Below are positions 1 to 64,000 of a stretch of 64,000 nt of DNA, in pieces; within the stretch, counting starts at the first letter, position 1, and each line of letters begins with the position of its first letter. The DNA lies in assembly GCF_011516835.1 (NCBI RefSeq), contig NZ_WOTB01000012.1, positions 62,001-126,000 on the forward strand, read 5' to 3'. The translations under genes were made by a program, and so were the position numbers. This DNA is from Acetobacter musti (GTDB taxonomy: Bacteria > Pseudomonadota > Alphaproteobacteria > Acetobacterales > Acetobacteraceae). Under the pieces are notes generated by a model. It saw only the letters and a program-made list of their open reading frames with translations. It made no database searches and was not told the DNA's origin.

Positions 1-1
1 C

Positions 2-220
2 GTCGAGGCCGATACCCGCAACGAAAAGATCAACGCCAAAATCCGCGAGCACAGCCTGGCCCGCGTGCCCGTCATCCTCGTGGTCGGGCGCAAGGAAGCC
101 GAAGCCGGCACCGTCGCCATGCGCCGCCTCGGCGGCGCCGAGCAGCAGATCCTGCCGCTCGCCGAAGCCGTGACGCTGCTCGCGGAAGAAGCAAAAGCGC
201 CTGATCTGAAACGCGGCTGA
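2..220 (+). CDS. thrS: Threonyl-tRNA synthetase, C-terminal fragment
   Basis: The window opens inside this gene; only the last 72 residues are present. They read as the anticodon-binding (HGTP) domain of class II threonyl-tRNA synthetases. Visible marks are [14 protein letters not shown], the [20 protein letters not shown] strand-turn region, and an ending in a short acidic/basic tail, KAPDLKRG. The enzyme charges tRNA-Thr in the cytoplasm. The stop TGA is followed directly by a GC-rich twin-hairpin repeat that may end the transcript. The catalytic and editing domains lie outside the window. The family call rests on recognition of the C-terminal domain only. Confidence 0.9.
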
Positions 221-244
221 TCGTCCTTCTGCCGGGGCTGTTCT

Positions 245-355
245 CAGGGCTCCGCCCCGAACCCCGGCAGGGCCCGCAGGCCCCTGCACCCCGATCTGTT
301 AAATAAAATGGTTTGCAAAGGTCCGCGACCTTTGCCGGGTCCGGGCAGCGCCCGG
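245..355. repeat. Twin-hairpin repeat, convergent dimer (C' then C)
   Basis: First half: small palindrome GGGCTCCGCCCC, then the stem GCAGGGCCCGCAGGCCCCTGC. After an AT-rich linker the second half is reversed: GCAAAGGTCCGCGACCTTTGC, then GGGCAGCGCCC. Same architecture as the dimers near 2.1 and 2.3 kb with the order of the halves exchanged. The bases from 313 create a false TTG start in frame with the next gene. Confidence 0.85.
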
Positions 356-447
356 AAATCTCCCCGCAAAGACCACCGCCTCACAGCGTAATGAATTCAA
401 AAGATTTCTGTGTTTCTGTTCATCTCCTGAATGTCAGGAGCCTGCCG

Positions 448-1215
448 ATGAACCCGGTTCTCAAAGTCATCACTCTGGACAGAACGCCCTGGAGATTTGA
501 GGCGTTTCGTCGCGCCAGCCCGAACATCCCGGTCGAGCGGATTTCCGCCTGTGACGGAAGCCGCCTGAATGTCGCGGCCTGTGCGCGCAGCGGCCTGTTC
601 TCCGGGACGCTCCGCTACGGAGCCGGAGCAATGGGCAGCGCCGTCTCCCATATCTCCCTGTGGCAGGACTGCGCGAAGGGTGTCGTCCCGTTCCACATCG
701 CGGAAGATGACGCCCTGATCCGGGACGATTTTTTCAAACAGGCTTCCACCATTCTGAACCGCAGACCCGGCTGGGACATCGTCCTGTGGAGCTATAATTA
801 CAACTGGCCCGTCGCGCTCCGCCCCGCGTCAGGCACCGCCCCTGTCGTTCTGAACGGCCCGGACGGCGACCCCGCCAACATCCGCAGTCAGAAAGCGGAA
901 TTTCAGGCTGGCCGGAGAGAGCCCGTGCTGCTGCCGCTCATTTCCGCAGCCGGCATTGGCTGTTATTCCATCTCACCGCAGGGCGCCGGAAAACTGCTGA
1001 AAGCCTGCCTTCCTCTCGCACAGAAACCGGCCCGCTACGCCCTCGATGCCGGAACGGACTGGATCAATGGCGCGCTGGACGTCGAAATGTCGCGCCATTA
1101 CGAAAAACTGGAAGCCTTTCTGGCCTTCCCGCCGCTCGCGCTGATGGTGAATGACGAAACCGCTTCCACAATCCGCGGCCGTCATCGCGCTGAGGCCGAG
1201 CCTGTGCCCGCGTAA
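448..1215 (+). CDS. Glycosyltransferase family 25 protein
   Basis: Predicted to transfer a sugar to a cell-surface glycan such as lipopolysaccharide. The start MNPVLKVITLDRTPWR fits the family 25 N-terminal strand (VI.L...P.R); then come ERISACDGSRL, GAMGSAVSHISLWQDC (the G..GC..SH..lw region) and HIAEDDALI, the acidic motif expected to bind metal and nucleotide sugar. About 255 residues, normal for the family. ATG at 448 is chosen because AGGAG lies 7 bases upstream; the open frame extends to 313, but that part is translated from a dispersed repeat. No signal peptide, so probably cytoplasmic. It stands alone without other glycan genes, so the acceptor is unknown. Confidence 0.8.
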   Translation: MNPVLKVITLDRTPWRFEAFRRASPNIPVERISACDGSRLNVAACARSGLFSGTLRYGAGAMGSAVSHISLWQDCAKGVVPFHIAEDDALIRDDFFKQASTILNRRPGWDIVLWSYNYNWPVALRPASGTAPVVLNGPDGDPANIRSQKAEFQAGRREPVLLPLISAAGIGCYSISPQGAGKLLKACLPLAQKPARYALDAGTDWINGALDVEMSRHYEKLEAFLAFPPLALMVNDETASTIRGRHRAEAEPVPA

Positions 1216-1249
1216 CAGATCAGACGACCAGGAGCGCAACGGAGCTTCG

Positions 1250-1609
1250 TCAGGCTTTCCGCACGAACTCCGATTTCAGGTTCATCGCCCCGATCCCGCT
1301 GATTTTGCAGGCGATATTGTGTCCGTCATGACCATCGGTGAGGCGAATATTCTTCACCCTCGTCCCGGCCTTGACCACCAGGGACGATCCTTTGACCTTC
1401 AGATCCTTCGTCACGATCACGGAACAGCCGTCTTCCAGCACATTGCCTCCCGCGTCGCGAACCACGTCGTCCGCCGCACCTGTGTCGCTGCCCTCTGCGG
1501 CTGTTTCCGGATTCCATTCCAGCCCGCATTCGGGACAGTTCCACAGAGCCCCATCCTGCCAGACATGCTCACAGCCGCATTCCGGACATTTCAGTTCGGT
1601 ATCCATCAT
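1250..1609 (-). CDS. yjdM: PhnA/YjdM-family zinc-ribbon protein
   Basis: A 119-residue protein with an N-terminal zinc ribbon made of two CPEC knuckles, CPECGCEH and NCPECGLEW, followed by an acidic linker. The conserved C-terminal domain contains VRDAGGNVLEDGCSVIVTKDLKVKG and ends in MNLKSEFVRKA. This is the full PhnA/YjdM architecture at its usual length. Despite the name, the family is not shown to cleave phosphonates in general and its cell role is poorly defined. The gene converges on the glycosyltransferase gene with a 34-base gap. The double ATG (MMD) leaves a one-codon ambiguity in the start. Confidence 0.9.
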   Translation of the reverse strand: MMDTELKCPECGCEHVWQDGALWNCPECGLEWNPETAAEGSDTGAADDVVRDAGGNVLEDGCSVIVTKDLKVKGSSLVVKAGTRVKNIRLTDGHDGHNIACKISGIGAMNLKSEFVRKA

Positions 1610-1855
1610 AAAACCTTATTATTTCCCGAAACCGCCCGAAGCAGAAATACGGGACGTGGAATACAGGAAGGCATCCCCTGAAAAACGGCCTGATTTCCGC
1701 ATCCTGCCGCCGGCGGGGACGCCCGCCACGCCGTCGCTCATACTGTCCCTGACGACCGGCAGAAACCCCAGGGCACGTCCTTATTATTGTTTTCTCTCTT
1801 CCTTTTGGCCCTCATCCCGCATACCTCACAAATCTGAAGCGAAGAGGATACCGCC

Positions 1856-2113
1856 ATGAGCGACGATGAAGACGATGTGATCGTAGGATACCTGATCCAG
1901 CGCGAGTACGAGGAAGACGAGTTCGATTTCTGGGACCCGGAAAACGAGTGGCAGGACGATCCTAACGAAGCCAAACTCTACGAAACGGAAGAAGAAGCCG
2001 AGCGCGACGCAAAGGCTCTCCAGTCCGAAGACGCCTCCATGGAAATCTCCGTCGCCGTCGTGATCGAGGACGACGAAGAGGATGATGAGGACGAAGACGA
2101 GGACGAAGAGTAA
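1856..2113 (+). CDS. Small highly acidic protein
   Basis: An 85-residue protein starting MSDDEDDVIVGYLIQREYEEDEFDFWDP and ending in an almost pure Asp/Glu tail. Only a handful of basic residues (about 4 Arg/Lys) are present, so the predicted charge is strongly negative. No signal peptide, membrane segment or known domain is visible. A ribosome site (GAAGAGGA) precedes the ATG by 8 bases and codon use matches the GC-rich host, which supports a real gene. Function unknown; acidic small proteins can be nucleic-acid mimics or binding partners, but nothing here selects between these. A twin-hairpin repeat follows the stop. Confidence 0.65.
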   Translation: MSDDEDDVIVGYLIQREYEEDEFDFWDPENEWQDDPNEAKLYETEEEAERDAKALQSEDASMEISVAVVIEDDEEDDEDEDEDEE

Positions 2114-2127
2114 GACCGCAGGCATAT

Positions 2128-2240
2128 CCGGGCTCTGCCCGGACCCGGCAAAGGTCACGGACCTTTGCAAACCGTTTTATAAACAAACCGGGGCGCAGGG
2201 GCGTGCGGTCCCTGCCGGGTTTCAGGGCAGCGTCCTGAGA
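2128..2240. repeat. Twin-hairpin repeat, convergent dimer (C then C'), copy 1
   Basis: Half one: CCGGGCTCTGCCCGG and GGCAAAGGTCACGGACCTTTGC. Linker CGTTTTATAAACAAACC. Half two, reversed: GCAGGGGCGTGCGGTCCCTGC and AGGGCAGCGTCCT. Nearly identical to the next copy, 151 bases downstream in the same orientation. Confidence 0.9.
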
Positions 2241-2278
2241 ATGCCGCACGACGTGAAGCGCTGCCCCTGAGGGAAAAA

Positions 2279-2390
2279 CCGGGCTCTGCCCGGACCCGGC
2301 AAAGGTCGCGGACCTTTGCAAACCATTTTATAAACAAACCGGGGTGCAGGGGCCTGCGGTCCCTGCCGGGTTTCAGGGCAGCGCCCTGAG
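2279..2390. repeat. Twin-hairpin repeat, convergent dimer (C then C'), copy 2
   Basis: About 112 bases differing from copy 1 at only a few positions. The two copies are separated by about 38 bases of unrelated sequence and form a direct tandem pair. It sits between the acidic-protein gene and the 3' end of the epimerase gene, where it could end transcripts from both sides. Confidence 0.9.
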
Positions 2391-2427
2391 AGGAACCCCC
2401 ACTGGCCCTGACCGGCCCCTCAGAACC

Positions 2428-3486
2428 CTACCGCACCACGCCAAACTGAAACACGGTCGTGTAATCGAACGTCTCCCCTGGCTGCAGCACCGTCGTCGGA
2501 AACTCCGGATGGTTCGGGGAATCCGGATAATGTTCGGCCTCAAAGGCGATGGCGTCGGTCTGGCGGTAGGCTCGCCCGGACGGTCCCGCATATGCGCCAT
2601 CCAGCGAGTTGGAGGTGTAGACCTGAAGCCCCGGCTGTGACGTCAGCACCGTCAGCGTCCGGCCTGTCGCCGGGTCCTCCAGATGCGCTGCCTGACGCGG
2701 TGTCCCGCCATAATCGCCGTTGATCACCCAGTTATGGTCATACCCCCGCGCGAACATCATCTGCGGATGATTGCTGCGCAGCCACTCGCCGATGACATGC
2801 GGCTCCCGGAAGTCGAACGGCGTGCCCGCAACCGGTGCAATCTCGCCTGTCGGGATCGAGGTCCTGTCCGTCGTCGCCCGGTAATGCAGCGTCAGCCGGT
2901 CTGAATCGTCAAGAATGTAATCGACATGCACCGTCAGCGTGCCGGGGAAGCCCTCGTCGCCATCCGGACTCACCAGAGTCAGTTCGGCGCCGGAAGCATG
3001 TGACAGCCCGTCCAGCCGGCGCACGCGCCACAATTTCTTGTCGAACCCGCGCAGACCGCCATGCAGCGAATTCGGCGGCGCCGTGACCGCGACGTGATGT
3101 TCCACGCCGTTGAGGGTGTAGGTGCCTTTCGCAATCCGGTTGGCATACCGCCCGATCAGCGCCCCGAAAAACAGACCGCCTTTCGCGCTGTCGACCGCGT
3201 AGCCCTTCAGATCAGGGAAGCCCAGGACGATATCGGCCATCGCACCATGCCTGTCCGGGGTCCGGATCGCTGTGATGATCCCACCATAAGATGTAAAACT
3301 GACGGTCACGCCATGCATGTTCCGAAGCGTGAAGAGATCGGCCTTTCCGCCATCGGGCAGAGCTCCGAAATCGGCTTTTTCGAAGCGCGGCGCGGCCTCC
3401 GCCCGGCCGGGGAAGGTGCCGGAACCAAGAAGCGTCGCGGTCAGGGCGCCAAGTGCGAGACGGGGGGAAAGACCGGAAAAGTGCAT
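2428..3486 (-). CDS. galM: Exported aldose 1-epimerase (mutarotase)
   Basis: Interconverts alpha and beta anomers of aldoses such as glucose. The mature part shows the galactose-mutarotase fold signatures SYGGIITAIRTPDRHG, GRYANRIAKGTYTLNG, NSLHGGLRGFDKKLW (catalytic His in HGG), DGDEGFPGTL and ARGYDHNWVING, with the expected catalytic Glu in AFEAEHYPDSPNHPEFP. ATG at 3486 is preferred over 3519: AGAGGA precedes it at good spacing and it gives a clean Sec signal peptide (LALGALTATLLGS...AEA). The protein is therefore probably periplasmic. It shares strand and neighbourhood with the OprB gene and lies near gcd, whose enzyme uses the beta anomer of glucose. Confidence 0.88.
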   Translation of the reverse strand: MHFSGLSPRLALGALTATLLGSGTFPGRAEAAPRFEKADFGALPDGGKADLFTLRNMHGVTVSFTSYGGIITAIRTPDRHGAMADIVLGFPDLKGYAVDSAKGGLFFGALIGRYANRIAKGTYTLNGVEHHVAVTAPPNSLHGGLRGFDKKLWRVRRLDGLSHASGAELTLVSPDGDEGFPGTLTVHVDYILDDSDRLTLHYRATTDRTSIPTGEIAPVAGTPFDFREPHVIGEWLRSNHPQMMFARGYDHNWVINGDYGGTPRQAAHLEDPATGRTLTVLTSQPGLQVYTSNSLDGAYAGPSGRAYRQTDAIAFEAEHYPDSPNHPEFPTTVLQPGETFDYTTVFQFGVVR

Positions 3487-3585
3487 GGGCTGAAAATCCT
3501 CTGATCCGGATGAGAACATGTCACGAAAGATCTGTTTCCCATGCTGACGAAACTGTGTGCGGCCGCCCGGACCGCCGGTTTACCG

Positions 3586-5115
3586 TCAGAACGTCAGAGC
3601 CGTTTCGAAATCGAGAATATACGCGTTGGGATAACGGTTTGTTCCGCCCGGATGCCAGAGATACTGCATGCCGGGCCGGATCGTCGCCCACGGCGTCGGC
3701 CGCCAGCCATAGTTCAGTTCCAGCGAGTTTTCCTGGGAGGGTTTGTAAGCCTGTTCCCCGAGTGACTGCAGATAGCGCGCATAATCCGTCAGTTTCGGAT
3801 TCACGACGAGAAACTTGCCGCCAAGACTGACCGTGTCATCCGGGCGGCCGGGAAACGTTCCCTTGCGGATGATGCCCCATGTCGCGAAATACGGCGCAAG
3901 AGCGGTGCGCGGATCGCCCCAGATGAAGCTGCCGAAAATAACGGTGCCCTGCGCACTGCCATCGTGATCGCGCTGGATCATCTGGTCGCCCTCGAACCAG
4001 CCGCCATAACGGCCCCGGACGGATTCATCGGGCAGACTGACCAGGGCCACGTTCGACGGCTCGAAGGTGGTGATGTGCGTGGTGACGATCTTCACCTCGG
4101 ATGTGTCCCAGTAGCCGCCGACCTTAATGTTTTCGGGCAACGCGCCATGCTCGTCGGTGTCACCGGTTTTCCAGCCGAGCTGAAACGGCAGATAGGTTCC
4201 CGTGGAATCGCCGAGGCCCAGTTTCCAGCCATTATGGGTGTTCGAAATCGTGTTATCGACGTTGTAGACGCCGGCGGAGACAAGCAGGCGCTCGGTGCCC
4301 AGCGGATAGAGCTTCAGATAAGCGCCGGGATGGGCCGTCGGGTACCAGCCATAGCCGGAATTCATCGCCAGAGACTGTGGCATGCCGCAGACTGCGTTGG
4401 TCTGGAACTGACAGTAAATCGACATGCCCCAGTGCGTCGTTGACTGGGCGAAATCGTTTTCCGTGTTGACCCAGCCGGCCTCCATATCGGCATAGCGGCC
4501 GAAACGGTGCTCAAGGGACCAGCGCGTCAGACGCACCGTCTCGCCCGATCCGAAAATCTGCTGCACGGAGTCCAGAGCCGGCAGGATCGACGTGCCGAGC
4601 CCGAGCCCGGCCCGCTCCGTGATGAGCAGATGCATGATCCCGATGTCGTGTCCGGTCAGTTTTCTGAAATCGATATCGGCTCCAAGCCCGAATTCATGGG
4701 CGTAGCGCACCGCCTGCGCCCTGCCGCCGACCGGATTGCCGGAGGTGTCTTCCAGATAATGACCCAGAATGGTGACGCCCCGGTCCTCCAGCCACTGACG
4801 GCGGCCGCCCCAGTCTCCGGTCATGGTGCTGCCACGGATCCATTCTTCATAACTTTCCGGAAAAATCCCGTGGTAACCGGGAGAAACCGGAACAGGGGCC
4901 GAATGTGACGTCGTGGGGGCGGAGACTGCGGAAGAAGGCCTGACCGTCGCCGGCTGGCGGCGCAGCGGCGTGCGCGAGGCATATCCGCCGGTGCGGGGCG
5001 GCGTGCGTTCCGGACTGTCAGGATGGACGGAATCCGCCATGGATGACGGGCCGTGGAAAAAACTGGCCAGACACGTAAAAACGCAATATATTCTCTGATG
5101 TTTTGCGATATTCAT
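3586..5115 (-). CDS. oprB: Carbohydrate-selective porin, OprB family
   Basis: Outer-membrane channel for passive entry of glucose and related sugars. The N-terminus (MNIAKHQRIYCVFTCLASFFHG) is a signal peptide, followed by a Ser/Pro-rich linker of about 60 residues. The OprB barrel begins near TGDWGGRRQWLEDRGVTI, the family hallmark, and continues with YLKLYPLGTERLLVSAGVYNV and FATWGIIRKGTFPGRPDD. The C-terminal residue is Phe (ETALTF), as needed for barrel assembly. 509 residues; the linker makes it somewhat longer than usual. It is transcribed away from gcd across a 250-base region and lies upstream of, and co-oriented with, the aldose epimerase gene. Confidence 0.92.
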   Translation of the reverse strand: MNIAKHQRIYCVFTCLASFFHGPSSMADSVHPDSPERTPPRTGGYASRTPLRRQPATVRPSSAVSAPTTSHSAPVPVSPGYHGIFPESYEEWIRGSTMTGDWGGRRQWLEDRGVTILGHYLEDTSGNPVGGRAQAVRYAHEFGLGADIDFRKLTGHDIGIMHLLITERAGLGLGTSILPALDSVQQIFGSGETVRLTRWSLEHRFGRYADMEAGWVNTENDFAQSTTHWGMSIYCQFQTNAVCGMPQSLAMNSGYGWYPTAHPGAYLKLYPLGTERLLVSAGVYNVDNTISNTHNGWKLGLGDSTGTYLPFQLGWKTGDTDEHGALPENIKVGGYWDTSEVKIVTTHITTFEPSNVALVSLPDESVRGRYGGWFEGDQMIQRDHDGSAQGTVIFGSFIWGDPRTALAPYFATWGIIRKGTFPGRPDDTVSLGGKFLVVNPKLTDYARYLQSLGEQAYKPSQENSLELNYGWRPTPWATIRPGMQYLWHPGGTNRYPNAYILDFETALTF

Positions 5116-5298
5116 CCGTTTCGAACGTGCTCCCGGAAGCGGAGTCCACGAAGAGAGAATTCAATAGTCTGAAATATTCCGGGTAAAAAAGTCCATCGGA
5201 TGTTTCAGGATTAAATTTAACTTCACGCCGGAACTTTATGTCCTGTCCCGAAACCCATACGGCGCATCAGGCGTAAATCGTCGCGGCAAAAGTAGTCG

Positions 5299-5304
5299 TT
5301 GACA
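5299..5304 (+). promoter_or_regulatory. Possible -35 box of the gcd promoter
   Basis: TTGACA lies 62 bases upstream of the gcd start in the divergent oprB/gcd spacer, where promoters for both genes must lie. No convincing -10 box is seen at normal spacing, so the assignment is weak. The rest of the spacer (5116-5365) is relatively AT-rich and shows no clear operator. Confidence 0.25.
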
Positions 5305-5365
5305 AATCAGATGCGGCTCATCTCTTTTCTTACCGATCCATAATGTTCTGAACAGGTTTTTCTTA

Positions 5366-7837
5366 ATGACGACAAGAGCTGACAGGCCGGGCCTCATCCT
5401 GGCCGCAACAGCCATCGTAACGGGCCTTCTGGGGCTGATCCTTGCCAGCGGCGGCGGCTGGCTCGCCTCCCTTGGCGGGTCGCTTTACTATGTGATCTGC
5501 GGCATCGTGCTGCTCGTCACCGCAGCCCTCCTCTGGAAACGCCGGGCCGAAGCCTGGTGGCTTTATGCCGCTCTTGTCTTCGCGACCCTGATCTGGGCCG
5601 TCGCCGAAGCCGGGTTCGATTTCTGGACCCTCGCGCCGCGTGGCGATGTCATTCTGCCGCTTGGCCTCTGGCTGCTTCTGCCTTTCGTCACGAAAGATCT
5701 GGGCCGCCGTGCCACGGCCGCACGCCTCCCGCTTGCCGCCGGTATACTTGCCGGCATTGCCGTGTTTGGCTTCGCGCTTACACAGGACCCGCAGGATCTT
5801 CCGGGCACCCTGCCGCAGGCCAGCGGTCCGGTCACGCCGGGCGATGCGCAGGAAGTCGCGAACGCCGACTGGGGCGCCTATGGCCGCACGCAGTTCGGTG
5901 ACCGTTACTCGCCGCTTGCCCAGATCACGCCGGCCAATGTGAAAAACCTGAAAGTCGCCTGGACCTTCCGGACCCATGATCTCAAGGGGCCGCACGACCC
6001 CGTCGAGATCACGGCGGAAGTTACCCCGATCAAAATCCATGACACGGTCTATCTGTGCTCGCCGCATCAGATCCTGTTCGCGCTGGATGCCGCCACCGGA
6101 CAGCAGCGCTGGAAATTCGATCCGAAAATCTCCTTCGACCCGACCTTTCAGCACATGACCTGCCGCGGCGTGTCCTGGGCCGCGACGCCGGTCGAAAACA
6201 TCTCCACCGATACCGCTCCGGGCGCCACCCCGGGCGTCACTCCGGGCACTGCGCCGGAAGCCGGGCCGGACAGCATCCCGCCCGCGCCTGCTACGCCTGA
6301 TAACTGCCCGGAGCGCATCTTCCTTCCGACCAATGACGGCCGCCTGTTCGCCCTCAACGCCAAAGACGGCGAGCGCTGCCATGCGTTCGGAAAAGACGGC
6401 GTCGTCGATCTGACCGAAGGCATGCCCATGAAGGAGCCGGGCTTCTACGAGCCCACCTCCCCGCCGGTGGTGACCAGCAAGGTTGTCATCATCTCCGGCG
6501 CCGTAACGGATAACTATTCGACGCATGAGCCTTCCGGTGTCACCCGCGCCTACGATCTGCGCACCGGCCAGCTTGTCTGGGCCTTCGATCCCGGCAACCC
6601 GGACCCGAACGAGATGCCCTCCGCGACGCATCATTTCGTGGCGAATTCGCCGAATTCCTGGATCACCTCCTCCTATGACCGCAATCTGAACCTGATCTAC
6701 ATTCCGACAGGTGTGGCGACGCCCGATATCTGGGGTGGCCGCCGCACGCCGGATCAGGAACGCTATGCTTCCGGTATTCTCGCCCTTGATGCGGATACCG
6801 GCAAAAAGGCCTGGTTCTACCAGACGGTCCATCATGATCTGTGGGATATGGACATTCCGGCCCAGCCGAGCCTGGTCGATATCCATCGCCCTGACGGCAC
6901 GGTCATTCCCGCACTCTATGCCCCGGCGAAAACGGGCAATATCTTCGTGCTGGACCGCCGCACCGGCGCGCCGGTCGTGCCTGCACCGGAAACCGCCGTG
7001 CCGCAGGGGGCAGCGCCTGGCGATCATGTCTCGGCCACCCAGCCTTTCTCGGAACTGACCTTCCGCCCGAAGAAGAATCTGACGGACGCCGACATGTGGG
7101 GCGCCACGATGTTTGATCAGATGATCTGCCGCATCATGTTCAAGTCGATGCGGTATGAAGGCCCGTTCACGCCGCCGTCCCTGCAGGGCACGCTGGTCTT
7201 TCCGGGGAATCTCGGCATGTTCGAGTGGGGTGGTCTCGCCGTCGATCCGGTGCGTCAGGTGGCGTTCGCCAACCCGATCGCCATTCCTTTCGTCTCGCAT
7301 CTGATCCCGCGCGGTCCGAACAATCCGCCTGAGCCGACCCCGGCCGGTGGCCCTTCCGGTTCGGAAAGCGGTGTGCAGCCTCAGTACGGCACGCCCTATG
7401 GCGTCGATCTGCATCCGTTCCTGTCGCCCTTTGGTGTGCCCTGCAAACAGCCCGGCTGGGGCTATGTCGCGGGCATCGATCTGAAGACGAACAAGATCAC
7501 GTGGATGCATCGCAACGGCACGACGCGCGACAGCTCTCCGCTGCCCTTCGGTTTCAGGGTCGGCATTCCCTCCCTCGGCGGGCCGATTACGACGGCTGGC
7601 GGTGTGGCGTTCCTGACCTCCACGGCGGATTACTACATCCGTGCGTATGATGTGACGTCCGGGCAGCAGCTCTGGGAGGATCGTCTCCCGGCCGGCGGCC
7701 AGTCCACGCCGATGACCTATGAGCAGAACGGACGTCAGTATGTTCTGACTGTCGATGGTGGTCATGGGTCGTTCGGCACGAAGCTGGGGGATTATGTCGT
7801 CACCTATGCTCTGCCGGATCAGAAGGACACGCACTGA
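5366..7837 (+). CDS. gcd: Membrane-bound PQQ-dependent glucose dehydrogenase
   Basis: Oxidises beta-D-glucose to glucono-delta-lactone in the periplasm and passes electrons to ubiquinone. The first ~140 residues form five hydrophobic helices (LILAATAIVTGLLGLILA onwards), the membrane anchor of this family. From ADWGAYGRTQFGDRYSPL onward is the eight-bladed PQQ propeller, with blade motifs such as ALDAATGQQRWKF and ALDADTGKKAWFYQ. The typical W483-F-Y-Q-T-V-H-H-D-L-W-D496 stretch of quinoprotein dehydrogenases is intact, and the end is VDGGHGSFGTKLGDYVVTYAL. 823 residues, close to other mGDHs (~800). A Pro/Thr/Gly-rich insert lies at about residues 276-313. The divergent porin and the exported epimerase fit a glucose-oxidation module. 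Confidence 0.95.
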   Translation: MTTRADRPGLILAATAIVTGLLGLILASGGGWLASLGGSLYYVICGIVLLVTAALLWKRRAEAWWLYAALVFATLIWAVAEAGFDFWTLAPRGDVILPLGLWLLLPFVTKDLGRRATAARLPLAAGILAGIAVFGFALTQDPQDLPGTLPQASGPVTPGDAQEVANADWGAYGRTQFGDRYSPLAQITPANVKNLKVAWTFRTHDLKGPHDPVEITAEVTPIKIHDTVYLCSPHQILFALDAATGQQRWKFDPKISFDPTFQHMTCRGVSWAATPVENISTDTAPGATPGVTPGTAPEAGPDSIPPAPATPDNCPERIFLPTNDGRLFALNAKDGERCHAFGKDGVVDLTEGMPMKEPGFYEPTSPPVVTSKVVIISGAVTDNYSTHEPSGVTRAYDLRTGQLVWAFDPGNPDPNEMPSATHHFVANSPNSWITSSYDRNLNLIYIPTGVATPDIWGGRRTPDQERYASGILALDADTGKKAWFYQTVHHDLWDMDIPAQPSLVDIHRPDGTVIPALYAPAKTGNIFVLDRRTGAPVVPAPETAVPQGAAPGDHVSATQPFSELTFRPKKNLTDADMWGATMFDQMICRIMFKSMRYEGPFTPPSLQGTLVFPGNLGMFEWGGLAVDPVRQVAFANPIAIPFVSHLIPRGPNNPPEPTPAGGPSGSESGVQPQYGTPYGVDLHPFLSPFGVPCKQPGWGYVAGIDLKTNKITWMHRNGTTRDSSPLPFGFRVGIPSLGGPITTAGGVAFLTSTADYYIRAYDVTSGQQLWEDRLPAGGQSTPMTYEQNGRQYVLTVDGGHGSFGTKLGDYVVTYALPDQKDTH

Positions 7838-7853
7838 CGGCTGCTGTTCTCCT

Positions 7854-7875
7854 CCTGCCTTTTTGGCAGGGGGAT
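7854..7875 (+). terminator. Possible weak terminator after gcd
   Basis: CCTGCC-TTTTT-GGCAGG forms a 6-base-pair stem 17 bases past the gcd stop, followed by GGGGATTTT. The U tract is short, so termination is only a possibility. Confidence 0.35.
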
Positions 7876-7950
7876 TTTCAGAGGGGCTCGTCCCTTTCGC
7901 CGGGTAAGAGAGACAGGTTCTCCGGCGCCGTTCGCAAAGCGTGAGATCAT

Positions 7951-8003
7951 GCAGAGCTCTGCCCTGCACCTGGAAGGGGTCGCGGACCCCTTCACCCCTT
8001 TAA
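7951..8003. repeat. Twin-hairpin repeat, single unit (D)
   Basis: GCAGAGCTCTGC, CCTGCACCTGG and the stem GAAGGGGTCGCGGACCCCTTC, followed by ACCCCTTTAA. The 7838-8206 spacer holds this unit, the weak hairpin after gcd, and an otherwise featureless lower-GC stretch leading into the next gene. Confidence 0.85.
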
Positions 8004-8206
8004 GCAGGGGGATTATGTCGTTTGCGACTATGCCTGCTTACGCCTGCATGGCGATCGTATAATCGTTCATTTTTATTTTCCGAAAGCAGGCAACGACTTA
8101 GCCATTTTATTGGTCTGGTAAAATACACGGAAGGCAGAGCCGCTTTCTTTCACTGTCCCTCGCTTCCTGATACCTGTATTCCGGCTAAGGGAAGTCAGAT
8201 AGCAAC

Positions 8207-9043
8207 ATGTCCATTCTTCCAGAGAGCTGGAAACTCCCATCAGAACTTGATCAGCCCATACCTCGGCAGGTTACCCGGCTTTCAGTGTTCGGTTTTAATT
8301 TCCGGGTGACGCTGGGGGTATTTGTCGGGATCTGGGCTTTTCTTGTTGTTATTATATATTTTGTTTCATTCGTTCATTTTCGTAAAATTGAAGAACATGG
8401 CATAATTACTTCTGCGACAATTAGCAGCGTTTACATAATAAAGAAACGCCGTGGGGTTGTTTGCGGCATCGACTACTCTTTTCAGTCAGATACAGGCCGT
8501 CTCATCTATAAAAACGGTTCAGGAGACCGCATGCCGCCCTGTAATCACAGGGTCGGAGATTCAATCCCGATCATTTATCTTCCCAGGGAGCCGGCTGGAA
8601 ACCGTCCTCTTGCCAGCCTGGAAGACTCAAAGCATTCCCTGTTCGCACTATACATGGGACTGGCTGCTTTCTTTCCTGCCATTACCGGTCTGGCGATTAC
8701 ACTCACAGTTATACGGCAGCGCAGGGAGGTCGATTTACTCCGATACGGACATGCCACACAGGGCCGGATCAGAAACACAGAAATCCGACGTAAGCGTTAT
8801 CGTCGGATCCTTCGTGTATTTTACGTTTATCGCGATGCCGATGGAAAAACACATGAGCATCATCGTGATTTCGAACTCGCTTCGGGGGACAACGGCGCCT
8901 CCATTCTCGAAAGAGTTTATAACAACACAACCGTGCTTTATTACCCGGATAATCCCTCCTCAGCTTTTCTCTATCCAGCTGATTTAGTGATATGCAGCAA
9001 AAACGATAAACCGAGGAACGGAGTGTCCGGGGCTGAGGGATGA
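8207..9043 (+). CDS. DUF3592 membrane protein
   Basis: 278 residues with two strong membrane segments, about residues 35-60 (VTLGVFVGIWAFLVVIIYFVSF) and 140-165 (LFALYMGLAAFFPAITGLAI). Each is followed by a soluble beta-rich domain. The first domain (GIITSATISSVYI...YLPREPAGNRPL) and the second (GHATQGRIRNTEI...VLYYPDNPSSAFLYPADL) resemble each other, and the phrases I/VxYxPxxP and A.G.I....I are typical of DUF3592. A duplicated architecture is likely. Function unknown; no enzyme motifs are seen. Base composition is clearly lower in GC than the neighbours, suggesting an acquired gene. No partner gene is evident. Confidence 0.75.
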   Translation: MSILPESWKLPSELDQPIPRQVTRLSVFGFNFRVTLGVFVGIWAFLVVIIYFVSFVHFRKIEEHGIITSATISSVYIIKKRRGVVCGIDYSFQSDTGRLIYKNGSGDRMPPCNHRVGDSIPIIYLPREPAGNRPLASLEDSKHSLFALYMGLAAFFPAITGLAITLTVIRQRREVDLLRYGHATQGRIRNTEIRRKRYRRILRVFYVYRDADGKTHEHHRDFELASGDNGASILERVYNNTTVLYYPDNPSSAFLYPADLVICSKNDKPRNGVSGAEG

Positions 9044-9225
9044 GACTGACCTTCCTGAATAGTCTGTCAGCTATATGCGCGGACGGCAGACCGAATACGC
9101 TCTGATGTGAGACACTGATGGGGGTTTCCGTCTGCCCCATGGCGGACAAATCGATTCTTCATAAACAGGGTAACAACCGCTCTCACACCTTTTGTTTTTG
9201 GCAGTAAGCGGACGCAGGACCGGGT

Positions 9226-9732
9226 ATGAGAAAAATATCGCTTAGGAAAGTCTGTCGGCAGGATGCAGAAGAGCTTATTAAAGCCAATACTGAGAACCGT
9301 CTTTATCACGCTCCCTGGGTTCAGCCTTTTATAACTCAGGAAGGCTTTGATACCTGGTTCGATGAGCAGATGTCTGGCGCCAATATAGGGTTTATAGCCC
9401 GAGACCCGGATACCGGAAGTATTACAGGCGTTACGCATCTCAGTCAGATTTTTATGAGGGGCTTTCAAAATGCTTATCTGAGCTATTATGGAATGATCAG
9501 GTTCGCCGGACACGGGTTGATGACGAAAGCCGTGCGCCTGACAGTGCAGGCTGCTTTCAATGACGTGGGATTGCATCGCCTGGAAGCAAATATCCAGCCC
9601 GAAAATATGAAATCCATAGCGCTCGTCCGAAGACTCGGATTCCGTAATGAAGGATTTTCCCCGCGTTATCTTCGCATAAACGGAGAATGGCGCGATCATG
9701 AGCGTTGGGCATTGCTACGGGACGAACGTTAA
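9226..9732 (+). CDS. GNAT acetyltransferase, RimJ/RimL type
   Basis: 168 residues. Predicted to transfer acetyl from acetyl-CoA to an N-terminal or small-molecule amine. It starts ISLRKVCRQDAEELIKANTENRLYHAPWVQP, as in the RimJ/RimL group. The CoA-binding loop region is IRFAGHGLMTKAVRLTVQAAF (degenerate G.G.mt.A) and the last conserved block is HRLEANIQPENMKSIALVRRLGFRNEG. Residues typical of cytoplasmic enzymes, no signal peptide. Substrate not predictable. Lower GC than the core genome, like the DUF3592 gene upstream, so both may belong to one acquired segment. Confidence 0.85.
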   Translation: MRKISLRKVCRQDAEELIKANTENRLYHAPWVQPFITQEGFDTWFDEQMSGANIGFIARDPDTGSITGVTHLSQIFMRGFQNAYLSYYGMIRFAGHGLMTKAVRLTVQAAFNDVGLHRLEANIQPENMKSIALVRRLGFRNEGFSPRYLRINGEWRDHERWALLRDER

Positions 9733-9909
9733 TTTTCGAGCGTTTGCCAGTCCCCATTTCCTGTGCTCAGGCCTCATTCTTTGAGATAGAAGATGAAGCT
9801 TGCTGTGAAGTGGATTGCTGACATGAATGTATGAGCACACTCCTCCACGAGTGCCTGCAAATCGCAAAGCGCTGCTCAGCTCAATGAATTAACAGGTCCT
9901 GAGTCTGGT

Positions 9910-10140
9910 TTACTTTCGCCCTGTTCTGTTGACTCTGCATATCATAATTCGCGAGTAACACCCGGCACAAATAACCGCCAGCCAGAACCATCCAATGAGC
10001 AATAGTGGAACCCATACAAACAAAAAACCAAATACAAATTTTATATTATCCGCATGAGAATGCGTATTATAAAAATATTTAAAATGCGTTGCATGCACAT
10101 ATAAGAGAAATAAAATACTCAATGTCGATAATATCGACAC
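9910..10140 (-). CDS. Possible small two-helix membrane protein
   Basis: A 76-residue frame starting at GTG with two hydrophobic stretches (ILSTLSILFLLYV and VFGFLFVWVPLLLIGWFWLAVIC) and a short basic tail. No ribosome site is visible upstream and the region is very AT-rich, where hydrophobic frames arise by chance. Listed because the two-helix pattern with basic C-terminus is plausible; no family is recognised. Confidence 0.3.
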   Translation of the reverse strand: MSILSTLSILFLLYVHATHFKYFYNTHSHADNIKFVFGFLFVWVPLLLIGWFWLAVICAGCYSRIMICRVNRTGRK

Positions 10141-10500
10141 GACTTAAATAATATATATGTCAACCCACCCAGGTTATCGGCAACGTATACTTTCGGAAAT
10201 AAAGTTCTTATGCCTCATGATAATCCAGAGAATAATTTTTTGAAAACTTTCTCATGATGAAAATACAAATTGACACGGCAACATTTAAAAATACTATTTT
10301 CTATAAAATTTCATCAATAGTAAAATCTGCGGTACACAGAAAATAAGCCATAAAATTTCCAAAATATTATCGTATGTAATTCGTTAAATCCTGAATTTTT
10401 AAAGAACATCTCCCGTAAATAAGGAATTTATGTATTTTGCAAGTAAAATTCTGCTTTGTTTCGGCAGGGCGCCCAGCACCTTCACCGCATGATAATTTAA
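10141..10500. other. AT-rich intergenic stretch
   Basis: About 360 bases of much lower GC than the window, ending at a twin-hairpin repeat. No open frame, tRNA or clear operator is seen. It marks the right edge of the lower-GC island that begins near 8.2 kb. Confidence 0.5.
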
Positions 10501-10552
10501 CAAACCGGTTTGCAAAGGTCCGCGACCTTTACCGGGTCCGGACAGCGCCCGG
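10501..10552. repeat. Twin-hairpin repeat, single unit (C, reversed)
   Basis: CAAACC, GCAAAGGTCCGCGACCTTT, then CGGGTCCGGACAGCGCCCGG. It lies downstream of the lacI-type gene on its 3' side, a position suited to ending that transcript. Confidence 0.85.
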
Positions 10553-10625
10553 CTCTTCCCGTCAGAACACTCCCCACAACACCGATTTCCATGCAACCGA
10601 TTGCCACTAACAGACCGGTCACCCC

Positions 10626-11639
10626 TCAGGCCGACTCCCGCACAGCCAGACGCGGCGCAAGCGAGACAAGACGCGGAGCGGTGATCCGCCCCTTGAGGAA
10701 ATCGTCGAGCATCCTCACCCCCGCGCGACCGATTTCCGCCGATGGCTGCACGGCGGTCGTGAGCGCCGGGGTGATGAAGGCGGTGTAGTCAAGCCCGTCA
10801 TAGCCGGCGACGGCGACATCGTCCGGCACACTCAGCCCGGCCTGGCGAACGCCCTGCATGAAGCCGATGGCAAGGGCGTCACAGCAGCAGATGGCGGCGG
10901 TAGGCCGCTGATCCAGGGCCAGAAAACGCCCCGCCGCCGCAAATCCGGACGCCAGATCGAAAGGCCCTCCCTCGATCGGAACCAGCCCATCCTGCAGGCC
11001 GAGCGCCGTCAGACGGTCGCGGACAGCCGCGTAACGGCGCACTTCATGATAAACGCCGGGCAGCCCCGCGATATAGGCGAAAGACCGGTGGCCAAGTCCG
11101 GCGAGATGATCGACGACCGCCACAAACCCCTCTTCCTCCTGGGCGACGACGCTGCTCAGCCCCTCGGAAGTGAGATCGTGCATAACGCTGATCACGGGCG
11201 GCGCCGGACCGTCCTTATGCCCCGCCACGGCCCGGTCCCATTTCTCAGTGGCGATCAGAAGAATGCCATCCACCGTATGATTGTGCAGAAAACGCATGAC
11301 GTCGGCCGTAGGGATCGGCTGCCCGGTATGTGAGTGAATCATTACGCTCAGACCGAGAGACTCCGCCTCATCGCAAACACCGAGAAGGACTTCGGTAAAG
11401 ACAGGCGAAATAGCCTGCCCGGTGAAATTCGGGGCCAGCACCATGATGGTTTCCGTGGTGCCGCGGCTCAGATTGCGGGCGGCGATATTGCCCATATACC
11501 CCAGATCGGCGGCGACTTTCTCCACCAGACGGCGGGTTTCGGCGCTGACACGGCCCGGTCGCGTCAGCGCCCGGCTGACGGTCGAGATGTTGAGACCGGT
11601 TTTTTCCGCCAGATCCGCCAGAGTTATTCGCTGCGCCAC
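10626..11639 (-). CDS. LacI-family transcriptional regulator
   Basis: 337 residues, full length for the family. Residues 1-55 are the helix-turn-helix and hinge: ITLADLAEKTGLNISTVSRALTRPGRVSAETRRLVEKVAADLGY. The rest is a periplasmic-binding-protein-like sensor domain, with VDGILLIATE, CCDALAIGFMQG and VAVAGYDGLDYTAFITPALTTAVQP. The start is GTG with GGGAGGG six bases upstream. It is divergent from a TonB-dependent receptor gene, and a LacI-type palindrome lies between them at 11851-11878. The likely job is repression of that receptor, relieved by a sugar or sugar-like ligand. The ligand cannot be read from the sequence. Confidence 0.93.
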   Translation of the reverse strand: MAQRITLADLAEKTGLNISTVSRALTRPGRVSAETRRLVEKVAADLGYMGNIAARNLSRGTTETIMVLAPNFTGQAISPVFTEVLLGVCDEAESLGLSVMIHSHTGQPIPTADVMRFLHNHTVDGILLIATEKWDRAVAGHKDGPAPPVISVMHDLTSEGLSSVVAQEEEGFVAVVDHLAGLGHRSFAYIAGLPGVYHEVRRYAAVRDRLTALGLQDGLVPIEGGPFDLASGFAAAGRFLALDQRPTAAICCCDALAIGFMQGVRQAGLSVPDDVAVAGYDGLDYTAFITPALTTAVQPSAEIGRAGVRMLDDFLKGRITAPRLVSLAPRLAVRESA

Positions 11640-11850
11640 GCTGCCCTCCCGTTGCGATGCTGTTCTCTGCCATCGTCAGCCATTTCTATCCAGCGCCGTC
11701 TGCTTTCTGCGCCGATCTCCATCCCTGCCGAGCACAACAGAAATCCGCCCGGATCAGATCAGGCCGGAGAATCGACGCTGCAGTTCCATCCTCAGATCAT
11801 TACGAAGAAGAAAACTTTTTCTTTCCTTCCGGAACCGAATCGGTATATGC

Positions 11851-11878
11851 AGGTTATGGCAATCGCTTGCCATAACCT
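11851..11878. promoter_or_regulatory. LacI-family operator
   Basis: Inverted repeat of 12 bases, AGGTTATGGCAA and TTGCCATAACCT, around TCGC. The axis falls on the central CG, the usual LacI-family form (GGCAA-NCGN-TTGCC). It is 57 bases upstream of the chosen receptor start and 212 bases from the regulator start, in the divergent spacer. A site for the adjacent LacI regulator is the simple reading. Confidence 0.85.
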
Positions 11879-11934
11879 TCTCCGATGCCTTTGCCGTCAT
11901 TCAGACGGCAGGCCCGATCGCAGGACACTCAGTG

Positions 11935-14331
11935 ATGATGCTTTGCCGGCCCGACGCGCCCTCTCCGGATCATCGGATTTTGTCGTACAGGGCGTCGCGC
12001 CTGCCACTTCTCCGCCTGTTCCGCGTAACTCTTACGGCGTCCACCGCGCTCGCGCTGTATACCGGCGCCGCCTTCGCAGCCGCGCCGGAGGCTGCCGGAT
12101 CATCAGCTCCAAAAGCGACGCCCTCATCCGCCGCATCAGGAAAGATGCCAAAGGCGCAAGCTAAGCTCTCTCATCAGCCTCGTCCGGCAGCGAAAACCGC
12201 ACCGGCATCCGGCAAGGCCGCCGGACAGCGCTATGCCGCCACGGGTATCGAAGAGGTGACGGTCACTTCCCAGAAACGCGCGGCCTCGGCTCAGAAAACG
12301 CCGATTTCCATGAGCGTGTGGAAGGGGAAAGATCTGCAGACGCTGGGCATCAGCAATCTGGAGGCGCTCAGCACCGTGGCGCCGGATATAAATTTCCTCC
12401 AGACGGAAGGGCAGGCGGTGATTACGATCCGTGGCATCTCCAGCCACGACACCAGCGAGATCGGCGATCCCGCCGTGGCGATCGCGACGGACGGTGTTTA
12501 CACAAACCGTGGCTATTCCTTCAACAACAGCTTCTATGACCTTGACCGGATCGAGATCGAGCGCGGCCCGCAGGGCACTCTGAGCGGCAGAAACGCGGTC
12601 GGCGGCGCCATCAATCTGATCACCGCGAAGCCGACAAAGAAGCAGGAAGCAAACGCGAAGGTCGAGTTCGGCAATTACGGCGCCATCAATTCCTGGGCGA
12701 TGGTCAATCAGCCGATCTCCGACAAGGTGCAGATCCGGGCGGCGTTCAACTCAACCCATCACGAAGGCTACCGCGATCTGGGGAAATCAGGATACGGTGA
12801 CGGCGCGAACGATGTCTCCGGCCGCCTGACCCTCGCCTTCCAGCCTTTCAAAGGATTTTCCGGCAATATTTCCTATCAGGGAACCCATATCGGCGGCGCC
12901 GGCCAGGCAGTCTATAACGTGTCGTACCGCTTCGGCGCGGATGGGAACCTGCTGACATCGCAGCCTGACCTGCCCTCCGGCAATCCGCGCCATCTCCCGA
13001 TCCCGACAACGCCGCAGGTTTCCACCCTGGACAATGCCCTGCGCTGGAACTTCGATTATAAACTGCCTTACGTAACGCTGAGCTATCTCGGCGGTTATGA
13101 CGCGACGAATTATAAAGAGGTCAACGATTCCAGTTCGAATGTGTCCTATTCCCGTCAGATCGAAACGTGGAACGCGAACGAGCACCCGAAGACGCAGAAT
13201 CAGGAATTCAGAATTTCGTCCGATGAAAATTACAAATTCTTCTGGACGACCGGGATCTATTATTTCAAGGAAAATAACAGCCTGACCAGTTTCGACGCCA
13301 TCCCGGTGGATGACGCCTGGGGGCGTTCGCTGATCTTCAATTACAATACGCTGGCGCGGTCGCTGGCGTGGTACGCGCATGGCACCTGGAAAATCCTGCC
13401 GACCCTGCGTCTCACCGGCGGCGTCCGGTATAACTGGGATTCAAAAACCCGTTCAGGAAACATCATGTTTCCGACGGACTCATCCAGCCTTCCGTATAAC
13501 TACATCACCTCGCCCAATTACGGGCATGCGTCCTGGACCAAGGCCACATGGCATGCCGGCATCGAGTATGACATTACGCCGCGCAATATGGCGTATTTCA
13601 AGGTCGATACCGGCTACAAACCGGGCGGCTTTACCGATCTGAACGCCTATAATCCGGAAAATGTGCGTTCCTACGAACTCGGTTTCAAAAATCGCTTCTG
13701 GCATAACCGGCTTCAGTTCAATATCTCAGGTTTCTGGGAAGACTATACCGGCCAGCAGGTAAGCCAGATCATCAACAATCTCGGTGGTGGCGGCGAGATT
13801 ATCGACAATGCGGGCTCCAGCCGGATTTATGGCGTTGACCCGAACCTTGTGCTCCAGATCCCGCATGTCGGCCAGTTCGATTTCGATTTCCAGTGGCTGC
13901 ATGCACGGTTCAGAGATTTCTCTGTCGCCGTACAGAAGCCGATGGCTGACGGAACATCCGCGATCATAATGCAGCAGTTTTCCGGCAATCAGCTGCCTCA
14001 GGCGCCGAATTTCTCCGTCGGCGCCGGCTTTACCCGTTATTGGACCGTGCCATCCGGCCGGGTCATGACCCAGATCCGGACCCGGTTCCAGTCCTCAAAC
14101 TATTTCTACTTCACAAACACGGGCGATACGAAGCAGCATGCCTACACCAACACCACGGCGCTGGCGGAATATTTCCCTGATATGGGACACTGGCACGCCC
14201 AGGTCTTCATAAGAAATCTTGAGAATAGCAGAATTTTCACTTACGCGGCGGAAAACGGCTACGCGAACGCGTATACCTATTCCTTTGCCGCCCCGCGCAC
14301 TTTCGGAGGCTCGATCTCGGTCGATTACTGA
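11935..14331 (+). CDS. TonB-dependent outer-membrane receptor (LacI-linked)
   Basis: Imports a substrate across the outer membrane using TonB energy. ATG 11935 (MMLCRPDAP) is chosen because AGGAC lies 8 bases upstream and a signal peptide follows (LPLLRLFRVTLTASTALALYTGAAFA). An Ala/Pro/Lys-rich linker leads to a TonB-box-like IEEVTVTSQKRAAS, the plug domain (LSTVAPDINFLQ, ITIRGISSHD, YDLDRIEIERGPQGTLSGRNAVGGAINLIT) and a 22-strand barrel; 798 residues. The upstream frame back to 11422 runs through the operator and is not coding. Ligand unknown; LacI control suggests a carbohydrate, not a siderophore. The stop overlaps the first bases of an E repeat. Confidence 0.9.
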   Translation: MMLCRPDAPSPDHRILSYRASRLPLLRLFRVTLTASTALALYTGAAFAAAPEAAGSSAPKATPSSAASGKMPKAQAKLSHQPRPAAKTAPASGKAAGQRYAATGIEEVTVTSQKRAASAQKTPISMSVWKGKDLQTLGISNLEALSTVAPDINFLQTEGQAVITIRGISSHDTSEIGDPAVAIATDGVYTNRGYSFNNSFYDLDRIEIERGPQGTLSGRNAVGGAINLITAKPTKKQEANAKVEFGNYGAINSWAMVNQPISDKVQIRAAFNSTHHEGYRDLGKSGYGDGANDVSGRLTLAFQPFKGFSGNISYQGTHIGGAGQAVYNVSYRFGADGNLLTSQPDLPSGNPRHLPIPTTPQVSTLDNALRWNFDYKLPYVTLSYLGGYDATNYKEVNDSSSNVSYSRQIETWNANEHPKTQNQEFRISSDENYKFFWTTGIYYFKENNSLTSFDAIPVDDAWGRSLIFNYNTLARSLAWYAHGTWKILPTLRLTGGVRYNWDSKTRSGNIMFPTDSSSLPYNYITSPNYGHASWTKATWHAGIEYDITPRNMAYFKVDTGYKPGGFTDLNAYNPENVRSYELGFKNRFWHNRLQFNISGFWEDYTGQQVSQIINNLGGGGEIIDNAGSSRIYGVDPNLVLQIPHVGQFDFDFQWLHARFRDFSVAVQKPMADGTSAIIMQQFSGNQLPQAPNFSVGAGFTRYWTVPSGRVMTQIRTRFQSSNYFYFTNTGDTKQHAYTNTTALAEYFPDMGHWHAQVFIRNLENSRIFTYAAENGYANAYTYSFAAPRTFGGSISVDY

Positions 14332-14478
14332 GAGACTGTTTCAGAAGCCTGACCCTGAAACCTCGGGTTAATTACAAAGAAATTTTTGGTGAAGCTTTTT
14401 GAAAAAAGCTTCAGAAGACGCCGCCTTTTTGAAAAAAGGCGGCACCCAAAAACTTTTATTATTTTACAAAAGGCTTTA
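14331..14478 (-). repeat. E repeat (missing its outer left arm)
   Basis: Begins at the stop codon of the receptor gene with AGAGACTGTTTCAGAAGCC (right end, reversed), then the core from TTTTTGGTGAAGC to CGGCACCCAAAAAC. The far arm is lost. Read left arm to right arm, the core is in the common orientation. Confidence 0.85.
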
Positions 14479-14504
14479 AACGGAGCAACCCGCTCCGCTC
14501 CCTG

Positions 14505-14556
14505 ACCGGGATCAAAGGGACCGCGTCCCTTTGTGGGGTTCGGGGCAAAGCCCCGT
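14505..14556. repeat. Twin-hairpin repeat, single unit (B, reversed)
   Basis: CGGGATC, stem CAAAGGGACCGCGTCCCTTTG, then GGGGTTCGGGGCAAAGCCCCG. It lies 3' of the NTF2-like gene. Confidence 0.85.
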
Positions 14557-14602
14557 AACCCACCATGTATCCGGCTCACTCTGCCGGAGCCAGACCCGTC
14601 AT

Positions 14603-15247
14603 TCAGTGAGCGATCGGACAGCCGCCCGAAAGACTGTCAATCATTCCGCCGGCATCGAAATAATGCTCAAGCCGGGTGATCTTCAGTTCATCATTGAGCG
14701 TCGCCAGTGTCGCCCCATGAATATCAAGCAGAGTTCCGTCGCCCTTGTGACCGTTGAACTCCCCGTTCTGAAGACCCCAGTGCCGCCATGTCAGTGTCGC
14801 CGTCGGCAGATGGGCCTTGAGTGTAAGCAGCTCCCAGAGAAAACCGGTGCGAAACGCGTTGTGAAACGCAGCTTCCGATTTTTCATAGTTACTTTCGGAA
14901 GCGTTGTAGTTCGCCCTGTCTCCGATAAAAAGATTGTAGCCACCCTTCGCCACAAGATCCTGAACCGTATATTCGCGGCTGCCATTAACCGTCATCCGGA
15001 AGACTTTCGGATCGATCGAAATCCAGTCTTCAGGATTCGCTTTGTTGGTCGCTTCCATCTCGAAGACACGGACCAGATTGGTGATCGTCTCCTCCAGACT
15101 GCCCGGTTCGAAATGCATCTGACGTTCGTCAGCAAGACGCTTATTCGTAAACGCATAGCTCGGCGCGCCGTAGCGCCAGACATTTTCAGGTGTCGCCTCA
15201 ATAACGGCCTCGCGATCCTGTAGCCACAAAGGGGCGCTCTCACTCAT
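14603..15247 (-). CDS. NTF2/SnoaL-like protein, pathogen-related-protein type
   Basis: 214 residues, cytoplasmic, no signal peptide. The sequence (MHFEPGSLEETITNLVRVFEMEATNKANPEDW, YEKSEAAFHNAFRTGFLWEL, WRHWGLQNGEFNGHKGDG, LEHYFDAGGMIDSLSG) resembles the cone-fold NTF2-like group that includes SnoaL-like cyclases and the plant pathogen-related protein. The final Y-F/Y-D pattern is common in these folds. No catalytic assignment is possible. The gene is monocistronic, flanked by repeats on both sides. The upstream region (15248-15420) is AT-rich and probably holds its promoter. Confidence 0.7.
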   Translation of the reverse strand: MSESAPLWLQDREAVIEATPENVWRYGAPSYAFTNKRLADERQMHFEPGSLEETITNLVRVFEMEATNKANPEDWISIDPKVFRMTVNGSREYTVQDLVAKGGYNLFIGDRANYNASESNYEKSEAAFHNAFRTGFLWELLTLKAHLPTATLTWRHWGLQNGEFNGHKGDGTLLDIHGATLATLNDELKITRLEHYFDAGGMIDSLSGGCPIAH

Positions 15248-15499
15248 CCGGAAGTCCTTCCTGTTGTGACCAGCAGCCGATCACACGGTAATGTTCGTAA
15301 TCCAGAATGATTACATCTTCAGGAAGATCAGATTTTCTTAACTTACTGACAATGATTTTTTGTGAATATGTTCATTTCCTGAACCGGTTCATTGTCTATA
15401 TTTATATCCTTATCGTAAAATTAAAGAAAATATCTGACGGCTGAAGCCTGATGCATCAGTGAGGTAGACAGGATAAGGTTCTGATACTGAGGAACCCCG
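15248..15499. other. Intergenic region upstream of the NTF2-like gene
   Basis: About 250 bases, AT-rich between 15290 and 15425. It probably contains the promoter of the leftward NTF2-like gene, but no box stands out. No coding frame seen. Confidence 0.4.
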
Positions 15500-15669
15500 C
15501 CAGCCGCAAAACGCACCCCGCGACAAACCTTTGATAAAACCAGAAGTTTTTGGGTGCCGCCTTTTTTCAAAAAGGCGGCGTCTTCTGAAGCTTTCTGAAA
15601 AAAGCTTCACCAAAAACTTCTTTATAATTAACCAGAGATTTCAGGACCATGCTTTGAAACAGTCTCTGA
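15500..15669 (+). repeat. E repeat, partial left arm
   Basis: Left arm from CAGCCGCAAAACGCACCCC through TTGATAAAACC, then the core AAGTTTTTGGGTGCCGCC ... TTCACCAAAAACTT in common orientation, then right arm ending GCTTTGAAACAGTCTCTG. It sits 3' of the M1 peptidase gene. Confidence 0.88.
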
Positions 15670-15830
15670 CGCACGCAGGACTGAACTGTATCAGGACAGT
15701 GGAAACACTTCCTCAGCCCCGCCATTTCCCGATCAGATATGAATACTCGCCGAAACCCGGTTTGCGCCGCTTTCTGTTCCACACAGCCCGCCAATCAGGC
15801 TTTCAGAAATGATCCGACGGCCCGCCCGCC

Positions 15831-18116
15831 TCACTGCGCGGGCGGCGAGGACACAACCGCCGTCGGAACTTCGCTGAAGCTGTTATTGCTGCGGTCGATA
15901 TCCGGAATCACGCGGTCAGGATCGAGAATGGCGGTGCGGATCGCCTGCGTGCCCGCGATCTGAAGCGTAATCTCATTGCGCAGCAGCCACGTCTCCGTCG
16001 GAATGGTGATCCGGGCGGAACTCCCGTCCATCCAGGTGACCTGAAGAACAACCGGCAGCGGAAGCCAGCCCTTGCTGACAACACGGATCAGCGCACCCTT
16101 CGCCGGGTCCCTGTCGACATAGCTGACACCGCCAACAGCATAATCCGGCGCCCAGTTGTTGAAATACCACCCGCGCCAGAACCAGGAGAGATCCTCGCCG
16201 GCTTCGCTGTTCATCAGACGGAAGAAATCGGACGGGGTAGGGTGATGGAATGCCCAGGTGGCAATGTAGCGGCGGAAGGCACGGTCGAAGCGTTCCGGAC
16301 CGAGGATCTGTTCGCGCAGAAGCGTGAGACCATAGGCCGCCTTGAAGTAGGTGACCGGATGGCGATATTTTTCCGGCACCGTCTCCACCGGCGCCATAAG
16401 AACCGGCGCCGCGGGATCTTTCAGAACTTTTATAATGTCGTCCGCCGGTTTTCCGGTATCCGGAGCATATTCAGCGTCGCGCTTCGGAGCGAATTCGCCC
16501 TGACTGAAATGATCCGAGGCATAGACGTCGATAAAGGTGTTAAACCCCTCGTCCATGAACGCATTCCGCCGTTCATTCGACCCGACGATCATCGGGAACC
16601 AGCCATGGCCAAGCTCATGGGTCGTGATCCAGAACAGTTCCGCATCACGATCGTCCATGCCGTCAAAGACAATCCCGGGATATTCCATGCCCGCGCCATG
16701 ACCCGCGGCATTGATCGCGTTGGGCCACGGATAAGGATACCATTTCTCCGAGAAATACTCGATCGCGTGCTTGACGTAGGAGGTCGAGCGATCCCACGCA
16801 TGGGAGCCGATGCCCTCGACCGGATAAACCGACATGGCAAGACGCGGACCCGCAGGTTTGTCGGGAGCCGGCGAGACAGGGGGCAGATCGAGTTTCGCCG
16901 CATCCCAGAGGAAAGCCGCCGAGGCCATGAAGGCAACATCGCGGGTATTGTTCATGCGGAAATGCCAGGTCTTCGTGGCAGGCGCCGCCGGCCGGGCATC
17001 GGCGCTGTCCGTGCGCGCCGGTTCGGCAGGTTTCGCCGTCTTTGCGTCTCTGCTCTCCGGAACGGGTGCCGGTGCAGGCGCGGCGGCGGCCGGTGGCGCC
17101 GTGGCCGCCTCGACCTCGGCCTGGGTACGGATCATGACACGCTGGTCGCTTTTCGCGGCCTGGGCGAGACGGTCCTGCTGTTCGCGGGTCAGAACCTCGG
17201 CCGGATTGAGGAGTGCGCCCGAGCCGGCGACGATAAAGTTCGCCGGCACGGTCACGCTGTAATCGATATCACCGTAATCGAGATAGAATTCCTGACCGAG
17301 ATAGGGCGCGGTATCCCAGCCACGAATGTCGTCATAGACGTTCATGCGGGGATAGAACTGGGCGATTTCGTAAATATCGCCGTTCCTGCTCGGTGTTACC
17401 GCTGTGCGCCCACCCCATGGACCAGGAATGGTGTAGTGCCAGACAACGTGCAGCCTGAGCCGGCCGCCTTTCTGAAGCGGCTGCGGCAGTACGGCCTGCA
17501 TGCGCGTGTCGGAAATGACCGGGACGATGGGCGCCGTTTTGCCGTCCTCGCCAACGGAGACGCTCTCGACCACCATGCCGTCAGTGTGGTGGGTGTGCCG
17601 TTCGGGCGAGGAGAAATCGGCCCGCGACCCTTCGCGGTAAATATTCTGGTCGAGCTGGAGCCAGAGGACGGCCAGATCGTCCGGGCTGTTGTTGGTATAG
17701 GTAATGACCTCATTGCCGGTAACGGTTTTGTTGGCCGGGTCGATCGTGACTTTGATGTCGTAATCGGCCCGGTTCTGCCATGCGGCGGGACCGCGCAGCC
17801 CGCTTCCGGAGCGATACGCGTCAGGCGCATCAGGCCAGGCCAGCGCCGCGAAAATCCGCGCGGGATCAGGCTGTGGCAGCGCAACGGGAGCCCCGGAGGT
17901 CGCGCTGCCGGAGTTCGGGGCAGGAGTCGCTCCGGCAGAAGCCGCATCTGCAGGAGCGTCATCGGCCCGGGCGGAAAGGACGGGACAGAACAGGCTGACG
18001 GACCCTGCCAGTGCGGTCGCGGCCAGAAGCGGGACAAGGCCGGTGCGTCGCGGCTGACATGCCCCGGCGGGGGGACGGATGCGAGAAAGGGCAGGCAGGG
18101 ACTTCACAAGGCTCAC
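15831..18116 (-). CDS. Exported M1-family zinc metallopeptidase
   Basis: 761 residues with an N-terminal signal peptide (LVPLLAATALAGSVSLFCPVLSARA), so probably periplasmic. Residues ~100-330 form the N-terminal beta domain (YDIKVTIDPANKTVTGNEVITYTNNSPDDLAVLWLQL). An Ala/Pro-rich insert follows at ~345-385. The catalytic domain has HGAGMEYPG in place of the GAMEN exopeptidase motif and the gluzincin zinc site H500-E-L-G-H504 with the third ligand E523 (MDEGFN). The general base is E501. Members of this branch hydrolyse peptides; the altered GAMEN leaves the aminopeptidase specificity open. It faces away from the DUF72 gene, with an E repeat between them. Confidence 0.9.
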   Translation of the reverse strand: MSLVKSLPALSRIRPPAGACQPRRTGLVPLLAATALAGSVSLFCPVLSARADDAPADAASAGATPAPNSGSATSGAPVALPQPDPARIFAALAWPDAPDAYRSGSGLRGPAAWQNRADYDIKVTIDPANKTVTGNEVITYTNNSPDDLAVLWLQLDQNIYREGSRADFSSPERHTHHTDGMVVESVSVGEDGKTAPIVPVISDTRMQAVLPQPLQKGGRLRLHVVWHYTIPGPWGGRTAVTPSRNGDIYEIAQFYPRMNVYDDIRGWDTAPYLGQEFYLDYGDIDYSVTVPANFIVAGSGALLNPAEVLTREQQDRLAQAAKSDQRVMIRTQAEVEAATAPPAAAAPAPAPVPESRDAKTAKPAEPARTDSADARPAAPATKTWHFRMNNTRDVAFMASAAFLWDAAKLDLPPVSPAPDKPAGPRLAMSVYPVEGIGSHAWDRSTSYVKHAIEYFSEKWYPYPWPNAINAAGHGAGMEYPGIVFDGMDDRDAELFWITTHELGHGWFPMIVGSNERRNAFMDEGFNTFIDVYASDHFSQGEFAPKRDAEYAPDTGKPADDIIKVLKDPAAPVLMAPVETVPEKYRHPVTYFKAAYGLTLLREQILGPERFDRAFRRYIATWAFHHPTPSDFFRLMNSEAGEDLSWFWRGWYFNNWAPDYAVGGVSYVDRDPAKGALIRVVSKGWLPLPVVLQVTWMDGSSARITIPTETWLLRNEITLQIAGTQAIRTAILDPDRVIPDIDRSNNSFSEVPTAVVSSPPAQ

Positions 18117-18190
18117 TCCGGACCAGGCAACACGGCCATGTTCATGCGTTAAGGTGCTACCGCACTGACCGGTTCCGTCAAGACAGGGCT

Positions 18191-18456
18191 CAGAGACCGT
18201 TTCAAAAACCCGCCTGTCAAATCTCCGGCAGATTATAAAAAGTTTTTGGTGAAGCTTTTTTCAAAAAGCTTCAGAGAACGCCACCTTTTTGAAAAAAGGC
18301 GGCACCCAAAAACTTTTACTGTTTTTTATCAATTGCTTATCGCAGAATGCCCTCTGGTCCTGGCTGAAGCGAACAGGTGACTGGGACTCAAAAAACATAA
18401 CACCATCAGTTTGTTATGAGACTTTTTATGCGTTGAAGGCTTTCGAAACAGTCCCT
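18191..18456 (-). repeat. E repeat, full length
   Basis: Both outer ends are present: AGAGACCGTTTCAAAAACC at the left and GGCTTTCGAAACAGTCCCT at the right, 266 bases. It contains the two-hairpin core and the CATAACACCATCAGTTTGTTATG palindrome region near the far end. Whole element in reverse orientation; core in the common orientation. It produces the false N-terminal extension of the DUF72 frame (from 18289). Confidence 0.92.
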
Positions 18457-18489
18457 TATGCTCAGGCGCTGCACAGGCAGGAGTTTATA

Positions 18490-19245
18490 ATGGCTTTCCG
18501 GGTCGGAACCGCAGGCTGGAGTATCGCCACACCGCTCGCAGCCTCGTTTCCGGACGAGGGCACGCATCTCGTCCGGTACGGCCGGCGTCTGCCCTGCGCC
18601 GAGATCGACAGCTCGTTCTGGCGTCCTCACCGCCGGACGACCTATGAGCGATGGGCGGCCAGCGTCCCGCCGGATTTCCGGTTTTCCGTCAAAATGCCGC
18701 GTGTCGTCACGCATCAGAAGCGACTCACGGAAACGGGTGACGACGTGAGCCGCTTTCTCGATGAGAGCGCCGGCCTCGGCGACCGTCTCGGCGTCCTGCT
18801 CGTTCAGCTGCCGCCGGGAGGCCGGTTCAGCCCGGAGATCGCGGCGTCGTTTTTCGACGATCTTCGCCGCCGGTTCGACGGAATGATCGCCTGCGAGCCG
18901 CGTCACAAAGGATGGTTCACTCCGGAGGCGGAGCAGTTGCTGACGGACCGCCGGATCGCCCGCGTCGCAGCCGATCCGGCGCCGGCACCGGGCGCCGGAG
19001 AACCCGGCGGCTGGCGGGGCCTGACATACCGGCGTCTGCACGGATCGCCGGAAATGTATATCTCGGATTATTCGCCCGAGAGACTGGCCGCCTTCGCCAC
19101 ACAGCTGCGCGAAGACCCCGCTGATGAGATCTGGTGCATCCTCGACAATACGGCGCGGGGCTGCGCGCTGCCAAATGCGCTCACCCTGTGGGCAGATGTC
19201 GCCCCCACCGCCGGCCCGCCTGGAAAAAGCACTCAGGGAGAATAA
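18490..19245 (+). CDS. DUF72 (YecE-like) protein
   Basis: 251 residues of the DUF72 TIM-barrel family. MAFRVGTAGWSI is the typical N-terminus, followed by YGRRLPCAEIDSSFWRPHRRTTYERWAASVPPDFRFSVKMPRVVTH, LGVLLVQLPP, ACEPRHKGWF, YRRLHGSPEMY and a final DEIWCILDNTARGCALPNAL (the DvyvyFNNt region). ATG 18490 has AGGAG 6 bases upstream; the upstream frame comes from an E repeat. Biochemical function of the family is not established. Orphan gene, convergent with nothing and followed by repeats. Confidence 0.9.
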   Translation: MAFRVGTAGWSIATPLAASFPDEGTHLVRYGRRLPCAEIDSSFWRPHRRTTYERWAASVPPDFRFSVKMPRVVTHQKRLTETGDDVSRFLDESAGLGDRLGVLLVQLPPGGRFSPEIAASFFDDLRRRFDGMIACEPRHKGWFTPEAEQLLTDRRIARVAADPAPAPGAGEPGGWRGLTYRRLHGSPEMYISDYSPERLAAFATQLREDPADEIWCILDNTARGCALPNALTLWADVAPTAGPPGKSTQGE

Positions 19246-19251
19246 TCGACG

Positions 19252-19298
19252 CGGGCTCTGCCCGCACCCGGCAGGGACCGCAGGCCCCTGCACCCCGG
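19252..19298. repeat. Twin-hairpin repeat, single unit (C')
   Basis: GCGGGCTCTGCCCGC, then GGCAGGGACCGCAGGCCCCTGC and ACCCCGG. It begins 7 bases after the DUF72 stop. Confidence 0.85.
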
Positions 19299-19299
19299 C

Positions 19300-19400
19300 C
19301 AGCCGCAAAGAGTCCCACGATAACGCTATGATAAAAACAAAAGTTTTTGGGTGCCGCCTTTTTCCAAAAAGGCGGCGTCCCCGAAGCTTTCCGAAAAAAC
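19300..19400 (+). repeat. E repeat, right arm lost
   Basis: Left arm remnant (CAGCCGCAAAGAG, CCACGATAA, TGATAAAAAC), then AAGTTTTTGGGTGCCGCC and the first hairpin. The second hairpin is degenerate and the right arm is missing. Common core orientation. Confidence 0.75.
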
Positions 19401-19460
19401 CGTGACCGTATTTCGCAAACAAAAGACAAAGGCCTCTCCCTTCCACCCGCTTCATTAACA

Positions 19461-19513
19461 AACCGGGATCAAAGGGACCGCGTCTCTTTGCGGGGTCCGG
19501 GGCAAAGCCCCGA
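19461..19513. repeat. Twin-hairpin repeat, single unit (B, reversed)
   Basis: AACCGGGATC, stem CAAAGGGACCGCGTCTCTTTG (one mismatch), then GGGGTCCGGGGCAAAGCCCCG, just before the deaminase-like gene. Confidence 0.85.
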
Positions 19514-19581
19514 AAAGCACCCTAGTTTCAGGCCCATTTCAGGCATTGTCTTCCGCTGACGGAACGAACATCATCCGCCCC

Positions 19582-21174
19582 ATGATCCGACGTCCTCTTC
19601 TCGCCGCCTTTGGCCTCGCCATCGTGCACGGCGCCATCGCCGCCTCCGCGCCCGTCCTCCCCACCCCGGCCACGCCGGCCGCCGCCTCCGATGTCGCGGC
19701 CACAAGCCGGCATTTCGAAGCCATCCGCGCCAGCCCGGAACAGCTCCTGCCGTTTCTGCGCGCGTTTCCGAAAGGAAGCGACCTGCACAATCATCTGGTC
19801 GGCGCCATCTACGCCGAGCACATGATCGACTGGGCGACGCGCGATCAGCTCTGCATCAATCCGGAAACCGGCGCCATCGGCCCGGCCCGATGCACGCCCG
19901 GCCTGCGGGGCACACGGGAAGGCATGGCGGCCTCGGCCATCGCGGCCGATCCGGCTCTGTACGGGCACGAGGTCGATACGCTCTCGATGCGGAATTTCGT
20001 CCCGACACCGAATGACCGGTCCGGCCACGACCATTTCTTCTCGACCTTCGACCGGTTCATGCCCGCGACATTCGCCCATAACGCCGACATGCTGGCCGAC
20101 GCGCTGAATCAGGCCGGATACGACCACGTGCATTACGTGGAGCTGATGATTTCACCGCAGCTCATGCCGGTCGCCACGCTCGGCGCATCGACCCCGGTGA
20201 CGGGCGCGGCGGATTTCGGCGCCGCGATCGACGCCTTTTCGCCGCGCTTCGCCCCGATGATCAGAGGCGCCCGCGACGAGACGGACGCCATGGAGCACGG
20301 AGCCCGCGCGCTGATGAAATGTGGCACCCCCGCCGCCACGCCGGGCTGTGACGTTTCGGTGCGGTACCTCTACCAGACCGTGCGCACGATGCCGCCGGGC
20401 ATGGTGCTGGCGCAGCTGGCCTTCGGCTACGCGCTGGTGCAGGCGGACCCCCGTTTCGTGGGGATCAACATCGTCGCGCCGGAGGATAATCCGGTGGCGA
20501 TGCGCGACTACGCGCTGCACATGCAGATGTTCAGAACCCTCTCGGCCCGTTCGCCGTCGGTGAAACTCTCCCTCCATGCCGGCGAGCTGGCCAGCGGTCT
20601 GGTTCCGCCGGAAGGAATGCGGGACCATATCCGCCAGGCAGTGGAAATCGCCGGCGCGAAACGCATCGGGCATGGCGTGGACGTCATGCAGGAGCGCGAC
20701 CCGTACGGCCTGCTGGCCGAAATGGCGAAGCGTCGCGTGATGGTCGAGATCAATCTGACCAGCAATGACGAGATTCTCGGCGTGAAAGGCGCCGCGCACC
20801 CGCTGATGTCCTACCGCGCGCAGTCCGTGCCGGTCTCGCTCTCGACGGACGATGAAGGCGTGTCGCGCAGCGATCTCACGAATGAATACGTGCGCGCCGC
20901 ACAGACCTATCCCCTGTCCTATGACGATCTGCGGGATCTCTCCCGGACCGGGCTGGAATACGCTTTCATCCCCGGCGACAGCCTGTGGTCCTCCACCCGC
21001 CCCTGGCATGTGACAGCGGCCTGCTCCGGCATCGCTCCTGACACCAGAGCTCCCGAAGGCGCCTGTCACGATCTGCTGGCCCACAGTGAGAAAGCCCGGC
21101 TGCAATGGGCGCTGGAAGCCGATTTCGCCCGTTTTGAACATGCGGTTGCAACCGGCGAGGCGCCCCGGGACTGA
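19582..21174 (+). CDS. Exported adenosine-deaminase-like amidohydrolase
   Basis: About 530 residues. The ATG at 19582 gives a signal peptide (MIRRPLLAAFGLAIVHGAIAAS), so the enzyme is probably periplasmic; a TTG at 19546 is the alternative. The metal site and active-site motifs of the adenosine deaminase/ADGF group are intact: DLHNHL (HxH ligands), SLHAGEL (His plus catalytic Glu), RIGHGVDV, and STDDEGV (metal and catalytic Asp). The likely reaction is deamination of adenosine or a related purine nucleoside. Length exceeds cytoplasmic Add (~340), as in secreted ADGF forms. The next gene, 73 bases downstream on the same strand, encodes a purine nucleoside permease-family protein, supporting a nucleoside role. 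Confidence 0.85.
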   Translation: MIRRPLLAAFGLAIVHGAIAASAPVLPTPATPAAASDVAATSRHFEAIRASPEQLLPFLRAFPKGSDLHNHLVGAIYAEHMIDWATRDQLCINPETGAIGPARCTPGLRGTREGMAASAIAADPALYGHEVDTLSMRNFVPTPNDRSGHDHFFSTFDRFMPATFAHNADMLADALNQAGYDHVHYVELMISPQLMPVATLGASTPVTGAADFGAAIDAFSPRFAPMIRGARDETDAMEHGARALMKCGTPAATPGCDVSVRYLYQTVRTMPPGMVLAQLAFGYALVQADPRFVGINIVAPEDNPVAMRDYALHMQMFRTLSARSPSVKLSLHAGELASGLVPPEGMRDHIRQAVEIAGAKRIGHGVDVMQERDPYGLLAEMAKRRVMVEINLTSNDEILGVKGAAHPLMSYRAQSVPVSLSTDDEGVSRSDLTNEYVRAAQTYPLSYDDLRDLSRTGLEYAFIPGDSLWSSTRPWHVTAACSGIAPDTRAPEGACHDLLAHSEKARLQWALEADFARFEHAVATGEAPRD

Positions 21175-21247
21175 CCGGGCGCCCCCTCGTCATGCCCATT
21201 CGTCATGCCCACTCGTCATGCTGGTTCATCATAAGGAATATTCTCCG

Positions 21248-22327
21248 ATGCGTCTGACTTTTCCGGTGCTCACCGCCTTCGCGCTGAGCCTGTTCGTCCT
21301 CCCGCAGGCCCGGGCGGAGGAGGCGAAAATCCCGGTTCGCGTCGTCGTGGTGACGACCTTCGAACTCGGAAAAGACAGCGGCGACATGCCGGGCGAATTC
21401 CAGAACTGGGTCGAGAAACTGCCGCTCGGCACGGAAATCCCGGCTCCCGGCACGGATCACGGCGTGATGCGCTACAATCCGTCGCTGCAGGTGCTGGGCC
21501 TGGCGACCGGCGAGGGACCGGAACATATGGCGTCCGCCATGACCGGACTCGTGCTCGACCCGCGCTTCGATCTGCGTAAGGCCTATTTCGTCCTCGCCGG
21601 AATCGGCGGCATCGACCCGAATTTCGGCCCCGTCGGCGCGGCCGTCTGGGCGCCGCATGTCATCAATGGCGGCCTCGCGCATATGGTCGACGCGCGCGAG
21701 ATCCCGAAAGACTGGCCGGACGGATTTCTCCCCGTCCAGGGCGCCTCGCCGTCGCTGAGCCCGGTGCCGCCGCTGCATTCGCAATGGGGCGATATGGGCT
21801 ACACGCTCAATCCCGGCCTCGTCGCCTGGGCGTATCAGCTCACCCGCGACATTCCGCTGCCTGACACAAAGGGACTGCAGACCAGCAGAGCCCGGTATCA
21901 CGGCTACCCGCAGGCGCAGCTCCCGCCAAAAGTGATGACCGGCGACACCCTGTCCTCGGAAACTTTCTGGGCCGGCGAGCGGATGAACCGCTGGGCGGAG
22001 CGCTGGGTGAAATACTGGACGGAAGGGAAAGGCGTCTTCGCCACGACGGCCGAGGAGGATATCGGCTTCATGCAGGCCCTCACGGCACAGGCCCGCGCCG
22101 GCCGGGTCGATATGAACCGGGTTCTGATTCTGCGCACGGCCAGCAATTACGACATGCCGCCACCGGGCCGGACCGTGGCGGAAATGCTTAAGGAAGAAAC
22201 CACGGAGGCCGGATTCTCCGGCTTCATCCCGTCACTCGACGCCGCGTACCGCGTCGGCAGCGTGGTGGTGCGGGAGCTGGCCACGCGATGGGACCGGTAT
22301 CAGGACACCATTCCGACCGCGCCGTAA
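21248..22327 (+). CDS. Purine nucleoside permease (NUP)-family protein
   Basis: 359 residues with signal peptide MRLTFPVLTAFALSLFVLPQARA and AAGGA 10 bases upstream of the start. The body matches the NUP family: VRVVVVTTFELGKDSGDMPGEFQNWVEKLPL, LATGEGPEHMASAMTGLVLDPRFDLRKAYFVLAGIGGIDP, VDMNRVLILRTASNYDMPPPG. The family is named for a yeast transporter, but there are no membrane segments, and the GIGG and AGIGGIDP patterns recall the nucleoside phosphorylase fold. A periplasmic nucleoside-binding or -cleaving role next to the exported deaminase is therefore my inference. The two genes probably form an operon for external purine salvage. Confidence 0.85.
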   Translation: MRLTFPVLTAFALSLFVLPQARAEEAKIPVRVVVVTTFELGKDSGDMPGEFQNWVEKLPLGTEIPAPGTDHGVMRYNPSLQVLGLATGEGPEHMASAMTGLVLDPRFDLRKAYFVLAGIGGIDPNFGPVGAAVWAPHVINGGLAHMVDAREIPKDWPDGFLPVQGASPSLSPVPPLHSQWGDMGYTLNPGLVAWAYQLTRDIPLPDTKGLQTSRARYHGYPQAQLPPKVMTGDTLSSETFWAGERMNRWAERWVKYWTEGKGVFATTAEEDIGFMQALTAQARAGRVDMNRVLILRTASNYDMPPPGRTVAEMLKEETTEAGFSGFIPSLDAAYRVGSVVVRELATRWDRYQDTIPTAP

Positions 22328-22390
22328 AATCCCGCCCGGATCATCGGGCCTGAACCGCGCACCCCGCCCCGGCACCTCCCCGGGTTCAGC

Positions 22391-22444
22391 AAACCGGGAT
22401 CAAAGGGACCGCGTCCCTTTGCGGGGCACGGGGCAAAGCTCCGA
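22391..22444. repeat. Twin-hairpin repeat, single unit (B, reversed)
   Basis: AAACCGGGATC, stem CAAAGGGACCGCGTCCCTTTG, then GCGGGGCACGGGGCAAAGC. Followed by TTGCAAAGCATAAAGACGCC, a lead-in module that also precedes D units. Confidence 0.85.
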
Positions 22445-22527
22445 AAATCCGCTTCGCAGTTCTTTGCAAAGCATAAAGACGCCCGGCTTCAGGAGGGCGT
22501 TTATGTCTTTTGCAAGCAGGAGACAGA

Positions 22528-22640
22528 GCAGGGCTCTGCCCTGCACCCGGAAGGGATAACATATCCCTTCACCCATTTAATTTAACAGTCCGGGATCAAA
22601 GGGGCCGCGCCCCTTTGTGGGGTTCGGGGCAAAGCCCTGA
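22528..22640. repeat. Twin-hairpin repeat, convergent dimer (D then B)
   Basis: D half: GCAGGGCTCTGCCCTGC, then GAAGGGATAACATATCCCTTC. Linker ACCCATTTAATTTAACAG. B half reversed: CAAAGGGGCCGCGCCCCTTTG, GGGGTTCGGGGCAAAGCCCTG. Beyond it GCAAAGCATACAAAC occurs twice (near 22664 and 22722). The 22328-22850 spacer holds only these repeats and the mntH promoter area. Confidence 0.9.
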
Positions 22641-22783
22641 AAAGCCATCCTGTCTGTAACTGCAAAGCATACAAACGTCTTCAGAAGACCTCCGGCAAAG
22701 CCAGTCCTCCCGGCCGGCCCCGCAAAGCATACAAACCGCCTCCCCGAAGCGGCTCGCGCAGGAGTGTTTTCATAAAGCAATTT

Positions 22784-22803
22784 TATATAGCATAGTGCAT
22801 ATA
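22784..22803. promoter_or_regulatory. Candidate operator upstream of mntH
   Basis: TATATAGCATAGTGCATATA is an imperfect palindrome with matching outer arms (TATAT/ATATA), 48 bases before the transporter start, in the expected promoter zone. Manganese regulators (MntR, Mur) bind AT-rich palindromes, but the site does not match a consensus I can state firmly. Confidence 0.28.
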
Positions 22804-22850
22804 CCGCATCGGGATGACGCCAGCAGGGTGCGGAAAACCGGGGAACAGAC

Positions 22851-24164
22851 GTGCCGACCACCGACCGCCACGACCACAGCCTGTCCGAGGTGTTCGCCTC
22901 CGTAAGCGTGCCGGGTGCCGACGCCTCATGGCTGCGCCGGTTCCTCGCCTTCGTCGGCCCCGGCTATCTCGTCTCGGTCGGCTACATGGACCCCGGCAAC
23001 TGGGCGACGGATCTGCAGGGCGGATCACGGTTCGGTTATACCCTGCTCAGCGTCGTCCTGCTCTCCAACCTGATGGCGATCCTGCTCCAGGCCCTCTCCG
23101 CGCGCCTGGGCATCGCCACCGGCCACGACCTCGCCCAGGCCTGCCGCGCGCACTTCCCGCGCGGCCTTAACCTCGTGCTCTGGGTGGCATGCGAACTGGC
23201 CATCATCGCCTGCGATCTGGCCGAAGTCATCGGCACGGCCGTCGCCCTGCAGCTCCTGTTCGGCCTGCCGCTGCTCGCCGGCGCCCTGATCTCAGCCCTG
23301 GACGCGTTTCTCGTCCTCCTGCTGATGGGCCGCGGTTTCCGCTACATCGAAGCCTTCATCATCGCATTGCTGACCATCATCGCCGTCTGTTTCGCCGTAC
23401 AGCTCGTCATGGCCGCGCCGCCCGTCGCGGAGATGCTGCGCGGGTTCATCCCGCGCACGCGGATCGTGACGGACAGCGCCATGCTCTATATCGCCATCGG
23501 AATCATCGGCGCGACCGTGATGCCGCATAATCTCTATCTGCACTCCTCGATCGTGCAGACCCGCGACTACCCCCGCACCCCCGCCGGAAAACGGGAAGCC
23601 ATCCGCTTCGCCACCCTCGACAGCACGATCGCCCTCACCCTGGCACTGTTCATCAACGCCGCCATCCTGATCGTCGCCGCCGCCGCGTTCCATACCAGCG
23701 GTCACAGCGACGTGGCCGATATCGCCGACGCCTACCATCTGCTGACACCGATCCTCGGCGCCGGCATCGCATCCACCCTGTTCGCCGTGGCGCTCCTCGC
23801 CGCCGGCACGAACTCGACCATCACCGGCACCCTCGCCGGACAGATCGTGATGGAAGGCTTCCTGCGCCTGCGAATGCCCGGCTGGGCCAGACGCCTGCTG
23901 ACCCGCAGCCTCGCCATCGTCCCGGTCGTGATCGCGACCCTGTTCTACGGAGACCGGAGCGTCGATCAGCTTCTCCTGTTCAGTCAGGTCGTCCTGTCGA
24001 TGCAGCTCCCTTTCGCCGTCATCCCGCTGGTCTGGTTCGTCTCCCTCCGTAGCCTGATGGGAGAATTCGTCATCTCCCGCCGCCTCGCCGTCGCCGCCTG
24101 GCTGGTGGCGGCGATCATCCTGGTGCTGAATTTCCTGCTGCTTTACGGAAGCCTCGCCGGATAG
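22851..24164 (+). CDS. mntH: Nramp-family manganese/divalent metal transporter
   Basis: 437 residues, inner-membrane proton-coupled importer of Mn(II) and related ions. The metal-binding motif of helix 1 is intact (GYMD47-P-G-N50WATDL), as is the M224-P-H226-N227LYLHSS motif of helix 6. About eleven hydrophobic helices are visible, e.g. [33 protein letters not shown], the family signature around helix 3. The start is GTG. The N-terminus is slightly long and hydrophilic ([15 protein letters not shown]). Monocistronic; a possible palindromic operator lies upstream. The family call is secure; the preference for Mn over Fe is from family knowledge. Confidence 0.94.
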
Positions 24165-24250
24165 ACCGGACCTCATTCCCCCTGACCTTGTCAGTCGTCA
24201 TGGATTCCGGAGGAGTGCTCCGGGCTTTCCCGCAGTATGGGAAGCAGGTT

Positions 24251-24303
24251 TTCGGGGCTTTGCCCCGCACCCCACAAAGGGACACGGTCCCTTTGATCCC
24301 GGT
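24251..24303. repeat. Twin-hairpin repeat, single unit (B)
   Basis: TTCGGGGCTTTGCCCCGCACCCC, then CAAAGGGACACGGTCCCTTTG and ATCCCGG. Lies 3' of mntH. Confidence 0.85.
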
Positions 24304-24359
24304 CTGTTCAATAAGCGGGGGTGGGACGGAGTCCTGCCTTCCGTCTGCAAAAGATATTA

Positions 24360-24616
24360 AGAGACTGTTTCAAAAGCCTTAAATGCACAAAAAAAACATA
24401 ACAAACTGATGTTGTTATGTTTTTTACCCGCTCATTCGCTCGCCTCAGCCAGCTTCAAAAAACACCCCACGACAAACCATTGATAAAAAACAAAAGTTTT
24501 TGGGTGCCGCCTTTTTTAAAAAGGCGGCGTTTTCTGAAGCATCCTGAAAACCTTCACCGGAAACGTCTTTATCATTGGACCGGAGATTTCACGATCAGGC
24601 TTCTGAAACAGTCCCT
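24360..24616 (+). repeat. E repeat, full length
   Basis: 257 bases with both ends: AGAGACTGTTTCAAAAGCC ... GGCTTCTGAAACAGTCCCT. Left arm carries CATAACAAACTGATGTTGTTATG. Core in the common orientation, second hairpin degenerate. Between mntH and the copper locus. Confidence 0.92.
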
Positions 24617-24757
24617 GAACGCCGGCAATAACCGGATCATACCGTTCACGGACACGACCTTATACACCCTCATGCCAGACAATACCCGCCAGCCCGAAAG
24701 CCAGATCTCACATCCCGCCCACTGGTCACGCCGCGAAAGCTGCGTTAGCAGCATTCC

Positions 24758-25147
24758 ATGAGCGTATCCCTTCGCAACAGGTTTCACCTGCTGGCCGCCT
24801 GGCTACTGGTCCTGCTTGCGCTTCTGGTGCGCCTGTCCTCCGGCAGTATCGCTCTGCCGTCTTCCGTCTTCGACGATCCCGTCAGACAACTGACAAAACT
24901 CTCCATCCTGTGCGACGAGCCCGCTCCCCTCTCCGACCCGGACGGGAAGCATCAGCAGACCGGCGACGATCAGGATGGCTCCCTCCTCCTGGCCGACTTG
25001 CTGGAACTCCTGCCACTCATCGCAGGGGCCTGCCTGCCCGCCTCCCTGTCAGTCCTGTGCATCCACCGGGTCTGGACCTTTCCGCCCGTTCGCGGTCCTC
25101 CGCTCAGAAAACGCTCATCGCTCTGCCCCCAGGGGCCACCCGCCTGA
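24758..25147 (+). CDS. DUF2946-like small exported protein
   Basis: 129 residues with one N-terminal hydrophobic segment (LLAAWLLVLLALLVRLSSG), then LSILCDEPAPLSDPDGK, a second hydrophobic patch (LLELLPLIAGACLPASLSVLCI) and a basic Pro-rich tail (WTFPPVRGPPLRKRSS). This layout is that of DUF2946 proteins, which often lie next to TonB-dependent receptors and PepSY proteins in metal-uptake loci. The typical His/Cys C-terminal motif is reduced to Cys residues here. It is followed 71 bases downstream by such a receptor. Role unknown; a periplasmic metal relay is an inference from neighbours. Confidence 0.55.
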   Translation: MSVSLRNRFHLLAAWLLVLLALLVRLSSGSIALPSSVFDDPVRQLTKLSILCDEPAPLSDPDGKHQQTGDDQDGSLLLADLLELLPLIAGACLPASLSVLCIHRVWTFPPVRGPPLRKRSSLCPQGPPA

Positions 25148-25218
25148 CCTGACTGCCACCGAGCCACCCGCGCGTGAAAACGTGCGGGCCTTCCGTGCTG
25201 ATTATTCAGGTTACGATC

Positions 25219-27549
25219 ATGGGCTTTTCACACTGCACCGCCCGCCGGTTCTTCGGCGCGACGGCGGGCGCCATAGCATTTCTCTGCGCGGGCACACATG
25301 CCGCGACACCGCAGAAACGCGCTCTCCCCCGGTCACGCCAGCACAGGGCGGATACGACGGTTCCGGCCCGAAAGCCGCCCGTGACCGAAAACATCCTCAT
25401 CACCGGGATCAGCCACGCCCCGGCCACCATCAGACCGGCCGGGCAGACAACCTACAGTTCCGACCGGAGCAGCTTCGGAAACCAGCTCGGCCAGACGGTC
25501 GCGGACATGGCCGTCACCATCCCCGGCGTGAGCTTCACCCAGGGCAATGGCCCGCGCGATACGGTGGTGTCGGTGCGCGGCTCAGGCGACCGCCAGTCCT
25601 ACGGCCTGAAAAACCTGCAGATCCTCGAAGACGGCTTTCCGATGACCCAGCCCGACGGAACCGCCCGCGCCGATCTGATCGACCCCCACGCCTATGAAGG
25701 CATGGACGTCTTCGAAGGACCGGCCTCCACCGTCTACGGCAATTACGCCGTCAACGGCGCCATCAGCTTCCGCACCCGCAAAGGCGCCGACATCCACGGA
25801 CTCGAAATCGGTTCCGATTTCGGCAGCTACGGCATGTTCAATAATTACGCCACGCTCGGCCTCGGAAATCGCAGCTATGACCTCATGGTCTTCGCCAGCG
25901 ACGTCCGGGGCAACGGCTTCATCGCCAGCAGCCGCTACAACACCTCAACCGAAAATGTCCGTCTGCGCGTCAGCCTGACGCCGTCCGATCGCCTCGTCCT
26001 GAAATTCGTGAACAACGTGACAGACGCCTTCCTGCCGGTCCGCCTGTCGCTGAACCAGTACCGCGCCAACCCTTATCAGCAGGGCTGCTATAACGCGGCC
26101 AGCGCGGCAGCGGGCTGCGCGTCCGTCAGCCTTTTCGTCAACGGCCGCTACGGCGCGAAAGAGGCCATGAGCCCCGAAGCCGCCGGCCTCGGCCGCTTCG
26201 ACCGCCGCACCATCGTCGGCCTGCGCTGGGAACACGACTTCGACAGCCACACGACATGGCGCAACCAGTTCACCTATGACCAGCGCCACGTCGATCAGCC
26301 CACATCCCCGACCTCCTTCGCCGGGCCATACAATTCTTACAATGTCAGCAGCGATATCACGAACCAGGTCCGCATCGGCGCTACGTCACTCGAAACCTTC
26401 GGCGGCATAAGCTTCGATGACCTCGATTACGGATACCAGACCTGCAACATCATGCCCCTGGGCGGCGCGACCTGCGGCGCGATGAGTTCTGAATCCTATG
26501 GCCATCAGTGGAACCTGGGCGCCCGCTTTCAGGAAGACTGGCATTTCGCACCGAACTGGCATGCGGTCGCCGGACTTGGGGGCACCTATTCGGATATCGG
26601 CGCCATGGAAGCGGTTTACAACTATTCCGCAGCCGGCAGAACACAGCAATACATCACCGCCAATCGCTTTTTCTTCAATCTCGCACCCGAAGGCGCCCTG
26701 ATCTACTCCCCGTCGAAAGACTGGACCCTGCATGCGCGGATCGGCACCGCATACGGAACGCCATCATCATCGAATCTTTTCATCACACCACAGGGCCAGT
26801 ACGGAAATAACACGCAGCTGAAGAGCCAGAGCAGCACAGGCGTGGATGTCGGCGCGGACTGGCATCCGGACGCGAACAGTCACATTCAGATAACAGGCTT
26901 TTACGAATTCTACAGAAATGAACTCGTCAGCCAGTCCGCCGGCGTCAACACCGTAGGCGCCTACACTTTCAACGCTCCGGCCTCACAGCATCGCGGCATC
27001 GTCCTGGGGGCGGAGTGGAAGCCTTTTCCCAAAAACTTCCCCGGCGGCCGGATAAAGCTAAGCTATACCTACGATAATCAGATCTACACAAATTATACCG
27101 AAGTCCTTTCTGACAGCACGATCTCCCGCAGCTTCAGCCGGAAGGGCAACGCCATCCCTGGCGTCATCCCGAACTTCCTTAATGCCCGTTTCCTGTATGA
27201 CCAGCCCGCCGGCCCGCTGGAAGGCCTCGGCGGATACGCGGAAGTCACCTGGCGCGACTCTTACTGGCTGGATAACGCCAGTAAACTCAAAGCCCCAGGC
27301 TACGCGCTGCTGAATCTCGAACTGCATTACGACCCCCCGGCGCGTTACGGCTGGGCTCATCGTCTGCACTGGTATTTCGAAGTGCAGAACGTCGCGAATA
27401 CAAACTGGATCGCCGGCGCCACGAACATCAGCGATATACTCCTCGCCAGCGGGCGACAGGCCGGCGCCGGAACACTCATGAACAGCACTGGCTCAGTCTA
27501 TGCCGGATCGCCACGGGCATATTCCGGCGGCGTACGGATCAGGCTTTAG
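25219..27549 (+). CDS. TonB-dependent receptor, probably for copper
   Basis: About 776 residues. ATG 25219 gives a signal peptide (FFGATAGAIAFLCAGTHA); the GTG at 25174 would add 15 residues. Plug domain: VADMAVTIPGVSFTQGNGPRDTVVSVRGSGDRQSYGLKNLQILEDGFPMTQPDG, then MDVFEGPASTVYGNYAVNGAISFRTRKG. The barrel ends YSGGVRIRL. Two Cys pairs in predicted loops (GCYNAASAAAGC and CNIMPLGGATC) may be disulfides. The order DUF2946, receptor, Met-rich PepSY protein, SCO resembles OprC/NosA-type copper receptor loci; substrate is inferred from that. The stop codon abuts an E repeat. Confidence 0.85.
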   Translation: MGFSHCTARRFFGATAGAIAFLCAGTHAATPQKRALPRSRQHRADTTVPARKPPVTENILITGISHAPATIRPAGQTTYSSDRSSFGNQLGQTVADMAVTIPGVSFTQGNGPRDTVVSVRGSGDRQSYGLKNLQILEDGFPMTQPDGTARADLIDPHAYEGMDVFEGPASTVYGNYAVNGAISFRTRKGADIHGLEIGSDFGSYGMFNNYATLGLGNRSYDLMVFASDVRGNGFIASSRYNTSTENVRLRVSLTPSDRLVLKFVNNVTDAFLPVRLSLNQYRANPYQQGCYNAASAAAGCASVSLFVNGRYGAKEAMSPEAAGLGRFDRRTIVGLRWEHDFDSHTTWRNQFTYDQRHVDQPTSPTSFAGPYNSYNVSSDITNQVRIGATSLETFGGISFDDLDYGYQTCNIMPLGGATCGAMSSESYGHQWNLGARFQEDWHFAPNWHAVAGLGGTYSDIGAMEAVYNYSAAGRTQQYITANRFFFNLAPEGALIYSPSKDWTLHARIGTAYGTPSSSNLFITPQGQYGNNTQLKSQSSTGVDVGADWHPDANSHIQITGFYEFYRNELVSQSAGVNTVGAYTFNAPASQHRGIVLGAEWKPFPKNFPGGRIKLSYTYDNQIYTNYTEVLSDSTISRSFSRKGNAIPGVIPNFLNARFLYDQPAGPLEGLGGYAEVTWRDSYWLDNASKLKAPGYALLNLELHYDPPARYGWAHRLHWYFEVQNVANTNWIAGATNISDILLASGRQAGAGTLMNSTGSVYAGSPRAYSGGVRIRL

Positions 27550-27682
27550 GGGCTGTTTCAGAAGAAGCCTCATGAAACCGCCTTTAAATTACAAAAAAGC
27601 TTCATAAGACGACGAATTTTTTAAAAAAGCGGCACCCAAAAACTTCTTTTTTATCCCTGCGCGGCGTTTGAACCAGTCTCTC
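27547..27682 (-). repeat. E repeat, short form with both ends
   Basis: Starts at the receptor stop codon (AGGGGCTGTTTCAGAAG) and ends GAACCAGTCTCT, 136 bases. Part of the core and most of the left arm are deleted. It separates the receptor from the PepSY gene, so co-transcription would have to read through its hairpins. Confidence 0.82.
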
Positions 27683-27695
27683 AAGGATGACAGAC

Positions 27696-29141
27696 ATGAC
27701 TCACACTTCCCCATCCTTCTTGCGTTCCCTCTGGCCCGATCACCGCACGGTCTGGCGCTGGCACTTCTTCGCCGGCCTGTTCTGCCTGCCCTTCGTCGCC
27801 TTCCTGTCCCTGACAGGCAGCATCTATCTGTTCAGACCCCAGATCGATGACCTGATCGACCGGCCGTACGATCATCTGCCGGCAGTCACGGCCCCGTCAC
27901 CCTCGCAGGACGTCAGCGCCGCACTATCCGCTGTGCCGCACAGCACATTTCTGGCTTACGAACTGCCGCGTACGCCCCAAAGCGCCGCGCGCGTCATCGT
28001 GGATCACAACGGCGACGCCATCCGGGTCTATGTGGACCGGACCACTCACCACGTCCTGAAAACGGTTTCGGAAGAACTGCGCTTCGAGCGTGTGATTTTC
28101 AAACTCCACGGACAACTGCTTCTGGGGAACGCAGGCTCCGTCATCATGGAAATGGTCGCCTCATGGACGATCATCCTCGTGATCACCGGCCTCTGCCTCT
28201 GGTGGCCGCGCGGTCAGCACAGCCTGGCCGGCATCCTTTATCCACGCCTCAGCCTGACTGGCCGTGCCCGCTGGCGGGATTTTCATGCCGTCACAGGCGT
28301 CTGGATCTCTCTGTTTCTGGTCCTCTTCCTGGTCTCGGGACTGCCCTGGTCCTTCGTCTGGGGCCATGCGCTGTCATCCGTCGAACACACCGTCGGGCGT
28401 CTGACATCCGTGCAGGACTGGGAAATCGGTGCCGTTCCGGCGCGGGATACAATCGCGGGCCACCCGGCTCCCGGACCATCCGTCCCGGACATGCCTCAAA
28501 CGGGCACAGCCGGCATGAACATGACTGAAATGGATATGCCCCGAATGGATATGCCCCGAATGGATATGCCCGGAATGGATATGCCGCCGGCCGCTCCGTC
28601 CGCCCCTTCGGGACCGGACCTGACAGGCCTCGATAACGTCGTCCGCACCGCGCAGACCCTCAGCCTGCCCGATCCCGTGCTGGTGACACCCCCTTTGGAA
28701 CCGGACACGCCGTGGACCGTCCGCTCCGACACGCAGAACCGCCCTTTACGGGAGAGCGCACAGGTGACAGCAGACGGGCATATCGTCTCGCGCCGGAACT
28801 TCGGTCAGAAAGGACTTGTCGATCGCTTCACCGGCTATGGCGTGGCCGCCCATGAGGGACAACTGTTCGGCCCGGCAAACCAGGTCATCAATCTGCTCGT
28901 CGCCCTCGGCCTCATGCTGATGAGCGTTGCCGCGACCATTCTCTGGCTGAGACAAAAACCTGCAGGCCAGACCGGCGCCCCGCCCCGGCTGCCGTCACAG
29001 AGAGCCGGCCTCATCGCGACAGCGATCCTGTGCCTCCTGGGCCTGCTCCTGCCCGAACTCGGCGCCTCGCTGATCGTCCTCGCCGTCGCCACGCGGCTTG
29101 GCCGCCACCGGGAGCAGACCGTCGCGCGGAAAAACGGATGA
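27696..29141 (+). CDS. PepSY-associated membrane protein with Met-rich repeat
   Basis: About 481 residues, PepSY-TM family. Membrane helices near residues 20-45 (WHFFAGLFCLPFVAFLSLTGSIYLF), 155-175, 200-220 and two at the C-terminus. A periplasmic loop at about 274-299 holds MNMTEMDMP followed by three more MDMP units, encoded by a 15-base tandem repeat. Met-rich MxM runs bind Cu(I) in other periplasmic copper proteins. ATG 27696 is chosen (AAGGA 8 bases upstream); the ATG at 27687 overlaps that ribosome site. PepSY-TM proteins are linked to metal reduction or transfer with TonB receptors. A copper role is inferred from the Met repeat and the SCO neighbour. Confidence 0.82.
   Translation: MTHTSPSFLRSLWPDHRTVWRWHFFAGLFCLPFVAFLSLTGSIYLFRPQIDDLIDRPYDHLPAVTAPSPSQDVSAALSAVPHSTFLAYELPRTPQSAARVIVDHNGDAIRVYVDRTTHHVLKTVSEELRFERVIFKLHGQLLLGNAGSVIMEMVASWTIILVITGLCLWWPRGQHSLAGILYPRLSLTGRARWRDFHAVTGVWISLFLVLFLVSGLPWSFVWGHALSSVEHTVGRLTSVQDWEIGAVPARDTIAGHPAPGPSVPDMPQTGTAGMNMTEMDMPRMDMPRMDMPGMDMPPAAPSAPSGPDLTGLDNVVRTAQTLSLPDPVLVTPPLEPDTPWTVRSDTQNRPLRESAQVTADGHIVSRRNFGQKGLVDRFTGYGVAAHEGQLFGPANQVINLLVALGLMLMSVAATILWLRQKPAGQTGAPPRLPSQRAGLIATAILCLLGLLLPELGASLIVLAVATRLGRHREQTVARKNG
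28530..28586 (+). repeat. 15-base tandem repeat coding MDMP units
   Basis: ATGGATATGCCCCGA repeated twice, then variants ending CGGA and CCG: almost four units inside the PepSY gene. The unit length is a multiple of three, so copy-number change would lengthen or shorten the Met-rich loop without breaking the frame. Confidence 0.9.
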
Positions 29142-29142
29142 C

Positions 29143-29787
29143 TCAGGAACCGGGCAGCAGACGCGCAAGATCGGCCGCGATCTGGTTGGCGCTGGAATCA
29201 ACCGGAATCATGCCGACCAGATGGTTCCGCCCGTCCATCAGATAAAACAGAGAGCTGTGATCGACGAGATAATCCGGCCCACTCCCGGCGCGACGGCGGG
29301 CGGTGACATGGAATTCATCCATCACTGGCCGAAGCTGCGCCTCCGTCCCGGTCAGACCGACAATCCGCGGCGAAAACCGCGACACGTAATCCTTCACGAC
29401 CGGCGGCGTATCCCGCTCCGGATCAACCGACACAAACAGAGGGGTGACAGCCCGGCCTCTGAGGCCAGGTTCGTCCAGAGCGGCCGAGACGGTCGCGAGT
29501 GTCAGAGGACAGACATCGACGCAATGCGTGTAGCCAAAATAGATAAGCGTATACCGCCCCCGGAAATCCGCCTGAGTGACACGCCGGCCAGCGCCGTCAG
29601 TCAGCGCATAAGGACCACCCACGACAGCATGGCGCTGGCCCGTCAGAAGCGTGCGAAACCCCGCCGCTCCCGCCACCAGCAGAAAAGCCGCGCCGGCAAT
29701 GACGAAAATCGCCCTGCGGTCCCGTTTCACCGGAACCCCCGCCGGCCGGGCGGCTTTGGCTCTCCTGCGACTGTCCTGTCGTTTCAT
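29143..29787 (-). CDS. SCO1/SenC-family copper chaperone
   Basis: 214 residues: basic N-terminus, one membrane anchor (AIFVIAGAAFLLVAGAAGF) and a periplasmic thioredoxin-like domain. The copper site is complete: C89-V-D-V-C93-P (CxxxCP) and H177 (YLVDHSS). Conserved VDPERDTP is also present. SCO proteins deliver copper to the CuA site of cytochrome oxidase or act as thiol oxidoreductases. The gene converges on the PepSY gene with a single base between stop codons, so the two are arranged tail to tail. This is the strongest evidence that the neighbouring receptor handles copper. Confidence 0.93.
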   Translation of the reverse strand: MKRQDSRRRAKAARPAGVPVKRDRRAIFVIAGAAFLLVAGAAGFRTLLTGQRHAVVGGPYALTDGAGRRVTQADFRGRYTLIYFGYTHCVDVCPLTLATVSAALDEPGLRGRAVTPLFVSVDPERDTPPVVKDYVSRFSPRIVGLTGTEAQLRPVMDEFHVTARRRAGSGPDYLVDHSSLFYLMDGRNHLVGMIPVDSSANQIAADLARLLPGS

Positions 29788-29921
29788 AAAAGCCGTATAG
29801 CAAAAACGGACCTGTTCCGCAGCACATCACAGGAACCCGGTTCCCCATTATTTCCGGAACGGCCAGACCGTCACTTTCCAGTCCCGCTCATCTGCCCGCC
29901 ACAAAGAACATTTCACAATAA

Positions 29922-30048
29922 ATCCCTGATAAAAACAGAAATTTCCACGGAAGTTTTTTTCAAAAAGCTTCATAAGACGAAGTCTTTTTAAAAAAGGCCG
30001 CGCCCAAAACTTCTTTATGATCTGCTGTAATCTATTGAAACAATCCTC
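29922..30048 (+). repeat. E repeat with inverted core
   Basis: Left-arm end CCCTGATAAAAACAG, then the core starting with the AAGCTTC hairpin and ending GGCCGCGCCCAAAACTTC, then right arm CTTTATGATCTGCTG ... TTGAAACAATCCTC. Here the core lies opposite to the common orientation relative to the arms. Degenerate copy. Confidence 0.78.
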
Positions 30049-30095
30049 AATACAGGCCTGTATAAACCTCCCGGATCGCGGAGAAAGGGCGATGA

Positions 30096-31154
30096 ATGTC
30101 TTTCCGCCTCACCTGTCTGCTGAAAATAGCGAGGAAAAACCCACGCTGGAGACGAGCGGGACCGTGCTCCGTCATCGTCATGCTGCTTTCCTTCAGCACA
30201 GGCGCACGGGCACAGCAAGCACACGCACAGCTATCGGCCTCATCGTGTATCGAGGGCGCTACAGTCGTGCCTCTCCTCGGCGGAAACGGCGACAGTCCCA
30301 TCATCCCGGTCAAAGCAGGCTCTTCACCGGCGGCGATGTTCGTAAGTCCCGCGTTTTCCCATATCCTGGTCCATGATCATGACCGGATATGGTTCCCGCA
30401 GGGGCCGGCGCAGCAAGTGGTGGCACAGGACGGAAACCGGGTCATTGCGGAGCATACCGAAATCGACAGCCTGACAATCGGAGCGGTATCGCTGCCAATG
30501 GTTCCCGCCCTGCTCCTGGATGGCGAAGCAAAACACAGCGCGGACGGCCTTCCGGTTCTCGGTATCATCGGACGTGACATACTCGCTCACGTCGAGGTGC
30601 TCCTCGACGTTCCCCACAGGACGCTCGCGCTGTTCCAATGGAGCCGCCGGAAAGGATGTGGCGAGACACCCGCTCCGATCTTCACCGGCGATGTCTATAC
30701 GGTGCCCATGGACAGCGACGCCGGCATCCAGGTCCGTATTGGCCCGGCTTCAGCCCGCCTCCGGCTGGACCCGGATCTCGCAGTCAGCGTGCTGCCACGA
30801 CCGGACGCCCACGCCGCCGGCGTCTCAGACGAAATCCTGTCCCATGACCCTCGCGTAACCGCGCGTTATGTATCCATACAGGCGGGAGCGAGACATCGTT
30901 TCCCGACAGTGACCATCGGCGCGGAGTCTCTCTCCGGTTTCGATTTCGTCATTGAGGACAGCATTCGAAACGGCGCTCTGGGAGAGAATTTCTTCGAAGG
31001 TGTCGTGGCCCTGCTGGATTTTCCCCATGGCCGGTTCATCTTTCAGCCGACCGATGACCGGAACGACGCGCCCGTTCTGCACCTCCATTTCGACCAGTCC
31101 CGCCAGGGCTACACCGCAGTCCGCGAACAGCAGGGAAAGCCGGACCATCAGTGA
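30096..31154 (+). CDS. Exported protein with two retropepsin-like domains
   Basis: 352 residues, signal peptide MSFRLTCLLKIARKN...GPCSVIVMLLSFSTGARA after a long basic start; AAAGGG precedes the ATG by 6 bases. Two halves resemble each other: each has a beta-rich entry, a middle strand (SLTIGAVSLPMVPALLLD; TVTIGAESLSGFDFVIED) and a closing G-x-x-G-x-[DN] motif (LGIIGRDILAHVEVLLDVPHRTLALF; GALGENFFEGVVALLDFPHGRFIF). These are marks of retropepsin-like (PF13650/PF13975) folds. The catalytic D-[TS]-G is missing in both halves (VSPAFSHILV; LRLDPDLAVSV), so it is probably not a protease. Binding role possible; no partner identified. Confidence 0.65.
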   Translation: MSFRLTCLLKIARKNPRWRRAGPCSVIVMLLSFSTGARAQQAHAQLSASSCIEGATVVPLLGGNGDSPIIPVKAGSSPAAMFVSPAFSHILVHDHDRIWFPQGPAQQVVAQDGNRVIAEHTEIDSLTIGAVSLPMVPALLLDGEAKHSADGLPVLGIIGRDILAHVEVLLDVPHRTLALFQWSRRKGCGETPAPIFTGDVYTVPMDSDAGIQVRIGPASARLRLDPDLAVSVLPRPDAHAAGVSDEILSHDPRVTARYVSIQAGARHRFPTVTIGAESLSGFDFVIEDSIRNGALGENFFEGVVALLDFPHGRFIFQPTDDRNDAPVLHLHFDQSRQGYTAVREQQGKPDHQ

Positions 31155-31563
31155 ACGGACCATCAGCGAAACAGCAGAGACAGCTTCCCGGCAGGACCGT
31201 ACAGACAGCCGCCGCCCGGATGACATCTTTTCCCGCCTGTGATCACTCCCCGGCTGCAGACATCCTTTCCCGAAGACGAACGATCCGGGGCGGACCTTCC
31301 GCTCACTCACCCTGCGCCGGCAACGCCCCTTCGCCGCCATCGGGGTAAACCCTGCACCCGCCGGAACAAAGCCGGACAGAGAAATCCCCTGACGCCCGGC
31401 CCCCGACGCAGCCCCCGGACGCAGCCACCCCCGCATCATCCACGGCAGCCGGACAGAACAGCCTCCCGTCCCCCGGTCTTTACGGCATCCCCTCCGGTCC
31501 ATAATGGAAACGGCTCACGCAGCACGCTCCGGCAACAGAGGGCCGGAAACAGGAAGGCAGACC
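31155..31563. other. Intergenic region before the AI-2E permease gene
   Basis: About 410 GC-rich bases with no repeat of families E or TH and no supported gene. Open frames through it on the + strand read as Arg/Pro-rich shadows of the next gene. Nothing recognised. Confidence 0.4.
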
Positions 31564-32652
31564 ATGACGAAACCGCCGCAGGACGGAGCGGACCGCTCCG
31601 CCGACACCACGCGGGCCGTCCTCGTCGCGCTCCTCGCCAGCCTCATCGTCATCAGCGCGATCTGGATTCTCAGACCCTTCCTGCCGGCAACCATCTGGGC
31701 CGTGACCATCGGCGTCACCACATGGCCCCTGCTCCTGAGACTCCAGGCCGTCCTCGGACACAGCCGGGGCCTCGCCGTCTCCGTGACGATCCTCATTGCC
31801 CTCCTGATCTTCGTCCTGCCCCTCTGGCTCGCCATCACCACCGTCGTCCGGCACGCAGGCGATCTCGGCATGATGCTCTCATCCGCCGCGGCTTTCCGCC
31901 TCCCGCCGGAACCGGAATGGCTGCGTCACCTCCCGCTGATCGGCCCCCATGCCGGCTCCGTGTGGGAAAAAGCCCAGCACATGAAGCTCCCGGAAGTCGT
32001 CAGCCAGGTCATCCCCTCTCCCGAATATCTCATCCGGAGCTTCCTCTCCTACGCCGGAAGCTTCAGCATGCTGGCCGTCCAGTTCCTGCTCACCCTCGTC
32101 ATCCTCGGCGTGCTGCTCATGAAAGCCGAAGCGGCGACAGCCGCGGCGGAACATCTCGTCACCACCCTCGCCGGAGAACGCGGCCGGGACATGCTGATGC
32201 TGGCCGGCCACACTATCCGCGGCGTCGCCTTCGGCGTCACCGTCACCGCCATCGTCGAGTCCGCCGTCGCCGGCCTCGGACTGAAAATCGCCGCCGTCCC
32301 GCTGGCCAGCATCCTCACCGCCGTCACCTTCATGGCCTGCCTGCTCCAGGCCGGTCCGGGCGTCACACTGATCCCCGCCGTCATCTGGGTCTATTTCGAT
32401 CGCGGCCTGGTTCCGGCCATCATCCTGCCGCTGATCACCGTCGTCACCATCGTCATCGATAACGTCCTGCGCCCGTATCTCATCCGCAAACAGGCCGACA
32501 TCCCCCTCGTGCTCATCATGCTCGGCGTGATCGGCGGACTGAGCGGACTGGGACTCGTGGGCATCTTCGTCGGCCCCCTCGTGCTCTCCGTGGCCTATAC
32601 GCTCACCAGACACTGGGTGGCCGACTCCCGGAAAACCGTCACTCCACAATAA
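31564..32652 (+). CDS. AI-2E family permease (DUF20)
   Basis: 362 residues, inner membrane, about eight helices: VLVALLASLIVISAIWILRPFLPATIWAVTIGVTTWPLLL at the start, then LAVSVTILIALLIFVLPLWLAIT. A soluble stretch at ~105-165 is followed by a block of helices ending GLSGLGLVGIFVGPLVLSVAYTL, the most conserved AI-2E motif (GIiGLFIGPvvL). AGGAAGG precedes the ATG at 31564 by 7 bases; the frame is open back to 31504. Family members export varied small molecules, and the autoinducer-2 name does not define the substrate. Single gene, followed by an E repeat. Confidence 0.9.
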   Translation: MTKPPQDGADRSADTTRAVLVALLASLIVISAIWILRPFLPATIWAVTIGVTTWPLLLRLQAVLGHSRGLAVSVTILIALLIFVLPLWLAITTVVRHAGDLGMMLSSAAAFRLPPEPEWLRHLPLIGPHAGSVWEKAQHMKLPEVVSQVIPSPEYLIRSFLSYAGSFSMLAVQFLLTLVILGVLLMKAEAATAAAEHLVTTLAGERGRDMLMLAGHTIRGVAFGVTVTAIVESAVAGLGLKIAAVPLASILTAVTFMACLLQAGPGVTLIPAVIWVYFDRGLVPAIILPLITVVTIVIDNVLRPYLIRKQADIPLVLIMLGVIGGLSGLGLVGIFVGPLVLSVAYTLTRHWVADSRKTVTPQ

Positions 32653-32654
32653 AA

Positions 32655-32788
32655 CCCCGATAAAAACAGAAGTTTCCGGGTGCCGCCTTTTTTAAAAAGG
32701 TGGCGTCTTCTGAAGCTTTTTGAAAAAAGCTTCACCAAAAACTTCTTTATAATTTACAGCAGATTCCACGGGAAGATTTTTGAATCTG
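32655..32788 (+). repeat. E repeat, right end diverged
   Basis: CCGATAAAAACAG, core GGGTGCCGCC ... GAAGCTTTTTGAAAAAAGC ... CCAAAAACTTC in common orientation, then TTTATAATTTACAGCAGATT. The terminal inverted end is no longer clear. Confidence 0.85.
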
Positions 32789-33243
32789 CCCCCGATCCAC
32801 GTCCGGACGAAAAGCTCAGCCCAGGACAGGCCTGAAGGATCGGGGGAAAGAAAAACACCTTTATGAGATAAAAGATTTCCCGAACTGATCAGGATCGCTC
32901 TCCTGCCGCCAGGGCCGTCCGACAGACACCTGGCCAATGCCGGGTCAAACACACGCCGAAGCCCGCAAACCCCACCGCAACCTGCCCCGGAGCCGGCGAC
33001 AGAAAACAGACACGCCCCGGCAACCAGTAAAATCAAAGAAACCTCCCCGGACCGGACCAGCCGGAACTTCGCCCCGAACCCGACAAAAGGACCCCCCTGC
33101 AGCCACGCGGCAGAGACACCTGCCTGCCCGCAAATCAGACGCTCCGGGCAGGCCGCCGGTACAGATCAGGGCCGGTTTTTCGCGATTACCGCTGTAAAAC
33201 GACCGGAATCGCATTTATCGGCAGCATTTCGCCCCATCGGTAT
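32789..33243. other. Intergenic region upstream of argD
   Basis: About 455 bases without supported gene. CCCCCGATC (near 32790) pairs with GATCGGGGG (near 32837) to form a long-loop hairpin. No family E or TH repeat is present. Confidence 0.4.
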
Positions 33244-33273
33244 TTGACTTGCACGTAACAGCACGGTCATCAT
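33244..33273 (+). promoter_or_regulatory. Candidate promoter of argD-argF
   Basis: TTGACT, an 18-base spacer, and CATCAT (four of six matches to TATAAT). It lies 87 bases upstream of argD, right where the sequence changes from featureless spacer to leader. Confidence 0.45.
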
Positions 33274-33287
33274 AGCGCCGAACCGGT

Positions 33288-33313
33288 CGCCCGCTCCTCA
33301 CAGGCAGCGGGCG
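33288..33313 (+). promoter_or_regulatory. GC-rich leader hairpin before argD
   Basis: CGCCCGCT and AGCGGGCG pair over a 10-base loop, followed by GTTTCCGTTTC. It lies between the candidate promoter and the argD start, so it would form in the leader RNA. It resembles an attenuator, but no alternative antiterminator helix was identified. Confidence 0.4.
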
Positions 33314-33359
33314 GTTTCCGTTTCAGCCCCATCAATTCAGACAAGAAGTACCTCTTTCG

Positions 33360-34549
<1,190 letters not shown>

Positions 34550-34553
<4 letters not shown>

Positions 34554-35584
34554 GCACCGTAACCCACGCGCCCGCCCCCATGCCCGTCGCCACCCCGTCT
34601 CCGGAGACCGCCTCTCCCGGAGGCGCAGCCGGCATCCGGCATTTCCTCGACATCCGGGACCTGGACCGCGCAACGCTGCGCCAGATTCTCGACGTCGGCG
34701 CCGCGATCAAACGCATGCAGCGCGGCCGCGCCCGCCCGCTGCACCCGGCCAGACCGCTCGAAGGCCGGGCGCTCGGCATCCTGCTGTCGAAACCCTCGAC
34801 CCGCACCCGCGTCTCCTTCGAGGTCGGCGTCCGCCAGCTCGGCGGCGACGCCGTCGTTCTCTCCTCGAACGACACCCAGATCGGGCGCGGCGAGTCCATC
34901 CAGGACACGGCGCGGGTCCTGTCCCGCTTCGTCGACGCCATCGTCCTGCGCACCGGCCGCACCGCCTCCCTGCGCGATCTCGCGCGCTGGAGCAGCGTGC
35001 CGGTCATCAACGGCCTGACACCGGATTCCCACCCGGTGCAGATCCTCGCCGACATCATGACCTTCGAGGAATATCGCGGTCCTATTAAGGGCCGCACCCT
35101 CGCCTGGGTCGGAGACGGCAACAACGTCGCCTCCTCGCTCATGGAAGCCGCCGCGCAGTTCGGTTTCACACTGCGCCTCGCCACGCCGAAGCAACTGCCG
35201 CCGAACAAGGAAGTCGTCGCCTGGGCCCGCGCGAACGGCGCGAACCTGCTGCTGACCCATGACCCGCGCGAGGCCGTGGACGGCGCGGACTGCATCCTGA
35301 CCGACACATGGGTCAGCATGTCCGACGAAGCGGCGGCGGAGCGCATCATCCTGCTCGAACCCTACCGCGTGGACCGCGCTCTCATGGCGCACGCGGCGAA
35401 AGACGCCCTGTTCATGCACTGCCTGCCGGCTCATATTGGCGAGGAAGTGACGGAAGAGGTCTTCGAGGGTCCTCAGTCCGTCGTGTTTGACGAGGCGGAA
35501 AACCGTCTTCACGCACAGAAAGGCCTGCTGGTCTGGGCTCTGGGCGGCGAAGACTGGACCCGCTTCGGAAAGGAGCCGGAATGA
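34550..35584 (+). CDS. argF: Ornithine carbamoyltransferase
   Basis: 344 residues, slightly long because of an N-terminal extension (MSTVTHAPAPMPVATPSPETASPGGAAG). Makes citrulline from ornithine and carbamoyl phosphate. Key motifs: carbamoyl-phosphate site S83-T-R-T-R87 (SKPSTRTRVSFEVG), HPVQILADIMTFEE, and the ornithine-site loop H290-C-L-P293 (HCLPAHIGEEVTEEVFEG). Starts at a GTG that overlaps the argD stop; its own stop overlaps the next ATG (ATGA). Both overlaps indicate a tightly coupled operon. Confidence 0.96.
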
Positions 35585-35958
35585 CAGACGCGAAAGACAA
35601 CGAAGGATCGGCGGACATCACCGGAGCGGACATCACCGGAACAGGTCCGGAAGACGGACCCGCTCAGTCCAGCACGACCGAAGACGGCCCGTCCGGCCCC
35701 GGCTGGCTGGAACCGGAAGTCGACGCCGCCTTCGCCTCGCTGGGCCTCTCCGCCGCAGCGGTGAAGCCATACCGCGATTCCTATCTCGACTGCCTCGCCG
35801 GCGTCCCGCGCAGCCAGGACCTCGATGTCGGGCACGACGCCTGCCGCATCGGGCTTCTGCGGGCCATGAAAGCCGGCGTCACCCTGAAAGACGAGGCATG
35901 GCAGGCTTTCGGCCAGAAACTGGAAGCCATCGAGTCCGAACTGACGTCCGATTTGTAA
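35581..35958 (+). CDS. Small acidic protein coupled to argF
   Basis: 125 residues; start ATG overlaps the argF stop by four bases (ATGA). First ~45 residues are a disordered Asp/Glu/Ser/Thr/Gly segment with a repeated DITGADITGTG phrase. The remainder is predicted alpha-helical: WLEPEVDAAFASLGLSAAAVKPYRDSYLDCLAG ... DACRIGLLRAMKAGVTLKDEAWQAFGQKLEAIESEL. No known domain recognised. Tight coupling to argF and position before hslO suggest a conserved block, but the role in arginine synthesis or chaperone function is unknown. Confidence 0.8.
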   Translation: MTDAKDNEGSADITGADITGTGPEDGPAQSSTTEDGPSGPGWLEPEVDAAFASLGLSAAAVKPYRDSYLDCLAGVPRSQDLDVGHDACRIGLLRAMKAGVTLKDEAWQAFGQKLEAIESELTSDL

Positions 35959-36041
35959 ACCGGAGCCGCCATACACATATATTCCGGGACTGCCGGACCG
36001 ATGTCCCGTGCGCTTCCCGGCGCGCCAGACCCGGAAAGCAC

Positions 36042-36199
36042 TTCACGGTAAGTCTTTGATAGGAACTGACAGAAGTTTTTGGGTGCCGCCTTTTTTTCAA
36101 AAAGGCGGCGTCTTCTGAAGCTTTTTGAAAAAAGCTTCACCAAAAACTTCTTTGTAATTTACACGAGGTTTCACAGGCGGCCTTTTGAAACCGCCTCTG
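36042..36199 (+). repeat. E repeat
   Basis: Left-arm remnant CTTTGATAGGAACTGACAG, core AAGTTTTTGGGTGCCGCC ... CACCAAAAACTTC in common orientation, right arm TTTGTAATTTACACGAGG and end GGCCTTTTGAAACCGCCTCTG. Lies between the acidic orf and hslO. Confidence 0.88.
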
Positions 36200-36309
36200 A
36201 GGGAACTGGCGCAGCAGTAACCGGCCCGGCATAACGGGTGCAGAATAATTCAGGTGGCCCGGCCGCGCCCGTCGCAATGACGGCGGCGCGAACGGGCGGG
36301 AGTATGACC

Positions 36310-37299
36310 ATGGAGACCCCGGCTTTTCTCGATCGCAGTCGCCCCGACGTTCCCGATGTGGTGGTCCCCGGCGGCGTCACGCCTTTCCACCTCGCCGGCC
36401 GCCCGGTGCGCGGCCGCCTCGTGCGGCTGGGACGCCTGGCCGACGCGCTGCTGACCCGCCACGATACGGCCCCCGCCGTCTCCGCGCTCGGCGGAAAGGC
36501 CCTGGCCCTGGTGGCCGCCCTGTCCACCGCGCTCAAGTTTCAGGGCTCCTTCTCCCTGCAGATCAAAGGCGACGGCCCGCTCAGCCTGCTCCTCGCCGAC
36601 TGCACCGATACCGGCAATCTGCGCTTCTGCGCCCGCGAGGACAAGGAAGCGCTGGACACCCTTCTCGCCGATAATCCGGCGCCCACCGACCGGGAGCTGA
36701 CCGGCTCCGGCTATCTCGCGCTGACCGTGGACCAGGGCCCGGAAACGGACCGGCATCAGGGGATCGTCGAAATCTCCGGCGACGATCTCGCCGCCATGGC
36801 CACGCATTACTTCGAAACCAGCGAACAGCACGCCTGCTGGCTCACCCTCGCCGCGCGCCGGACGCCCGAAGGATGGCGCGCCGGGGCTCTGATCCTGGAG
36901 CGGATCGCCTCCGCCGGCGGAACCCCAGCCGGCACGAACGGCCACAGCCCGGATAATCATGATGTCAGCGTGGCGCTGGACGACCTCGCCGAAGACGCCT
37001 GGGATACGGCGGTGGTGCTGGCGCGGACCCTGACCGACGACGAACTGCTGGACGACGCGCTGCCGCCGGAGACCCTGCTGCACCGTCTGTTCCATGAAGA
37101 GGATCTGAGAGTCGGAGCGTCACGGGCTCTGGCTTACGGCTGCCGCTGCTCAAGAGCGAAGCTCGCGGATGTCCTGGAGCGTTTTCCGGAAGACGACCTC
37201 GACCACATGGCCGAGGACGGGCAGATCACGATGAAATGCGAATTCTGCAATGTCGACTTCCGCTTCGCCCGCAGCGAGGTCGGCAGGCACCCGGCCTGA
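36310..37299 (+). CDS. hslO: Hsp33-family redox-regulated chaperone
   Basis: 329 residues. Holds unfolding proteins under oxidative stress; activity is switched by a C-terminal zinc centre. The four Cys ligands are present: C278-x-C280 (YGCRCSRAKL) and C310-x-x-C313 (MKCEFCNVDFRF). The N-terminal domain (ALVAALSTALKFQGSFSLQIKGDGPLSLLLADCTDTGNLR; YFETSEQHACWLTLAA) is typical. ATG 36310 is chosen because GGGAG lies 7 bases upstream; the GTG at 36238 is unlikely. Comes after argD-argF and a small orf on the same strand but behind an E repeat, so probably a separate transcript. Confidence 0.93.
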   Translation: METPAFLDRSRPDVPDVVVPGGVTPFHLAGRPVRGRLVRLGRLADALLTRHDTAPAVSALGGKALALVAALSTALKFQGSFSLQIKGDGPLSLLLADCTDTGNLRFCAREDKEALDTLLADNPAPTDRELTGSGYLALTVDQGPETDRHQGIVEISGDDLAAMATHYFETSEQHACWLTLAARRTPEGWRAGALILERIASAGGTPAGTNGHSPDNHDVSVALDDLAEDAWDTAVVLARTLTDDELLDDALPPETLLHRLFHEEDLRVGASRALAYGCRCSRAKLADVLERFPEDDLDHMAEDGQITMKCEFCNVDFRFARSEVGRHPA

Positions 37300-37327
37300 C
37301 GACGCTGTGCCGGATCGGAGGTATATC

Positions 37328-37590
37328 AGAGGCTGTTTCAAAAGCCTTCCTGTGAAATCGCCTTTAAATCATAAAGAAATTTTTGGTGAAGCTTTTTTAA
37401 AAGCTTCAGAATACGCCGCCTTTTGGGAAAAGGCGGCACCCAAAAACTTTTATTGTTTTTTATCAAAGGTTTTTCGTGGTGCGCTTTTTTTGAGACTGAC
37501 TGAGATGAGCGGATAAATGGGACAAAGAACATAATATTATTCGTATGTTATGAAAGGCTTTATCCTGGTGAGGCTTTTGAAACAGTCTCT
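37328..37590 (-). repeat. E repeat, full length
   Basis: 263 bases: AGAGGCTGTTTCAAAAGCC at one end, AGGCTTTTGAAACAGTCTCT at the other. Whole element reversed; read from left arm to right arm the core is in the common orientation. The left-arm palindrome is ACATAATATTATTCGTATGTTATG. Confidence 0.93.
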
Positions 37591-37729
37591 CAGAGCAGGA
37601 CAGGCCGGCGTGAGGTATGCCGCAACCGGCGCATACCGGAGCAAAGTCCGCCGGCGCGCGATATCCCCGAATGTGGTATGCCCGGATGCAGTATGACCGT
37701 CCGTCGGACCCCCGCCAGCCGCATCCCGG

Positions 37730-38932
37730 ATGCGCTCCGGGCGTGACGGACAGGATGAGCCGGGAGGTGGAGCGATCAGTTCGGTAATGTCAGGAGCGCC
37801 GGCATCGGCACACAGGCCGCCACGCGATGACGCGGACACGTTCGTCATCCGCATCGGAAACCACGCGTTCCCCCTTCGCATTCGCGGTCAGCCGATCCGC
37901 AGTCTCTATCCCGGCTGGCGCATCCACGCGCTGCATGTGACTCTTCTGCCCATGGCCGTCGCGCAGCTGCGTAACGACGCCGGCGCGGAAGCATACTGGA
38001 TCTTCGACAGCGCCCTCGATTATCGGGCCAGCCTGTTCGACGATCTGGACGAGGAAGAACAGAGCGCCATGGTCGATGCCGTCGCGCCGTTTTTTAGTTC
38101 GCTCGTCCGGTCTTCGCTGGAAGCGGTAAAGCAGAGCCCGAGTGAAAACGCGGAGCTGATCCGCAATCTCGGCGCCCCCCTGCGTGACGCCCTTCTCGCC
38201 GCCTGGCTCGGGCGCTTTCCGCCCACCCGCTGCGTCACGCCACGGGCTCTGCCGGAGACGACCCTGTCCTTTCCCGACGATGTGATGCCCCTCGCGCCGA
38301 AAGCGCTGACGCCTCTCCTGTCCGCGGCCGCCGGACTCACGGAACAGCCCCTGCCGGTCATTCTCTCGCCCTGGGGCCATGCCGTCCTGCGCGGCCATCA
38401 TGTCCTGAAAGACACCGACCTCAGCCTGACCCGTTTCGCCGACCCCCAGGCGAATATCGTCCTGTATCTCGGCACAGCCCGCCTGTCCCCGGAGAGTGAC
38501 GAAACGACGCCGGTACTCTGCTGCCCGCAGCTCGACCTGATCGTGACAGATCTGCCATCCGACCGGGCCGGGCAGATCCCGCAACGGCTCCTGTCCCGCT
38601 TCATGGCCGACCCGACGCATGTGTCCGCCGCCCCGGCTGCGCTCCTGATGCAGTTCGGTGCCGGAGGAAATTTCACGCTCGGATCGGCCTCCTCCCTGCC
38701 GGTCCGGCCCCCGTCGCTGCCCGGCAACTGGCCGGCCGCCCCGGCTGCCGCACCGGGCCACCCCAGGCCGGACACATCCGGGGGACAGCAGGACGCCGCC
38801 CGCTTCCCGGACGCACAGGTGACCGATGCCTTCCGGACAAATCCGGCCAGCCCGCCACCAGACGACAGTCCCGAAGAAAAACAGGAACCCGCCCCGCCCG
38901 GGATCAAAGAACACCCCACGATAACCACCTGA
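37730..38932 (+). CDS. Uncharacterised protein with Pro-rich C-terminus
   Basis: Up to 400 residues; M20 at 37787 (MSGAPASAHRPP) is an alternative start behind a distant GGAGG. Residues ~35-310 look globular: TFVIRIGNHAFPLRIRGQPIRSLYPGWRIHALHV, then a helical acidic stretch (FDDLDEEEQSAMVDAVAPFFSSLVRSSLEAV) and a second beta-rich part. From ~315 it is Pro/Ala/Gly/Asp-rich and probably disordered. No signal peptide or membrane helix. I do not recognise a family. The last nine codons (IKEHPTITT) and the stop derive from the left arm of the following E repeat. Confidence 0.75.
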   Translation: MRSGRDGQDEPGGGAISSVMSGAPASAHRPPRDDADTFVIRIGNHAFPLRIRGQPIRSLYPGWRIHALHVTLLPMAVAQLRNDAGAEAYWIFDSALDYRASLFDDLDEEEQSAMVDAVAPFFSSLVRSSLEAVKQSPSENAELIRNLGAPLRDALLAAWLGRFPPTRCVTPRALPETTLSFPDDVMPLAPKALTPLLSAAAGLTEQPLPVILSPWGHAVLRGHHVLKDTDLSLTRFADPQANIVLYLGTARLSPESDETTPVLCCPQLDLIVTDLPSDRAGQIPQRLLSRFMADPTHVSAAPAALLMQFGAGGNFTLGSASSLPVRPPSLPGNWPAAPAAAPGHPRPDTSGGQQDAARFPDAQVTDAFRTNPASPPPDDSPEEKQEPAPPGIKEHPTITT

Positions 38933-39065
38933 TAAAAACAGAAGTTTTTGGTGAAGCTTTTTTCAAAAAGCTTCAGAAGACGCCGCCTTTTTGAAAAAAG
39001 GCGGCACCCAAAAACTTTTTATAATTACATTGCGGTTTCACGGGCAGGCTTTTGAAACAGTGTCT
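38908..39065 (+). repeat. E repeat with inverted core
   Basis: Left arm AACACCCCACGATAACC, CTGATAAAAACAG; then AAGTTTTTGGTGAAGC first and GGCGGCACCCAAAAACTT last, the inverse of the common core; then right arm TTTATAATTACATTGCGG and GGCTTTTGAAACAGTGTCTG. Its start overlaps the end of the preceding gene. Confidence 0.92.
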
Positions 39066-39245
39066 GAAGGGCCGGGAAGCCCCTCCGTTCACGGCATGAC
39101 TGTCCACGCGGCCGCCCGTGCGGCATGATGACCGCCGCATACGGGTCGGCTGGAATCGCATCATGACAGGACAGCCCGCGCTGTGGCATCAGACATCACG
39201 CCGCCCGCGGAAAAGAGGCCGCCGGCAGAGAGGGAGAAACGTGAG

Positions 39246-40262
39246 ATGAGGCGTGTTCGCAACCGGTTTTCGACAGTCGCGAGCCTGTCGCGCGTGGCGC
39301 TGCTGATGCTCGGGACAGCGGGCGCGCTCGCGGCCTGCTCGTCGGACGACACGGTCACATCCTTCCCGCCCTATCAGTATTCCTATCTCTCGAAACTGCA
39401 GCTCAATGTGGCGACAGTCCAGGTGCTCGATCACGCCGCGCCCGGCACCATCCCGGGCGACGAGTCCGGCCAGGCGCCAATCCCGCCGGATCAGGCCTTG
39501 GTACAGGTGGCGCAGGATCGTCTCGTCGCCGCCGGCCAGAGCGGCGCGGCGGTCTTCACCGTCGACCGGGCATCGATTCTGCATCAGCCCGATGGCACAC
39601 TCTCCGGACAGATGGACGCCCATCTCGACATCAGTTCCTCCACCGGGCAGCAACTCGGCGTGGCGGAAGCGCATGTCACGCGTGAATTCAAACCCGATCT
39701 GAGCAAAGGCGACGCGGACAGCCGGGCCAATCTCTACGAAATGACCCGGCAGATGATGCAGGACATGAATGTGGAGCTCGAATTCCAGATCCGGAAAAAC
39801 CTGAAAGACTGGCTGGTCGACGCCGGCGGAATGCCGGCGGCAGGCGCCATAGAAACACAGTCCCTGGGCGGCCCGGGCTCTTCCCCGTCCTCATCTCCCG
39901 CCGACACACAGACCGGCACCGGCAGCAGCGTCAGCACGGGCAGCACTGCCGGCACCGACCCCGGCAGCGCCGCACCGGCGCAGGTCGACACCACCCGCGC
40001 TCCCGCGTCAGCCGTACCCGCCTCCGCAACGGACGACACCGGTCAGGCGGGCACCGCATCCACTCCGGCCCCGACTTCCGCCACGACTCCCACGGAGCCG
40101 GACGCCATTTTCCCCAGCGGCGCTCCTTCGGACGATTCTGCCGGAACAACGCCACAAAAACGCAGCCCGGCCGCAGGCTATCTGCACCTGCCTTCCTCCA
40201 CGCCAGCCACGACTGCGACACCCTCCACCACGACACCCTCAGCCTCCACGACAGGCTACTGA
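39246..40262 (+). CDS. Lipoprotein with low-complexity C-terminus
   Basis: About 338 residues. A lipoprotein signal peptide ends in LAAC (RVALLMLGTAGALAAC), so the protein should be lipid-anchored. The folded part (~35-200) reads YLSKLQLNVATVQVLDHAAP ... QVAQDRLVAAGQSGAAVFTVDRASI ... ARLYEMTRQMMQDMNVELEFQIRKNLKDWL-like, recalling small outer-membrane-linked lipoproteins. The last ~140 residues are Ser/Thr/Pro/Ala repeats. ATG 39246 is chosen; GTG at 39183 precedes the signal. A strong intrinsic terminator follows at 40269. Function not known. Confidence 0.8.
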   Translation: MRRVRNRFSTVASLSRVALLMLGTAGALAACSSDDTVTSFPPYQYSYLSKLQLNVATVQVLDHAAPGTIPGDESGQAPIPPDQALVQVAQDRLVAAGQSGAAVFTVDRASILHQPDGTLSGQMDAHLDISSSTGQQLGVAEAHVTREFKPDLSKGDADSRANLYEMTRQMMQDMNVELEFQIRKNLKDWLVDAGGMPAAGAIETQSLGGPGSSPSSSPADTQTGTGSSVSTGSTAGTDPGSAAPAQVDTTRAPASAVPASATDDTGQAGTASTPAPTSATTPTEPDAIFPSGAPSDDSAGTTPQKRSPAAGYLHLPSSTPATTATPSTTTPSASTTGY

Positions 40263-40268
40263 CGAATC

Positions 40269-40311
40269 AGGGGTGTTCAGCCTTCTGAACACCCCTCTGA
40301 AAATATTTTTT
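40269..40311 (+). terminator. Intrinsic terminator after the lipoprotein gene
   Basis: Perfect 12-base-pair stem AGGGGTGTTCAG / CTGAACACCCCT with loop CCTT, six bases past the stop codon, followed by CTGAAAATATTTTTTG. The T run is a few bases from the stem. Confidence 0.8.
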
Positions 40312-40334
40312 GCAAAATGAGCGGAGCAGGTTTT

Positions 40335-40387
40335 CCGGGCTCTGCCCCGAACCCTGCAAAGGGACACAGTCCCTTTGATCCCGGTTT
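40335..40387. repeat. Twin-hairpin repeat, single unit (B)
   Basis: CCGGGCTCTGCCCCGAACCC, then GCAAAGGGACACAGTCCCTTTG and ATCCCGG. Immediately before an E repeat. Confidence 0.85.
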
Positions 40388-40390
40388 GCC

Positions 40391-40654
40391 GGAGGCTGTT
40401 TCAAAAGCCGGCAATGCACAAAAACTACCATAACAAACTGATGATGTTATGGTCTTTAAGACCCGACACCTGTGCGCTTCATGCAGGATCAGAAAACCCT
40501 TCACGACAGATCCCTGATAAAAAACAGAAGTTTTTGGTGAAGCTTTTTTCAAAAAGCTTCAGAGAACGCCGCCTTTTTGAAAAAAAGGCGGCACCCAAAA
40601 ACTTCTATATAATTTACAGCAGATTTCACAGGAAAGCTTCTGAAACAGTCTCTT
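40391..40654 (+). repeat. E repeat, full length, inverted core
   Basis: 264 bases with both ends: GGAGGCTGTTTCAAAAGCC ... GCTTCTGAAACAGTCTCT. Left arm has CCATAACAAACTGATGATGTTATGG; right arm CTATATAATTTACAGCAG. Between them the core runs GGTGAAGC first, GCCGCC last: opposite to the copies at 24360 and 41920, which have the same arms. Confidence 0.95.
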
Positions 40655-41114
40655 AAAATAAATGAGGTGGTAAGGAAGTCATGTGCAGCATGTCCGCGCG
40701 TCGAGCCTCCTCCCAAGTGTGGCGCAGAGTCCGGCTCCTGTTTGCAAAACCCATAAATGTCCTCAGAATAATGGTTTCTCCGATCCGCCCGTCCGCCCGG
40801 CACCCGGTCGCGCCCGCAACCGGATACGGAAAGATAAAACAGTCACCCCGAGGACCGGAATTCGTGATGCCCCTGGAGCGCTCCATTTCGCGATTATTTC
40901 CACGATGTCATCCCCGCCGACAAAATAAGATTATCCATGATATAAATTGTATGATATAAACGTAATCAGCAGCAGAAATCTCAGAACACACTGATCCGAA
41001 TATTTGTTTCTGCCGCCTGGCTTCCATACGTCCCAATATTTTCCGTGCGAATCATCGATCGCGCAGTCCGGTCGTATGCCGTCTGCCGATCCGCATTCCA
41101 GAAGGAATCGCCTC
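40655..41114. other. Intergenic stretch before a small basic protein
   Basis: About 460 bases. AT-richer between 40920 and 41000, where the promoter of the next gene may lie. Frames at 40681-40959 show no family resemblance and are not called. Confidence 0.4.
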
Positions 41115-41249
41115 ATGGCCAAAGGTCAGAAACGCGGCAACCGCGAAATCAAAAAACCGAAAGCCGCTAAAAAGCCCAGCGTCGAGGCGCAAAACGCCCT
41201 GTTGCAGCTTCAGGGCCGGATGCCGCTTTCAAAAGCCGGGAAGAAATAA
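41115..41249 (+). CDS. Small basic protein (MAKGQ-type)
   Basis: 44 residues, MAKGQKRGNREIKKPKAAKKP..., very rich in Lys and Arg, with a short helical tail ending in LSKAGKK. GAAGGA precedes the ATG by 8 bases. The opening MAKGQ.RGNRE.KKPK is a pattern I recognise from small uncharacterised proteins annotated across Proteobacteria. Basic charge suggests nucleic-acid or ribosome binding, but this is inference. Confidence 0.75.
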   Translation: MAKGQKRGNREIKKPKAAKKPSVEAQNALLQLQGRMPLSKAGKK

Positions 41250-41416
41250 CCCGGTATTGCATGACCTCCGCGCCGGAACGTCACTGCAACCACTCATGAG
41301 CAGTCACTCAGAGGAGCAGATCAGGGGTCAGGTTCCGACCCCGTATACCGGAACGACCCGACGTAAAGCGGCTGTTTTTCAGCAGCACAGGCGTCGGCGG
41401 AACAGGATAACAGTTC

Positions 41417-41776
41417 ATGACATCGACGCTACCGACCTCAGAACAGACGGAGACAGGGCCAATCCCTTTCGAAATCACCGCCGGCACCCGCCGCATCAGC
41501 TGCGGCGTCTCGGCTGAGGCGCTGGACGCCGCCGCCGGTCTCAGATCCCCCTCAACCGAAGCGGCGCGACGACAGTCGTTCAACCGCTTCCGGGTTCTGA
41601 TTCATGCCGCGGCAAAACTGAAGCTCGACCGGTGTGGAAAAATTCCCGACGGCATGATCATCCTGGGCAGCGACGATCTGCGCCACGTACCGGCGGAAAA
41701 GGGAATGCCAATCTTCGGCGGCATCCCACGAAAGCCGGCTGTGTCCCTGAGCGAACCATCGCCGGTGACAGCATAG
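41417..41776 (+). CDS. DUF1488-like protein
   Basis: 119 residues. The core PIPFEITAGTRRISCGVSAEALDAAAG followed by ARRQSFNRFRVLIHAAAKLKLDR and DGMIILGSDDLR fits DUF1488: a beta hairpin with a C.VS.EAL motif, then a helix (F..n...I...A..Kl) and a final strand with D. AGGAT lies 9 bases before the ATG. Cytoplasmic; function of the family is unknown. The C-terminal 25 residues extend beyond the usual domain. Confidence 0.72.
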   Translation: MTSTLPTSEQTETGPIPFEITAGTRRISCGVSAEALDAAAGLRSPSTEAARRQSFNRFRVLIHAAAKLKLDRCGKIPDGMIILGSDDLRHVPAEKGMPIFGGIPRKPAVSLSEPSPVTA

Positions 41777-41856
41777 CTTCGTATCAGGATACAAAATAAT
41801 CGGAATAATCGAAGATTTTTTCAGAGGGATTCATATATTTTGTAAACGGCAGACGG

Positions 41857-41910
41857 AACAGGGCGCTGCCCTGCACCCGGAGGGAGGCGCGGACCCCTTC
41901 ACCCCTTTTG
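41857..41910. repeat. Twin-hairpin repeat, single unit (D)
   Basis: ACAGGGCGCTGCCCTGC, then GGAGGGAGGCGCGGACCCCTTC and ACCCCTTTTG. The left half of the second stem is imperfect here. Confidence 0.8.
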
Positions 41911-41919
41911 ACTGGCGTC

Positions 41920-42164
41920 AGAGACTGTTTAAAAAGTCTTCAATGCACAAAATTCTCATAACAAACAGATGATGTTATGTTTTTTGAGTTCCGGCCATCT
42001 GCTTACCTCAGCCAGGTTCAGAGAGCACTTTGTGATAAAAAACAAAAGTTTTTGGGTGCCGCCTTTTTTCAAAAAGGCGGCGTTCTCTGAAGCTTTTTGA
42101 AAAAAGCTTCACCAAAAATTTCTTTATGATTCAGAGAAGATCTCACAGGAACCCTCTGAAAACG
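41920..42164 (+). repeat. E repeat, nearly full length
   Basis: Left end AGAGACTGTTTAAAAAGTC, then CATAACAAACAGATGATGTTATG, left-arm tail TGTGATAAAAAACA, core GGGTGCCGCC ... CACCAAAAATTTC in common orientation, right arm TTTATGATTC; the right end is diverged (AACCCTCTGAAAACGG). Confidence 0.9.
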
Positions 42165-42293
42165 GATAAGCTCCGAACTCTCATGCCCCGGCTCTCAAGC
42201 CCGAAAAGGCATCCGGCCCCCTTTGCAAACTATGCTGTTAAACAAATCAGCATTCAGAGTCGTCTGCGGCCTTCAAAACCAGCTCAGCCCGTT

Positions 42294-42701
42294 TCAGGAA
42301 GCTCGTCGCCCCGGACCAGAAACCCGCGCAAACTGAGCTCCTCCGCCGTCTCCGCCCGCTTTCCGCACAGGAGCCTTCCGCGTCACGGCAACCACCGTTT
42401 CCTCCCCCGCCGCGCCCCGCAGCAGATCAAGCAGAATCCGTGTCCTGCGCCGCTCCATGTCGTTCGAAAAATCGTAGTTCATGGAACGGGAATCCCGCTT
42501 CGCCGCAATAATCCCCGCCCGCCGCAGCGCTCCAAGCTGCTGGCTCAGCGTCGGCTGCCCGATCCCCGTCCGCGCCTCGATATCGCTGACCGCCAGAGTC
42601 CCTTCCTGCAGCAGGTCCAGAATCATCAGCCGCTGCGGCTGCGCCAGAAGCCGCAAACGCTCCGTCAGCAGCTTCGCATCCTCCGCCGTCAGCCGCGTCA
42701 T
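42294..42701 (-). CDS. ArsR-family regulator coupled to peroxiredoxin
   Basis: About 135 residues from ATG 42701, which overlaps the peroxiredoxin stop (ATGA). A winged helix covers TERLRLLAQPQRLMILDLLQEGTLAVSDIEARTGIGQPTLSQQLGALRRAGIIAAKRDSRSMNY. The best-known metal- and persulfide-sensing ArsR proteins use cysteines; none is present after the chosen start, so the signal is sensed another way. Ends in a basic disordered tail (RKAPVRKAGGDGGG). Because it is second in the operon, it probably regulates the pair itself. Target unknown. Confidence 0.88.
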   Translation of the reverse strand: MTRLTAEDAKLLTERLRLLAQPQRLMILDLLQEGTLAVSDIEARTGIGQPTLSQQLGALRRAGIIAAKRDSRSMNYDFSNDMERRRTRILLDLLRGAAGEETVVAVTRKAPVRKAGGDGGGAQFARVSGPGRRAS

Positions 42702-43357
42702 GCCGGCGTACACCGCGCATATTGCAGAAACCATGCCTGCCCCGTCGCCGCGACCGCATCCTCCGTCAGCTCGCCCGGCACAACCACATCGTCTCCCGGA
42801 TGCCAGCCCTCAGGCGTCAGAACCTCCGCCCGGTCCACCTGCTGCAACGCCTGAAGCAGCCGGAGCAGTTCCTCAACCGACCGCCCGACCGAAGCCGGAT
42901 ACCAGGTGATCGCCCGGATCACGCCCGCCGGATCGATCACATACACGCCCCGCACCGTCGCGCTGCTCTCCGCCGCCCCGTCCAGCATCCCGTAAGCCCG
43001 CGCAATAGCCATCGACGGGTCTTCCACCACCGGAAACGGCACCCGCACTCCGAAACTGACCCGAATGGCCTCCAGCCACGCCAGATGAGATGGCAGACTG
43101 TCCACCGACAGTCCCAACAGCCGGCAGCCCAGCGCCGTAAAACGGTCCGCCGCCTTTGAAAACGCAATGAATTCGCTCGTGCACACCGGCGTAAAATCCG
43201 CAGGATGCGAAAACAGCAGCACCCATTGCCCGCGCAGATCACTCAGCGTCAGCGAACCCTGCGTCGTCCTCGCCGAAAAATCAGGCGCAGGATCGCCAAT
43301 ACGCGGCGGAACAGGCTCCGCGGAGACCGGAAGAGAATCAGAGAAAGCGCCGGTCAT
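42698..43357 (-). CDS. Peroxiredoxin (1-Cys/Prx6 type)
   Basis: 219 residues, reduces peroxides with a reactive cysteine. The peroxidatic site is P-A-D-F-T-P-V-C59-T-S-E, and RGVYVIDPAGVIRAITWYPASVGRSVEELLRLLQALQQVD followed by TPEGWHPGDDVVVP is typical of the Prx6 group with its long C-terminal domain. A further Cys lies four residues from the C-terminus (RCTPA). Start ATG 43357 has AAAGGG at proper spacing; the GTG at 43363 is less likely. Translationally coupled to the ArsR gene downstream. Confidence 0.93.
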   Translation of the reverse strand: MTGAFSDSLPVSAEPVPPRIGDPAPDFSARTTQGSLTLSDLRGQWVLLFSHPADFTPVCTSEFIAFSKAADRFTALGCRLLGLSVDSLPSHLAWLEAIRVSFGVRVPFPVVEDPSMAIARAYGMLDGAAESSATVRGVYVIDPAGVIRAITWYPASVGRSVEELLRLLQALQQVDRAEVLTPEGWHPGDDVVVPGELTEDAVAATGQAWFLQYARCTPA

Positions 43358-43489
43358 GATCACCCTTTGCCACAGAACAGTCCCGAAAATCAGTCTTTCG
43401 GAATTAACTAAACCGGCAAAGTGTCATCCGGCAAGCGGGAACTCCGGCCCGGAAGGCCCCGCCCGAAGGCCCGGAGAGGGCAGGGATTA

Positions 43490-43604
43490 CGGGGCTCTGC
43501 CCCGAACCCCGTAAAGGAACGCAGTCCCTTTGATCCCGATTTATTCAATTAAAAGGGGTGAAGGGGGTCGCGCCCCCTTCCGGGTGCAGGGCAGAGCCCT
43601 GCCT
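43490..43604. repeat. Twin-hairpin repeat, convergent dimer (B then D)
   Basis: B half: GGGGCTCTGCCCCGAACCCC and TAAAGGAACGCAGTCCCTTTG; linker TTTATTCAATTAAAAG; D half reversed: GAAGGGGGTCGCGCCCCCTTC and GCAGGGCAGAGCCCTGC. Same pairing of subfamilies as at 22.5 and 55.8 kb, in opposite order. Lies 3' of guaA. Confidence 0.9.
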
Positions 43605-43637
43605 TGTCCCCTTAAACGTCTGAGAACAGAGCGGAAC

Positions 43638-45242
43638 TCACTCCCACTCAATCGTCCCCGGCGGCTTGGACGTAATGTCATACGTCACCCGGTTGATCCC
43701 CCGGACCTCGTTGACAATCCGCCCCGCAACCCGCGTCAGAAAGCCCATGTCGAACGGATACACATCCGCCGTCATCCCGTCCGTGCTCGTCACCGCCCGC
43801 AGCGCACAGGCCTGATCATACGTCCGCCCGTCACCCATCACGCCAACCGTCCGCACCGGCAGCAGCACCGCAAACGCCTGCCAGATCGCATCATAAAGCC
43901 CCGCATTGCGGATCTCTTCCAGATAGATCGCATCCGCCTTCCGCAGCAGATCCAGCTTCTCCTTCGTGACCGACGCACTCGGAATGCGAATGGCCAGCCC
44001 CGGACCAGGGAACGGATGCCGCCCGACAATGCTCTCCGGCAGCCCCAGCTCACGTCCCAGCTCGCGCACCTCATCCTTGAACAGCTCACGCAGCGGTTCC
44101 ACCAGCTGCATGTTCATCCGCTCCGGCAGACCGCCGACATTGTGGTGAGACTTGATCGTCACAGACGGCCCGCCCGTGAAACTCACACTCTCAATCACAT
44201 CCGGATACAGCGTCCCCTGTGCCAGGAACGACGCTCCGCCAATCTTCGCCGCCTCTTCCTCGAACACCTCAATGAACAGACGCCCGATGATCTTCCGCTT
44301 CTGCTCCGGATCAACAACGTCCTTCAGCTCCGACAGGAACAGCTCCGACGCATCCCGATGCACCAGCTTGATGTTGAAGCGCCCGCGGAACGTATTGACG
44401 ACCTCCTCGGCCTCACCCGCCCGCAGCATCCCGTGATCGACAAAGATGCACGTCAGCTGATCCCCGATCGCCTCATGAATCAGCACCGCCGCCACCGAGG
44501 AATCCACACCGCCCGAAAGCCCGCAGATCACCTTCTTCTTGCCGACCTGCTCGCGGATCTTCTCAATCTCGACATCCCGGAACCCCGCCATCGTCCAGGT
44601 CCCGGTGCAGCCCGCCACATTATGCGTGAAATTCTTCAGCAGCGCCGCCCCGTGCGGCGTATGCACCACCTCCGGATGGAACTGAACGCCATACAGACGC
44701 CGCCCCTCATCCGCGATCACCGCATACGGCGCCCCCTCGGACGTCGCCACCGCCCGGAACCCCGGCGGCAGCTTCGTCACCCGGTCGCCATGACTCATCC
44801 ACACCTGCTCACGGCCGCCCCGCGCCCACGCGCCACGGAACAGCGCGCAGTCCTCCGTGATATCAACAAACGCCCGGCCAAACTCCCGATGATCCGACCC
44901 CTCGACCTTCCCGCCAAGCTGGTTGCACATCGCCTGCTCGCCGTAGCAGATGCCCAGAACCGGAACATTCAGCGCAAACACCACATCCGGAATGCGCGGC
45001 GCGCCCTCGTCATGCACGCTCGCCGGCCCGCCCGAAAGAATGATCCCGCGCGGCGCAAACGCCCGGATACGCTCCTCCGTGGCGGTAAACGGCCAGATCT
45101 CGCAATACACGCCGCTCTCGCGCACCCGGCGCGCAATCAGCTGCGTAACCTGCGATCCGAAATCGAGAATCAGAATCCGGTCAGCATGCAGAGTGGCGTC
45201 GAGCGCTTCAGTGGCGGCGTTTTCCTGGTCCTTACCGGACAT
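43638..45242 (-). CDS. guaA: GMP synthase (glutamine-hydrolysing)
   Basis: 534 residues. Makes GMP from XMP, ATP and glutamine. N-terminal class I amidotransferase domain: [20 protein letters not shown], oxyanion Cys99 in [10 protein letters not shown], and the His/Glu pair in [10 protein letters not shown]. The ATP pyrophosphatase domain has the PP-loop [11 protein letters not shown], then the C-terminal dimerisation domain with [12 protein letters not shown] and the ending [13 protein letters not shown] 45242 is chosen: GAAGGAG precedes it by 6 bases; the longer frame to 45380 lacks such a site. Standalone gene. Confidence 0.97.
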
Positions 45243-45408
45243 GACGGGCTCCTTCGGGCGGCGCACACCTGACCATGGCGGCGATGCATCAGGTCGGCGG
45301 GCAACATTGCGGCATTGATCTGCGGGTGTATAGGACGGCTGAAACCCGGCGTCACCCGTTTCCCTGCGGATGACCGGCACGGATACCGTTTCCTCAGGAG
45401 GTCACGCC

Positions 45409-45942
45409 ATGCGTCGTCACTTCTCTCAGCCCGTCACCCGCGCCCTGCGCCGGATCGCCCTGTGCCAGATCGCTCTGCACCGGATCGGCACACACGCGAT
45501 CACCCCGTGTCAGATCGTCCGGCGCCACGCGCCCCTCGCCGCCGCCCTGCTCGCAGCCGCCCTCGCCGCCAGCCCGTCCGCCCGCGCCGCGACCGCCGAC
45601 GCGCAGAGCGACCCCTACGGCCTCTGGACCGGCACCCTCGTCACCGAAAAAGGGAAATGCCCCGATCAGATGGAATCCAGCCTCCAGATCGAATCCGACC
45701 GTATCGCCTTCACCCCCGGAACCGGCGCCCTCACCCTGCGCGGCAAGCCCGACAAGGACCACAAGCGCTTCCACGCCCAGCTCATCCTGACCGACATGAA
45801 AAAACAGCCCCTCCCCATGGTCTTCGAAGGCCACCCCGACGGCCAGACCATCACCGGCGAATACGGCACCCCAACCTGCCGCGCCCACATCGTCCTGACC
45901 CGCCCCGAACACCATGCCCTCGATAACTTCCTCGGCCGCTGA
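45409..45942 (+). CDS. Exported uncharacterised protein
   Basis: 177 residues, AGGAGG 7 bases before ATG 45409. An unusually long basic N-terminus with an internal repeat-like run (RIALCQIALHRIGTHAITPCQIV) precedes a signal-peptide core (LAAALLAAALAASPSARA). The mature ~125 residues read DPYGLWTGTLVTEKGKCPDQMESSLQIESDRIAFTPGTGALTLRGKPD ... MVFEGHPDGQTITGEYGTPTCRAHIVLTRPE, a small beta-sheet protein with two Cys that may form a disulfide. Function unknown. Confidence 0.75.
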   Translation: MRRHFSQPVTRALRRIALCQIALHRIGTHAITPCQIVRRHAPLAAALLAAALAASPSARAATADAQSDPYGLWTGTLVTEKGKCPDQMESSLQIESDRIAFTPGTGALTLRGKPDKDHKRFHAQLILTDMKKQPLPMVFEGHPDGQTITGEYGTPTCRAHIVLTRPEHHALDNFLGR

Positions 45943-46007
45943 TCCCCGCAGGGCGGTGTTCTGAGAGAACAGCCACAACGCGAAAACGATCTTTTGCGGG
46001 GAAGATT

Positions 46008-46055
46008 CCGGGTTCTGCCCGGACCCGGCAAAGGTCACGGACCTTTGCAAACCTT
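46008..46055. repeat. Twin-hairpin repeat, single unit (C)
   Basis: CCGGGTTCTGCCCGGACCC, then GGCAAAGGTCACGGACCTTTGC and AAACC. It generates a false N-terminal extension on the minus-strand frame ending near 45394. Confidence 0.85.
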
Positions 46056-46155
46056 TTTATTTATTAAGGTGATTACACCGCTCCACACACAGAATGGACA
46101 CTCGCTCCGCCCCGCTGTCACATTCATCAGACAGGCCGCAATTGGGGGAGGCGGA

Positions 46156-46272
46156 ATGTCCGCTGACGATTTGAAAAACCCAGAAGCGGACGGCTCCCTC
46201 AGTCGAAAAGAAATATCGCCACGAAGCAAAAGTTGCGATATAGTGGAAGCCCAAAAAACGAGAGTTAATTAA
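46156..46272 (+). CDS. Short leader protein coupled to the next gene
   Basis: 38 residues: MSADDLKNPEADGSLSRKEIS ... EAQKTRVN, hydrophilic. A strong ribosome site (GGGGGAGG) lies 5 bases before the ATG, and the TAA stop overlaps the ATG of the next gene (TAATG). Too short for domain recognition. The arrangement suggests translational coupling; it could be a small partner such as an antitoxin or immunity peptide, but no homology supports that. Confidence 0.55.
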   Translation: MSADDLKNPEADGSLSRKEISPRSKSCDIVEAQKTRVN

Positions 46273-46904
46273 TGCTGGTCAATACTATATCGTTCTCCGC
46301 ATTTGACCTTGCACTTATTAACTCTTTGAGAGGACAGAACGTCTCTCATATCCGTGTACTCGATGGATTGTTTCTTGATATTCATTGTAGTAATAACACT
46401 GTCGTTGGCTTTATGCCGGATGAGACAGAAATACTTCATCCCCGTGAAGAATTTTGGGGTGACATCAAACATCCGCGGATTATTAACAGACCATTTTGCG
46501 ACGAAGACTCCCTTAAAAACACTATCCACGAAATAGGCACTCTACCAGCGTTTGGCGACGTTCGTAGTATATGGGGTCTTCGCACAGCGGTCAGTGTTTA
46601 CGAATTTCAACCTCCTCATTCAGAGTATGACCCGGCGGCAGGCTTCTTACGCGATGCTATGCCACCTGAAATTCAAAAACTTCCCGTGAGAGAATTTCGA
46701 TGGGATAATTTCAATCCGGATTTAGTGCCTGACAGCGCTGATTACGTAATTGCTGATATTGGTATTGTCCTTGATGTCGGGGGCACCGCCGTAAATGCAT
46801 CAACCCTTGAAAATCACTGGAGTATTACACAGGAAATACCTGGCATTTCTACGCTTACCGAGGATGCATTTAAATTGCGCTACAAGGTTTATCGGGTATT
46901 CTAA
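46272..46904 (+). CDS. Uncharacterised AT-rich gene, second of a coupled pair
   Basis: 210 residues with no signal peptide or membrane helix. Sequence MLVNTISFSAFDLALINSLRGQNVSHIRVLDGLFLDIHCSNN opens with what looks like a beta-rich domain; later DSADYVIADIGIVLDVGGTAVNASTLENHW. No family recognised. Base composition is far below the surrounding genes and codon choice is unlike the core genome, indicating transfer. It starts on the stop of the 38-residue frame and lacks its own ribosome site, so its translation probably depends on that frame. Confidence 0.7.
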   Translation: MLVNTISFSAFDLALINSLRGQNVSHIRVLDGLFLDIHCSNNTVVGFMPDETEILHPREEFWGDIKHPRIINRPFCDEDSLKNTIHEIGTLPAFGDVRSIWGLRTAVSVYEFQPPHSEYDPAAGFLRDAMPPEIQKLPVREFRWDNFNPDLVPDSADYVIADIGIVLDVGGTAVNASTLENHWSITQEIPGISTLTEDAFKLRYKVYRVF

Positions 46905-47064
46905 AAACCAAGCAGGCGCCTTCCCGCTTTTCAGTGCTTAATCCAATGTCTCAAATGTCTTACATGAGGCGTAAACAGACCTGCTGCTACGGTCGTTCAG
47001 CCCACACCCACAACAAAGCCGCTGACACCCGCCCTACATCATCCGGTAAGAACCCAAAAACAAA

Positions 47065-47115
47065 TCAGGGTGCAGGGACCCACGGTCCCTGCCGGGTTTC
47101 AGGGCAGAGCCCTGA
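47065..47115. repeat. Twin-hairpin repeat, single unit (C', reversed)
   Basis: AAATCAGGGTGCAGGGACC, CACGGTCCCTGCCGGG, then TTTCAGGGCAGAGCCCTGAG. Lies at the 3' end of the TonB receptor gene. Confidence 0.85.
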
Positions 47116-47144
47116 GCAACCACCACCCTGAAGAAAAGCCCTCC

Positions 47145-49655
47145 TCAGAACTGAGCGCTTATCGTCCCGTAATACTGCCGCGGCGGCGCCTGGAAAAGAA
47201 TGGCGTTGTCATCACCGGACACAGCCGCCGCGCCATACACGCCGCCAATATAGTTCTGGTTGAACAGATTGTTGACCATGAAAGACGCTTTAAGCGACCG
47301 CATGAACCCGATCTGGCCGAAATCGTAGCTCGCCATCAGCGTGGACGACCAGTAGGACGGAACCTTCACATCGTTCGTATACGTAATAGGCCGCGCCGAC
47401 AGATAGGTCGTGTTGAAGTTGAAGGTCGCCTTGCGCCACGTATAGGTCACGTTCGCAGTATACATGAACTTCGGATAGAAAACCTGATGCTTGCCCTTCA
47501 GGCTGACAGTCGAACCGCCATAAGGCAGGCTCGTCGTCTGATACGTCGCATCGTTCCAGCTGAAACTGTTGGAAATATCCAGCCCTTTTACCGGACGGAT
47601 CGTGCCGGCCACATCAGCGCCGTTCATGGTCTCGCGCCCCACATTCTCATAGGCGCTGTAAGGATTCTGCGCCGGACCGGTCGTGATCGCCGCCAGACGG
47701 TTATAGTAATCAGTATGGTAGAAATCAGCACTTCCGGTAAAGAACTGCGAGTTATACCGATAACCGATGATATAGTTCCAGGTGCGCTCCGGACGCAGCT
47801 TCGTCTTGTTGTCGTTGAAAACCTGCTGCGCGGTATAACCGGATGTCCCGAGACCGGTCCACGGACTGCCGCTGCCGGACTGCGCGGCATAGTCATACGC
47901 ACGCACGTTCTCAGCAATATCCCAGTAAATCTCGTGATGATCCAGGAAATGGTAGTCGAAGTTGAAGTGCGGCAGGAACGCAGCCGACGCCGTCATGCTG
48001 CCATTGGCCGCATGCTGGTAGTAAAGACCCCAGCCCTCATTCTCCAGCGCGGTCGTATTGTCATACTCGGTGCCGCCATGCGTCGTCTGCGTCATGGAAC
48101 GGAAACCACCCAGCAGCGTCATGCCCGGAATGATCGTCCAGGTGTCCTGAAGATAGAACTGAAACGTGTTGGTGTTGAACGCATCGGACCACAGCGTTCT
48201 CGCCTGAGAGGCGCTGTAACCACTGATGGAACTGTGCGGACCGGCCGCCGTGTCGGCATAAAGACGCATCGGATACCGGAACCGGTTGTTTTCATACCAG
48301 ATACCGGTCTGGATATCGTTGTTATGCAGCTTGATGTTGAAGCTCTGGGTAAAGCCCAGACGCCGCACATCCGGATGACCCGCCTCATCGACCAGCGGCG
48401 TGCCGTCCGGTGAGGTCATGAAATTGTTCGTGCCCTGATAAAGGCCGTTCGACACATGGCCATACGCAACCGTATGGGACGTCACATTCGGAAAAATCTG
48501 GTAATCGAGAGCCAGGGCGGAGAGATAGTTCCGCTGGATCTGCGTGCCGTCATAGGTCACATCGCCGATCTCATCGTTGGTCAGCTTCCCGGCCCACTGA
48601 GCCGGCACGCCGCCATTCTGAGCATAGTTCGCCCATTCGATGGATTTGGCATAATCGGGCTTCAGATAGGTCGCGTCACGCCCCATCTGCTCCCACATGT
48701 TCTTCGTCATGCCGAGATAATTATACTGGCTGAAATTCGAATAATCGAAAATCGCCGAGAACTTGCCCTTGTCCTGCAGCGGCTGAACCAGCTTGAAATT
48801 GGCCTGCTGCTCTTCCTGATCGCCATACCCCTTCCACAGATTCTGATCCGTCCGGGCATAGGCCGCGTAAAACTTGGTTCCGCTCGGGTTCAGCACACCA
48901 CTGTCCACCCGCCCGTATGTCCGGAACATGTGGTTGCTGCCGAACATCTGGCTGACCTGCCCCCCGGCGCGGTCTTCCGGATCAGCGGTCGTGAAGGTGA
49001 TCGAGCCGCCCAGCGTCTGGGTGGAAGGCGTGCTCAGCGCACCCGCGCCCTGAGACGCCGTAATCGACGAAATGGTGTCCTGAATCGCCATCTGATCGAC
49101 GTTCAGGCCGTACCAGTTATGGAATCCCTGCGCGCCCATCGGGATACCGTCCAGGCTGACCCCGAGCTGCGTCTGATTGAAGCCGCGCATGTAGAGAGTC
49201 GAGGCCACACTGTCGAGACCAAGCGCATCCGAGGACTGGAAGCTGACACCCGGCACGGACTGCGCCAGAATCTGCATCGGATTGGTGCCGGTAACGAAAT
49301 GATCCATCGTCGCGCGGGACACAACCTGACTCACGCCATGCGAGATATGCCGGTGCCCCGTCGCCGAAACATCCTCAGCATCGCCGGAAGCATCCATTGA
49401 AGCCGGACGCCGATGAGCAGGAACTCCCGCCGCCTTACGCCCCGGCCCCGCCGCGGCAGCCTGCTGCCCGGTCACCGCATGTCCAGCCGCCGCATGTCCG
49501 GCCGCATGGCCCGTCACATGCTTCCTGCCGACGGTGGCGGCATATCCCGGGGACGCAATCGCGGTTGAGCACAGAAGCGCCGGCGTGATGCGCCGGAGCA
49601 ATCGGAAGCCGGTTCCGACCCGTCTCAGAAAAGCCGTGCGCATATCGATTTGCAT
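47145..49655 (-). CDS. TonB-dependent receptor with His-rich N-terminal linker
   Basis: 836 residues from ATG 49655 (GAGGG upstream). Signal peptide FRLLRRITPALLCSTAIASPGYA, then a linker of ~70 residues rich in His (HVTGHAAGHAAAGHAVTG, then AHRRP and GHRHISHG). Plug: MQILAQSVPGVSFQSSDALGLDSVASTLYMRGFNQTQLGVSLDGIPMG, then ISSITASQGAGALSTPSTQTLGGSITFTTADP. Barrel to the C-terminal GTISAQF. The receptor barrel resembles general siderophore/substrate receptors without a diagnostic ligand motif. The His-rich linker could bind metal in the periplasm. No regulator gene adjoins it, and the 540-base upstream region shows no obvious Fur box. Confidence 0.88.
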   Translation of the reverse strand: MQIDMRTAFLRRVGTGFRLLRRITPALLCSTAIASPGYAATVGRKHVTGHAAGHAAAGHAVTGQQAAAAGPGRKAAGVPAHRRPASMDASGDAEDVSATGHRHISHGVSQVVSRATMDHFVTGTNPMQILAQSVPGVSFQSSDALGLDSVASTLYMRGFNQTQLGVSLDGIPMGAQGFHNWYGLNVDQMAIQDTISSITASQGAGALSTPSTQTLGGSITFTTADPEDRAGGQVSQMFGSNHMFRTYGRVDSGVLNPSGTKFYAAYARTDQNLWKGYGDQEEQQANFKLVQPLQDKGKFSAIFDYSNFSQYNYLGMTKNMWEQMGRDATYLKPDYAKSIEWANYAQNGGVPAQWAGKLTNDEIGDVTYDGTQIQRNYLSALALDYQIFPNVTSHTVAYGHVSNGLYQGTNNFMTSPDGTPLVDEAGHPDVRRLGFTQSFNIKLHNNDIQTGIWYENNRFRYPMRLYADTAAGPHSSISGYSASQARTLWSDAFNTNTFQFYLQDTWTIIPGMTLLGGFRSMTQTTHGGTEYDNTTALENEGWGLYYQHAANGSMTASAAFLPHFNFDYHFLDHHEIYWDIAENVRAYDYAAQSGSGSPWTGLGTSGYTAQQVFNDNKTKLRPERTWNYIIGYRYNSQFFTGSADFYHTDYYNRLAAITTGPAQNPYSAYENVGRETMNGADVAGTIRPVKGLDISNSFSWNDATYQTTSLPYGGSTVSLKGKHQVFYPKFMYTANVTYTWRKATFNFNTTYLSARPITYTNDVKVPSYWSSTLMASYDFGQIGFMRSLKASFMVNNLFNQNYIGGVYGAAAVSGDDNAILFQAPPRQYYGTISAQF

Positions 49656-50194
49656 AAAAAAATCCCTCAGGCGCGGCGTGCCGCTCTGTGTCGGAAATAT
49701 GACAGGTGCGAAAGTTCTATGCGGACGTGTTTGCAATCGGCAAGCGCCAGAAAATTCCGATCAACGTTTCGTTGTATGATTGTGTCGTATCCGCAACATA
49801 AGCCGTTGCACCGGACTGAAACCGCACTGAGCCCCCGCCTGTAACGGAGTAATCGTTCCGCTCAGCACCGCCATTTTTGGATGCGACCCGTTCTTAGGTT
49901 CTGTCAATAAAATACCTTTTCGGGTTGCTGCAGATGCAAGTCAGAAATAGTCTTTGCGACGACCAGCGAATGCATGGCGACCTAGCGGATGATGAAATTC
50001 CTGATTATATGGTGACTGGCTCCTGACGTCAGATTCCAGCGGGGGAGCCTGTTTCCTTATTAATATTTCCTCCATAAATTGATGGTGTTATGGAAATACA
50101 AGAATTCCGAATACATATAAGGAGTTCTTTATTTATTTTTACAGTTAGTGGAATGGAATTATTTTCCGTTGTCTGTTAATATTGGAGACGTCAA
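49656..50194. other. Divergent intergenic region
   Basis: About 540 bases between the TonB receptor and the AlgX-like gene, becoming AT-rich toward the right. It must hold promoters for both genes. No open frame of note, no TH or E repeat. GGAG at 50184-50187 is the ribosome site of the right-hand gene. Confidence 0.4.
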
Positions 50195-51565
50195 ATGATC
50201 AAATGTACAATTGACTCATTTTTAGAACCTAACATAATTTCAGGATGGGTTTATGACAATGGAAAGCAGGTTGAAATAGAGGTTAAAAAAAACGACCATA
50301 TTATTGGTATTGGCAAGAATGACCTGCCCCGAACCGATCTGGAGTCAGCGGGCCTTGGTTGTTGTGCCTTTAGCATAGAAACAATGGAACCTTTTTCTTA
50401 TTACGATGTCATCTCAGGGTCAATAAATGTGTTTTATAAAAACGCATCCCAAAGAAAAGCGATATCCATTCGAGATGATGTCATGAAATCTATAAAATTT
50501 AAAGTAATGTCTCATATCTTGAAAGAATTCCAAAACATGGATGCCAATGAACTTGAAATGTATATATATAATGAGAAAAAATCAATCAATGAAAATATAT
50601 ATTATGCCCAACTGGCGGCCATTTCTTCTTTGAATAACAACAAAGTATCCACACCAAGACATATTGATATCAATAAAAACATTTCTCCACTTCATGTAAA
50701 AGTTGGCACAGTCTCTCCTGACCTGCAATGCGAAGTCGGGACAGGTGGGCATTTATTCCTCACGCGAGGTTCCAATAATGTCCTGAGCATATACGATCAT
50801 GCCTATAACGAAAAAGAAGTTGAAGAAACCGCGGAAAAATGGGTAAACCTTTTCAAGGCTCGTCTGGATTTTTGTAATAGTTTAGGAGCACGCTTTATTG
50901 AAGTCATCATTCCGGACAAACTCTCTGTCCTGCGCGAACAATATGATGGAATGGGGTCAGCGCCATCTCCACTGTTGCAAATGCTGGAATGTAAAATCAG
51001 TAAGAACAAACTGTCCGACAATTATGTTTCAGGCCTGCAGTCTATCGAAAAAATAGGATTCATAAAGGCTTTCCGGAAAATAGATACGCATTTCCATCCT
51101 ATCGGTGGCCATTCTGTATTCAAAGATATCTGCAGAAAAATTTCGTCATGTTACAATATTCCGGCCCAATTCAATATTGACTACATAACAACAGGAGACA
51201 TTGGCAAGCGCTTTTTTGGACAGGATCTTTATGAAGTATGCTCCAGAGCGCCCCATCCTGCTTTCCATTCAGGTCGGAAAATATTGGAACAGATCCAGCC
51301 CCAGTCAGGCAGCTTTACAGGCGGCCGTGTTGTTTTTAAAAACGATAAAGCGCCCTTTGGTGAAAAAGTTGTTGGATTTGGTAATTCGTTTATGAATGAT
51401 TATGAATCCCAAGCATCATTAGGCTATTGGTTTTCCACTTTTTTTCGGGAATTTCATCTTATTACCCACTCAGAAGTCAATAAAGATTATGTCAAGAATA
51501 TCAATCCTGACATTGTCATCGGGCAAACAGTAGAAAGGTTTCTAGGGTTTATCCCAAATTTTTAA
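50195..51565 (+). CDS. AlgX/AlgJ-like SGNH O-acetyltransferase, AT-rich
   Basis: 456 residues. Residues ~1-75 (FLEPNIISGWVYDNGKQVEIEVKKNDHIIG...DLPRTDLESAGLGCCAF) match the small beta domain seen in many polysaccharide glycosyltransferases. From ~175 on there is an AlgX/AlgJ-type SGNH hydrolase fold: GTGGHLFLTRGSNNVLSIYD, LGARFIEVIIPDKLSVL, the D297-T-H299 dyad in KIDTHFHPIGGHSVF, and the candidate nucleophile S398 in GFGNSFMNDYES. In AlgX the Asp-His-Ser triad has the same order and similar spacing. It may acetylate a surface polysaccharide. No signal peptide. GC content is far below the host average, so horizontal gain is likely. Confidence 0.7.
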   Translation: MIKCTIDSFLEPNIISGWVYDNGKQVEIEVKKNDHIIGIGKNDLPRTDLESAGLGCCAFSIETMEPFSYYDVISGSINVFYKNASQRKAISIRDDVMKSIKFKVMSHILKEFQNMDANELEMYIYNEKKSINENIYYAQLAAISSLNNNKVSTPRHIDINKNISPLHVKVGTVSPDLQCEVGTGGHLFLTRGSNNVLSIYDHAYNEKEVEETAEKWVNLFKARLDFCNSLGARFIEVIIPDKLSVLREQYDGMGSAPSPLLQMLECKISKNKLSDNYVSGLQSIEKIGFIKAFRKIDTHFHPIGGHSVFKDICRKISSCYNIPAQFNIDYITTGDIGKRFFGQDLYEVCSRAPHPAFHSGRKILEQIQPQSGSFTGGRVVFKNDKAPFGEKVVGFGNSFMNDYESQASLGYWFSTFFREFHLITHSEVNKDYVKNINPDIVIGQTVERFLGFIPNF

Positions 51566-51588
51566 GATATAATATCGTGTTTTATACG

Positions 51589-51948
51589 TCAGGCGTGGTG
51601 TTCGATTAAATAGCTCCCAAAACCTGATTGACAAATCATGAGAGAGTATTTCTGCGCATAAGAATTGACCTCTATGGCAATGAGGATCATGGTCTGTGAC
51701 CCGTCGATGCGGCGCTCGTAATCACGCGTAAGCCACATTGCCAGCCGTCGTCCAGCCAAGGCGCTTTCGGTCTCCCGGCATTGCAGATGCACCGGCCGGC
51801 GGCAGCCCGAATAAACGAGATAACACACTGCTTTGGTCACCTTATGGAATTCAACTGTCCGTAGGCGGCCAAGATGGCCTATCCCTCACTTCAACGGAGC
51901 GATCCACTCCCACTCATCATCCGCGAAAGCAGGTCTTTCCCCATCGTA
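51589..51948 (-). pseudogene. IS5-group transposase remnant
   Basis: Minus-strand reading gives DDEWEWIAPLK-stop-GIGHLGRLRTVEFHKVTKAVCYLVYSGCR, the N-terminal part of an IS5-group (IS1031-like) transposase with one in-frame TGA. It joins directly to GRRLAMWLTRDYERRIDGSQTMILIAIEV, the C-terminal part. The catalytic middle (DDE residues) is deleted, so the protein is dead. Terminal inverted repeats were not found. Close to another decayed IS at 52.3 kb and just downstream of the AT-rich AlgX-like gene. Confidence 0.75.
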
Positions 51949-52327
51949 TCTGACCGATAAAAAATGGTACGAACTGCCGTATGTAATGGTCAGGATCGAC
52001 CTGTCTGCTGACATTTGGCTGCCGAACAGGACAGCGTCCTCAGGAGACCGAATGTTCTCCCGTCAGGCCAGCCGAAAGAAACAGGGAAAGTCATCGGGCG
52101 GAAATTTGGGTAGGACAGGAATCGAGTATATGCTGCAAAAAGACAGGCACCATTCCAAACCACCGTTCCTGACAAAGAATAGATTCTAGTCCCTCTCTAT
52201 AAAAAATTTTATTGCTTTAGTAATTATTATATATAATTAAATTAAATAATTTATTCCTAAAACAACTTTATTGAAATAGAAACATTACAGGCTCCGACGT
52301 AACGCAAAAAATCCAGAAAGCATATTA
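51949..52327. other. Intergenic stretch between two IS remnants
   Basis: About 380 bases. Mixed composition to 52190, then very AT-rich (52200-52300). No supported gene; may contain decayed sequence. The base pair TA at 52326-52327 is the left copy of the target duplication of the next element. Confidence 0.4.
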
Positions 52328-52745
52328 GGGCCTGTTAGATCTTGAATTTCTTCCCATATTGTAGGGATGGAGGAAGGAGACGGAACAGGCACTTTTACGG
52401 ACGAAACATGGGCGATCTGGGAACCTCTGATTGAGGCGGTTCGCCCAAGGGGCAAGACGCCGCCCCATGATCTGCGGCGTACGATAGCAGCGATTTTCTG
52501 GCGCCATGAACTGCCCCTGGCACCAGCCATGCTCGACAACCTTCCCGCCATTCCTGCGAAACGACGCGATGGGCCGGTCGCCTGCCCAAAATGGGCCTGT
52601 CGGTGCCGGCATCTCGTTGAGAACCTCTGGGCTCGTCTCAGGGAGTGGAGCGCTGTCGCAACCAGATACGAAAAAACAGCAACGTCGTTCCTCGCGGTCA
52701 TCTACATCGCTGCCGCAACAGACTGGATCAAGCCCTAACAGGGCC
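52328..52745 (+). mobile_element. 418-bp miniature IS5/IS427-group element
   Basis: Terminal inverted repeats GGGCCTGTTAG (left) and CTAACAGGGCC (right; one mismatch) are flanked on both sides by TA, a typical duplication for this IS group. Between them lies a shrunken transposase gene. The element sits inside the reading frame of the CPBP-family gene on the other strand and supplies its premature stop. It retains both ends, so it could be moved by a transposase in trans. Confidence 0.8.
52367..52738 (+). pseudogene. Internally deleted IS5-group transposase
   Basis: 123-residue open frame. N-terminus FTDETWAIWEPLIEAVRPRGKTPPHDLRRTIAAIFWRH fits the first 50 residues of an IS5-group transposase; then HELPLAPAMLDNLPAIP and finally RRDGPVACPKWACRCRHLVENLWARLREWSAVATRYEKTATSFLAV. 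Compared with the ~270-residue family, two internal blocks are missing, including the first catalytic Asp region and most of the second. The frame is nevertheless open end to end, so the deletions were in frame. Not catalytically competent. Confidence 0.82.
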
Positions 52746-53153
52746 TAGTCCGAGGAGAAACAGGCAATAGAGAAGAAGAACGGGAAAGACTGTTTTTAGA
52801 CTGCCACGGTACTGTACGAATGTCAGTCCAGAGCGACCCCAGCCAAAAGCTGGCAACGCTGAGATGACGAGAATGGCCCCAAGCGCGAGCAGCTTTCCTT
52901 GCCAGTTCCAATCGCCTCCCAAAAGACGAGGCAGTATACCATAACAACGAAGTAACAGCGCATTATTAACTGCCACGAGAAGAGCCGCCACGAGTAACCA
53001 GCGGAGAACAAAATTCTGACGATTCATAAAACCAAGAAATGAGCCCGCCAGAAGGAGCAACCCAAGGGTGCCGCTCAGCCCGATCAGATTATCTATATCT
53101 TCTGGAGCCGCCTTACTGTCTGATGAACGCGGATGAACATTGATTGACGGCAA
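52728..53153 (-). pseudogene. CPBP-family membrane protease gene, truncated
   Basis: 141-residue frame with four hydrophobic segments, e.g. LSGTLGLLLLAGSFLGFM and WLLVAALLVAVNNALLL, then NWQGKLLALGAILVISALPAFGWGRSGLTFVQYRGSLKTVFPVLLLYCLFLL. This is the N-terminal part of CPBP/abortive-infection-type membrane proteins; the catalytic EExxxR, FxxxH and HxxxB motifs that follow are absent. The reading frame enters the miniature IS and stops (GPVRA-stop). Removing the element and one TA restores only about 20 further unrelated residues, so the domain was lost by a further event. Confidence 0.7.
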
Positions 53154-53301
53154 TGGTCGCTCGGTCAGGCATGACGCCGCTCCTTACAGCAGGGGCGATT
53201 TGATATTGCAACATCCTGCCATTGCTGAAACGCTTGGTCGAGTGGGACCTTTAGGGAATTCGTTCATGCTGTTTGAACGGCCGCTTTAGAGCGAATACGC
53301 A

Positions 53302-53358
<57 letters not shown>

Positions 53359-53382
53359 CGCACAGGCCCCCCCTTCGCGCCG

Positions 53383-54021
53383 TCACACGGAGCGCGCCTG
53401 TCCGGCGGGCCATGCCTGCATTCCGATCCGCGCGATTTCCAGCAGTCTCTCCCGCGATGCGCCGTCGCGGGCCTGCACCGCCATCCCGCGCAGCAGTGAG
53501 CCATAGAACGCAGCCAGCGCCCCGATATCCGTACCGGCGGGCAGATCGCCGGCTTCCACACCCTTGCGGAGACGGTCCGCCATGGCGTCCTCGGACCGGG
53601 TGCGATGACTGGCCAGCAGGTCACGCAAACGGGTCTGAGCAGGCGAGCACTGAGTCGCCGCCACCGAAATCATACATCCCGCAGGCAGGTCATCGCGCGT
53701 GAACTCTGAGGCGGCCGCTGTCGTTAAATCCTGAAAAACGGTCCGCGTGTCGGCGTCTTCGTTCAGAATGGCAAAAAGCCAGGCGCCGGCGACGCTCATA
53801 TAGGTATCGATCGCCTCATGATACAGCGCTTCCTTGCTGCCGAACGCATTGTAGAAGCTCGACGCGCTGATCCCCATGGTCGCGATCAGGTCGTCGAAAC
53901 TCGTTCCGTCATATCCCCGGTCCCAGAACAGCCGCATGGCCGCGCACAGAGCCTGCGTCCTGTCGAAAGACTGCGGCCGCCCGCGACCACGCCGCCCGCC
54001 ATGCATTTTTTCTGGTGTCAT
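53383..54021 (-). CDS. TetR-family repressor of the adjacent SDR gene
   Basis: About 212 residues from ATG 54021 (MTPEKMHGGRRGRGRPQSFDRTQAL). The HTH domain is ALCAAMRLFWDRGYDGTSFDDLIATMGISASSFYNAFGSKEALYHEAIDTYM, strongly TetR-like. The C-terminal half (PAGCMISVAATQCSPAQTRLRDLLASHRTR) belongs to the AcrR/YvdT-like group. The frame is open to 54273 but that part includes the operator and divergent spacer. Divergent from the short-chain dehydrogenase, with a perfect palindrome between them at 54072-54087. Confidence 0.92.
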   Translation of the reverse strand: MTPEKMHGGRRGRGRPQSFDRTQALCAAMRLFWDRGYDGTSFDDLIATMGISASSFYNAFGSKEALYHEAIDTYMSVAGAWLFAILNEDADTRTVFQDLTTAAASEFTRDDLPAGCMISVAATQCSPAQTRLRDLLASHRTRSEDAMADRLRKGVEAGDLPAGTDIGALAAFYGSLLRGMAVQARDGASRERLLEIARIGMQAWPAGQARSV

Positions 54022-54071
54022 CGCTCCATAAATCCTTGAACACGGAACTGCACGCCTCATATGCTTCATGT

Positions 54072-54087
54072 TGGAGCGATCGCTCCA
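54072..54087. promoter_or_regulatory. TetR operator
   Basis: TGGAGCGATCGCTCCA is a perfect 16-base palindrome in the divergent spacer. A second half-site (ATCGCTCCA, 54020-54028) overlaps the regulator's own start codon. The paired sites suggest autoregulation and control of the SDR gene. Confidence 0.85.
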
Positions 54088-54166
54088 CATTTTAACCCGT
54101 CGGTTCCCGCAAACCTGGCCTGAGGCACACAGATGCTTCCCGGCCCGTACAGACAGGCATACATCA

Positions 54167-54913
54167 ATGAACAGGCTTTCAGGAAAAGTCGCAATCGTGA
54201 CCGGCGCCTCCAAAGGGATTGGCGCCGGCATTGCCAGAGCCCTCGCCGCGGAAGGAGCCGCGGTCATCGTCAATTACGCGTCCAGCAAAGCGGGGGCGGA
54301 CGCGGTGGTCACAGCAATCACGGACAGCGGCGGCAAAGCCTTCGCGGTTCAGGGAGACGTCTCGCGCAGGGCCGATGCCCAGGCCCTCGTCGACGCCGCG
54401 ATCAGTCAGTTCGGGCGGCTGGACATTCTGGTCAACAATTCCGGCGTCTATGAGTTCGCGTCGATCGAAGAGATCACCGAAGAGCATTTCCACCGTCTCT
54501 TCGATGTCAACGTGCTTGGCACGCTGCTGACGACGCAGGCCGCGGTGAAGCATCTGGAAGGCGGAGGCAGCGTCATCAACATCAGCTCCGTTGTCTCGCG
54601 CGTCACGCCACCTAACTCCGCCGTCTACACAGGAACGAAGGGCGCAATCGACGCCATCACCGGTTCCCTCGCGCGCGAACTGGGGCCAAAGCAGATTCGG
54701 GTCAACGCGATCAATCCGGGCCTGATCGAAACCGAAGGCACCAGAGCCGCCAGTGTCGTCGGCTCGGAGATGGAGCAGGCCATCATCGCGCAGACGCCGC
54801 TGGGGCGCAGCGGTCAGGTGCAGGATATCGCGCCGCTCGCAGTCTTCCTGGCATCCGATGACGCCCGCTGGCTGACCGGCGAAACACTGATTGCTTCCGG
54901 CGGTCTGCGCTGA
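54167..54913 (+). CDS. Short-chain dehydrogenase/reductase
   Basis: 248 residues, classical SDR. Cofactor motif TGASKGIGAGIA, NNSGVYEF (NNAG variant), active-site Ser in INISSVVSRV, Tyr and Lys in Y-T-G-T-K, and ending LTGETLIASGGLR as in FabG-like enzymes. ATG 54167 is chosen; the frame is open further back through the TetR operator. Probably NAD(P)-dependent reduction of a carbonyl compound; substrate unknown. The adjacent TetR gene suggests induction by a toxic aldehyde, ketone or xenobiotic, as inference from context. Confidence 0.92.
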   Translation: MNRLSGKVAIVTGASKGIGAGIARALAAEGAAVIVNYASSKAGADAVVTAITDSGGKAFAVQGDVSRRADAQALVDAAISQFGRLDILVNNSGVYEFASIEEITEEHFHRLFDVNVLGTLLTTQAAVKHLEGGGSVINISSVVSRVTPPNSAVYTGTKGAIDAITGSLARELGPKQIRVNAINPGLIETEGTRAASVVGSEMEQAIIAQTPLGRSGQVQDIAPLAVFLASDDARWLTGETLIASGGLR

Positions 54914-54974
54914 TTTTCATCGAGCATATCATGTGATTTCACCGGGTCGGAAATCTGCCGGTTTCTTCCCGGAG

Positions 54975-55135
54975 AGCGCTTCACGCCAGGCCGTTGAGGA
55001 AACAATAAAAGTTTCCGGGTGCCGCTTTTTTTCAAAAAGGCGGCGTCTTCTGAAGCTTTTTGAAAAAAGCTTCACCAAAAACTTTTTTATAATTTAAGGG
55101 AGGTTTTACGGGCAGGCTTTTGGGACAGCCTCTTA
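54975..55135 (+). repeat. E repeat
   Basis: Left arm worn (TTGAGGAAACAATAA), core AAGTTTCCGGGTGCCGC ... CACCAAAAACTTT in common orientation, right arm TTTATAATTTAAGGGAGG and end GGCTTTTGGGACAGCCTCT. It follows the SDR gene. Confidence 0.85.
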
Positions 55136-55210
55136 ACAGGCTAAAAGGGCGCGGCCCGTTCGCCTCTCCGCCAGCCACTTCACAACGGCAGAACAGTCTT
55201 GCTCAGTAAG

Positions 55211-55260
55211 CCGGGGTGCAGGGGCCTGTGGTCCCTGCCGGGTTTCAGGGCAGCGCCCTG
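55211..55260. repeat. Twin-hairpin repeat, single unit (C', reversed)
   Basis: CCGGGGTGCAGGGGCC, TGTGGTCCCTGCCGGG, then TTTCAGGGCAGCGCCCTG. It ends just before the stop of the following minus-strand gene. Confidence 0.85.
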
Positions 55261-55268
55261 AAAGCACC

Positions 55269-55541
55269 CTATCCGTTCCCCTCCGGCGGCAGCAGTCCGT
55301 GCTTCCGCAGATACGCCGTCGAAAAAGAACAGTGCGACACCACCGTCCGCCCCTCCGCCCGCGCCACCTCCAGCGCATGACGCACCAGCGCCGTTCCAAC
55401 CCCCTGTCCGCTCAGCGCCGAGGGCACATCCGTATGCAGGATGTCGAGAATCCTCTCCCCGCGCGCATAATCCAGCCACGCCGTATACCGGTCGATATGA
55501 ACCTCAAACCGCCGCGCCGCCTTGTTGTCTGTGATCTGCAT
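55269..55541 (-). CDS. Small GNAT-fold protein (YjdJ type)
   Basis: About 90 residues from ATG 55541. Text RFEVHIDRYTAWLDYARGERILDILHTDVPSALSGQGVGTALVRHALEVARAEGRTVVSHCSFSTAYLRKH fits the small N-acetyltransferase family PF14542. The acetyl-CoA loop is G-Q-G-V-G-T and the conserved P/Y near the C-terminus is present (FSTAYLRKHG). Cytoplasmic. Acetyl acceptor unknown. No ribosome site is clear, so the start could be at M1 (55601). Confidence 0.85.
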   Translation of the reverse strand: MQITDNKAARRFEVHIDRYTAWLDYARGERILDILHTDVPSALSGQGVGTALVRHALEVARAEGRTVVSHCSFSTAYLRKHGLLPPEGNG

Positions 55542-55783
55542 GGAACACAATCTTCTTATCTGCCGCGAAACCGGCACAATGCCGGAAAGGCATAACGCCA
55601 CATGACGGGAAAGGTTGGGAGCGTATTCTCCCGGCCGGGACAGAGACCCGTTTCACACTTTCGCGACAGATCAGCGACGAACTCCCGGAACTTCCCGTCC
55701 TGATGTGGACGCACAAACAAACTATTCCTGAAAATAACATTTATTTTTCAGAAGGTTATGTGTTCTGAAAACAGGAGCCAGAG

Positions 55784-55898
55784 CAGGGCACCGCCCTGCA
55801 CCCGGAAGGGGTCGCACACCCCTTCACCCCTTTTATGGTTAACAAACCGGGATCAAAGGGACTGTGTCCCTTTGTGGGGCTCGGGGCAAAGCCCCGAA
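55784..55898. repeat. Twin-hairpin repeat, convergent dimer (D then B)
   Basis: D half: GCAGGGCACCGCCCTGC and GAAGGGGTCGCACACCCCTTC; linker ACCCCTTTTATGGTTAACA; B half reversed: CAAAGGGACTGTGTCCCTTTG and GGGGCTCGGGGCAAAGCCCCG. Followed by TTTGCAAAGCATACAAACGCC, the lead-in module. The rest of 55542-56175 has no supported gene. Confidence 0.9.
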
Positions 55899-56175
55899 AA
55901 TGTATTTGCAAAGCATACAAACGCCATTTGCAGGGACAGATGTATCCCGACACCGCAATCATGAAGAACGCAAAACTTACTGGCAGAATGAGGAAAATAC
56001 CTTCCTCCCTCAGGCGTGTCATAAGCCCGTCAGAGTCCCGCGCGCGCCTGTCCGGCACGCAGGATGTTTTTATTTCGGAATAAATGCGTATCAATGAGGG
56101 GTTCATCGGAACGGAGAAGGGGAACACCTTCATTCCGATGTCGTGTCTGTCGCAGTATGGTGTCCAGGGGATCTG

Positions 56176-58092
56176 ATGATCTGTCGAAAAAAAATCCGGC
56201 CGTCGCAATCTGCGTTTCTGTTCTTTCTGACGCTCGCATGCCCTGTCGCCAGCCAGATTCCGATGCATGAAATGGCGCAAGCCCAGGACCGCTCCGCAGC
56301 CGCAGACATCGCCTCAGACCACCCGGAGCCTCTGCAGATCAGCAAAGACGTCATGATGCCCACGCGGGACCATACGAAACTGGCAACGGATATCTATACG
56401 CCATCCTGTCCGTCCGGTGGCTGCCCGGTCCTGATGCACCGGACGCCCTATGACAAATCCGATCCGGCCGCTGTCGCGATCGCCCGGACCCTTGCGGCGC
56501 ATGGATATGTCGTGGTCGTGCAGGATATGCGCGGAAGACATCACTCGGAAGGAGTTTTTGAGAAATATGACGATCAGGACGGACGTGATGGTTACGACGC
56601 CGTGGAATGGGCCGCGCGTCTTCCGCATACGGACGGCCAGGTCGGCATGTATGGCACTTCTTATGCCGCCCACACCCAGGCCGATATCTCCAAGCTGCAC
56701 CCGCCGCATCTGCGCACGCTGGTCCTGAACATGGGCGGCATGTCGAACGCATGGGATCATTCCGTGCGCAACGACGGAGCATTCGAGATCGGACGGCAAC
56801 TGTCCTGGGCATGGGAACAGATCATAGAAGACGCGAAAGATCCTGTTGTCAGAAAAGGTCTGCAGGAGGAGCGTCTGAATGACTGGTACACAGCATTACC
56901 GCTGAAACCGGGACTCAGCCCGCTGTCGCTGTCGCCGCATTACGAAAAATATTACCAGGAGGAGTCCACGTTATCCGATTACGGACCATACTGGACGCGC
57001 CTGTCCATGAACTGGGCGGATCATTACGCCGAAACATCCGATATCCCGATGCTCCAGATCGGCGGCTGGTACGACATCTATCTGCGCGGGACAATTCTGA
57101 ACTGGCGCGGTCTGCGGAAGCTGAAAAAGGCAGACCAGCGACTTCTGATCGGTCCGTGGACGCATCATCGTGACAACAAAACCTATGCCGGAGACGTGGA
57201 TTTCGGCCCCGATGCCGCAATAAACGATTTCGATATCGGTTTTCATCTTCGCTGGTTTGATCATTATCTGAAGCACATCAATAACGATATCGGCAGACAG
57301 GCTCCCGTCCGGTATTTCCTGATGGGCGGCGGCGACGGACATAAAACCGCCTCCGGACGTCTTCAGAATGGCGGGGTCTGGAAAGACGCGACCGACTGGC
57401 CTCCGCCGGAGGCGCAGCCTCTGGTTCTGTTTCTCGCCGATGACGGAAACCTGGCCGGACAGACCGGAACATCCGGAACAGACAGCTATATTTCCGATCC
57501 CGCGCATCCGGTGCCGACCATCGGCGGCAGCGTGTCGGCGCGTCTCAGGGACGGAGCCTATGATCAGCGTGAACGTCCTGACATGCCGGGCTCCCGGCCA
57601 CCCTATCTGCCACTGGCCGCGCGCTCTGATGTTATCGTCTATCAGACCGCGCCGCTGACGCATGACGTCACAGTCGCTGGCCCCATAAAGGTAAAACTGT
57701 TTGTATCCTCGACCGGTGTGGATACGGATTTCACAGCGAAACTGATCGACGTGTTTCCACCGGACGCTGATTATCCCAATGGTTTTGCAATGAACATCGC
57801 TGATGGAATCCGCAGGATGCGGTACCGGAACGGATTGCTGAAGGCAAAGCTGATCCGGCCCGGCAAGATCTATGAAACAGAGATCGACCCTTTCGATACG
57901 GCAAATGTGTTTCGGGCAGGCCATCGCATCCGGCTGGACGTATCAGGCAGTAACTTCCCCCGTTTCGATGTCAATCCGAATACGGGAGAACCGCTGGGCC
58001 GCAACAGAATGGCGATTGCGGTCAGAAACTCCGTCTATCGCGGCGCAGGACATGCCTCATCTGTCACGCTGTGGGTTATGCCTGAAAAATAA
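56176..58092 (+). CDS. Exported CocE/NonD-family hydrolase
   Basis: About 638 residues. Alpha/beta-hydrolase of the X-Pro dipeptidyl-peptidase (S15) superfamily, cleaving esters or amides such as alpha-amino-acid esters. ATG 56176 (CAGGGG 5 bases upstream) gives a signal peptide with SAFLFFLTLACPVAS. Core: DVMMPTRDHTKLATDIYTPSC, HRTPYDKSDP, VVQDMRGRHHSEGVF, nucleophile Ser162 in MYGTSYAAHTQ, acid/base part with LIGPWTHH (candidate His330), and a C-terminal jelly-roll domain (VSGSNFPRFDVNPNTGEP). AEH enzymes of acetic acid bacteria have this architecture. Substrate not predictable. Flanked by TH repeats. Confidence 0.9.
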   Translation: MICRKKIRPSQSAFLFFLTLACPVASQIPMHEMAQAQDRSAAADIASDHPEPLQISKDVMMPTRDHTKLATDIYTPSCPSGGCPVLMHRTPYDKSDPAAVAIARTLAAHGYVVVVQDMRGRHHSEGVFEKYDDQDGRDGYDAVEWAARLPHTDGQVGMYGTSYAAHTQADISKLHPPHLRTLVLNMGGMSNAWDHSVRNDGAFEIGRQLSWAWEQIIEDAKDPVVRKGLQEERLNDWYTALPLKPGLSPLSLSPHYEKYYQEESTLSDYGPYWTRLSMNWADHYAETSDIPMLQIGGWYDIYLRGTILNWRGLRKLKKADQRLLIGPWTHHRDNKTYAGDVDFGPDAAINDFDIGFHLRWFDHYLKHINNDIGRQAPVRYFLMGGGDGHKTASGRLQNGGVWKDATDWPPPEAQPLVLFLADDGNLAGQTGTSGTDSYISDPAHPVPTIGGSVSARLRDGAYDQRERPDMPGSRPPYLPLAARSDVIVYQTAPLTHDVTVAGPIKVKLFVSSTGVDTDFTAKLIDVFPPDADYPNGFAMNIADGIRRMRYRNGLLKAKLIRPGKIYETEIDPFDTANVFRAGHRIRLDVSGSNFPRFDVNPNTGEPLGRNRMAIAVRNSVYRGAGHASSVTLWVMPEK

Positions 58093-58125
58093 GGCGTTTA
58101 TGTATTTTGCAAACAGGAGACAAAG

Positions 58126-58210
58126 CAGGCTCTGCCCTGCACCCATTTAATTTAACAGACCGGGATCAAAGGGACTGTGTCCCTTTGTGGGGTTCGGGGC
58201 AAAGCCCTGA
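58126..58210. repeat. Twin-hairpin repeat, dimer with shortened D half
   Basis: GCAGGCTCTGCCCTGCACCC keeps only the first hairpin of D; the second is deleted. Linker ATTTAATTTAACAG, then a complete reversed B half (CAAAGGGACTGTGTCCCTTTG, GGGGTTCGGGGCAAAGCC). Natural deletion variant 3' of the hydrolase gene. Confidence 0.85.
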
Positions 58211-58669
58211 AAAGCTATCTCATCTGTATTTGCAAAATATACAAACCCCAAACAAAGGGGGTAAAAAGGCATCATGTGCAGCACGTCTTCACGCGACGAT
58301 CCTCTGCTCTGTCCCCATCGTGAAACACAACGCAGAAACCTTCCCGATTCTGAAAAATACCATATTCGTGATCTTTTCCATTCCTGAAACGAACTGAAAA
58401 GAGTCCATAACTCTCCGGAATCCCTTCCGTCCCCGCACTGGACCGATACCCCCGGACAGAAAAATATTCCCCACACCCCAACCCGGGACAGCTTCACTCC
58501 GGGATCACCACAACCGGAGCCACCACCATGCCACCCCGCCGCCACCCGCCAGTCACTCCCGGCCAGCACTCTGCCCGAAGCCCCCGGAACCACCCCGTCA
58601 CCCGCCACAGAAACAATCCGTGACCAGACCCGGAAACACCCCGACCCTTCTGGAAAACGGCAGCTCCTC
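58211..58669. other. Intergenic region 3' of the symporter gene
   Basis: About 460 bases, mostly GC-rich from 58430. No supported gene; frames are Pro-rich. Contains TTTGCAAAATATACAAACC, a variant of the TH lead-in, near 58230. Confidence 0.4.
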
Positions 58670-60133
58670 TCAGCCCCGTTTCCCGAACAGAGTCAGCGGC
58701 GCTCCCACCAGAAAACTGATCGCCACCCCGACCGGCACCAGCCACGGAAACGCCACAGGCACGCCCCCCGGCCGCACAAACGCAATCACCAGCGCCACCC
58801 CGACAACGGTGGCGAAAAACGCCGCCATCGCTACCCGCTCCGTCGCCCGGCGCAGCACCATCCCCAGCAGAAACGCCCCCAGCAGCGCCCCGTAAGAATA
58901 CCCCGCGATCTGAAACCCGAACACCAGCGCAGAATGAGACGATCCTGAAAAAGCGCAGGCCACAGCAATAAGCGCCACCGCCCAGCCCGCCGTCACCAGC
59001 CCCGAAGCCACCCGTCCCGCAGACCCGGCCCCGCCCAGCAGATCGGAAAATGTCGAGGCCGTCATCGCATTCAGCGCCGAGGACAGAGACCCCATCGTGG
59101 CGCTGATAATCCCAGCCACCAGCAGCCCCGACAGCCCGGCCGGCAGCTCATCGACAATATACCGGGGAAAAAGCCCGTCCGGTGTGACAAACCCCAGCGA
59201 TGCCAGACTGCGCCCGTCATGCCGCGCCCACAGAAAAATCCCGACCAGCGACAGCAGCCCGAACAGCAGCGTCACCACCACAGCACTGCCAACCATCGCC
59301 CGCTGCGCATCCCGCAACGACCGCGCCGCCAGCGCCCGCTGCACCATCAGCTGATCCGCCCCGTGCGACGCCATCGCCAGCACCGCCCCTCCGACCAGCG
59401 CCGTCAGCGGCGCATAAGGACTGGTCAGAACCGGAGCATGAACAGCAAAAGGCGACAGCAGTCCCGACTGCCCGATCGCGGCAACCTGCTCCGCTGTAAG
59501 CTGCCGCCACAGCAGCACGGCGCAAAGCCCCGCCCCGAACGTATACAGCAGAAACTGCGCCGCATCCGACCACACCACCGCCCGCAGCCCGCCGGCAGCC
59601 GTATAAAGCGCCGTCAGCGCCGTCAGCCCGATCAGCACGGAAAGCGGCGAAAGCGGCATCCCCCGCGCCGCCAGCAGCGCGCAGATCGGAATGGTCGAGG
59701 CGAACAGCCGCACACTCTCCGCTAGCAGCCGCGTCACCAGAAACGTCACCGAAGCCAGCCGCTGCATCCGCCGCCCGAACCGCAACGCCAGATACTGATA
59801 GGCACTCGTCAGATTGCCGCGCATATAAAGCGGCAGCAGAAACCGCGCCACGGCCAGCCGACCGAGCAGATACCCTCCGCCCAGCCCGACAAACACCATT
59901 CCCTGCTGATACGCGATGCCCGGCACACTGATCACCGTCAGCGTCGAGGTCTCGGTCGCCACGATCGACAGACAGATCGCCCAGCCCGGCAGATCATGAT
60001 GCGCGTCCAGCACATCCTCCGCCGAACGCCGCCCCCGCGACCACGGCGCCGCCCCCGACAGATGCAGCGAACCCAGTGTCAGAGCCACAAGCCAGAGCAG
60101 AATGACCGCAGGATCAGTCAGACCAGCCGTCAC
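58670..60133 (-). CDS. Sodium:solute symporter (SSS family)
   Basis: 487 residues, about thirteen hydrophobic helices. The N-terminal signature is LPGWAICLSIVATETSTLTVISVPGIAYQQG, the unwound helix 1 that binds sodium in this family. Further blocks LYTAAGGLRAVVWSDAAQFLLY (the family sodium-solute signature) and AGIISATMGSLSSALNAMTASTFSDL (helix 8 with the Ser-rich sodium site) are intact. Likely imports an organic solute with Na+; no residue tells which. Compared with proline or galactose carriers it is of usual length. Stands alone on this strand. Confidence 0.92.
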   Translation of the reverse strand: MTAGLTDPAVILLWLVALTLGSLHLSGAAPWSRGRRSAEDVLDAHHDLPGWAICLSIVATETSTLTVISVPGIAYQQGMVFVGLGGGYLLGRLAVARFLLPLYMRGNLTSAYQYLALRFGRRMQRLASVTFLVTRLLAESVRLFASTIPICALLAARGMPLSPLSVLIGLTALTALYTAAGGLRAVVWSDAAQFLLYTFGAGLCAVLLWRQLTAEQVAAIGQSGLLSPFAVHAPVLTSPYAPLTALVGGAVLAMASHGADQLMVQRALAARSLRDAQRAMVGSAVVVTLLFGLLSLVGIFLWARHDGRSLASLGFVTPDGLFPRYIVDELPAGLSGLLVAGIISATMGSLSSALNAMTASTFSDLLGGAGSAGRVASGLVTAGWAVALIAVACAFSGSSHSALVFGFQIAGYSYGALLGAFLLGMVLRRATERVAMAAFFATVVGVALVIAFVRPGGVPVAFPWLVPVGVAISFLVGAPLTLFGKRG

Positions 60134-60387
60134 AGACCGCCACCTGTCTCACTGAAACGATTCATCATCCTCATGGGCCGCCCTGCATCCTGAAAAGTGA
60201 CAGCCCACTTTGCCCGATCAGTCACGGAAGGGAAGCCCGTACCCGAAACGCAGGGAGACAGGTGCTGATAACAGGGGGGTGCCGTCAGCCGCCGACCGGT
60301 CTATGCTGGCACACCCGGGTCCGCACCCGGCCACCTGTTTTGACGCGCATCTCCACCCGCTCACGAGATGCCCTGCCGCGAGCATTC

Positions 60388-60675
60388 ATGAGACCATCCT
60401 ACCGTTACGATCCGCCTCCGAATTTCCCGCAGCCGCCAAAATCCCGCGGGATAAAAGTCGCCGTTCTGGCGGGACTGGCCGTGATCTATATCGGCGGCTA
60501 CTGGACCGTGAGCCACTGGCCGAAGAAGAAACTCCCGCCACAGATCGTGACGATCCCGGTCGATGTGGTGAAATGGCAGCAGCGCGTACCGCTCCCGCCG
60601 CCACTTCATCCGCACATGGAAACGCCGCAGCCGGTGGTTATCCCGCCACCACGTCTGGTGATCCGGGGACATTAA
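60388..60675 (+). CDS. Small Pro-rich single-helix protein
   Basis: 95 residues: MRPSYRYDPPPNFPQPPKSRGIKVAVLAGLAVIYIGGYWTVSHWPKKKLPPQ ... RVPLPPPLHPHMETPQPVVIPPPRL. One central membrane helix (VAVLAGLAVIYIGGYWTV) with Pro-rich segments on both sides, so inner membrane with a periplasmic tail is likely. No good ribosome site, so the start is uncertain (GTG/ATG upstream possible). Function unknown; reminiscent of a tiny TonB-like anchor, but no TonB C-terminal domain exists. Confidence 0.55.
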   Translation: MRPSYRYDPPPNFPQPPKSRGIKVAVLAGLAVIYIGGYWTVSHWPKKKLPPQIVTIPVDVVKWQQRVPLPPPLHPHMETPQPVVIPPPRLVIRGH

Positions 60676-60723
60676 ACAGGGCTCTGCCCTGTACCCGGAA
60701 GGGATCGCAGATCCCTTTACCCT
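60676..60723. repeat. Twin-hairpin repeat, single unit (D)
   Basis: ACAGGGCTCTGCCCTGTACCC then GGAAGGGATCGCAGATCCCTTTAC. Overlaps the stop region of the small Pro-rich gene. Confidence 0.82.
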
Positions 60724-60794
60724 TCTGAGATTAACAGGCCGGGATCAGATAGCCTTGTGAGGCCAGGGACAATCCATTCCGCACGGACTTCCGG

Positions 60795-61526
60795 TTAAGC
60801 CGGCTTCAGCCCAAGCTGTGCCCGCAAAGCGGGAGCCGTCGTCACGGCCTCAAATCCCGGATTACCTGGCTGAAACAACTTCGCCGAAGACAGGCCACCT
60901 GTAACAACCGGCTCGAACCCTGCTTCCCGCGTCAGCCCGGAAACGGTCGCCAGCGCGGCCTGATCGTCTCCGGCCAGCGGAATCGCAATGCGCGGCGTCT
61001 CATTCGCCTCGGCCCGCAGCGCCGTCATGGCGATAGAATTGAAGCCCCGCACAAGACGCGCCTGTGGGAAATAACGCGCCGTTACCACTCCGGCTCCGTC
61101 ACGGGCCGCTTCCGCGGCAATCGCGCCATCCCGCCATGAATAAGGGTTGGTTGCATCGAGCAGAATCTTACCACTGACGCTGCCGCCCAGGTCCCTGGCA
61201 ACAGCGGGCAGGGCGCCATAGGGAACAGCCAGCACAACAATATCCGCAAATGCGGCGGCCTCCTGCGGGGTCCCGGCACGGGCGCCGCCGCCCAGATTGT
61301 CCGCGACGCTCTGTGCTTCCGAAAGAGTGCGGGCCGATAACATGACAGGATGCCGCCCTCCACGGAGCCAGAAACCCGCCAGAGTGCTGCCAACCTGCCC
61401 CGCTCCGATAAAGCCGAGTTTCAGAGGACCGATGACCTCGTTTCCGGCAGAGCAGGCCGGACGCGGCAGAAGCGGAAGCGTGACGAACAGGGAAGTGAAG
61501 GCGAGGATCTGCCGGCGAGAGGGCAT
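60795..61526 (-). CDS. Probably exported NADP-type oxidoreductase (F420-reductase-like)
   Basis: 243 residues. N-terminus MPSRRQILAFTSLFVTLPLLPRPACSA carries S-R-R-Q-I-L, a twin-arginine-like motif before a hydrophobic core, so export by Tat is likely. Mature domain is a Rossmann fold of the NADP-dependent F420-oxidoreductase-like group: LGFIGAGQVGSTLAGFWLRGGRHPVMLSART (dinucleotide site with Arg for the 2'-phosphate), DIVVLAVPYGALPAVA, LLDATNPYSW. Starts one base past the stop of the cupin gene (TGA-ATG), so the two are co-translated. Substrate unknown. Confidence 0.82.
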   Translation of the reverse strand: MPSRRQILAFTSLFVTLPLLPRPACSAGNEVIGPLKLGFIGAGQVGSTLAGFWLRGGRHPVMLSARTLSEAQSVADNLGGGARAGTPQEAAAFADIVVLAVPYGALPAVARDLGGSVSGKILLDATNPYSWRDGAIAAEAARDGAGVVTARYFPQARLVRGFNSIAMTALRAEANETPRIAIPLAGDDQAALATVSGLTREAGFEPVVTGGLSSAKLFQPGNPGFEAVTTAPALRAQLGLKPA

Positions 61527-62156
61527 TCAGCTGTATCTCCAGAGAGCGGTCAGGGGACCGTCCGGTCCTGAGACCGGGTCACTTTCAGGAAAGGGCAGGC
61601 GGTCCATGAGGGCAAGGGCATCAGCGGAAAGGGCTTCACGTTGCAGATCGAAGTCCTGATCGGGCGGATAGGCTCCGACGACAAGGAAATCTTCCGTCGA
61701 GCCTTCGTTTTTATGACCGGTTCCGGCAGGCAGAACAATGAGATCCCCCGCTTCGGCTTTCACCTCTTTTCCTCCCGGCCCGCCAATCGTGAGAATGGCC
61801 TGACCTTTTGCGATGCCAAGCACCTCATGAGCGGTGCTGTGGAAATGGTGGAAAGCATAGACACCCCAGCGCCAGCGCGGAGTCCAGCCATTCTGTGTCA
61901 GCCGTTCCTCAAAGGCAGCAGCCGGATCAAGGACATCAGGACCGATGACTCCCTTGTAATGGAGCACCGGAAGATGCGGGTTGTTCGGCACCCAGTCATG
62001 AGGCTGGAGCCGAAATGCGTTCGGAGTAATGTGGGCATGCGCTATGGAAGCCATGGTTTTTCTCCCGGTGAGAGACAACCCGAGCGTCGCAAGCAACGCC
62101 AGGAACGTGCGGCGCTCAGTCTGCGGCGTATTGGCCGGACATCGTGATGGCATCAT
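61527..62156 (-). CDS. Exported cupin-domain protein
   Basis: About 209 residues. N-terminus TERRTFLALLATLGLSL is a twin-arginine-type motif (R-R-T-F-L) with hydrophobic stretch, so Tat export is plausible; lack of an AxA site leaves an anchor possible. The domain reads VYAFHHFHSTAHEVLGIAKGQAILTIGGPGGKEVKAEAGDLIVLPAGTGHKNEGSTEDFLVVGAYP, a cupin with the metal motif H-x-H...E and P-x-G-x-x-H. YjlB-like subgroup. AAGGA 5 bases before ATG 62156. First gene of a two-gene operon with the oxidoreductase. Confidence 0.85.
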   Translation of the reverse strand: MMPSRCPANTPQTERRTFLALLATLGLSLTGRKTMASIAHAHITPNAFRLQPHDWVPNNPHLPVLHYKGVIGPDVLDPAAAFEERLTQNGWTPRWRWGVYAFHHFHSTAHEVLGIAKGQAILTIGGPGGKEVKAEAGDLIVLPAGTGHKNEGSTEDFLVVGAYPPDQDFDLQREALSADALALMDRLPFPESDPVSGPDGPLTALWRYS

Positions 62157-62304
62157 GCACATCCTTCTGTGTGGTGGTTTCCCCGTGTGCCGGGGTCAGT
62201 CTGGAATTGCAGTGTCTGAGAATGTACACCTCGTGCGGGGCGATGGTTCGCTGTTCACGGGGTATTGTTCGCCCTCGGCAGCAGACCTAGCTTTGTCCCG
62301 GTAA

Positions 62305-62316
62305 CTGACCGGTCAG
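62305..62316. promoter_or_regulatory. Palindrome upstream of the cupin operon
   Basis: CTGACCGGTCAG, a perfect 12-base palindrome about 150 bases before the cupin start, in the divergent spacer. Such sites serve TetR-type regulators, but no regulator gene is adjacent. Confidence 0.4.
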
Positions 62317-63204
62317 CGCAATATCAGAAGATATGGAGACTGATCGTACGAAACAATTTCATAAAATAAACCCGGGGACGAATATTTATGGTCTCCGTCA
62401 GTCATCGTCCTGAAAATTTTCCGGACTGATCAGAATTCAGAACGCTCTGTACAGCCGACAGGAATACAGCCTCGAAGCCGGCAGTTTCTGTGTCTCGCCA
62501 GCAGTGAAACATCAGAGTTGTGAAGGCGCTCTTCACTCGTAAATGCCGATAGCAGGATTCCGGTATCATGGCAGAATTTATATAATTATTTCATCAAAAC
62601 GAATTTCCATAACAGGAAACTCATTCACATGAGTGCAGTCCGGTCTGTTTCCGATTCTGCCTTATCTGACCAGGGTGTAGTCCACGACATGATTTTTCGT
62701 GAACGATCAGGATTTGTTACGGTCCCTGACTCCCGATCTTATGGCTTTGACCTCGCAATATCTTTCATACCGCTGCTCGATATGACATCGCTTTTTATGA
62801 TTGCAGGGACTTTTCATAAAATATGCATGACATCCCGGAATAAACTCTGATTTCATCAGGGCATATCTCTGCTTCCACTGCGCTGCGCCTGCGTTTTCAA
62901 GTGAGTGGCAGTGCCGGATATCCGTAGACCGGAATATTTCCGGCATGAATGCAGGAAGGAATCTCGTGCCAATCATCATGCCGGCGCATAGGGAAATTCC
63001 ATATATGATCGATTTTTCGCATCCGATATACTTCGTCTGCTTTGCGGGCCGACACGGATATTGTGGATCGTTTCAGTAATCACGAATCCTGTCGCTCCCG
63101 CATGGAACAGGAACCCGACAGTTTTTAAGGACGTTCTGGTTGCTATGCAGCCTGGCCGGTATCCGTGTTATCCGGAAAGGGCGCTGTACGAGGAGATGAA
63201 GATA
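62317..63204. other. Long intergenic region before the aldo/keto reductase
   Basis: About 890 bases of lower GC than the core. Small frames such as 62629-62850 show no ribosome site or family. No repeats of family E or TH. May be decayed sequence. Confidence 0.4.
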
Positions 63205-64000
63205 ATGACGATTCCCGAAATCACACTCAGTGACGGAATGACTATTCCGGCGATAACTTTCGGTACGTACAAGCTGAACGGCGCTGCGGGCGTGGCGAGT
63301 ATGAAGAGCGCACTCGAGACAGGTTATGATGCACTCGACAGTGCCTTTAATTATGAGAATGAAGGGGCAGTCGGACGTGCCATCCGGGAAAGTGGTCGTC
63401 CGCGAGAGGGGATGCGGATCGCTTCCAAGCTGCCAGGACGGCATCATGCTTATAATGAAGCCATCGCGACCATTGAGGAATCTCTTTATCGGGCGCAGCT
63501 GGATTATTACGACCTGTATTATATTCACTGGCCAAATCCGAAAGAGAACCTGTACGTTGAGGCGTGGACGGCACTGATCGAAGCGCAGAAACGCGGTTAT
63601 GTCCGGTCGATCGCAGTATGCAATTTTCTGCCCGGGCACCTTGAGCGTCTGAAGAGCGAAACCGGTATTCTGCCGAGTATCAACCAGATCGAACTGCATC
63701 CGTATTTTCCACAGAACGAGATGCGGAAGTGGAACAAAGATCATGACATCGTGACACAGTCATGGAGTCCGCTGGGGCGAGCCAATGATCTGCTGACAAA
63801 TCCGGTTCTGGAGAAGATTTCGAAGCGGATCGGGAAATCTGTCGGCCAGGTTATTTTGCGGTGGCATCATCAGCTCGGATGTGTGCCGATTCCTAAATCA
63901 TCTTCCCGGGAAAGGCAGATCGAAAATATATCGATTTTCGACTTTTCCCTGACAGATGATGACATGGCAGCTATTGCAACGCTGGCACGACCGAACGGAC
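63205..64000 (+). CDS. Aldo/keto reductase, 3' end outside window
   Basis: 265 residues visible. NADP-dependent reductase of aldehydes or ketones. The catalytic tetrad is present: D45 (ALDSAFNYENE), Y50, K75 (ASKLPG) and H107 (YYIHWP). Also visible are NQIELHPYFPQ, QSWSPLGR and the NADP-binding VPIPKSSSRERQIENISIFDFSL. GAGGAG lies 9 bases before ATG 63205; the in-frame ATG at 63195 overlaps that site. Codon choice (ATA, TCA, GGA) and lower GC differ from the host genes, so it may be acquired. Confidence 0.93.
   Translation, partial: MTIPEITLSDGMTIPAITFGTYKLNGAAGVASMKSALETGYDALDSAFNYENEGAVGRAIRESGRPREGMRIASKLPGRHHAYNEAIATIEESLYRAQLDYYDLYYIHWPNPKENLYVEAWTALIEAQKRGYVRSIAVCNFLPGHLERLKSETGILPSINQIELHPYFPQNEMRKWNKDHDIVTQSWSPLGRANDLLTNPVLEKISKRIGKSVGQVILRWHHQLGCVPIPKSSSRERQIENISIFDFSLTDDDMAAIATLARPNG

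What the first reader, a model, noticed from the sequence alone, without database searches (positions are those of the whole stretch)
14331..55135. An invertible core inside a dispersed MITE-like repeat (family E)
Fourteen E copies share outer arms with inverted ends GAGACTGTTTCAAAAGCC and GGCTTTTGAAACAGTCTC. Inside lies a 75-bp core bounded by AAGTTTTTGG and CCAAAAACTT with two hairpins, one GCCGCC-type and one GAAGCTTT-type. In most copies (e.g. 24360, 41920, 36042) the GCCGCC hairpin is nearest the left arm. In three (29922, 38908, 40391) the core is flipped although both arms keep their order. The switch points coincide with the short inner inverted repeat. This suggests inversion by a recombinase, strand exchange at a cruciform, or template switching. 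I know of no described element with this property.
Basis: seen in the sequence. Interest (0 to 1): 0.85.

Follow-up and report, generated by a model that had tools for sequence, protein, structure and literature searches.

The report
Flip-prone hairpin repeat in vinegar bacteria
A short two-hairpin DNA element that sits after genes in acetic acid bacteria, and that was also carried around this genome inside a miniature transposon, has turned round in place repeatedly between related species, which makes it a natural record of a rarely seen kind of DNA copying error.

Summary
In this Acetobacteraceae genome 148 cores could be read with flanks: 123 have the GAAGC hairpin next to the short arm, 15 are flipped (three in the window: 29939, 38942, 40528), 10 are undecided. 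The arms are most likely an IS5-type MITE. But the core is not a part of the MITE: in relatives it mostly lies without MITE ends (3 of 84 and 14 of 102 cores have one), close behind stop codons. There, orthologous loci were found in both states. Of 31 loci compared in two or more genomes, 9 hold opposite orientations; 5 of these are clean in-place inversions, for example Gluconobacter oxydans against Gluconobacter sp. Dm-62. Flips are slow: none in 13 loci of one pair at 94% flank identity. The core folds as a three-way junction closed by a 10-16 bp inverted repeat. Best explanation: interstrand template switching between those arms during replication, tolerated because a bidirectional terminator-like element works either way round. 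Copying from another core is the main rival; a recombinase is not excluded. The mutational class is known; a bacterial repeat family that shows it at many sites appears new.

The parts
14332..14470 (+). E copy, state A (GAAGC hairpin at the short arm); core 14380-14455; long-arm end not found
15517..15666 (-). E copy, state A; core 15544-15619; short-side inverted end 15649-15666
18193..18455 (+). E copy with both inverted ends, state A; core 18240-18315
19314..19400 (-). E copy, truncated, GAAGC half degenerate; left undecided in the scoring; core 19341-19400
24361..24615 (-). E copy with both inverted ends, state A, GAAGC half degenerate; core 24494-24566
27549..27680 (+). degenerate E copy, both hairpins decayed; read by eye, not in the genome-wide count
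29902..30060 (-). E copy, state B (core flipped against the arms); core 29939-30012; degenerate
32643..32793 (-). E copy, state A; core 32670-32744
36050..36197 (-). E copy, state A; core 36073-36149; short-side inverted end 36180-36197
37329..37589 (+). E copy with both inverted ends and identical TCA flanks, state A; core 37377-37449
38905..39064 (-). E copy, state B (flipped); core 38942-39017; short-side inverted end 39047-39064
   Evidence: clover fold of the single strand
40392..40652 (-). E copy with both inverted ends, state B (flipped); core 40528-40604
   Evidence: clover fold
41921..42165 (-). E copy, state A; core 42046-42121; long-side inverted end 41921-41938
54982..55132 (-). 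E copy, state A; core 55008-55084; short-side inverted end 55115-55132

Best explanation
The 75-bp core is an independent, dispersed, two-hairpin element of acetic acid bacteria. It sits just behind stop codons and probably works as a bidirectional transcription terminator or 3'-end stabiliser. In the lineage of this genome it was captured by an IS5-type MITE, which multiplied it. The core is bounded by short inverted arms (AAGTTTTTGG, sometimes extended outward to ATAAAAG), and in single strand it folds as a three-way junction: closing stem P1, GAAGC hairpin P2, GCC hairpin P3. During replication a nascent strand that has copied one P1 arm anneals to the other arm on the opposite parental strand, copies the core backwards and returns. 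The result is an in-place inversion of everything between the arms. The internal hairpins shorten the effective gap between the arms. Because the element is nearly symmetric and serves genes on both sides, flips are close to neutral and accumulate between species. Shown: the two states, the same loci in both states, flank continuity at five loci, the predicted fold, the 3'-end location. Inferred: terminator function, the template-switch mechanism, neutrality.
For: Same locus in both states with flanks continuous to the junction on both sides: L354 Gluconobacter oxydans / L370 Gluconobacter sp. Dm-62 (90% flanks), L317 / L323 and L339 / L376 Komagataeibacter xylinus K2G30 / CGMCC 21569 (94% and 93%), L195 of G057 against four genomes, L199 of G057 against L200 / L227. 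In these five loci the 30-bp flanks match as inversion at 0.70-0.90 and as same orientation at 0.03-0.60; the 58 same-orientation pairs give 0.39 and 0.78. None of these cores has a MITE-type end within 160 bp, except K. nataicola L457 at the L339 locus, which does and which I do not lean on. Break points coincide with the P1 arms. The Gluconobacter pair shares a core variant (GGCGGAACCC) that no other of 66 aligned cores has, as expected if the same sequence was turned. Changes on both sides of a pair number 32 cells, 31 of them in P3, against a shuffled mean of 10.3 and at most 7 when slid. Single strands fold as the clover with z -6.7 to -10.0 in 5 of 5 sequences. L280 of G057, at the locus of L143, is a GCC palindrome of the kind that fold-back copying would leave. 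124 of 132 cores lie behind at least one ORF end and 67 of 132 between convergent ORFs against 70 of 432 control pairs; median distance to a stop codon 28 bp. Spacer inversion between inverted repeats by interstrand template switching is described in yeast, for arms longer than 9 bp (PMC8604942, passages), and loop inversion in rRNA hairpins including bacteria (PMC8794818, passages).
Against: The published template-switch inversions that I saw have spacers of 2-5 bp (yeast) or loops mostly of 4, up to 8 nt (rRNA); here the spacer is about 55 nt. A better closing stem does not clearly predict flipping in this genome: perfect P1 in 8 of 15 B and 36 of 123 A copies, p = 0.08, and no difference by rank test, p = 0.36. 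P1 shows no pair with changes on both sides, and the number of covarying pairs overall (6) is reached in 50 of 500 shuffles. Cores of flipped orthologs are on the whole less alike than those of unflipped ones: mean 0.83 over 18 pairs against 0.89 over 23, lists chosen by hand and not matched for flank identity; at L339 / L376, L339 / L456, L247 and in part L199 other cores of the genome are as close or closer, which fits copying from elsewhere. For L143 and L247 the 30-bp flanks do not support inversion clearly (0.50-0.63 against 0.23-0.60). Serine recombinases are present in 11 of 11 genomes tested, so a recombinase cannot be excluded by absence. No flip was seen within a species (one locus looked at), and no read data could be examined. 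Terminator function was not tested.
Confidence: 0.52

Rival explanations
1. Ectopic copying: the core of a locus is overwritten in reverse orientation by another core of the same genome, by gene conversion or template switching that is primed in the short P1 arms, which are alike in most copies.
For: In L339 / L376 and L454 / L376 the flipped ortholog is no more alike (0.76) than the mean paralog (0.76), with 9 and 10 of 17 held paralogs closer; L339 / L456 8 of 13; L247 9 of 10 and 8 of 10; L199 3 and 5 of 14. Flipped orthologs are on average less alike (0.83) than unflipped ones (0.89). Copy numbers can be high (at least 148 here; 143-150 scored matches in each of five Komagataeibacter genomes, in which both strands of one core may count).
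Against: In L317 / L323 (17 paralogs) and L143 against L144 and L193 (19 and 15) no held paralog is closer than the flipped ortholog; in L343 / L380 one of 13, L155 / L283 one of 14, L195 one or two of 14. L354 / L370 shares a variant seen in no other aligned core, but no paralog was held there for comparison. The unflipped core of the pair L339 / L376 is equally diverged (0.78, 5 of 17 closer), so fast core evolution explains part of it. Only the cores held here were compared, not all of a genome.
Confidence: 0.25
2. A site-specific recombinase (serine or tyrosine) recognises the arms and inverts the core, making each locus a switch.
For: Break points at a constant short inverted repeat; serine recombinases in 11 of 11 genomes. 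Tyrosine recombinases were not searched for.
Against: Flips are slow (0 of 13 loci in G017 against G059 at 94% flank identity; same state in two strains of K. saccharivorans at one plasmid locus). Arms of 10-16 bp and a 75-bp segment are unlike the sites of known invertases (recalled, not tested). Flips occur in several genera; no recombinase gene was linked to the element.
Confidence: 0.1
3. The core is mobile by itself, and opposite orientations at one locus come from excision and re-insertion, or from two independent insertions at a preferred site.
For: Cores are dispersed at many sites; they lie with and without MITE arms.
Against: Flanks are continuous to the junction in five loci, and I saw no target duplication in those alignments. 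No Y1 / RAYT transposase in 10 of 10 genomes. Empty sites were not searched for.
Confidence: 0.1
4. Opposite whole elements: the MITE or a larger stretch was inserted or inverted in the other direction, so that core and arms turn together.
For: Likely for one of the nine discordant loci, L277 of G057 against L210 / L231: the near flanks match neither way (0.08-0.37 as inversion, 0.35-0.38 as same) and arm-like sequence lies on the same side of the core in both (read by eye; no end within 3 of 14 mismatches).
Against: In the five clean loci the near flanks keep their order while the core alone turns; in this genome the arms keep their order in the B copies.
Confidence: 0.02
5. Assembly error at a palindromic repeat.
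For: Several genomes are drafts with tens to hundreds of contigs.
Against: Discordant loci include pairs of assemblies of 1 to 5 contigs (G013, G017, G041), and the same state recurs in separate assemblies: K2G30 with NBRC 15237, CGMCC 21569 with K. melomenusus.
Confidence: 0.02

Closest known systems
Inverted-repeat spacer inversion by interstrand template switching (yeast genes, PMC8604942; rRNA hairpin loops, PMC8794818)
   Same: Sequence between short inverted arms is inverted in place, flanks unchanged, arms of about 10 bp or more, recurrent and reversible over evolutionary time; arm homogenisation.
   Different: Here the spacer is about 55 nt and itself made of two hairpins, and the event recurs across a dispersed bacterial repeat family. 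Both papers seen as passages only.
Small flip-flop inversions at hairpins of chloroplast genomes (Kim and Lee 2005, as cited in PMC12928735, passage seen)
   Same: Small inversions of 5-50 bp flanked by 11-24 bp inverted repeats that form stem-loops.
   Different: Plastid loci, not a dispersed bacterial element family; the cited text ascribes them to homologous recombination.
REPIN / BIME (REP doublets forming hairpins, PMC3116915, passages seen)
   Same: Two related palindromic half units in inverted order, intergenic and dispersed; hairpin and clover folds are discussed there too.
   Different: No RAYT (Y1 transposase) in 10 of 10 genomes; half units of another sequence; in-place inversion not mentioned in the passages seen.
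IS5-family MITE (the arms of family E)
   Same: Inverted ends of about 18 bp, TNA targets: 9 of 45 A copies with both ends have identical 3-bp flanks, 8 of them TNA. That TNA targets point to the IS5 family is recalled.
   Different: No intact IS with these exact ends among 20 of 49 transposase loci looked at; carries a core that exists without it.
Invertons (recombinase-driven phase-variable segments)
   Same: A segment between inverted repeats found in both orientations.
   Different: Very short, slow, at many sites, no recombinase known to belong to it.

Membership tests
IS5-family MITE (arms) | Terminal inverted repeats | tested here: met
   14 ends in the window, 0.01 expected; both ends in 49 of 138 classed copies, within 6 mismatches of 18
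IS5-family MITE (arms) | 3-bp TNA target duplication | tested here: met
   identical 3-bp flanks in 9 of 45 A (8 TNA) and 0 of 4 B copies with both ends; TNA at both ends in 25 of 45 A and 0 of 4 B copies
IS5-family MITE (arms) | A full-length IS with the same ends in the genome | tested here: inconclusive
   20 of 49 PF13340 loci examined; nearest is an 883-bp pair with related ends (L287) and L289 with one matching end
REPIN / BIME | Two related palindromic units in inverted order, dispersed in intergenic space | tested here: met
   0 of 132 cores inside an ORF
REPIN / BIME | Cognate RAYT (Y1 tyrosine transposase) in the genome | tested here: not met
   PF01797 in 0 of 10 genomes; control genomes ring in 5 of 14
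Inverton | Both orientations of one locus exist | tested here: met
   between genomes
Inverton | Both orientations in one culture, driven by a recombinase | not testable with these tools
   no reads; slow change between genomes speaks against it
Template-switch spacer inversion | In-place inversion bounded by inverted repeats with flank continuity | tested here: met
   5 clean loci of 31
Template-switch spacer inversion | Inverted sequence is the local one | tested here: inconclusive
   favoured in L317, L143, L343, L283 and, by a private variant, L354 / L370; not in L339 / L376, L247; L199 and L195 between
Template-switch spacer inversion | Independence of recombinases | not testable with these tools
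   needs genetics
Bidirectional intrinsic terminator | Stable stem-loops behind stop codons, often between convergent genes | tested here: met
   67 of 132 convergent, 8 of 132 divergent; control 70 and 89 of 432; ORF heuristic, orthologs not merged
Bidirectional intrinsic terminator | Stem followed directly by a U tract, termination activity | not tested
   A/U-rich flanks lie outside the closing stem (sequences); no activity data
Rfam families | Score above gathering threshold | tested here: not met
   window 36000-42300 only: 6 hits, none above gathering

The most novel reading that the evidence does not exclude
A cellular system acts on the clover fold itself, for example a structure-specific recombinase or nuclease that opens the cruciform and re-joins it turned, in the manner of flip and flop at parvovirus ends, so that acetic acid bacteria carry a genome-wide set of tens to more than a hundred slow two-state terminators.
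Probability: 0.1. Interest if true: 0.88.

Novelty: new variant of a known kind. Interest (0 to 1): 0.62.

Why it matters
Template-switch inversions are usually single events that have to be inferred one by one. A family with tens to more than a hundred similar copies per genome, shared at orthologous sites between species and readable as a binary state, gives many replicate sites for measuring how often such events happen, how stem length, spacer folding and replication direction affect them, and whether the donor is local or elsewhere. It also shows that orientation differences of small intergenic repeats between bacteria need not mean separate insertions.

Tried and rejected
Two separate families with unrelated arms: rejected, the arms of B copies score as the same short and long arms. 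Of 15 B copies 14 have an arm match to another copy; the best is an A copy in 11, while C18:57355 and C20:2748 are each other's best and C8:40877 is best matched by the B copy C19:76475. One flipped founder that spread: not supported by the arm tree (14 changes for 15 copies) but not excluded, since the tree has one starred branch among 135.

REP/RAYT mobility of the core: no Y1 transposase in 10 genomes. Rfam: nothing above threshold in window 36000-42300. Perfect GCC homodimer palindromes in the own genome: none with up to 3 mismatches. A source IS with the exact MITE ends: not found in the 20 loci read. Prediction that flipped copies have better P1 arms: weak only. Synteny of the MITE copies with the nearest genomes by Hsp33 (G049 80%, G044 77%) was not possible, since these have no core match. 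The Gluconobacter locus searched through 299 genomes of the family gave one full-length match, its own genome; the other loci were not read. Locus L277 was dropped as a flip; L280 was first labelled as turned by the script and is a GCC palindrome in the state of L143.

Rows dropped before counts: cores under 40 bits, with under 60 bp of flank, or with only one matching flank were left out of the 31-locus table; this removed L343 / L380 (a flip, one flank), L308 / L341 (one-sided, unclear), L281 (18 bits) and L248 (31 bits, same state as L199). The table holds one pair of the same genome under two labels (L197 = L314), which I do not count: 79 cross-genome pairs, 57 same, 22 opposite, the two pairs of L277 included. 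The gene-context survey took cores of at least 55 bits with an ORF within 800 bp on each side. The covariation alignment holds 66 of 118 listed cores, orthologs included. Loci were fetched by their match to the core, so decayed and homodimeric cores are under-sampled. Several match lists were cut by the tools.

Papers: the listings (5 to 25 titles with starts of abstracts each, of up to 321 papers found) showed none on such an element in acetic acid bacteria or on recurrent inversion of a dispersed bacterial repeat; only open-licence papers are held. Read as passages: PMC8604942, PMC8794818, PMC3116915, PMC12928735, PMC2267715. The remarks on invertase sites, on IS5 targets and on parvovirus flip and flop are recalled.

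Full report
What was checked. The inverted end GAGACTGTTTCAAAAGCC occurs 14 times in the window with up to 3 mismatches (0.01 expected), and 51 times in the own genome with up to 1 mismatch against none for the reversed control pattern. Reading the copies side by side shows an asymmetric element: end, short arm ending ..ATAAAG, core, long arm beginning ..CTTTTATTGTTTTTTATC, end. The core consensus is AAGTTTTTGGTGAAGCTTTTTTCAAAAAGCTTCAGAAGACGCCGCCTTTTTGAAAAAAGGCGGCACCCAAAAACTT.

Genome-wide count. A covariance model of the core found 150 scored cores in the own genome (at the list limit). Flanks were fetched and 148 were scored against profiles of the two arms: 123 A, 15 B, 10 undecided. B is not a threshold effect: 11 of 15 B copies have a short arm on the GCC side with 20 to 33 bits, where no A copy exceeds 11.3, and the distances to the inverted ends are swapped where the ends can be found (4 of 15 on both sides, 4 more on the short side, none in 7). 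The arm sequences of B copies are scattered among A copies, with one clear pair of sister copies (C18:57355 and C20:2748).

What the arms are. Copies with both ends have identical 3-bp flanks in 9 of 45 A copies (0 of 4 B copies), 8 of the 9 of the TNA type; IS5-type transposases are numerous (49 matches to PF13340), though no intact source element with these exact ends was found among 20 loci. The arms are therefore most likely a MITE of the IS5 family. Three plasmid records of Novacetimonas hansenii, Komagataeibacter nataicola and K. saccharivorans carry shorter versions of the composite, two clearly and one weakly in state A.

What the core is. In relatives the core mostly stands without the MITE: an end of the MITE type lies within 160 bp of 3 of 84 cores in eight genomes behind handles and of 14 of 102 in the named set (1 and 1 in shuffled flanks). 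Numbers differ: 111 matches in G003 and 143-150 in five Komagataeibacter genomes, some 10 to 25 distinct cores in G013, G017, G041 and G059 (both strands of one core can count). An ORF-based survey of 132 cores puts 67 between convergent ORFs, 57 between tandem and 8 between divergent ones, against 70, 273 and 89 of 432 other neighbouring pairs; the median distance from a stop codon is 28 bp (Fisher p = 2e-14 for convergent; orthologs are not merged, so the p-value is optimistic). Both halves are variants of one unit, AAGTTTTTGG(G)TG followed by a hairpin, in inverted order, and some loci have one half alone (G018, G017, G059). In 66 cores, changes on both sides of a pair number 32 cells (31 in P3, one in P2, none in P1) against 10.3 in shuffles and at most 7 in slid structures; the number of pairs with such changes, 6, is not exceptional (50 of 500 shuffles reach it). 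Single strands fold as the three-way junction in 5 of 5 cases. I read this as a REPIN-like, terminator-like element without a RAYT: Y1 transposases are absent from 10 of 10 genomes.

The same locus in both states. Comparing cores of G013, G017, G041, G057 and G059 by their flanks showed loci with opposite orientation. The named set gave clearer cases. In Gluconobacter oxydans NBRC 14819 (L354) and Gluconobacter sp. Dm-62 (L370) the sequence reads through from ..GAATAA|AAGTTTTTGG and CCAAAAACTT|TTATTCCAAAATCC.. in both, with the core turned. Komagataeibacter xylinus K2G30 and CGMCC 21569 differ so at two loci (L317 / L323, L339 / L376). At the second of these K2G30 and NBRC 15237 share one state and CGMCC 21569 and K. 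melomenusus the other (also K. nataicola, which has a MITE-type end there), while a second core 1.6 kb away is in the same state in all five. In a uniform table of 31 loci and 79 cross-genome pairs, 22 pairs are opposite and 57 the same; the opposite pairs fall in 9 loci. By the 30 bp next to the core, five loci are clean inversions (0.70-0.90 as inversion), two are probable (L247, L283), one is unclear by this measure (L143), and one is not a core flip (L277). G057 differs from all four other genomes at L195, so that flip can be placed on its lineage.

Rate. G017 against G059 (94% flank identity): 13 same, 0 opposite. Pairs at 91-98%: 11 opposite of 50; 86-91%: 10 of 25; 70-86%: 1 of 4 (pairs are not independent). 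In two strains of K. saccharivorans one plasmid locus has the same orientation. So the state changes on the scale of species divergence.

Mechanism. Break points at the arms, flank continuity, a GCC palindrome at one of the loci (L280) and the covarying hairpin fit template switching; interstrand switching is the described way to invert the spacer of an inverted repeat (PMC8604942, PMC8794818, passages). Comparing the variable part of the core, turned orthologs are the best match among held cores at L317 and L143, second at L343 and L283, second or third at L195; at L199 3 and 5 of 14 paralogs are closer, and at L339 / L376 and L247 about half or more are; turned orthologs are on average less alike (0.83, 18 pairs) than unturned ones (0.89, 23 pairs; hand-made lists). 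Local inversion and copying from another core may both occur. A recombinase is not excluded (serine recombinases in 11 of 11 genomes), but the slow rate and the short, simple arms make it less likely.

Verdict. The kind of mutation is known from yeast, rRNA genes and plastids; a bacterial repeat family that shows it at many sites was not seen in the listings of the searches made.

Noticed in passing
window 14480-14561, 19437-19518, 22368-22449, 22564-22645, 24247-24323, 40329-40405, 43484-43560, 55821-55902: A second dispersed hairpin repeat (GGGATCAAAGGGACC..GGTCCCTTTG..GGGGCAAAGCCCCG), several times next to E copies.
   Followed up: no
L280 (G057), at the locus of L143 / L144 / L193: The core is replaced by a near-perfect palindrome of two GCC halves, AAGTTTTTGGGTGCCGCCTTTTTGAAAAAAGGCGGCACCCAAAAACCT.
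   Followed up: partly
L260-L264 (G018); L239, L241 (G017); L266 (G018): Half units occur alone: GTCGCC hairpin with CCCAAAAACTT, or AAGTTTTTGG with the GAAGC hairpin.
   Followed up: no
L242 (G041): A core whose closing stem reads AAGTCTTCGG / CCGAAGACTT, paired throughout with changes on both sides.
   Followed up: no
L287 positions 951-1833: An 883-bp stretch with ends GAGCCTGTTTGGAAA / TTTCCAAACAGGCTC in a locus fetched for an IS5-type transposase, related to but not the same as the MITE ends.
   Followed up: partly
own genome, all contigs: The genome is large for the group (4.7 Mb against 1.5-4.6 Mb for the 48 others) and has 49 IS5-type transposase matches, a number of them partial.
   Followed up: no
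G000 cores, e.g. C11:2787, C50:628, C2:197328, C18:10327: In a number of copies the half next to the short arm is decayed while the GCC half is largely intact.
   Followed up: no
L457 (K. nataicola), locus of L339 / L376: Has a MITE-type end (2 mismatches of 14) beside the core at a site where the sister species have the core alone.
   Followed up: no
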